The notes beneath the pieces are model-generated. The model was not told the DNA's origin. It did not search any database and was given only the letters and a program-made list of their open reading frames with translations. Position numbers and translations under genes: made by a program. Of a stretch of 22,097 nt of DNA, positions 1-22,097 are shown in pieces; position 1 is the first letter of the stretch; each line of letters begins with the position of its first letter. This DNA is from Ardenticatenaceae bacterium. GTDB taxonomy: Bacteria > Chloroflexota > Anaerolineae > Promineifilales > Promineifilaceae. The stretch spans positions 1 to 22,097 of the forward strand of contig JACKBR010000069.1 in assembly GCA_020634495.1 (NCBI GenBank). The letters run 5' to 3'.

Positions 1-91
1 AACAGAGGGTGGCATCCGCGGCGACGACGGTGTCGCAAGAGGGGCAGCGCCGTTCGTCCGGCGGGAGGGGCAAGGCAGAAGAATCACTCAT
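1..91 (-). CDS. N-terminal fragment of a zinc-ribbon protein, cut by the window edge
   Basis: Reading the minus strand from an ATG at 91 gives 30 codons that run off the left edge: a short acidic, proline-rich leader (MSDSSALPLPP) followed by RRCPSCDTVVAADATLC. The CPxC pair and the later TLC resemble the N-terminal zinc-ribbon found at the start of many bacterial membrane or regulatory proteins (usually CPxCG...FC). Here Asp replaces the usual Gly after the second Cys. No clear Shine-Dalgarno site lies upstream, so the start is chosen only because the motif follows it. The rest of the protein lies outside the window and its function cannot be told. Confidence 0.5.
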   Translation of the reverse strand, partial: MSDSSALPLPPDERRCPSCDTVVAADATLC

Positions 92-103
92 TGTTGTTTT
101 TGG

Positions 104-124
104 CCACAGAGGGCACAGAGGAAA
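104..124. repeat. CACAGAGG-type short tandem repeat
   Basis: Two units, CCACAGAGG and GCACAGAGG, stand back to back just upstream of the minus-strand zinc-ribbon start. Related CACAGAG units occur at 18161-18204, and a CACAGATT variant at 7146-7176. The rest of 92-305 shows no convincing gene. Confidence 0.55.
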
Positions 125-305
125 ATGAGACGACGATTCATCTGTGCGAAATCTGTGGTTTTTCCGGTAGCGCATCTATGGCATAATTATCGTGATAATG
201 CCACAGAGCGCGGCATTATACCAAGCCAGATGACCAACTGCCAGTTGTGGCGGGCGGCGCTCATAACTGGTTTAGGCGGGAAAGACCAGGTCTGGATGTT
301 GCGAA

Positions 306-503
306 ATGGAAAAAGAAAAGGAATTGGGGGAAAACGGCCGTTTCTGGTGGCGCAAACCGGATGAAGTGAAGTGTACCAATCCCCAACCAAAGCCAGGAGA
401 CATCTGTACCCATTGCGGTGAAGGCAAGCTCGCTTTCGATGACCTGTTCATCCTTGCCTGCGACCGCTGCCAGCACATTGCTGACAGCGGCGGCTTTACC
501 TGA
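306..503 (+). CDS. 65-residue zinc-ribbon-like protein, copy 1
   Basis: A small protein whose C-terminal half carries C-x2-C-x14-C-x2-C (ICTHC ... ACDRC), a plausible zinc-binding ribbon, followed by QHIADSGGFT. Family not recognised. The best support for it being real is a second copy at 2737-2892 that keeps the same protein ending (CTHCGEGKLAFD...LFILAC..CQ.IADSGG.T) while differing at many bases, several of them synonymous (for example CAT/CAC, GGT/GGC). The N-terminal part ENGRFWWRK is encoded across an AACGGCCGTT palindrome. No strong ribosome site precedes the ATG, so the start is uncertain. A different-frame ORF at 125-364 overlaps it and was judged spurious. Confidence 0.5.
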   Translation: MEKEKELGENGRFWWRKPDEVKCTNPQPKPGDICTHCGEGKLAFDDLFILACDRCQHIADSGGFT

Positions 504-579
504 TAGCTTTCCTGACGAGCGGCGTGTTCGCTTACGAAATGTGAAATTGACTGGTGTGGCGTGGTAGCGAGTGGGTTAG

Positions 580-789
580 GAAAGGCGGCCCGGCCTCTGG
601 CCGCGCCGCAGCCAGACGAGGTTTCGCGCTCGCCGAAGACCGTGCCACAGCAAGGCAGACTGGTATAATCCACAAAGCTGGGGAAATCCAAGAGCAGATA
701 GAATAGTGAACAGCTTGCAGTCCGGAACTGATTCATACTTGAATCCAATGCCACAAAAAACGTACTTACCTATCGTGGTCAAACATTAA
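580..789 (+). pseudogene. 3' remnant of an exported-protein gene ending in a YLPIVV tail
   Basis: The frame is open from 580 (after a TAG at 577-579) to a TAA at 787-789, but it has no plausible start. The last 45 or so residues look like real protein: DWYNPQSWGNPRADRIV, then NSLQSGTDSYLNPM, then KTYLPIVVKH. A short terminal TYLPxVV-type tail is, as I recall, frequent on secreted Chloroflexota proteins, which would make this the severed C-terminus of a surface protein. Upstream of about 640 the frame reads as arginine-rich, non-protein-like sequence, so the break point is probably near there. The rest of 504-845 holds nothing else coding, apart from the start of the gene at 846. Confidence 0.4.
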
Positions 790-845
790 CTTTAGAAAAC
801 CATACATAATAATGTGAGCTAGAGATTTTGTAATGGAGGTATCCT

Positions 846-867
846 TTGATTGTTAGAAAGAGAGAAT
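846..867 (+). pseudogene. severed 5' end of the small membrane-protein gene (joins 1744-2228)
   Basis: A GGAGG at 835-839 lies six bases before a TTG at 846. From there seven codons (LIVRKRE) run into the IS element, where TAG (867-869) stops them. Removing the element and one AAT target copy joins base 867 to 1744 and restores one open frame of 507 bases (168 residues), reading REYNTKRGSYLVISYRYQ and on into the membrane protein at 1821-2228. Frame, ribosome site and target duplication all agree, so this is very probably the original start. Confidence 0.7.
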
Positions 868-907
868 AGACCTCTTGCATAAGTAGAAAATTAGGCATAA
901 TTGCTGG

Positions 908-1306
908 ATGAAATATGCTGAGATTCAAAACTTATCCGATGCGAAATTTAAACGTTTAACGGGTGTGCCACACCCAATCTTTAAACAAATGGTGGCTATT
1001 CTAGAAAAAACAATGCCCACCTTTGGTAGACCACCTAAATTGTCACGGGCAGACCAACTCTTGTTGACCCTGATGTACTGGCGAGAGTATCGTACCCAGT
1101 TTCATATCAGCCAGGCCTATGGGATTAGCGAGTCAGCCGTTTGCCGGACAATCCAGCAAATTGAAAACAGGCTTGTCGAGTCAGGGCAATTCACATTGCC
1201 TGGCAAGAAAAAGTTGCAAACTAGCGATACGCTCATCGAAGTTGTCATTGTTGATGCCACCGAACAACCGATAGAACGACCCAAAAAAACAAAAGAGGCA
1301 CTTTAG
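908..1306 (+). CDS. IS5-family transposase, N-terminal part (orfA)
   Basis: This 132-residue frame carries the helix-turn-helix DNA-binding domain (about 42-92, RPPKLSRADQ ... HISQAYGISESAVCRTI) and the first catalytic Asp at D116 in VVIVDATEQPIERPKK. It ends at TAG 1304-1306, shortly after a run of seven A (1283-1289). The natural continuation of the family, KQKRHFSGKKK, lies in the +1 frame from the same A-run, so the full enzyme needs a shift there. The DDE domain is therefore split between this frame and the one ending at 1724. ATG 908 lies 40 bases inside the left end of the element. Confidence 0.85.
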   Translation: MKYAEIQNLSDAKFKRLTGVPHPIFKQMVAILEKTMPTFGRPPKLSRADQLLLTLMYWREYRTQFHISQAYGISESAVCRTIQQIENRLVESGQFTLPGKKKLQTSDTLIEVVIVDATEQPIERPKKTKEAL

Positions 1307-1370
1307 TGGCAAGAAAAAGTGCCATACGCAAAAAGCGCAGGTCATCGTCAACTTAACAACCCTGGAAATT

Positions 1371-1724
1371 GTGACCACAGCCTTTAGTGAAGGCAAGAAA
1401 CATGATTTCAATCTGTTCAAAGAGAATGGCCAAGGGATGGTACAAACTATCACTTGCTTAGCTGATTCAGGATATCAAGGCATCGCTAAGCTTCACAAGA
1501 ATAGCCAAACGCCCAAAAAGAAATCTAAGCATCATCCTCTCACTAAAGAGGAGAAAGCAGCGAATCGGGCATTGGCGAAAGCCAGAATCTATGGTGAGCA
1601 TGTGATAGGCAAGCTCAAGATATTTCGTATTTTGAAAGAGCGATATCGCAATCGCCGCAAACGGTTTGGTTTGCGATTCAACTTGATTGCTTCGATTTAC
1701 AATCTGTCACTTGGAGTAAAGTGA
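1371..1724 (+). CDS. IS5-family transposase, C-terminal part (orfB)
   Basis: This frame holds the rest of the catalytic domain: Asp in TCLADSGYQG (D32 counted from the GTG at 1371) and Glu in YGEHVIGKLK (E76), completing the DDE triad begun in the upstream frame. The C-terminus RFGLRFNLIASIYNL is typical of IS5 transposases. The GTG at 1371 is unlikely to be a true start: the frame is open from 1290 and reads QKRHFSGKKKCHTQKAQVIV, which belongs to the transposase core. Joined with a single +1 shift at the A7 run, the product would be about 271 residues, a normal length. It is either made by frameshift or slippage, or the element is dead through a small indel. Confidence 0.85.
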   Translation: MTTAFSEGKKHDFNLFKENGQGMVQTITCLADSGYQGIAKLHKNSQTPKKKSKHHPLTKEEKAANRALAKARIYGEHVIGKLKIFRILKERYRNRRKRFGLRFNLIASIYNLSLGVK

Positions 1725-1820
1725 CTTATGCAAGAAGTCTAATATAATACGAAGAGGGGAAGCTATCTGGTTATCAGCTATCGTTATCAACGAGAACCTA
1801 CAAGCTTAGTCAATTGGGGT

Positions 1821-2228
1821 ATGGTTGTCCTGTCAATAAGTTTCCTGTTATTTGGCATTTTAGGATATGAGAGTTCCTTATTAGGAATACGCGGATTGAT
1901 TGTCGGTGCTGGTATCTTTCTAACTTATGCCTCTATAGCAATAGCAATTAATGAAAATGAAATATGGTTTCAAGACAATAAGCTAATTATTAAATATGTA
2001 CCCGTACCTTGGTATAGTCGCGTAAATAAGGTCAAACTAGGTAACATCAAAAGAATCGTGCTAACAATACGGAGTAACGGACGTAATCCAACCATTCCCT
2101 GTATTGATATGGAAATGAAGAACGGGAAAACACAAAAGTTCATAGTTGCTTCAAATGTCGAAGAAGCCAAAGAGATTATTGCAGAAATGAACCAGGCACT
2201 TAGGAATTGGCAAACCAAATCACTTTAG
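1821..2228 (+). CDS. small membrane protein, 3' part of a gene cut by the IS element
   Basis: Two hydrophobic segments (about residues 2-18 and 23-45) are followed by a soluble domain: ENEIWFQDNKLIIKY, then KVKLGNIKRIVLTIRS, then MEMKNGKTQKFIVASNVEEAKEIIAEMN. The alternation of short beta strands, ending in a helix with the 'E..K.II.EMN' pattern, resembles bacterial PH-like domains attached to a membrane anchor. This is a fold-level guess and no family was recognised. The frame is open back to 1743 and continues across the IS to a TTG at 846, so the present ATG (weak GGGG before it) would give a 135-residue product lacking 33 residues. Composition is AT-rich compared with the genes at 3222 onward, and it carries no AACGGCCGTT palindrome. 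Confidence 0.65.
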   Translation: MVVLSISFLLFGILGYESSLLGIRGLIVGAGIFLTYASIAIAINENEIWFQDNKLIIKYVPVPWYSRVNKVKLGNIKRIVLTIRSNGRNPTIPCIDMEMKNGKTQKFIVASNVEEAKEIIAEMNQALRNWQTKSL

Positions 2229-2349
2229 AGACCAATACGGCGTAAATACGTAATCCGTCTGAAAATTCACACCCCTGCTGGGGCGAGGTCTTCCCATCGC
2301 GCTGTGGGCGGCGTCCCCGCCGTGCCACTGTCTTGGAAAGTTATCATCA

Positions 2350-2401
2350 AAGATTTCACAGATTAACCAGATTTTTCAATCTTTTCAATCTATGAAATCT
2401 T
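2350..2401. repeat. 9-bp inverted repeat with CACAGATT-like core
   Basis: AAGATTTCA (2350-2358) and TGAAATCTT (2393-2401) are perfect inverted copies around a 34-base spacer containing CACAGATTAACCAGATT. This is the same kind of repeat as at 7146-7176. Confidence 0.5.
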
Positions 2402-2488
2402 GATTTTTCTTCACGACAGCACGCTCGTTACACTGTTAACTCAGATTGTTTGCTTGGCCATGCCTCTGAAGGCAGGCAAACTTCTTGG

Positions 2489-2508
2489 ATTCCCGCCTTC
2501 GCGGGAAT
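2489..2508. repeat. ATTCCCGC-CTTC-GCGGGAAT hairpin repeat
   Basis: A perfect 8-bp stem with a CTTC loop, followed by GACA. I know this short hairpin as a widely scattered intergenic repeat in many bacterial genomes. Here it could stop transcription from either side, but no T-run follows it. Confidence 0.65.
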
Positions 2509-2555
2509 GACAATTGACAATGCCTTGCTAACAATTCACTTATTGCCCCTAAAAA

Positions 2556-2765
2556 TTACGGCCGTTCCAAATCCAGCATAGTTCCCAAAGCAGCTTCCAG
2601 CGCCTCTACCGAAACGCCCAATTGTTCAGCAACAGCCATTAAATCAGGAGGGCCAAGTTCCGGATCGCCCAAGGCGGTTTGCAGTTCTTGTTCTGTCACA
2701 CCCAACTGTGCGGCGGCTTCGGCCAATGGGCCACCGGAAAACGGCCGTTCGTTTATGAAACGCAC
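2556..2765 (-). CDS. small protein with two LGV..ALG repeats, possibly a C-terminal fragment
   Basis: The 69-residue frame starts at GTG 2765. It contains two copies of a helical motif 28 residues apart: AAAQLGVTEQELQTALG (17-33) and VAEQLGVSVEALEAALG (45-61). Motifs of this form occur, often in pairs, at the C-terminus of larger bacterial proteins, so this may be the tail of a lost gene. The purposeful repeat argues that the frame was under selection. The first ten residues (MRFINERPF) overlap the damaged zinc-ribbon copy on the other strand and include an AACGGCCGTT palindrome, so they may not belong to the original protein. Another ACGGCCGTT lies at the stop end. Function unknown. Confidence 0.5.
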   Translation of the reverse strand: MRFINERPFSGGPLAEAAAQLGVTEQELQTALGDPELGPPDLMAVAEQLGVSVEALEAALGTMLDLERP

Positions 2766-2892
2766 AAATCCCTAACCCAAGTTGGGTGATATTTGCACCC
2801 ACTGCGGCGAAGGAAAACTGGCCTTCGATGGGCTGTTCATCCTTGCCTGTACCCAATGCCAGCAAATCGCCGACAGCGGCGGCTTAACCTGA
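2737..2892 (+). pseudogene. second copy of the zinc-ribbon small protein, with a nonsense codon
   Basis: Frame-for-frame this matches the protein at 306-503: ENGR at the start, then NP(stop)PKLGDICTHCGEGKLAFDGLF, ILACTQCQQIADSGGLT and a stop at 2890-2892. Copy 1 reads NPQPKPGDICTHC, so Gln CAA has become TAA (2773-2775). All four Cys are kept (CTHC, then CTQC after 14 residues). The part before the stop is shortened relative to copy 1. The distal part could only be made from a TTG at 2782 without a visible ribosome site. Both copies are followed by the bases ATAGC immediately after the stop. Confidence 0.6.
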
Positions 2893-2988
2893 TAGCGCCA
2901 AACTTGGGATAGCGTGTCTATTCAACAGGTAGAGCCATAGATATACTTTTGGTAAAATATTCTCGGAGCTTCTTCTCCTCACCTTCTA

Positions 2989-3075
2989 AGTAATCGTCCA
3001 ACAATAACTTCCCTTTTGGGAAGGACGATTACTCTAAGCCGTCCGCACAATGCCGCTAACATATTTGCGGACGGC
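2989..3075. other. two adjacent strong hairpins in the leader region of the LiaF-like gene
   Basis: First structure: AGTAATCGTCC (2989-2999) pairs perfectly with GGACGATTACT (3023-3033), and an inner CTTCCC-TTTT-GGGAAG stem (3008-3023) stacks on it with a one-sided bulge. Second: GCCGTCCGCA (3038-3047) pairs with TGCGGACGGC (3066-3075) around an 18-base loop. No T-run follows either. They lie 147 bases before the next start codon, so they could be a processed leader, a small RNA or a mobile repeat. The rest of 2893-3221 shows no gene. Confidence 0.55.
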
Positions 3076-3221
3076 CACTAAGCCTCCACTCATTTGGTGT
3101 GCTTACCGCGACGTTCACCAACGCTTTGCGTATTGGTCTAGCAGAGGACATTGAAAACAAATGCGGGGCGGCGCTTTCCCCAACTTCTAACATAAGGCCG
3201 TCTCGTTTGGAGGAATACTTT

Positions 3222-3722
3222 ATGCACAAGCAAAGCTCAATTATCTTTGGCACGATCCTGATTGTGGTGGGCATTTTACTATTAGCAGCTCAATTTTTCC
3301 CAGGATTAACGGCAAATTTGGACATTAGCCAGCAGTGGCCTTTGATTGTGGTTGCTGTGGGGGGGCTGCTTTTACTCAGCGCATTTTTTGGCACACCTGC
3401 CCAGGCCATACCGGGCAGCATTGTCACCGGCATTGGCGGCATCTTGTATGTACAAAATCTCACGGGGGCCTGGGCAAGTTGGGCCTACGTGTGGGCGCTA
3501 ATTCCCGGTTTTGTGGGCATTGGCTTGCTCATCGCGGGCACGCTGGGGCACAAGCGGCGGAAATCGTGGCGTGAAGGCGGCCGTTTAATTGTGATTAGCG
3601 CCGTGCTGTTTCTGGTATTTGGTGCATTTTTCAACGGGCTGGGCGTCATTGGCCAATATTGGCCTGTTCTGCTCATTGGGTTGGGGCTGTGGCAACTGCT
3701 GCCGCGCCGCTCAACCAGGTAA
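3222..3722 (+). CDS. polytopic membrane protein, LiaF-like/DUF5668-type
   Basis: This 166-residue protein has about six hydrophobic segments (roughly 8-26, 39-56, 62-78, 88-108, 121-138, 142-157). It shows an internal echo: ISQQWPLIVVAVGGLLLL in the first half and IGQYWPVLLIGLGLWQLL in the second. The W-P-hydrophobic-G-L pattern is that of the LiaI/LiaF-like transmembrane domain found in envelope-stress modules. The start is ATG 3222, because GGAGG at 3209-3213 lies at the right distance; the open frame reaching back to 3099 runs through leader DNA and was not used. It stands before a PspC gene and a PspA gene, so a role in sensing or buffering membrane stress is a fair inference. The C-terminus (LLPRRSTR) is basic and presumably cytoplasmic. 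Confidence 0.7.
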   Translation: MHKQSSIIFGTILIVVGILLLAAQFFPGLTANLDISQQWPLIVVAVGGLLLLSAFFGTPAQAIPGSIVTGIGGILYVQNLTGAWASWAYVWALIPGFVGIGLLIAGTLGHKRRKSWREGGRLIVISAVLFLVFGAFFNGLGVIGQYWPVLLIGLGLWQLLPRRSTR

Positions 3723-3815
3723 ATTGATGTGAAACCTTTTGCAATCTGCCACGTAATGGGGTGCATATCAAATCAACTTGTTAAAAAACACAAACTGTGT
3801 GGAGGCATTTAGAAA

Positions 3816-4055
3816 ATGAGTAACAAACGTTTAGTTCGTAATACACATGATGAGATGGTTGGTGGTGTGTGTAGCGGTATTGCCAGCTACCTGAACATTG
3901 ACCCCGTTATTGTGCGCCTTGTTTTTGTGCTGATGGCACTGGGTGGCGGGCACGGTGTGCTGGCTTACCTGATTTTGTGGATACTAATGCCCACGGATGA
4001 GGAGCCTGTAGCCAAAGCACATGCTTTTGACGAGGAAGAAATCGTCATCAACTAA
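3816..4055 (+). CDS. PspC-domain protein
   Basis: A 79-residue protein with a clear PspC domain over residues 3-60: KRLVRNTHDEMVGGVCSGIA, then YLNIDPVIVRLVFVL, then GVLAYLILWILMP. The VGGVCSGIA and D-P-VIVR-L-FV blocks are the family signature. PspC is a small inner-membrane protein that partners PspA in the phage-shock response. The C-terminal tail (DEEPVAKAHAFDEEEIVIN) is acidic. GGAGG lies about 11 bases before the ATG, a little far. It sits 93 bases after the LiaF-like gene and is followed by a terminator built from two palindromes, so it probably closes that transcript while PspA has its own promoter. Confidence 0.9.
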   Translation: MSNKRLVRNTHDEMVGGVCSGIASYLNIDPVIVRLVFVLMALGGGHGVLAYLILWILMPTDEEPVAKAHAFDEEEIVIN

Positions 4056-4100
4056 CAGAACGGGTCTGGTTTGCTTCTTTTAGCGCCAGATGAATTTGCC

Positions 4101-4145
4101 AGAAACGGCCGTTGCCCATGAAAGTGTGGTAACGGCCGTTTTTTT
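4101..4145 (+). terminator. intrinsic terminator made of two AACGGCCGTT palindromes
   Basis: AACGGCCGTT at 4104-4113 and 4131-4140 pair with each other over 10 bp (extendable by A:T and G:T pairs into the flanks) around a 17-base loop. Seven T follow from the end of the stem (4139-4145). It lies 46 bases after the pspC-like stop. Each copy is also self-complementary, so competing folds are possible. Confidence 0.55.
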
Positions 4146-4173
4146 GCCTCACCCTCTCCTAACTTTGTATAAT
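4144..4173 (+). promoter_or_regulatory. sigma70-type promoter of the PspA gene, possibly leaderless
   Basis: A perfect TATAAT at 4168-4173 has TTGCCT (4144-4149, four of six matches to TTGACA) 18 bases upstream. The ATG at 4180 is six bases past the -10 box, about where transcription would start, and no ribosome site lies between. This suggests a leaderless mRNA beginning at the AUG. Confidence 0.6.
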
Positions 4174-4179
4174 CCCCAC

Positions 4180-4854
4180 ATGGCCTCATTATTCCAAAAA
4201 TTACGCACCCTTTTTAAAGCCCGGCTGCACGAAGCCGCCGACAAAGCCCTGCAAAAAAGCGATCTTGCCGTCTACGACGAGTATATTCGCCAGGCAGAGC
4301 GGGAGCTGACAGAGTTCGTCCAAACCATCGAACCGATGTACGCCCAAGTCAAAACATCCCGCCGCCGCCGCGAAGCGTTAGCCACCGAAGCCGCCAAGTT
4401 CGATCTGGCCATAGACACCTTCCTGCGCCAAGGCAAACGTACTGAGGCGATGGTCACCCAAAAACGGTTTTCGTCCGCCATGGAGTTAATAAAAACGTAC
4501 GACACCTCCCTGGAAAAGCAGGTTTCTGCCCTGGAAAAACTGGACGACGTCAAAGTGAAGCTGGAAGGGCGGCTAGCCATAGCCAAGCAAGAACGCGAAG
4601 AGCTGGGCTTTTTGCTGCAATTGGCCAAATCCAAAGAGATTTCTGCCAAGGCGATGCGCTCGCTGGATTCGCTCATTAGCCAGAGTGATGGCGAAGTGGC
4701 CACCGCCGCCGAAAACATTCGCAGCCGCCTGGACCACGCTGACGCGGCCTGGGAAGTGCAGGCCAGTAGCCTGGATAACCAGCTAGACGACGCCATGCAA
4801 AGCCTGGAAGTGGAAGCTGCTCTGGCCGAACGCATGAACCGATTGGGCATTTAA
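4180..4854 (+). CDS. PspA/IM30-family membrane-stress protein
   Basis: This 224-residue protein is almost entirely helical coiled coil. It has an N-terminal amphipathic stretch (MASLFQKLRTLFKARLHEAADKAL), then YDEYIRQAERELTEFVQTIE, and long heptad-rich helices up to the C-terminal QSLEVEAALAERMNRL. Pattern and length fit PspA/IM30 proteins, which polymerise on the inner face of the membrane and protect it under stress. The ATG at 4180 is chosen over the open frame to 4090, because the extra 30 residues would be encoded by the terminator and promoter. It follows LiaF-like and PspC genes but no pspF or pspB is visible. The next gene starts two bases after its stop, so the polysaccharide operon may be co-transcribed from the PspA promoter. 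Confidence 0.8.
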   Translation: MASLFQKLRTLFKARLHEAADKALQKSDLAVYDEYIRQAERELTEFVQTIEPMYAQVKTSRRRREALATEAAKFDLAIDTFLRQGKRTEAMVTQKRFSSAMELIKTYDTSLEKQVSALEKLDDVKVKLEGRLAIAKQEREELGFLLQLAKSKEISAKAMRSLDSLISQSDGEVATAAENIRSRLDHADAAWEVQASSLDNQLDDAMQSLEVEAALAERMNRLGI

Positions 4855-4856
4855 CC

Positions 4857-5957
4857 ATGAAGGTGGCGCTGGTTCATGACTGGATGAATCAAATTGGCGG
4901 GGCTGAAGATGTGCTGGAGGCTTTGGTAAATTTGTTCCCCAATGCCCCTATCTACACCTCGCTGTACGCGCCAGACAAGATGCCCCCACACTGGCAAAAG
5001 TGGGACATTCGCACCAATTTTATTGACAAGCTGCCCTTTTCACACCGCAAGCAGCAGCTTTATTTCCCCCTCTACCCCTACTCCTTTGAACAGCACGATT
5101 TGCGTGGCTACGATCTGGTCATTAGCAACAAGAGTGGCTTTTGCCACGGGGTCATTACCGATCCAGAGACGGTGCATATTTGCTACTGCCTCACGCCGAC
5201 GCGGTACGTGTGGCGCTACCAGCAGTATGCCGAGCAGGAGCATCTAGGCTGGCTGACACGCACCATTTTGCCCCCATTTTTAACCAAATTGCGCCAATGG
5301 GACCGTCTGGCGGCGGATCGGGTGGATCATTTCGTGGCAATTTCGCAGGAAGTCCGTCGGCGAATCGCCAAAGTGTATCGGCGAGAATCGGCTATCATCT
5401 ACCCGCCGGTAGACACGGCTCGTTTTGCGCCTTGCCGCGAGGTTGAGGATTATTATTTGCTGGTGGGGCGATTGGTACCGTACCGGCGCATAGATTTGCT
5501 TATTGAAGCGTTTAACAAAATGAAACGGCCGCTTCGCATTGCTGGCACCGGTCGAGATAGAGCCAGATTAGAGGCGCTGGCTGGCCCCACGGTCGAGTTC
5601 CTGGGCTACGTGCCCGACGAAGAGCTACCGTCGCTGCTAGCCAAATGCCGCGCCTTCATGTTCCCTGGCGAGGAAGATTTTGGCATTGCGCCCATCCAGG
5701 CGATGGCCGCCGGGCGGCCCGTGATTGCTTACGCCGCTGGCGGAGCGCTAGAAACAGTGATTGACGGCGTGACGGGCACTTTTTTTGCCGAACAAACGAT
5801 AGACTCTATCATCCAGGCGGTGGAAGGGTTTGATACCACCCAAGTTGAGCCGCAGCAGATTCGCCAACACGCCCAAAAATTCGACACGGCGCTGTTTAAG
5901 GCGCAAATTCTGAATCTGGTTGAGGCCAAATTGCGGCAAAACAAGGAGATGCCTTGA
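4857..5957 (+). CDS. GT4-family glycosyltransferase (WbaZ-like)
   Basis: A 366-residue GT-B enzyme. The N-terminal domain begins MKVALVHDWMNQIGGAEDVLEAL. It also contains DLVISNKSGFCHGV (87-99) and CYCLTPTRYVWR (109-120), features I associate with the WbaZ/mannosyltransferase-like GT4 group. The C-terminal nucleotide-sugar domain has LLVGRLVPYRRIDLLIEAF (201-219) and FPGEEDFGIAPIQAMAAGRPVIAY (269-292). In the usual EX7E motif the second Glu is Gln here (E273, Q281). It would transfer a sugar from a nucleotide donor to a lipid-linked acceptor at the cytoplasmic face. It starts two bases after the PspA stop and its own stop overlaps the next start, so it leads a tight operon. Donor and acceptor cannot be told. 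Confidence 0.85.
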   Translation: MKVALVHDWMNQIGGAEDVLEALVNLFPNAPIYTSLYAPDKMPPHWQKWDIRTNFIDKLPFSHRKQQLYFPLYPYSFEQHDLRGYDLVISNKSGFCHGVITDPETVHICYCLTPTRYVWRYQQYAEQEHLGWLTRTILPPFLTKLRQWDRLAADRVDHFVAISQEVRRRIAKVYRRESAIIYPPVDTARFAPCREVEDYYLLVGRLVPYRRIDLLIEAFNKMKRPLRIAGTGRDRARLEALAGPTVEFLGYVPDEELPSLLAKCRAFMFPGEEDFGIAPIQAMAAGRPVIAYAAGGALETVIDGVTGTFFAEQTIDSIIQAVEGFDTTQVEPQQIRQHAQKFDTALFKAQILNLVEAKLRQNKEMP

Positions 5958-7123
5958 GCAAATACCTGTCTGCGGGGCTGATGATTGCGCTCTTCTTTGT
6001 GGTTTTGTTTGGGCCAATTCCGGTGCCGCCTTCGCTGGGTCGGGGTGATTTTCGGGCGTATTGGAGCGCGGCGCATTTATTGGCGCAAGGCGAAAATTTT
6101 GCCGATGCGGAGCTATTGCTGCAAACGGAGCAGGAAAATACCGAATGGCGCGAAGATTGGGCGGTGATTACCTGGAATCCGCCGTGGCTGTTGGCGATTT
6201 TGTTGCCGTACACGGCCGTTTCCTTTCCAAGAGCGACCTGGCTGTGGCTGCTAACCAATATTGCCCTGGTGTTTACTGGCTCGGTTATGTTGTGGAAAAC
6301 ATTTGCTGCGCAAAATGGCAGCCAGCGGTGGGGACATTTGGCTCCATTGGTGGGGCTACTGTTTTTGCCCACTATGCTCACCTTGTTAATGGGGCAGGTG
6401 AACTCGCTCGTTTTTTTTGGTTTGGCCGCATTTTTGTTCTTTTTCAACCGAAACCAGCTTTTTGTGGCGGGTCTGTGCCTTGTTTTGACGTTGGTCAAGC
6501 CGCACCTGGTCTACCTGACGCTGCCAATTATTTTTTTGCACCTGCTGTGGACGCGGCGGGATTTAAAGGTGGCAGCCGGATTGCTGGTGGGGATTGTGGT
6601 GTTAACGGCCGTTGTGTTTGGATTACGGCCGTCTTTCATCGCCGACTACACGCAAACCGTTAGCCAAGGTAGCCTGCTTGCCTGGGAAACACCCACGCTG
6701 GGCGGCATTTTGGCCGTCACCTTTGGCTGGCAGTGGGCCAAGCTCATGGGTGTTGTTACGTTGCCGCTCGTGGCCTGGCTGTGGTGGCGCTACCGCGAAA
6801 CAGTAGATTTAAACAGTTGGGTTCCGGCCATGACATTGATTTCGGTCATTTCAGCTCCGTTTGGCTGGGGGTACGATGTCATTGTATTATTGCTGCCTGT
6901 GCTGCAAATTGTGGTTTGGCTTGCCGAAGGGCGCTTTACCCGAACGGAAGCCATCGGCTGGGGTACAATGCTAATTGGCATTAACCTGGCTGCTATTTAC
7001 CAAAGAAGCTTTGAAATTAGCGAGGTGCATACGTTTTGGGTACCCATCGCTTTGGCTATCGTCTATTTTCTGGCGTATTTCCGCCAAAAAAGCGAACCAA
7101 AAACAATTAGAATGCTGTCTTAA
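5954..7123 (+). CDS. GT87-family (DUF2029) membrane glycosyltransferase
   Basis: A 389-residue polytopic protein with about ten membrane segments. After the first segment comes GRGDFRAYWSAAHLLAQG (about 29-46) with an acidic residue facing outward, then WNPPWLLAILLPY, both typical of GT87 enzymes. These use polyprenyl-phosphate sugars on the outer face of the membrane. The TTG start is chosen because AAGGAG (5943-5948) stands five bases before it and its last two bases are shared with the stop of the GT4 gene (TTGA); an internal ATG at 5987 would cut the first helix. Two AACGGCCGTT-type palindromes only about 20 bases apart (near 6605 and 6627) are read in different frames as LTAVVFG and LRPSF. 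Confidence 0.8.
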   Translation: MSKYLSAGLMIALFFVVLFGPIPVPPSLGRGDFRAYWSAAHLLAQGENFADAELLLQTEQENTEWREDWAVITWNPPWLLAILLPYTAVSFPRATWLWLLTNIALVFTGSVMLWKTFAAQNGSQRWGHLAPLVGLLFLPTMLTLLMGQVNSLVFFGLAAFLFFFNRNQLFVAGLCLVLTLVKPHLVYLTLPIIFLHLLWTRRDLKVAAGLLVGIVVLTAVVFGLRPSFIADYTQTVSQGSLLAWETPTLGGILAVTFGWQWAKLMGVVTLPLVAWLWWRYRETVDLNSWVPAMTLISVISAPFGWGYDVIVLLLPVLQIVVWLAEGRFTRTEAIGWGTMLIGINLAAIYQRSFEISEVHTFWVPIALAIVYFLAYFRQKSEPKTIRMLS

Positions 7124-7145
7124 TTTGTGAGTCTACCAAAAAAAT

Positions 7146-7176
7146 CCACAGATTACGCAGATTACACAGATTTTTT
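7146..7176. repeat. CACAGATTACGCAGATTA tandem repeat
   Basis: Three units, CCACAGATTA, CGCAGATTA and CACAGATTT, lie just after the GT87 stop. Read as protein they give TDYADYTDF, a common false N-terminal extension. The repeat lies upstream of the real start at 7307. Confidence 0.75.
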
Positions 7177-7306
7177 GCTCTGGATTGGAGGCTTTTGCAG
7201 TTTTGCACCAAATGGCAGCAATTTCCAGAGGGAAAACTTCAAAAGTCTGAACGCTTACAAAAAGCCTTTGCCAAGCACATATTTTGTGGGAAGGCCTGAT
7301 AAAGTT

Positions 7307-8005
7307 ATGGAATTACGAGCATTTTTTGCAATTTTTTGGCGGCGCTGGCTGCTGGTGCTGATTCCGCCGCTGGTGGTGGGGCTGTTCAGCGCAGTGACCT
7401 TCCAGCCGCCGCCTGCGCCGGGCTACAACGTGGGGGTTAACTTTCTGGTGGCTCAGCCTCCTGCGCCCAGCGCAGAGTTGGCAGACCAGGAACGGTATTA
7501 CAACTGGCTTAGTTCGGAGTACATTGTGAATGGACTGACGGATTGGGCGGTGAGTGGCAGTTTTAAAACGGCCGTTTCCACCCAACTCGCCGCAGAAGGT
7601 ATCGAAGTCCCGCCCGGCAGCTTTAGCGTGGCCGCCGATAACGTGCGCAGCAAGCTCCAGCTTTCTATTCAGCATGGGGATGCGGAGAGGCTGGCGCAGA
7701 TCATGGACGCGGCCATCACGGTGCTGAGTGAGCAAAATGCAGCCGCTTTGCCCCAACTTGGGGGGGAAACGGCCGTGCTCACCCTACTCGACGAACCCAT
7801 TGTGACCCCCCTGCCGCGCAGCCTCAGCAGCTTGCTGAACATCCCCTTGCGGCTGGCCATTGGCCTGGCGGCGGGGCTAGGACTGGCGCTGCTGGTAGAA
7901 TACCTGGACCCCACCATCCGTAGCCGGGAAGAAGCAGAAGCGATGGGATTTGTGGTCTTGGGGGAAATTCCGAAGGGGAGTTTTTCAGTAAAAAGTGATA
8001 AGTGA
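7307..8005 (+). CDS. Wzz-type chain-length determinant / BY-kinase adaptor, first copy
   Basis: A 232-residue protein with an N-terminal membrane helix (RRWLLVLIPPLVVGLFSAVTF, about 12-32), an extracytoplasmic helical region (40-175), and a second helix (about 180-205) followed by EYLDPTIRSREEAEAMGFVVLGEIP, the proline-containing C-terminal pattern of Wzz proteins. Such proteins form periplasmic or cell-surface rings that set polysaccharide length and activate a partner tyrosine kinase. The ATG at 7307 is used rather than the frame to 7127, which translates an intergenic repeat. The last residues GSFSVKSDK and the stop come from a repeat (7987-8050), so the native C-terminus may have been replaced. 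An ACGGCCGT copy encodes KTAVST and another ETAVLT. Confidence 0.75.
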   Translation: MELRAFFAIFWRRWLLVLIPPLVVGLFSAVTFQPPPAPGYNVGVNFLVAQPPAPSAELADQERYYNWLSSEYIVNGLTDWAVSGSFKTAVSTQLAAEGIEVPPGSFSVAADNVRSKLQLSIQHGDAERLAQIMDAAITVLSEQNAAALPQLGGETAVLTLLDEPIVTPLPRSLSSLLNIPLRLAIGLAAGLGLALLVEYLDPTIRSREEAEAMGFVVLGEIPKGSFSVKSDK

Positions 8006-8050
8006 TAAGTAAAAACGTTTCTTTTCACTTTTTACCTATCACTTTTCACT
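7987..8050. repeat. imperfect inverted AGTGATAAGT repeat spanning a gene end
   Basis: AGTAAAAAGTGATAAGT (7987-8003) and ACCTATCACTTTTCACT (8034-8050) pair at 15 of 17 positions. The left arm supplies the TGA stop of the first Wzz-like gene (8003-8005). Confidence 0.6.
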
Positions 8051-8066
8051 CAAAACAGGCAGGAAT

Positions 8067-8717
8067 ATGGCATTAAACGATTATTTCAGAATTTTACGCC
8101 AGCGGGGTTGGATTATCATTTTGCTGGCCGTTTTGACGGCTGGGGCTGCGTTTGGCTTTAGCCGCATCCAGCCCGCCGTGTACGAATCCAGCCTCAAGCT
8201 GCTGGTGCGTCCCGCCCGCAGTGATTATGGGCAGTCGCAAGCTGCGCGGGAGCTGCTGGGCAATTATGAGCAATGGCTCAACAGCGGCTACCGGGCACAG
8301 GATGTCATCAACATTTTGCAACTGGACATGGAAGCCAACGAGCTGCTGGGGGACGTTACGGTCGCCTCGGACAGGTTGGGCATGGTGGTGCAAATCAATG
8401 TGGAAAACACAGACCCGGATTTGGGCAACGACATTGTGCGCACCTGGGGCGAACTGATGATTCAATGGCAAAATGCGGAAAATGACAAAAATCGGCAGGA
8501 AGATCGCATTACTATTGAGTTTCAGGATGACCCGAAAGTGGTGGGGGTTAGCCCAAACGTGAATGTGAATACGGCCGCTGGCGGCGTTTTTGGGGCGCTG
8601 CTGGGCATTATCGTCATTTTTGTGCTGGAATGGATTGAATCTGGCGTGGTGCGCCGCGCTGAAGATGTGGAACGGTATCTTGAGATTCCGGTGGTTGGGC
8701 GGATTCCGGGACAGTAA
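8067..8717 (+). CDS. Wzz-type chain-length determinant / BY-kinase adaptor, second copy
   Basis: This 216-residue protein begins MALNDYFRILRQRGWIIILLAVLTAGAAFGFS, which is the Wzz N-terminal motif plus first helix, followed by PAVYESSLKLLVRP, the usual strand after it. A central helical region precedes a glycine-rich second helix (about 172-190, GGVFGALLGIIVIFVLEWIES) and VVRRAEDVERYLEIPVVGRIPGQ, the conserved cytoplasmic end that contacts the kinase. AGGA lies four bases before the ATG. It is the better-preserved of the two Wzz-like copies and sits directly before the kinase gene. Its TAA stop falls in a repeat of the AGTAATCGGT kind. The first copy probably forms a mixed assembly with it or has a separate partner; the sequence does not tell. 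Confidence 0.85.
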   Translation: MALNDYFRILRQRGWIIILLAVLTAGAAFGFSRIQPAVYESSLKLLVRPARSDYGQSQAARELLGNYEQWLNSGYRAQDVINILQLDMEANELLGDVTVASDRLGMVVQINVENTDPDLGNDIVRTWGELMIQWQNAENDKNRQEDRITIEFQDDPKVVGVSPNVNVNTAAGGVFGALLGIIVIFVLEWIESGVVRRAEDVERYLEIPVVGRIPGQ

Positions 8718-8750
8718 TCGGTGGTCGGTAATCAGTAATCAGTAAACCGT
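8712..8750. repeat. AGTAATCAGT/GGTAATCGGT short repeats
   Basis: Four or five degenerate ten-base units (CAGTAATCGG, TGGTCGGTAA, TCAGTAATCA, GTAAACCGT). They include the TAA stop of the second Wzz-like gene (8715-8717). The same units recur inside a coding region at 20788-20820. Confidence 0.65.
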
Positions 8751-8752
8751 AG

Positions 8753-8814
8753 GGGCGAGGCAGGTGGGAAGCGATCCTGCCAAGCGATTGGAGATGTCAC
8801 CACCTGCCTCGCCC
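8753..8814. repeat. perfect 15-bp inverted repeat
   Basis: GGGCGAGGCAGGTGG (8753-8767) and CCACCTGCCTCGCCC (8800-8814) are exact inverted copies with a 32-base spacer, placed between the second Wzz-like gene and the kinase gene. It resembles a small non-autonomous mobile element or REP-like repeat. As RNA it would form a stable stem 26 bases before the kinase start and could reduce read-through or protect the upstream message. Confidence 0.75.
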
Positions 8815-8840
8815 TTCAAACAATAAAAATTTGGTGCATT

Positions 8841-9485
8841 ATGGAATTAGTAACAATAACAAACCCGCGTTCGCCGATGAGTGAAGCGTACCGCACGCTG
8901 CGAACAAATCTATCTTTTTACAGTTTGGACGCCCCGTTGAAAACCCTGGTGGTAACGTCGCCGGTGATGGGCGAGGGTAAAAGCAGCACGGTGGCCAATC
9001 TGGCGGTGACGATGGCCCAAAGCGGCCGTAAAACGGCGCTAGTGGATTGTGATTTGCGACGGCCGTCTTTGCACACTTTCTTCAACTTAAATGCCGAACC
9101 GGGCTTTACGGATGCCATTTTGCACAATGATGAGCCAGTTTTGCAGGAAACGGCCGTATCGAACCTGTGGCTGTTGGCGGCTGGCACCAAGCCACCCAAT
9201 CCCGCCGATATTTTGGGCACCCCGCAGGTAGATCAGCTCATCGCCCGGCTACAAGAAAAGGTAGACATCATTTTGTTTGATGCCCCTCCGGTGAATGCGG
9301 TGACGGATGCGGCCGTTTTGGGGGCGAAGGTGGACGGCGTGCTGCTGGTCCTGAGCGCGGGCAAAACCCGCCGCGATCATGCGGAACGCGCCAAAGAAAT
9401 CCTGGAAAAGGCGCGGGTCAACATCATCGGAGCCACGCTCACCAATGCCCCGGTGGATAGTTCGATGGAAGCGTACTATGGGTGA
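8841..9485 (+). CDS. BY-kinase-type capsule/exopolysaccharide ATPase (CpsD/CapB family)
   Basis: A 214-residue free-standing cytoplasmic kinase domain. In order: EAYRTLRTN (15-23), the oligomerisation motif; Walker A GEGKSST (44-50); Walker A' ALVDCDLRRP (66-75); Walker B IILFDAPP (143-150). It should autophosphorylate on C-terminal tyrosines when joined by a Wzz-like partner and so control polysaccharide assembly. The C-terminal cluster is unusually small: only AYYG, with the stop inside a GGTGACAAGG repeat, where family members often carry several Tyr. Either two tyrosines suffice or a longer tail was lost to the repeat. ACGGCCGT copies are read as RRPS and ETAVSN. It is the last gene before a terminator. 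Confidence 0.9.
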   Translation: MELVTITNPRSPMSEAYRTLRTNLSFYSLDAPLKTLVVTSPVMGEGKSSTVANLAVTMAQSGRKTALVDCDLRRPSLHTFFNLNAEPGFTDAILHNDEPVLQETAVSNLWLLAAGTKPPNPADILGTPQVDQLIARLQEKVDIILFDAPPVNAVTDAAVLGAKVDGVLLVLSAGKTRRDHAERAKEILEKARVNIIGATLTNAPVDSSMEAYYG

Positions 9486-9507
9486 CAAGGTGACCGGGTG
9501 ACAAGGT
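9480..9507. repeat. GGGTGACAAGGTGACC direct repeat
   Basis: GGGTGACAAGGTGACC (9480-9495) is followed at once by GGGTGACAAGGT (9496-9507). The TGA stop of the kinase gene is part of the first unit. Confidence 0.65.
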
Positions 9508-9517
9508 AAAATTGCAA

Positions 9518-9552
9518 CCCCAGGTGCGGTACTGCCTGGGATTTTTCATTTT
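9518..9552 (+). terminator. intrinsic terminator of the polysaccharide operon
   Basis: CCCAGG (9519-9524) pairs with CCTGGG (9535-9540), with two further wobble pairs inside. TTTTT (9542-9546) and a second T-rich stretch follow. It lies 33 bases after the kinase stop. Confidence 0.7.
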
Positions 9553-9652
9553 ATGGCGGGGATGTGTTACATTTTTGTTGAATCGTGTTTGATTATTGGC
9601 AAACCATATTGACTATGCCAAAAATCAACTTTCCGCATTACACTTTACAGCC

Positions 9653-11398
9653 ATGACGGATCAGCCTCAAACCTCGCGGTGGAAGTTTGTTTTATTTGTG
9701 GGTGTGCTTGCTGTGGTGGTAACGGCCGTTTTCACCTACCCGCTCATCTTTAACTGGCAAACACACGTCCCTGGCTATCGCTCTGCCGATAGCATGAACC
9801 ATGCCTGGTTCGCCTGGTGGTTCGATTATGCCATCTTCACCCTGAAACAATCCCCTGCAGAACTAACCTACCTGTTTTACCCCATCCATGTGGAACATCC
9901 ATTGCTCACGGCAATGGCCTGGTCGCGCTTTGTACCGATGCTGGCCATCCATTTGGGCAGCTCGCTCACGGCCACCTACAATGCGCATATTTTTCTCTCG
10001 TATGTGCTTACCTGGCTGTTTAGCTCGCTGTTGATGCTGGAATTGACGGGGCACAAGGCAACGGCCGTTGTCGCCGGAGCTATTTTTGCCTTCTTCCCCA
10101 ATCGCACCATGCACGTGTTGTACGGGCATTACACCCAGCAGATTACTTACCAATATCCTTTACTGGTGTGGACGCTATGGCGGGTGTGGCAACGGCCGTC
10201 CTGGCAGCGCGGGGTTTGGTTGGGGCTCGCGCTTACCCTGGCAGCCATCGTAGATTTGATGCCCCTGGCCTATTTTGCTGCGCCTGTTACGGCATTGCTG
10301 CTGCTCTACTTCTTTTTCACGGATCGTCAGCGCTTTTTGGCCAAGCCGATGCTGACCGCCCTGGGTGTGGCGTTTGGGCTTGCCGCCGTCATCGTCATCC
10401 CGCTGGTGTGGCCACTTTTCCATACGGCCGTACAAGAAGATCTAACCTGGTACCAATCCGGGGGCGTGGCTGAATTTTCGGCCGATGCCCTGGCCCTATT
10501 TGTGCCGACGCCTGGGCACATACTCACCCGAATTTGGGGGCAACTAGATACTTTTGCACAAAATATCCATCATTGGGGGTACAGCGATTCGGAAGGGCAA
10601 ATTTATGCGGGCTGGATTACGCTGCTGCTGGCGGGTCTGGGTGTTTGGCGCGAACGAACCCGGACGCCGAGCGTGGGCTTCTGGTTTTTGCTGGCTCTGG
10701 CTACCGCCATTCTGGCCCTGGGGCCAATCTTGCGTTTAGGTGGGCAAATGCAGTTGTGGGCGGGCGACCGCTATGTTTTTCTGCCTTATTTTCTAGCGAC
10801 CAAAATCCCGTTTTTGGAATGGGGACGCACCCCAGCCCGGTTACACTTTACCACGATGTTTGCCCTGATGATTCTGGCGGGATATGGTGTGCGGTACTTG
10901 TTGGAGCGGTGGAAACGGCCGTTTACCCAAACCATCATCGCCAGCAGTATCCTCGCGCTCATCCTCTTGGATAGCGTCGTGGTGACAAACTGGCCGCTTC
11001 TTAGCACAGACATCCCGCCATACATGGCAGAAATTGCCGCTGACATCCGTCCAGTCGCCGTGTTAGATATTCCGGTGAATGATTATCGGGGCGACAAATA
11101 TGCCATGCTCTACCAAACCGTGCATCAGCACCCGATTGTGGGCGGGCACGCTTACCGCACCCCGCAAGAAATTGTGGATTTGCGCGAAGAAATTGTCACG
11201 GCTCTTGCAATTCAGGGGGAAATTTCTGTGCTTTCAGAAAATAACATCGGCTACGTTGTGGTGCACCACGCCATAGAAGATCAAAAAAATACAGTTGCAT
11301 CAATTTCGGCTATATTAACCCAACAAATTGGCCAACCTCAATATCAGGATGAAGCCATCACCGTGTTTTTTATTCCAGATGTCGAACTAACTCAGTGA
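9653..11398 (+). CDS. large polytopic GT-C-like membrane protein
   Basis: A 581-residue protein with about eleven to thirteen hydrophobic segments. After the first helix the outer loop reads GYRSADSMNHAWFAWWFDYAIF, with acidic and His residues where GT-C enzymes place their catalytic acid, and a later loop reads HVEHPLLTAMAW. The C-terminal 130 residues are soluble (PVAVLDIPVNDYRGDKYAML ... YVVVHHAIED). This layout is common in lipid-linked-sugar transferases and in YfhO-like proteins. I do not recognise a precise family. The ATG at 9653 is preferred over the TTG at 9596, which would add 19 non-hydrophobic residues. It follows the operon terminator by about 100 bases and its stop faces the minus-strand gene across 19 bases. 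Several palindromes lie in it (VTAVFTY, ATAVVAG, KRPFT). Confidence 0.65.
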   Translation: MTDQPQTSRWKFVLFVGVLAVVVTAVFTYPLIFNWQTHVPGYRSADSMNHAWFAWWFDYAIFTLKQSPAELTYLFYPIHVEHPLLTAMAWSRFVPMLAIHLGSSLTATYNAHIFLSYVLTWLFSSLLMLELTGHKATAVVAGAIFAFFPNRTMHVLYGHYTQQITYQYPLLVWTLWRVWQRPSWQRGVWLGLALTLAAIVDLMPLAYFAAPVTALLLLYFFFTDRQRFLAKPMLTALGVAFGLAAVIVIPLVWPLFHTAVQEDLTWYQSGGVAEFSADALALFVPTPGHILTRIWGQLDTFAQNIHHWGYSDSEGQIYAGWITLLLAGLGVWRERTRTPSVGFWFLLALATAILALGPILRLGGQMQLWAGDRYVFLPYFLATKIPFLEWGRTPARLHFTTMFALMILAGYGVRYLLERWKRPFTQTIIASSILALILLDSVVVTNWPLLSTDIPPYMAEIAADIRPVAVLDIPVNDYRGDKYAMLYQTVHQHPIVGGHAYRTPQEIVDLREEIVTALAIQGEISVLSENNIGYVVVHHAIEDQKNTVASISAILTQQIGQPQYQDEAITVFFIPDVELTQ

Positions 11399-11417
11399 AC
11401 GGGAAATCGGATCGATT

Positions 11418-13322
11418 TTAAGCATCGGGCACAAAAGTTTCGGCCGAGCAAGGGAAAACGAAGAAAGAGCTATTTTGAAAAACCCTCCTGTCATCAGTAA
11501 TCTGCTTGATCACAAAAGTGTCTCTACCTTCGAGCTGCTGTTTTAAAAAGCTGTTGAGGGGTTCAAAGATAATATGCTCTTGGCTAATAAATGCATCAGT
11601 GTAGTTTTCCTCACTAGCAACTAAATAATCAACATTGTATTCTCTGCAAAATGCCAACACATCTTCTTCCGCTTCGGCAAAATATGCATCCAATGCCTTC
11701 ATCATCATACCCATGTCTCTACTTTCGGTTTCGCAGCTAAAAAGTACGGCGTGTTGGGAATAGAGCGGAACATCATCTAATAAACATGGGTAGCCAGCAA
11801 TCAACACATCTTGGGGCAGAGACTTGATAAAATTTATAAGTTCTGCGTTGTCTTGTTGCGGACGAATGAAAGTGCTAGGGCCTTGACTGTAGAGAATTAA
11901 CGGGATTATTAAAACCATTGCGAATAGCACTGCAAGCATTCCAGAAGATGTGTTATCAGATGTTGACTTCAAGGTTTCTGGATTTGCCGGGGCAGTAACC
12001 TGCGTTGTTTCAGAAGAACTGCGCCTACGGCTTATAAACAATAAAATTCCGACAGCGACAATCATTAACCCGACAACGGCCGTTAATACCTCAGACACAT
12101 CTGCAAGATAAACAACGACAAACCCCACGATGCCAATGGGAAGTAAAATCACGTCCAGCTTACTACGGTTATTTGCCAAAAATCTGGAGCCGACTTGGAT
12201 CGCCAACGGGCCATTTATCATAAAAAAAATCAGACCCATTAGAAAAATGGAGCCGCGCACGTATCGGCTGGGCATATGAAACGTTGCGGATGGGGTAAAA
12301 AGAATCGCTAACCAGCTAATAACAAACCCAATCACTCCAGCCAGCGCCAATTGCCAAAACGGCAAAGGCAAATTATTGAATTTTCGCCGAAGGATCAGCG
12401 CTATTGGGATTAATGCCGCAATGAAACCCAGGCTGTAGAGTCCAATTAGCCCATTATCCAGTATGCCACCATTCCCCGTAAGGGGGCTTGGGTCGAGCAG
12501 CGGATAGCGACCTTCTGGACCAAATAAAGGACTTGTAAAGACAGTGGTTTCTTGTGTTGCCTGTACCTCATCTTCAGCAATGGGAACCGTATTTAAACCA
12601 GTGAATATCGCAGGCAGCAATAACAAAACTGAAACGAGCAAGGCAGCAGCAAACATAGCCAACTGTTTGCCCGACAAAGTTAGACGACGATGCTGCCAAA
12701 ATTCATATAGGTACTTCACACCGTATGTTAGAAGAATTGTTAAAAATAACGGGGGGTAAAATAATCCTAGTATCAAAACGACCACCATGCCCAGGTGGTT
12801 ATCGTTACCCATGTAATACAACATAGCCACCAGCAATGGCAACGTGAATGAACGTGGCAATCCGCTTGACAACGTCATTGCACTGTAAGGTACGGCAACA
12901 ATCAGGGTGTAAATGCTGCTAATAAGGCAGGCGACCAATGGGGCAGTAAATTGTGAGGTAATTTGATACAAATAGTAGGCTCCGATCAGAGCCAGAGGAA
13001 AAATCAAAATCTTGCTAAAAACAAATGGAGACATAAACGAGCTTAAAAGGGTGTACAACATTCCGTACAATAAGCTCACCTTATTAATTAATATCGTTGC
13101 GAAACCAAGATTTAACTCTGCAATTTGATAGCCTAGCAAAGGATCATTTTCAAACAGTGAATGGTCGGCAAGGCGAAAAAGCCAGTAAAAGAAACGAAGA
13201 TCCTCATCAACATATTCAGGTTGAAAAAGCAGCGGAATTTGGACAATTGAAACAATTACGGCCGTTGCCAACAAAGTCAGCCACAGCCATTTTCTGGAGT
13301 TGGATTGGGGCATAAATGTCAT
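11418..13322 (-). CDS. large polytopic membrane protein, GT-C-like, AT-rich
   Basis: A 634-residue protein starting MTFMPQSNSRKWLWLTLLATAVIVSIV. After the first helix comes FQPEYVDEDLRFFYWLFRLADHSLF, an acidic outer loop of the kind that carries the catalytic residue in GT-C proteins, then about a dozen membrane segments. A soluble C-terminal domain of about 130 residues contains two CETE/PCLLDD-like Cys-acid stretches (GYPCLLDDVPLYSQHAVLFSCETE). The start is set at ATG 13322, 14 bases after the stop of the upstream gene; the longer frame to 13505 lies wholly inside that gene. Family not recognised. Base use is clearly more AT-rich than in plus-strand neighbours and only two palindromes occur in 1.9 kb, suggesting transfer together with the gene before it. 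Confidence 0.65.
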   Translation of the reverse strand: MTFMPQSNSRKWLWLTLLATAVIVSIVQIPLLFQPEYVDEDLRFFYWLFRLADHSLFENDPLLGYQIAELNLGFATILINKVSLLYGMLYTLLSSFMSPFVFSKILIFPLALIGAYYLYQITSQFTAPLVACLISSIYTLIVAVPYSAMTLSSGLPRSFTLPLLVAMLYYMGNDNHLGMVVVLILGLFYPPLFLTILLTYGVKYLYEFWQHRRLTLSGKQLAMFAAALLVSVLLLLPAIFTGLNTVPIAEDEVQATQETTVFTSPLFGPEGRYPLLDPSPLTGNGGILDNGLIGLYSLGFIAALIPIALILRRKFNNLPLPFWQLALAGVIGFVISWLAILFTPSATFHMPSRYVRGSIFLMGLIFFMINGPLAIQVGSRFLANNRSKLDVILLPIGIVGFVVVYLADVSEVLTAVVGLMIVAVGILLFISRRRSSSETTQVTAPANPETLKSTSDNTSSGMLAVLFAMVLIIPLILYSQGPSTFIRPQQDNAELINFIKSLPQDVLIAGYPCLLDDVPLYSQHAVLFSCETESRDMGMMMKALDAYFAEAEEDVLAFCREYNVDYLVASEENYTDAFISQEHIIFEPLNSFLKQQLEGRDTFVIKQITDDRRVFQNSSFFVFPCSAETFVPDA

Positions 13323-13336
13323 AAGAAGATGGTAAC

Positions 13337-14899
13337 CTATAAGTTCGATTCCTGAACGGCCGTTTGCTCTGTCTGCCGACGAAGCTCTGAATTGTTGAAG
13401 GCTTCGTCCATCAGGTGGAACAACGTCGGGCGCGGCTGTAAAACGAGGAATGATTGAAAAGCAAACACAGATCTGCGCAACCAGATCAGCATCCCGTTTA
13501 GCCATAGCAAAATACGCGACACAAAACCATGCCCGAAAATAAGCGGGAAAGGTACAGGCGTACTCTTCACTTCCAAAACCTCATAATTTGCTTGTTGAAA
13601 AAGGCTAATGATGGAGCGGAACGTAAACAAGCGCGTGTGCGTCAGATCAAGAATGCCTCGCTTGCCGTAATTAAAATTCCCCAAAAGCAAGCTCAAGCGC
13701 GTGAGAAAAAAGCCAACATTGCCCGTGCTGATGATCACTTTCGTTTTTTGAGGGTTTGCCGCTGTGCGCAAGTCATGCGCAAAGGATTCTGGTGATTTAA
13801 GATGCTCAATGACATCAAGCGCCAAAATGTAGTCAAAACCCTGGTAATCAATATCTGGCAAACCGTGATCCAGATCATGCACAATAAATTCATCCAGGAA
13901 AATTTCTTTGGGGAGCGGGAACATATCAACGCCGGTTACCTGGCACCCTTTTTCTTTCAAAGCGACCCCAAGATACCCACCCGCACAGCCCAGGTCCAAC
14001 ACTCTGGCACCTGGTTCTACCATATTTAGCACGTGCCAATGCGGGCTGGGAAAGTTGAGTTTGGCCGTGTAGTGTGCGGTGGGGGCATTTGGAGATACGC
14101 AATCATATTTGCGTTCATAAACAATATTGAAACCCTGTGCTCTCGCTTTGGTGGTTGTTTTAACCACGTCAAAAGCATACCGCAGCCCATTTACATGGCA
14201 AATTTCATCGCCATAATAAGTAGGAATCGGCAGTTCCTTGATTTGGTAACCGGCAAGATGAATCTGGATAAGAATTTCCGTATCAAAATGAAAATCATTT
14301 GAATTAAGCTCGAATGGAATATTGCTTAAAGCTTCCACTGAATAGATGCGATATCCCGAATGGTATTCGCTTAGGTTTGTCCCTAGCAGTTTATTCTGGT
14401 ACCAGGTCAATATTCGGTTGCCAATGTATTTGTACAATGGCATCCCACCTTTTCTGGCAGCTTTTGGGGTAATCATTCTGGAACCTATAACAGAATCTGC
14501 TTGCCGTTGCAGCAAAGGTTGCATTAATTCTGGCAAAATTTCAGGGGCATATTGGCCATCGCCATGCAATAAAGCAACGTAATCGAAGCCGTTCTGAATA
14601 GCATACCAGTACCCAAGTTTTTGGTTTCCGCCATACCCTTGGTTGACTGGGTTAGCCAGAACCCTTAACTTGAAGGGGAATTCGCCTGTGGCTTCTACTT
14701 CTAAAGCTTTTTCAAAGGATTGATCCTGGCTAGCATCGTCTATAACCAAAATCTCTACGTCAAGATTTTTTCCGAGTTCCGGGGGAATACGATAGAGAAC
14801 TTTTCGAATAAAGTTTTCTGCGTTGTAAGCGACGATGAATATCAGTAAACGCTGGCGCGGCTTATGCTCAGAAACTGAAAATCCGTTTAATAATTCCAT
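13337..14899 (-). CDS. bifunctional GT2 glycosyltransferase / SAM-dependent methyltransferase
   Basis: A 520-residue fusion. Residues 18-250 form a GT2 (DPM1-like) domain: FIVAYNAENFI (21-31), ILVIDDASQDQS (50-61), NPVNQGYGGNQKLGYWYA (83-100), and LLHGDGQY (110-117) with metal-binding D114. Residues 285-400 form a class I methyltransferase: RVLDLGCAGGYLGVAL (299-314), VTGVDM (321-326), and DYILALDVIEHLKSP (356-370). The C-terminus has a possible membrane-associated segment (about 445-475). Such fusions are known in bacteria. The GT2 half probably makes polyprenyl-phosphate sugar for the GT-C proteins around it. GAGGG lies five bases before the ATG. The last residues (EQTAVQESN) are encoded through an AACGGCCGTT palindrome. 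It leads the two-gene minus-strand unit. Confidence 0.9.
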   Translation of the reverse strand: MELLNGFSVSEHKPRQRLLIFIVAYNAENFIRKVLYRIPPELGKNLDVEILVIDDASQDQSFEKALEVEATGEFPFKLRVLANPVNQGYGGNQKLGYWYAIQNGFDYVALLHGDGQYAPEILPELMQPLLQRQADSVIGSRMITPKAARKGGMPLYKYIGNRILTWYQNKLLGTNLSEYHSGYRIYSVEALSNIPFELNSNDFHFDTEILIQIHLAGYQIKELPIPTYYGDEICHVNGLRYAFDVVKTTTKARAQGFNIVYERKYDCVSPNAPTAHYTAKLNFPSPHWHVLNMVEPGARVLDLGCAGGYLGVALKEKGCQVTGVDMFPLPKEIFLDEFIVHDLDHGLPDIDYQGFDYILALDVIEHLKSPESFAHDLRTAANPQKTKVIISTGNVGFFLTRLSLLLGNFNYGKRGILDLTHTRLFTFRSIISLFQQANYEVLEVKSTPVPFPLIFGHGFVSRILLWLNGMLIWLRRSVFAFQSFLVLQPRPTLFHLMDEAFNNSELRRQTEQTAVQESNL

Positions 14900-14963
14900 T
14901 GGGACCCTCGGGTGTTGTTATCGCTAAAGAAAGTAGTTGAAACCAAGATACTTGCACCGTAAA

Positions 14964-14993
14964 ATTGTAACATATCCATTTTCTCTGCGGTAA
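14964..14993 (-). promoter_or_regulatory. candidate promoter of the minus-strand gene pair
   Basis: On the minus strand TACAAT (14964-14969) has TTACCG (14988-14993) 18 bases upstream. The -10 box matches five of six. The start codon is about 65 bases downstream. The -35 box is weak, so this is tentative. Confidence 0.35.
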
Positions 14994-15080
14994 TGGGCAG
15001 ATTGTCATCTTTACGGCCGTTCTAACCCAAAAGCTGTTTGGCATTTTCCCAGTTGCAGGGCAACAAAGTGAGGTATTCGA

Positions 15081-16559
15081 GTGCAAATGACGGCCGTTTC
15101 CCCCAAAACCAGCTACCAACTCACCATTCTAACTGTTTTGGGAGCCATCCTCCGGTTTGTTAACCTGGGGCGCGACAGCTTGTGGCTAGATGAGGCGATT
15201 AGCTACCTGGCGGCCAGATTACCCGTGACCCAAATTGCTAATAATACAGTGCAATCGAGCCACCCACCGTTTTACTATTTGCTGCTGCATCTTTGGTTGA
15301 ACATTGTGCCAGATTCCGATACGGCCGTAAAGCTCCTCTCCACCCTCTTTGGCATCCTGCTCATCCCGGCGGTTTACTTTTTGAGCCAACAGCTATTTGA
15401 AAATCGCACCATTTCTTTAACGGCGGCGGCGCTAACGGCCGTTTCCCCCTTCCACATCCTCTACAGCCACGAACTGCGCATGTATACTTTGCTGATGCTG
15501 CTGGTGGTGCTGGCAACGGCCGTTACCCTGCACACGCGGCAAAAAGAGAGCAATGGCTGGTGGCTGGTGGCTGGTGGTTTGTGGCTGATGGCGGTTTACA
15601 CCCACCTGTTTGCTTTTTTGGCGCTGGCGGGCGTGGGGCTTCATGCCCTACTCAATTTTCGGCAAAACAAACGCGCCTTTTGGGCCACGACCATCCTGAC
15701 GGCCGTTATCCTGGTCTGCTTTATCCCCTGGCTGAATTTAATGTTGGGGGAAGCACAGCCAGATTTGGGCAGTTTACGGCCGTTGCAATCCGCCGAAATC
15801 TTAAATCCGCTCAAGCCACTCACCGCGCCAGTTTTTTTGCTGTTTGGCATGTCCAACACCTTTTGGTACAGCGGCATCTGCCTGTTCATCGTCATCGCCT
15901 ACCTGATCATCCTGACGATGGAGCTGCGCAAGCTGGGACGCACCCAAATTCCTTCTGGCCTGAAGCTCACCATGATCATTATCGCCAGCGTATTGGGGGT
16001 GCCCGTTTTGGTATATTTGGTACGGCCGTTTTTCCTGCCAGAGCGCACTTTGGCCGCCGCCGCACCATTCCTGGCCATCCTGCTGGCCTGGGGGATGAGC
16101 CGCCGCCAGTCGCCGCTGCCCTACCTCACCGGGCTGGCGCTGCTACTGATGCTGGCAGGTACCATGATCTACCACCTGGGACCGCTGGTGAAGCCGCCCT
16201 ACCGGGACGCCGCCGCCTTTGTGGTGGAAAATGCCCAGCCCGGCGACCTGGTTTTGCACACTAGCGACGGCTCCTACCTGCCCGCACTGCGCTACGCCCC
16301 CCAGCTCACGCAAGGCGTGCTGGCTGGCGACCCCGACCCCCGCAAACCGGAAGCGGTTTATGCCGCGCTGGGTGGGCAAGTTTGGGAGATGGCAGATGTA
16401 GAGGCGATGGCAAACGGCCGTTTCTGGGTCATAGTCGCACTGGAGCACAGCATCGAGTGGCAGCAAGCGCAGTACGATACCATCACTGCCCGCCACACCC
16501 TGCTGGACGAGCAGGACATTGGCGGCATTCGCATTTTTTTGTTTGAGCTGGGTGATTGA
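15081..16559 (+). CDS. GT39/ArnT-like GT-C glycosyltransferase, first of a tandem pair
   Basis: A 492-residue polytopic protein. After the first helix it has RFVNLGRDSLWLDEAISYLAAR (25-46), the classic acidic WxDE loop of GT39/PMT_2-type enzymes with catalytic Asp at D37. It is followed by SSHPPFYYLLLHLW (59-72) and HELRMYTLLM, both standard in the family. These enzymes move a sugar from a polyprenyl carrier to protein, lipid A or glycan outside the membrane. The GTG at 15081 is chosen because GAGGT (15070-15074) precedes it at six bases; an ATG two codons later is the alternative. The gene is dense in AACGGCCGTT palindromes, at least eight, mostly read as TAV. Its stop overlaps the start of the next gene (TGATG). 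Confidence 0.85.
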   Translation: MQMTAVSPKTSYQLTILTVLGAILRFVNLGRDSLWLDEAISYLAARLPVTQIANNTVQSSHPPFYYLLLHLWLNIVPDSDTAVKLLSTLFGILLIPAVYFLSQQLFENRTISLTAAALTAVSPFHILYSHELRMYTLLMLLVVLATAVTLHTRQKESNGWWLVAGGLWLMAVYTHLFAFLALAGVGLHALLNFRQNKRAFWATTILTAVILVCFIPWLNLMLGEAQPDLGSLRPLQSAEILNPLKPLTAPVFLLFGMSNTFWYSGICLFIVIAYLIILTMELRKLGRTQIPSGLKLTMIIIASVLGVPVLVYLVRPFFLPERTLAAAAPFLAILLAWGMSRRQSPLPYLTGLALLLMLAGTMIYHLGPLVKPPYRDAAAFVVENAQPGDLVLHTSDGSYLPALRYAPQLTQGVLAGDPDPRKPEAVYAALGGQVWEMADVEAMANGRFWVIVALEHSIEWQQAQYDTITARHTLLDEQDIGGIRIFLFELGD

Positions 16560-18151
16560 TGAATTGGCAAAAAGGTTGGTGGAAACGGCCACTTCGACTA
16601 GGCTCAGTGCAAGCGTATCCCACCCTGCTGCTCATCTTGCTGCTGGCCTTCGCCCTGCGGTTGTATGGCCTGGCCAACCAAAGCCTTTGGTGGGATGAGC
16701 TAAAAACGTGGGAACGCGCCACCGTGCCGCTCAACCAGATGCTTACCAACCTCATCGGCATCCGCGACCAGGTGCCGCTTTACTACTGGATGATGCGCTT
16801 TTGGCGCACAATCGGCACGGAACCAACGATCCTGCGGCTATTTTCCGTTTACTTTGGCACTTTAAGCATCCCCCTCGTTTACAAAATCGGCCGTCGGCTG
16901 GATGGGCAAGCCACCGGGCTGCTGAGCGCTTTTTTATTGGCCATCTCCCCCTTCCACATTTGGTATTCGCAAGAAGTGCGCATGTATACCCTGCTGCCCG
17001 CGCTGCTGCTGCTGGCACACTTTTGCCTGCTGCGCCTGCTGCAAACCAACCGCTGGCAGCTTTGGCTGGCCTACGGCCTGGCGATAACGGCCGCTTTGTA
17101 CACCCACTACTTTGCCTTTTTTGTGGTGCTGGTGCATTACATCTTTTTTGTGCTGCACCTGCGACAAATTCGCCCACAAACGATGCGCTGGTTCCTCACC
17201 ATGCTGGCGGTAGGTGCTGCGTTTGCCCCGTGGGCCTACCTGGTTATCACACAGACAACTGGCTACAGTGCGGCCGTTCCTGACTGGATCAATCGCATCC
17301 AATGGCACGATTTGCTCCAGACGCTTACCGTGTTTGCCGCTGGCTTTGGGCTGGGGCGCGGCAGTTGGCTGGCCGCCATTTGCGCCGCAATTTTTCTCGT
17401 CGGCGTTGGCAGCAGCCTTCAATTTTTGCCCAAAAAAGAGGCAACCAAATTACCCTTACCCCCGCAAACGCTCCATACCCGCCTGCTGTTCATCTGGTTT
17501 TTGCTGCCGCTGCTCATCACCTTCCTGGTTTCGGTAGAGAATGGTTTACTGCCCGACAGCGGCTTCTCGGTTTACCACGACCGCTACCTGCTCATTAGTT
17601 TGCCGCCATTTTTGTTGCTGGCAGCTTTGGGATGGCAGCGGTGGCGCAAGCAGACGGCCGTTTTCTGGCCGCTGCTTCTGCTCATTTCGATTGTTTCCGG
17701 GATTGGATTGTGGCAACAAGTGAATAATCCCGCCTATGCCCGCACTGGTTGGAACAGTGCTTTTGCCCAAATGGAGCAGATCGCCCCAGAAGGAACCGTT
17801 ATCATTGGCCACAAAGATGTGCTGCTGCCGGTGAGTTATTACGGGAACGGCCGTTACCCCTTCATCCAAATTCCGCCACCAGAAACCGACCACATCACCC
17901 CGGTTTTTGCCGAAACGATGGCCCAACAGTTAGCCTTAGCCGCAGACGAACACAGTTTGGTCTGGCATATTGAGCAATTTTACAATTTTGACCCACACGG
18001 CTACCCAGATGTGCGCAATACGGCCGTTGTCAGCCCAGCCGCAACCCCCACGCGCACCTGGCTCAATGCCCACTTCACCATTTTAGACCAACGTGAGTTG
18101 CCCGGTTTGCGCCTGACGCTTTATGATTTGGAAGCTGAAGCGCAAAATTAA
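16559..18151 (+). CDS. GT39/ArnT-like GT-C glycosyltransferase, second of a tandem pair
   Basis: A 530-residue paralogue of the preceding gene: FALRLYGLANQSLWWDELKTWERA (31-54) with catalytic-loop Asp D46 (WWDE), QVPLYYWMMRFW, then LAISPFHIWYSQEVRMYTLL, nearly the same as VSPFHILYSHELRMYTLL in the first copy. The two probably arose by duplication and diverged in acceptor loops, since HPPFYY has become QVPLYY. The ATG at 16559 shares one base with the previous stop; a TTG three bases earlier is possible. The N-terminal residues RPLRLGSVQ are encoded by a short repeat (16590-16612), so the first 20 residues may be recent. Palindromes encode QTAVFW, GNGRYP and NTAVVS. The C-terminal 120 residues are soluble. 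Confidence 0.85.
   Translation: MNWQKGWWKRPLRLGSVQAYPTLLLILLLAFALRLYGLANQSLWWDELKTWERATVPLNQMLTNLIGIRDQVPLYYWMMRFWRTIGTEPTILRLFSVYFGTLSIPLVYKIGRRLDGQATGLLSAFLLAISPFHIWYSQEVRMYTLLPALLLLAHFCLLRLLQTNRWQLWLAYGLAITAALYTHYFAFFVVLVHYIFFVLHLRQIRPQTMRWFLTMLAVGAAFAPWAYLVITQTTGYSAAVPDWINRIQWHDLLQTLTVFAAGFGLGRGSWLAAICAAIFLVGVGSSLQFLPKKEATKLPLPPQTLHTRLLFIWFLLPLLITFLVSVENGLLPDSGFSVYHDRYLLISLPPFLLLAALGWQRWRKQTAVFWPLLLLISIVSGIGLWQQVNNPAYARTGWNSAFAQMEQIAPEGTVIIGHKDVLLPVSYYGNGRYPFIQIPPPETDHITPVFAETMAQQLALAADEHSLVWHIEQFYNFDPHGYPDVRNTAVVSPAATPTRTWLNAHFTILDQRELPGLRLTLYDLEAEAQN
16590..16612. repeat. CACTTCGACTAGGCTCAGTGCA-type repeat inside a coding start
   Basis: The stretch around ACTTCGACTAGGCTCAGTG closely resembles a dispersed intergenic repeat (CTTCGACT..GCTCAGT) I know from several bacterial groups. 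Here it lies in frame near codons 11-18 of the second GT39-like gene. Confidence 0.4.
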
Positions 18152-18160
18152 TTTTTCAGG

Positions 18161-18204
18161 AACACAGAGTGACGCAGAGATGACACGGAGTTTCACAGAG
18201 AAAA
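18161..18204. repeat. ACACAGAGTG tandem repeat across a start codon
   Basis: Four degenerate 10-11 base units (ACACAGAGTG, ACGCAGAGATG, ACACGGAGTTT, CACAGAGAAAA). The ATG of the DUF2079-like gene (18180-18182) is made by the second unit, and residues MTRSFTEK are repeat-encoded. Confidence 0.7.
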
Positions 18205-20147
18205 CGCAAAAACAGTGGCTGCCCGCACTCATTTTGGGTGGGCTGGTGCTGTTCGTTTTTATTGAGATGAGCGCCCTAAGCCTGGCCAAATTTGCTGGAT
18301 TCAACAGCAAATATTTTGACCTGGGTGCGATGAGCCAGGCCATTTGGAGCGCCACGCAGGGCGAACCGCTCATTTTTACCGGGCAGGGCATCGCCATCAG
18401 CCGCTTGACCCGGAATGTGGAGCTGATCTATTTTGCCATTGCCCCGATTTATGCGCTGTTGCCCACGCCGCAAACGCTGCTCGTCATCCAGGCGCTGCTG
18501 TACGCCTTGGGCGGCATTCCCCTGTACCGATTGGCCAATCGCAAATTGCAGCATTCGGCTTACGCGCTTGTGGTAACTGCCATTTACCTTTTTTACCCGG
18601 TGGCGCAAACGGCCGTTCTCGCCGAATTTCACTCCGACACCTTGGCCGCGCCCTTTTTGCTCTTCGCCATCGCAGCCGCCGACCGAAAGGCATGGCGCAG
18701 CTATGGCTTTTGGCTGGCGCTGGCTCTGAGCTGCAAATTTTACGTAGCAGCACCCGTGGCGGCGCTTGGCGCGGTGCTCTGGCTCAAAGGGGAGCGACGC
18801 GCCGGGCTGATCACCAGTTTGGCGGCAGTTGGTTATGGCCTGATTGCCTTCTTTGCCATCCGCGCCGCCTTTGCCCCGCCCGCCGCCGAGGTGGCCCAGG
18901 CGGTCAACGTGCAGTCCAGCGCCCTGGGCTACCTGACCAGCCGTTTTAACTTGCCCTTTATTGCGCAAACGCTCACGCTGCGGCTGGTTCATGCGGTGAT
19001 TGTGCTGATGCCCGCTCTGCTGCTGTTGGCCTGGCGCGCCCCACTCTGGCTGCTGCCAGCCGCCGTCACCGTGCTGCCTGCCCTGCTCAGCAGCGATTTT
19101 GGGCCGTCGTTCAGCTATCGCACCCACCACTATGCATTGGCCGCGCCGTTTTTGGTAACGGCCGTTCTCTATGGCACCATCAAACAACTCAATGATCCAG
19201 TGCCCAAAGGCAAAAAACCAGCCTGGCAAGGACGGCTGCGCCTCACGCTGTTCATGGTTCTGGCCTTCAATCTGGCATTTATTGATACACCCATCAGCCC
19301 CCAGTTTTACCTGGATCGCCCAGCCCTGGACCAGGGTCTAAGCAGTACGCGCTTTGGCGTAATTCCTCGCGACAGGTTTAAGGCAGATTGGCTGGCGGGC
19401 AACGTGCCAGCGCATGTGCCGTTAGCCGCCGACCAGCTTTCGGCCGTACGGCTGGCCAACCGGGAGGTTTTGTACCTGACCAATTACGTAGACGGCCGTT
19501 CGCTTACCGAACTACTGCCGCAGGTGGATTACGTCGTCACCGATGCCCTCTACGATGCGGCGACGGCCGACCCCGTAGACACCGAGCGCATCTTCGAGGG
19601 CGGGGTCAGCTATGAATACGAAACCATCCTCACCATGCTAGGCCAAGCCGAATTCAAGCTGCTGGCCATGCAGGATGGCTTACTGCTGTTTGGGCGCACG
19701 GGGGAAGGGTTGGCAACAAGCCAAGCTCCCGGAGGTTCAGAACCTCCGGGAAGTTCCCCCATACATTTGTTCAACGAAATCGCCCTGCTCGACTACAAAA
19801 TCGAGCCGGTTGGGGCAAATCGGTACCAAATCACGGCAACCTGGCAGCTAACCACGCCACTGGATGCCGCGCCCAATCGCTTTGCCGTGACCCAAATTGC
19901 CGGGCTACCCAACACGCGGCTGGTGCATCTGCCAGTTTCCATTCTGGCACCGCCCAAAAGCTGGGCGATTGGGGATACCTTTACCGAATCGTTTGAATTT
20001 GCGCTGCCCGCCGACACGCCTGTTGGCAGCTACACCCTCAGCGTCGGCTGGTACGATGCAGACCACATTTTTGCCGCCCACACGGACGCACGCAGTCGCC
20101 TGGGCGAGGCAGCAAGCGTGGGTGCGATTACAGTTCTGGGAGATTAG
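18180..20147 (+). CDS. DUF2079-like polytopic membrane protein with a C-terminal beta-sandwich-like domain
   Basis: A 655-residue protein. FNSKYFDLGAMSQAIWSATQGEPLIF follows the first helix and is the DUF2079 signature (usually FDLGIFDQALW). LAEFHSDTLAAPFLLFAIAA matches the later FH-containing helix. DUF2079 proteins are GT-C-fold, presumed glycosyltransferases. After about ten helices comes a soluble region. The last 120 residues (ALLDYKIEPVGANRYQITATWQL ... LSVGWYD) look like a beta-sandwich that could bind glycan or protein outside the cell. A palindromic repeat (19727-19751) encodes PGGSEPPG in the linker just before it. The ATG at 18180 is preferred: the frame to 18123 overlaps the previous gene by 29 bases. 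The stop lies in another repeat (20147-20182). Confidence 0.75.
   Translation: MTRSFTEKTQKQWLPALILGGLVLFVFIEMSALSLAKFAGFNSKYFDLGAMSQAIWSATQGEPLIFTGQGIAISRLTRNVELIYFAIAPIYALLPTPQTLLVIQALLYALGGIPLYRLANRKLQHSAYALVVTAIYLFYPVAQTAVLAEFHSDTLAAPFLLFAIAAADRKAWRSYGFWLALALSCKFYVAAPVAALGAVLWLKGERRAGLITSLAAVGYGLIAFFAIRAAFAPPAAEVAQAVNVQSSALGYLTSRFNLPFIAQTLTLRLVHAVIVLMPALLLLAWRAPLWLLPAAVTVLPALLSSDFGPSFSYRTHHYALAAPFLVTAVLYGTIKQLNDPVPKGKKPAWQGRLRLTLFMVLAFNLAFIDTPISPQFYLDRPALDQGLSSTRFGVIPRDRFKADWLAGNVPAHVPLAADQLSAVRLANREVLYLTNYVDGRSLTELLPQVDYVVTDALYDAATADPVDTERIFEGGVSYEYETILTMLGQAEFKLLAMQDGLLLFGRTGEGLATSQAPGGSEPPGSSPIHLFNEIALLDYKIEPVGANRYQITATWQLTTPLDAAPNRFAVTQIAGLPNTRLVHLPVSILAPPKSWAIGDTFTESFEFALPADTPVGSYTLSVGWYDADHIFAAHTDARSRLGEAASVGAITVLGD
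19727..19751. repeat. perfect 25-base palindrome inside a coding region
   Basis: TCCCGGAGGTTC and GAACCTCCGGGA are exact inverted copies around one A. They are translated in frame as APGGSEPPGS, between the membrane part and the C-terminal domain of the DUF2079-like protein. Confidence 0.75.
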
Positions 20148-20182
20148 AGATTGGAGAATGGAGGCTAATAATCTCCAACCTC
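20147..20182. repeat. inverted GAGATTGGAGA repeat at a gene end
   Basis: GAGATTGGAGA (20147-20157) pairs with TCTCCAACCTC (20172-20182) at ten of eleven positions. The last base of the TAG stop of the DUF2079-like gene starts it, and it ends ten bases before the next ATG, so it could also affect translation of the following gene. Confidence 0.55.
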
Positions 20183-20192
20183 CCAATGAAAT

Positions 20193-21842
20193 ATGACAGA
20201 AATTTCGCGAAAAGAGTGGTTTATGGCAGCAGGTGTGGCGGTGATGACGGCCGTTCTCACCCTGATTCCGTATTGGCTGGGCAACCTGCTGGCCCCGGAT
20301 GGCCTCGTTTACATGCAGCTCATCATGAACCCGGAAGATTCCTTGACCTATTGGGCCAAAATGCTGCAAGGGTTCGATGGCGCATGGCTGTACACCATTC
20401 CCTTCACGCCGGAGCCACACGCAGCGGCGGGCGTGGGTCTGTTTTACGTCTGGCTGGGGCAGTTGGCGCGGGGCTTGGGGGTGTCGTTAACGGCCGTTTG
20501 GCACGGCAGTCGGTTTGTGGCCAGCATCATTCTATTTTTGACCACGTTTGGTTTTGTCGCCGCCTTTTTGCCCGACAGGCGTTCTCGCTGGACGGCGTAC
20601 CTGCTGGCCATTTTTGGCTCCGGGCTGGGCTGGCTGCTGTTTGTGCTGGGGCAAAACTTCTGGCTGGGCGCGTTCCCGGTGGATTTCAAGCAGCCTGGGG
20701 CGCATCTTTTTTTCACGGCACTGACGTTTCCGCACATTTCGGTGGGAACGGCCGTAATCCTGCTGGATGTGCTTGTTTTGCAAAAAATCAGTAATCGGTA
20801 TTCAGTGAACGGTAATCGGTGGGGGTGGGCAGTTTTGGTGGGGCTGGCAAATGTGGTGCTGGGTGTGGCGTATCCGTTTTTGATTTACATTGTGGCGGGA
20901 ACGGCCGTTCTCACCTATCTCCGACTCATCATCCAACACCGTAAAATTTTATGGCGCGAGGGGTGGCAAATCGCGATGATGTTCCTCATCCCCGCACCGC
21001 TTTATTTGTACTACCTTTCCGTCTGGCGCAGCAACGAGGTGTTTCGCCTGTGGGATGCCCAGGCGGGGACGCCCGCCGCGCCGTGGCCCCACTATCTGGT
21101 TGCTTTTGGGCCGCTGCTGCTGCTGGCCGGGCTATTCTGGTGGCAGCGACCAGAAAAACGCCCTCAGTTTGCCATTTTGTGGGTGTGGATTCTCACTGCC
21201 GCGCTGCTGCTTTACTCGCCGCTGCTGCCGCAGCGCCGCTTCATCCAGGGGGTACACGTGCCGCTGGCGGTGCTGGCGGCGGCTGGATTTGTGCAAATTG
21301 TGCTGCCACGCTGGCAAAACGGCCGTTTCTGGCAAAAAGTCGTCGCCCACCCCCGCTACACCACACCCAAGCTGCGTCGCTTTGTTATCATGATCTTCCT
21401 GCTGGGGATGAGCCTGTCTAACATTTACCTGTGGCTGGACGTGAGCCGCATTGCTGCCCTCACCCAGCCAGATTTGTTCTTTCGGCCAGCGGTGGAAATG
21501 GAAGCGATAAACTGGCTACGCGAAAGTGGCGTGCAAACGGCCGTTGTCCTCGGCAGTTATGAAACCGGGAATCTGGTGGCAGCGCAAGCCGGGCAGCGAG
21601 TGATGCTGGGGCATTGGGCTGAGACGGTAGATTTTGCGGGGAAGGAAACGGCCGTAACCCAATTCTTCACCGCTGAAACAGACAACGCCTGGCGGCAAAA
21701 TCTGCTGCGCGAGTTTGGCATTGATTACGTTTGGTTTGGCCCCCGCGAAAAAGAGCTGGGCGGCTTTGATCCGCACACGGCCGTTTTCCTCGCCCCGATC
21801 TTCAAAAATGAAGCCATCACAATCTTCACTGTTTTGCCATAG
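20193..21842 (+). CDS. large polytopic membrane protein, GT-C-like, family not recognised
   Basis: A 549-residue protein: one N-terminal helix, then an outer segment LAPDGLVYMQLIMNPEDSLTYWAKMLQGF with acidic residues (D35, E47, D48) where GT-C enzymes carry their catalytic acid. Next come PEPHAAAGVGLFYVWLGQLARGLG and about ten more helices. The C-terminal 120 residues are soluble (MEAINWLRESGVQTAVVLGSYETGNLVAAQAG ... YVWFGPREKELGG), a nucleotide- or sugar-binding-like pattern also seen at the end of other GT-C-like proteins here. A repeat is read in frame as ISNRYSVNGNR in a loop (about 199-209). No ribosome site is visible before the ATG; the inverted repeat at 20147-20182 stands there instead. 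It is the most palindrome-dense gene of the window, with about eight copies. Confidence 0.7.
   Translation: MTEISRKEWFMAAGVAVMTAVLTLIPYWLGNLLAPDGLVYMQLIMNPEDSLTYWAKMLQGFDGAWLYTIPFTPEPHAAAGVGLFYVWLGQLARGLGVSLTAVWHGSRFVASIILFLTTFGFVAAFLPDRRSRWTAYLLAIFGSGLGWLLFVLGQNFWLGAFPVDFKQPGAHLFFTALTFPHISVGTAVILLDVLVLQKISNRYSVNGNRWGWAVLVGLANVVLGVAYPFLIYIVAGTAVLTYLRLIIQHRKILWREGWQIAMMFLIPAPLYLYYLSVWRSNEVFRLWDAQAGTPAAPWPHYLVAFGPLLLLAGLFWWQRPEKRPQFAILWVWILTAALLLYSPLLPQRRFIQGVHVPLAVLAAAGFVQIVLPRWQNGRFWQKVVAHPRYTTPKLRRFVIMIFLLGMSLSNIYLWLDVSRIAALTQPDLFFRPAVEMEAINWLRESGVQTAVVLGSYETGNLVAAQAGQRVMLGHWAETVDFAGKETAVTQFFTAETDNAWRQNLLREFGIDYVWFGPREKELGGFDPHTAVFLAPIFKNEAITIFTVLP
20788..20820. repeat. AGTAATCGGT repeat inserted in frame in a coding region
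   Basis: TCAGTAATCGG, TATTCAGTGAACGG and TAATCGGT are the same units found between genes at 8712-8750. Here they encode a hydrophilic loop between two membrane helices without breaking the frame. Confidence 0.65.
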
Positions 21843-21916
21843 ACGAATCTGCAAATTTACCCTAAAATTCCCGGCACAAATTTTTTTGAAATTTTTATGG
21901 AAATCAGCTTACCCAA

Positions 21917-22097
21917 ATGCGCGCACTTCTCCAACGAGTCTCTTCAGCCAATGTCACTGTAAACGGCCGTATCATCGGCCAAATTCAGCGCGGTTTTGTC
22001 ATTCTGCTGGGCGTGACGCATGGCGACACGACCGCCGAAGCGGACTGGCTGGCCAACAAAATCGCCGGGCTGCGCCTGTTTGAGGATGAAGCGGACA
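21917..22097 (+). CDS. dtd: D-aminoacyl-tRNA deacylase, N-terminal part
   Basis: The first 60 codons of Dtd, cut by the window end: [45 protein letters not shown], and [15 protein letters not shown]. The [17 protein letters not shown] and KI..LR.FED blocks are highly conserved in the family. Dtd removes D-amino acids from mischarged tRNAs in the cytoplasm. It is unrelated to the glycan genes and marks the return to housekeeping DNA. 74 bases separate it from the preceding gene, and no clear promoter or ribosome site is visible. The NGR at residues 16-18 comes from an AACGGCCGT palindrome, a position that is usually DG(E/K) or NG in relatives. Confidence 0.95.

Follow-up and report, generated by a model that had tools for sequence, protein, structure and literature searches.

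The question raised by this locus is why a single 8-bp word should recur throughout a stretch of DNA of 22,097 bases (the window, meaning the whole of the stretch that was analysed). The word, ACGGCCGT, is a perfect palindrome with two-fold symmetry, and 44 exact copies span positions 334-21970 (Table 1), or approximately one per 500 bases. Dinucleotide shuffles contained on average 0.34 copies, with none of 100 shuffles reaching 44, and the order-2 Markov expectation was 0.54; ACGGCCGT ranks first among the over-represented 8-mers of the window. The first-pass annotation, which had reported about 44 copies against well under one expected, was accurate on both counts.

Table 1. Copies of the octamer and other features located in the window.
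Feature	Position	Strand	Remark
ACGGCCGT	334..341	.	exact match
ACGGCCGT	2558..2565	.	exact match
ACGGCCGT	2741..2748	.	exact match
ACGGCCGT	4105..4112	.	exact match
ACGGCCGT	4132..4139	.	exact match
ACGGCCGT	6212..6219	.	exact match
ACGGCCGT	6605..6612	.	exact match
ACGGCCGT	6625..6632	.	exact match
ACGGCCGT	7568..7575	.	exact match
ACGGCCGT	7769..7776	.	exact match
ACGGCCGT	9059..9066	.	exact match
ACGGCCGT	9150..9157	.	exact match
ACGGCCGT	9722..9729	.	exact match
ACGGCCGT	10061..10068	.	exact match
ACGGCCGT	10192..10199	.	exact match
ACGGCCGT	10424..10431	.	exact match
ACGGCCGT	10915..10922	.	exact match
ACGGCCGT	12076..12083	.	exact match
ACGGCCGT	13258..13265	.	exact match
ACGGCCGT	13356..13363	.	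exact match
ACGGCCGT	15013..15020	.	exact match
ACGGCCGT	15090..15097	.	exact match
ACGGCCGT	15321..15328	.	exact match
ACGGCCGT	15435..15442	.	exact match
ACGGCCGT	15516..15523	.	exact match
ACGGCCGT	15699..15706	.	exact match
ACGGCCGT	15776..15783	.	exact match
ACGGCCGT	16022..16029	.	exact match
ACGGCCGT	16414..16421	.	exact match
ACGGCCGT	17654..17661	.	exact match
ACGGCCGT	17847..17854	.	exact match
ACGGCCGT	18020..18027	.	exact match
ACGGCCGT	18609..18616	.	exact match
ACGGCCGT	19158..19165	.	exact match
ACGGCCGT	19492..19499	.	exact match
ACGGCCGT	20247..20254	.	exact match
ACGGCCGT	20490..20497	.	exact match
ACGGCCGT	20748..20755	.	exact match
ACGGCCGT	20901..20908	.	exact match
ACGGCCGT	21319..21326	.	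exact match
ACGGCCGT	21537..21544	.	exact match
ACGGCCGT	21648..21655	.	exact match
ACGGCCGT	21777..21784	.	exact match
ACGGCCGT	21963..21970	.	exact match
Longest site-free stretch	342..2557	.	site starts 2,224 apart
IS-type transposase in two ORFs	908-1306, 1371-1724		within stretch 342..2557

Forty of the 44 sites lie fully inside open reading frames (called mechanically, at least 120 aa in length), where the tolerance of three frames noted at the outset was borne out, but with a skew (28, 5 and 7 sites by phase). The transposase ORFs within the longest site-free stretch would fit recently arrived DNA in which sites have not yet been gained. The location of the majority of sites in ORFs, with one phase dominant, is what might be expected if the octamer arose incidentally from codon, peptide or base composition, or were a dispersed mobile repeat. 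However, codon shuffling that kept both protein and codon usage yielded only 5.25 ± 2.0 copies in the window (maximum 12 in 200 shuffles). This null is far below 44, and the number of sites is therefore not one that codon and peptide usage would yield; the first-pass annotation had named agreement with such usage as a result that would undo its reading. Similarly, ORFs of a related genome, G025, contain 209 copies against a codon-shuffle null of 27.7 ± 5, and its non-coding DNA (2.04 per kb) is as dense in sites as its coding DNA (1.99 per kb). These data, together with the limits of conservation, the fourfold-position identity and the peptide usage of low-density genomes of the same order described below, refute the by-product or repeat explanation almost completely.

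Genome-wide counts among relatives, a check that had been proposed with the original observation, were positive. Of 56 genomes from a single order, 27 carry ACGGCCGT at 991-2,102 per Mb, whereas it stays at approximately 119 per Mb or lower in all of 279 genomes of the class sampled outside that order; judging by the names given to loci and homologues, the order appears to be Promineifilales or Ardenticatenales (NCBI class Ardenticatenia). By type, the 56 genomes comprise 28 with ACGGCCGT, two with TCGGCCGA, one with GCGGCCGC, six with free flanks and 19 with a weak signal or none, these classes having been assigned by hand and partly from small samples (a few kb upward). The core CGGCCG is constant across types and the outer base pair is lineage-specific. 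The 31 octamer genomes referred to below consist of 27 in which ACGGCCGT reaches 900 per Mb or more, together with G029 (437 per Mb, only nine cores sampled), the TCGGCCGA genomes G013 and G037, and the GCGGCCGC genome G050 (typed from 14.7 kb). Because G052 (514 per Mb) and G014 (with 421 per Mb) have spread flanks, both were counted among the free-flank genomes. G035 sits inside the ACGGCCGT group, yet has 33 per Mb. Switching of flanks in place was considered and rejected: ACGGCCGT sites aligned to locus L013 face no TCGGCCGA (two sites in each of five queries, facing the same two subject words), and none of the four most widely shared site columns in rpoB is TCGGCCGA in G013 or G037. The different types therefore seem to occupy different places in the genome, few sites being behind this claim.

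Identity between relatives is 0.89-0.92 inside the octamer (four folded position pairs), compared with a mean of 0.76 (range 0.64-0.83) over 40 flanking positions. The adjoining base has an identity equal to that flanking mean; conservation ends at 8 bp and the conserved unit is the octamer. An extension to AACGGCCGTT had been suggested initially and is present at 21 of the 44 window sites, yet its added bases are conserved no better than any flank. The form AAACGGCCGTTT was rejected as the true unit because the flanks are at background conservation and differ between lineages; it reflects which bases some lineages prefer and lies outside the conserved unit. In G025 the base preceding the octamer is mostly C (101 of 245). 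Fourfold-degenerate positions are identical between relatives in 454 of 474 cases (95.8%) inside octamers versus 9,599 of 18,339 (52.3%) elsewhere, these counts coming from eight pairs compared in both directions and hence not being independent. Within rpoB, one site column is common to 22 of 23 high-density genomes and another to 20 of 23. Site retention in one stretch (locus L179 against L187 and L188) was 0.44 and 0.29, which is little or no better than the controls (0.30 and 0.29).

The tripeptide Thr-Ala-Val is written as ACGGCCGT in 28 of 28 cases in the window ORFs. For the pooled high-density genomes the count is 447 of 463, and those 463 occurrences compare with a mean of 86 for permutations of the tripeptide (5.4 times). 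There is no peptide excess in two low-density groups (15 versus a permutation mean of 15.6, and 19 versus 25.4), while in TCGGCCGA genomes SA[DE] is found 128 times against 34.6 (3.7 times), with 113 of the 128 written as TCGGCCGA. In these relatives the force fixes the site nearly everywhere that synonymous codons allow, and octamer-capable peptides are in excess. The original proposal that the word is selected or propagated as DNA and not as protein is upheld by the use of all phases, the frozen synonymous positions and the near-saturation of peptide contexts.

One-mismatch forms in the pool that a synonymous step could complete are depleted, both in the core (19 versus 52.2 expected) and at the outer positions (7 versus 20.9), whereas no such depletion is seen where the step would be non-synonymous (104 versus 122.3 and 86 versus 35.6, respectively). 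Synonymous depletion is not unique to the octamer, since six of seven control palindromes gave ratios of 0.72-1.27 but ACCGCGGT gave 0.19. In G025, outer one-mismatch forms occur at 1.1, 2.1 and 3.7 times expectation and core forms at 0.2-0.8 times, with one at 1.9 (ACGACCGT, 4 versus 2.1 expected). Deviations are accordingly greatest at positions 1 and 8 with the core protected, as in a HIP, and this is roughly true of the window; G037, a TCGGCCGA genome, shows the pattern less strongly (outer 0.4-1.3, core 0-1.2 times expectation). Spacing is random outside one island (coefficients of variation 0.89 and 0.93 versus 0.98 and 0.99 for random placement), even spacing was looked for and not seen, and the over-dispersion in G025 is due to an island at 38.5-49.5 kb that is low in GC and poor in sites. 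Given random spacing and equal coding and non-coding density, the force looks to be intrinsic to the site.

Direct selection could act in this manner if an abundant homodimer that serves the whole genome, for instance in nucleoid packing, replication or repair loading, or strand identity, binds to the octamer, each copy conferring a small fitness gain. The retention of single rpoB sites over long divergence, the freezing of fourfold positions and the symmetry of an octamer with a lineage-specific outer pair are all in keeping with this. However, soft binding predicts an excess of near-misses, and those of the G025 core are, ACGACCGT excepted, mostly below expectation; moreover, sites are not evenly placed, and most permitted peptide places are filled with no diminishing returns visible. 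We consider direct selection possible, though doubtful.

The likeness to HIP1 of cyanobacteria drawn in the first-pass annotation has stood up, in that relatives are dense genome-wide and the core is constant while flanks vary, as in cyanobacterial HIPs. In the sense of Elhai (2015), a HIP is a palindromic 8-mer over-represented across the genome, HIP1 itself occurring at 300-2,700 per Mb; the densities found in 27 of the 56 genomes amount to gross over-representation of this kind. HIP1 is GCGATCGC, with TCGATCGA, GGGATCCC and GGCGCC described as cyanobacterial alternates in PMC4390886. HIP1 resembles the present octamer in being an 8-bp palindrome, genic, used in all phases and present at hundreds to thousands of copies per Mb, in keeping a core of 6 bp while the outer pair alternates in some genomes, and in having hexamer-only alternates. 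The replacement of one form by another between related genomes is likewise seen here: a single order contains ACGGCCGT, TCGGCCGA, GCGGCCGC and CGGCCG with free flanks. Most permitted peptide contexts are used by both elements: in two plasmids from cyanobacteria, of which 50 kb each were examined, HIP1 occupies 14 of 18 and 15 of 17 AIA contexts, and 8 of 12, 7 of 15, 1 of 8 and 3 of 8 contexts in other phases. Unlike HIP1, the octamer has the core CGGCCG in place of CGATCG, and so is not HIP1 proper in sequence; it is found in a different phylum (Chloroflexota), shows stronger context use in Thr-Ala-Val, and reaches approximately 2 per kb with no sign of a one-per-kb ceiling.

REP-type extragenic palindromes are likewise palindromic and highly repeated. 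REPs are longer than the octamer and intergenic (see also PMC5317091), whereas the octamer has 8 bp and is mostly genic in the window, with near-equal coding and non-coding density in G025. The palindrome studied in PMC5317091, 18 nt and mainly intergenic, is of another kind. The DUS and USS uptake sequences of Neisseriaceae and Pasteurellaceae are also short words at high density that accumulate, drive-like, where tolerated. If the octamer were such a sequence, competent cells would import DNA containing it and recombination would spread it through the genome; its density is of the order known for uptake sequences, and uptake-biased drive of short words has been argued for (PMC1939737). Yet uptake sequences are described as not palindromic (PMC1939737), whereas the octamer is perfectly so, and its core one-mismatch forms are mostly depleted, which makes this explanation improbable. 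One-mismatch forms are reported as enriched for uptake sequences and also for the 10-bp HIP1 (1,830 versus 160 expected; PMC1939737), and the criterion therefore does not separate the two.

A classical restriction-modification imprint would place a C5 methyltransferase specific for CGGCCG or GGCC behind the octamer. Matches to PF00145 (C5 methyltransferase) are present in 26 of the 56 genomes, and most cyanobacterial HIP genomes encode a cognate methyltransferase (PMC4390886). However, the matches fall in 17 of 31 octamer and 9 of 25 other genomes (p = 0.19), leaving 14 octamer genomes with none, a further difference from HIP1, and the C5 enzymes that were compared are heterogeneous, with one common to G014, G017, G053 and G041. 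A C5 enzyme is not supported as driver, and the imprint, largely refuted, is highly improbable. The enzyme common to these four genomes looks Dcm-like, judging by its motif. Two other candidates were set aside: PF01555 methyltransferases (E < 1e-15; 25 of 31 octamer versus 13 of 25 other genomes, p = 0.04) are a mixed set, and the Vsr mismatch endonuclease is found in 8 of 56 genomes. MutL, a point in favour of the reading given below, is over the cut-off in 51 of 56.

The search for an orphan methyltransferase urged by the first-pass annotation succeeded in part: no C5 enzyme tracks the octamer, but a DUF1156-like orphan amino-methyltransferase is present in 29 of 31 octamer genomes and in none of six free-flank genomes, although also in 14 of all 25 non-octamer genomes, including all eight of G041-G048. 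One copy is encoded at 1276-3249 of locus L214 (minus strand), and G013 and G050 have orthologues. Presence of the enzyme was scored at E <= 1.5e-98, with several of the copies being fragments at contig edges, and weak hits in G006, G034 and G055 (1.2e-4 to 9.1e-6) were scored absent. On this basis it was not found in octamer genomes G005 and G006, nor in G035, and the copy in G037 is split over two frames. Its association with the octamer gives p values of 0.0015-0.0034 with G029 and G050 moved or dropped, kinship being ignored. The tree of the enzyme is not sorted by palindrome type, and solved structures match it at motif level only (best CcrM, E 2.3e-4).

Taken as a whole, ACGGCCGT is, with very high confidence, a HIP-type element of a Chloroflexota order that acts at the level of DNA. 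As to its propagation, we tentatively favour biased mismatch correction tied to DNA modification. A symmetric, probably dimeric, protein would recognise the octamer; biased mismatch correction would convert near-misses to the full palindrome or hold them in that form; and this correction would be linked to modification at the octamer, acting site by site. The DUF1156-like enzyme is the best candidate, as yet unproven, for reading the outer base pair. For the HIP-type element and modification-linked correction combined, we judge the chances to be about even. Plain binding-site selection, it may be observed, predicts most of the same patterns as the modification-linked model.

The octamer thereby extends HIP-type elements to a second phylum. 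Among the matches listed by a literature search drawn largely from papers outside subscription, none described a palindrome of this sort from Chloroflexi. HIP1 was first reported in 1995 (Robinson et al., cited in PMC1939737), and its function and origin have been open since. An independent HIP, in an order with three outer pairs and free flanks or loss, offers a comparison that can separate methyltransferase-linked drive, binding selection and mutation bias. Selection on HIP1 is reportedly the subject of later work by Xu, Lawrence and Durand. It is conceivable, if speculative, that HIPs are a convergent state and no cyanobacterial oddity, in which a DNA-modifying enzyme and repair make a symmetric word self-propagating; in this order the word, in hexamer or octamer states, would evolve with the enzyme, the DUF1156-like methyltransferase would read the outer pair and the drive would rewrite proteomes. 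DNA-level pressure moulds protein sequence here, which would affect analyses of codon usage, dN/dS and horizontal transfer in these bacteria.

The octamer ACGGCCGT, an 8-bp palindrome with the core CGGCCG, is the most over-represented 8-mer of the window. The first-pass annotation had reported about 44 copies; exactly 44 were counted in the 22,097 bases. Dinucleotide shuffling yielded a mean of 0.34, and 44 was not reached in any of 100 shuffles. The copies are, as also described there, mainly genic and tolerated in all three frames, with 40 of the 44 lying fully inside ORFs (phases 28, 5 and 7). Codon and peptide usage was rejected as the source of the count, since shuffling of synonymous codons, which preserves both the proteins and their codon usage, yielded only 5.25 octamers on average.

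Relatives were reached via the window glycosyltransferase, which matched 21 loci; 18 lie in MAGs whose titles read Anaerolineae, Anaerolineaceae, Anaerolinea, Ardenticatenaceae or Chloroflexi. Among the names borne by homologues of one conserved protein are Anaerolineae, Candidatus Leptofilum and Ardenticatenaceae, the last two being placed by NCBI under Ardenticatenia, with the orders Promineifilales and Ardenticatenales. Whole-genome counts were made for the genomes of the glycosyltransferase loci and for 56 genomes (G numbers) of the order around G001. The genome-wide count suggested earlier as a check showed enrichment in these relatives, 27 of the 56 carrying 991–2,102 copies per Mb (genome sizes rounded to 0.1 Mb), with a maximum of 15,176 copies in one genome; G014, G029 and G052 are intermediate (421–514 per Mb) and the remainder fall below 200. 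A class-wide sample comprised 298 genomes: 19 were assigned to the order, and the 279 outside it have at most 430 copies in 3.6 Mb.

Word types were placed on an RpoB tree covering 50 genomes. Most of the order shows an excess of the core, and the outer pair varies: TCGGCCGA is found in G013 (61 versus 1.1 expected) and G037 (148 versus 7.0), GCGGCCGC in G050 (13 versus 0.4 in the 14.7 kb examined), and CGGCCG with free flanks in G014, G015, G017, G052, G053 and G054, the CGGCCG excess being weak or absent in the other 19 genomes. The large ACGGCCGT group has octamer-less genomes nested within it (G035 and G041–G048), several forks around which are weakly supported. Pooling of G015, G017 and G053 gave 216 cores versus 28.7 expected. 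Nine of the ten flank pairs stood at approximately 4–11 times expectation; GCGGCCGC was not raised (1 versus 1.5). The densest core was encountered in the free-flank genome G014, at ∼5 per kb (152 versus 22 expected in 30 kb sampled); its relative G013 has strict TCGGCCGA. The 4.0 Mb genome G034 contains 3,665 copies of a different alternate palindrome, TGCCGGCA, found as a reversed control pattern, and showed no CGGCCG excess in 9 kb sampled. Among the few alignable octamers, no different types were observed at the same positions. Strict symmetry, a constant core and a varying outer pair point to a putative dimeric recogniser.

Comparison of the window with loci L001–L003, and of these among themselves (six pairs, 76–81% identity), revealed octamer retention of 0.77–0.94, versus 0.14–0.27 for 8-mers of the same composition. 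Across all 12 pairs compared, the values were 0.50–1.00 and 0.10–0.44, respectively. Identity within the octamer is 0.89–0.92 at the four folded position pairs, and averages 0.76 (0.64–0.83) over the 40 positions beside it. Where the first two codon bases match, fourfold-degenerate third positions are identical in 454 of 474 cases inside octamers versus 9,599 of 18,339 elsewhere (eight pairs counted in both directions, hence non-independent), which upholds the proposal that the word is selected or propagated as DNA. In rpoB, individual site columns are common to 22/23, 20/23, 17/23 and 15/22 octamer-rich genomes, and other columns to fewer. Against this trend, however, the G025 stretch L179 showed retention of 0.44 and 0.29 with stretches L187 and L188 (controls 0.30 and 0.29), its values ranging from 0.29 to 1.00 over all comparisons containing sites.

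Permitted peptide contexts are close to saturated. All 28 TAV tripeptides of ORFs called in the window are encoded by ACGGCCGT, as are 447 of 463 in a pool of 505 ORFs from ACGGCCGT genomes; in 120 kb of G025 the octamer fills 121/125 TAV, 70/77 [YHND]GR and 18/26 xRPx contexts. HIP1, the cyanobacterial highly iterated palindrome, showed similar though somewhat weaker context use on two cyanobacterial plasmids (50 kb each; AIA 14/18 and 15/17). TAV itself is 5.4 times more frequent in the pool than the mean of its permutations (463 versus 86), with no excess in two octamer-poor groups (15 versus 15.6; 19 versus 25.4) or in TCGGCCGA genomes (10 versus 19), which instead have an excess of SA[DE] (128 versus 34.6; 113 of the 128 encoded by TCGGCCGA). 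The pressure on the word therefore seems strong enough to alter protein sequence. One-off words that can be completed synonymously are depleted in the pool (core 19 versus 52.2 expected; outer 7 versus 20.9), and no such depletion is seen where a non-synonymous step is required (core 104 versus 122.3; outer 86 versus 35.6). Of seven control palindromes, six gave core synonymous ratios of 0.72–1.27 and one, ACCGCGGT, gave 0.19. The force appears intrinsic to the site, occupying most permitted places and depleting near-misses that can be completed silently. Its most likely source, put forward tentatively, would be biased mismatch correction tied to DNA modification. Plain selection for a binding site comes next, as a somewhat less likely source; a drive through DNA uptake is unlikely.

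Vsr is rare in the order (8 of 56 genomes) and MutL common (51 of 56). The C5 methyltransferase type common to G041, G014, G017 and G053 is, presumably, Dcm-like, judging from its motif. Matches to PF00145 occur in 17 of 31 octamer genomes versus 9 of 25 others, and five octamer genomes (G001, G005, G018, G025 and G029) lack both PF00145 and any clear PF01555 enzyme, although gene absences are weak evidence because the genomes are mostly draft MAGs of unstated completeness. Four of these five encode a protein of ∼655 aa (a contig-edge piece in G029; 61% and 58% identical to the G025 copy in G001 and G018) in which motif I precedes a TDPPYFDS motif and which weakly resembles DUF1156 methylases, PglX and HmaB. 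The annotation had suggested a search for an orphan methyltransferase. This DUF1156-like candidate was detected in 29 of 31 octamer genomes, the exceptions being G005 and G006, and in none of six free-flank genomes. The non-octamer genomes taken together, however, include 14 carriers among 25 (p = 0.0013; 0.0015–0.0034 with other class choices; kinship ignored). Its tree showed no sorting by word type, and short flanks in four genomes contained differing neighbours, none nuclease-like by eye. The protein is the best lead among candidate partners, as opposed to a demonstrated one. In cyanobacteria, HIPs accompany cognate methyltransferases, according to Elhai (2015; PMC4390886).

Coordinates of individual features
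Location	Feature	Remarks
Window 908-1724	IS-type transposase	Two ORFs (HTH_Tnp_4; DDE_Tnp_4), perhaps interrupted
Window 4857-5957	Glycosyltransferase	
G041 C2:145,231-146,526	C5 methyltransferase	Adjoins Vsr gene
G025 C1 38,514-49,463	Lower-GC, site-poor island	Within otherwise dense stretch
L179:2361-2425	∼65 bp element, REP- or MITE-like	Many matches in G022-G026, on both strands
L179:17682-17748	∼65 bp element, REP- or MITE-like	Many matches in G022-G026

By the tested features other than the methyltransferase link, ACGGCCGT is a HIP, as the HIP1-like reading had it, though it is not HIP1 itself. The literature searches turned up no earlier description of a word of this kind from Chloroflexi. 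Coding and non-coding densities are equal in G025 (1.99 and 2.04 per kb), and are 1.33 and 1.62 in the relative G037 and 2.26 and 0.92 in the window. The proposal outlined by Elhai in the same article (PMC4390886), a GmeC-directed ratchet halting near one site per kb, fits less well, because densities here reach ∼2 per kb with no apparent ceiling. Regular spacing was not seen, intervals in G025 outside one island being random (CV 0.89 and 0.93 versus 0.98 and 0.99 for random placement) and those in G037 having a CV of 0.91 versus 0.99. Such spacing fits a force working site by site over time, and neither a one-per-kb ceiling nor a scaffold rhythm. The longest site-free stretch of the window is that holding the transposase. 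Site density might offer a clock by which to date horizontally acquired DNA.
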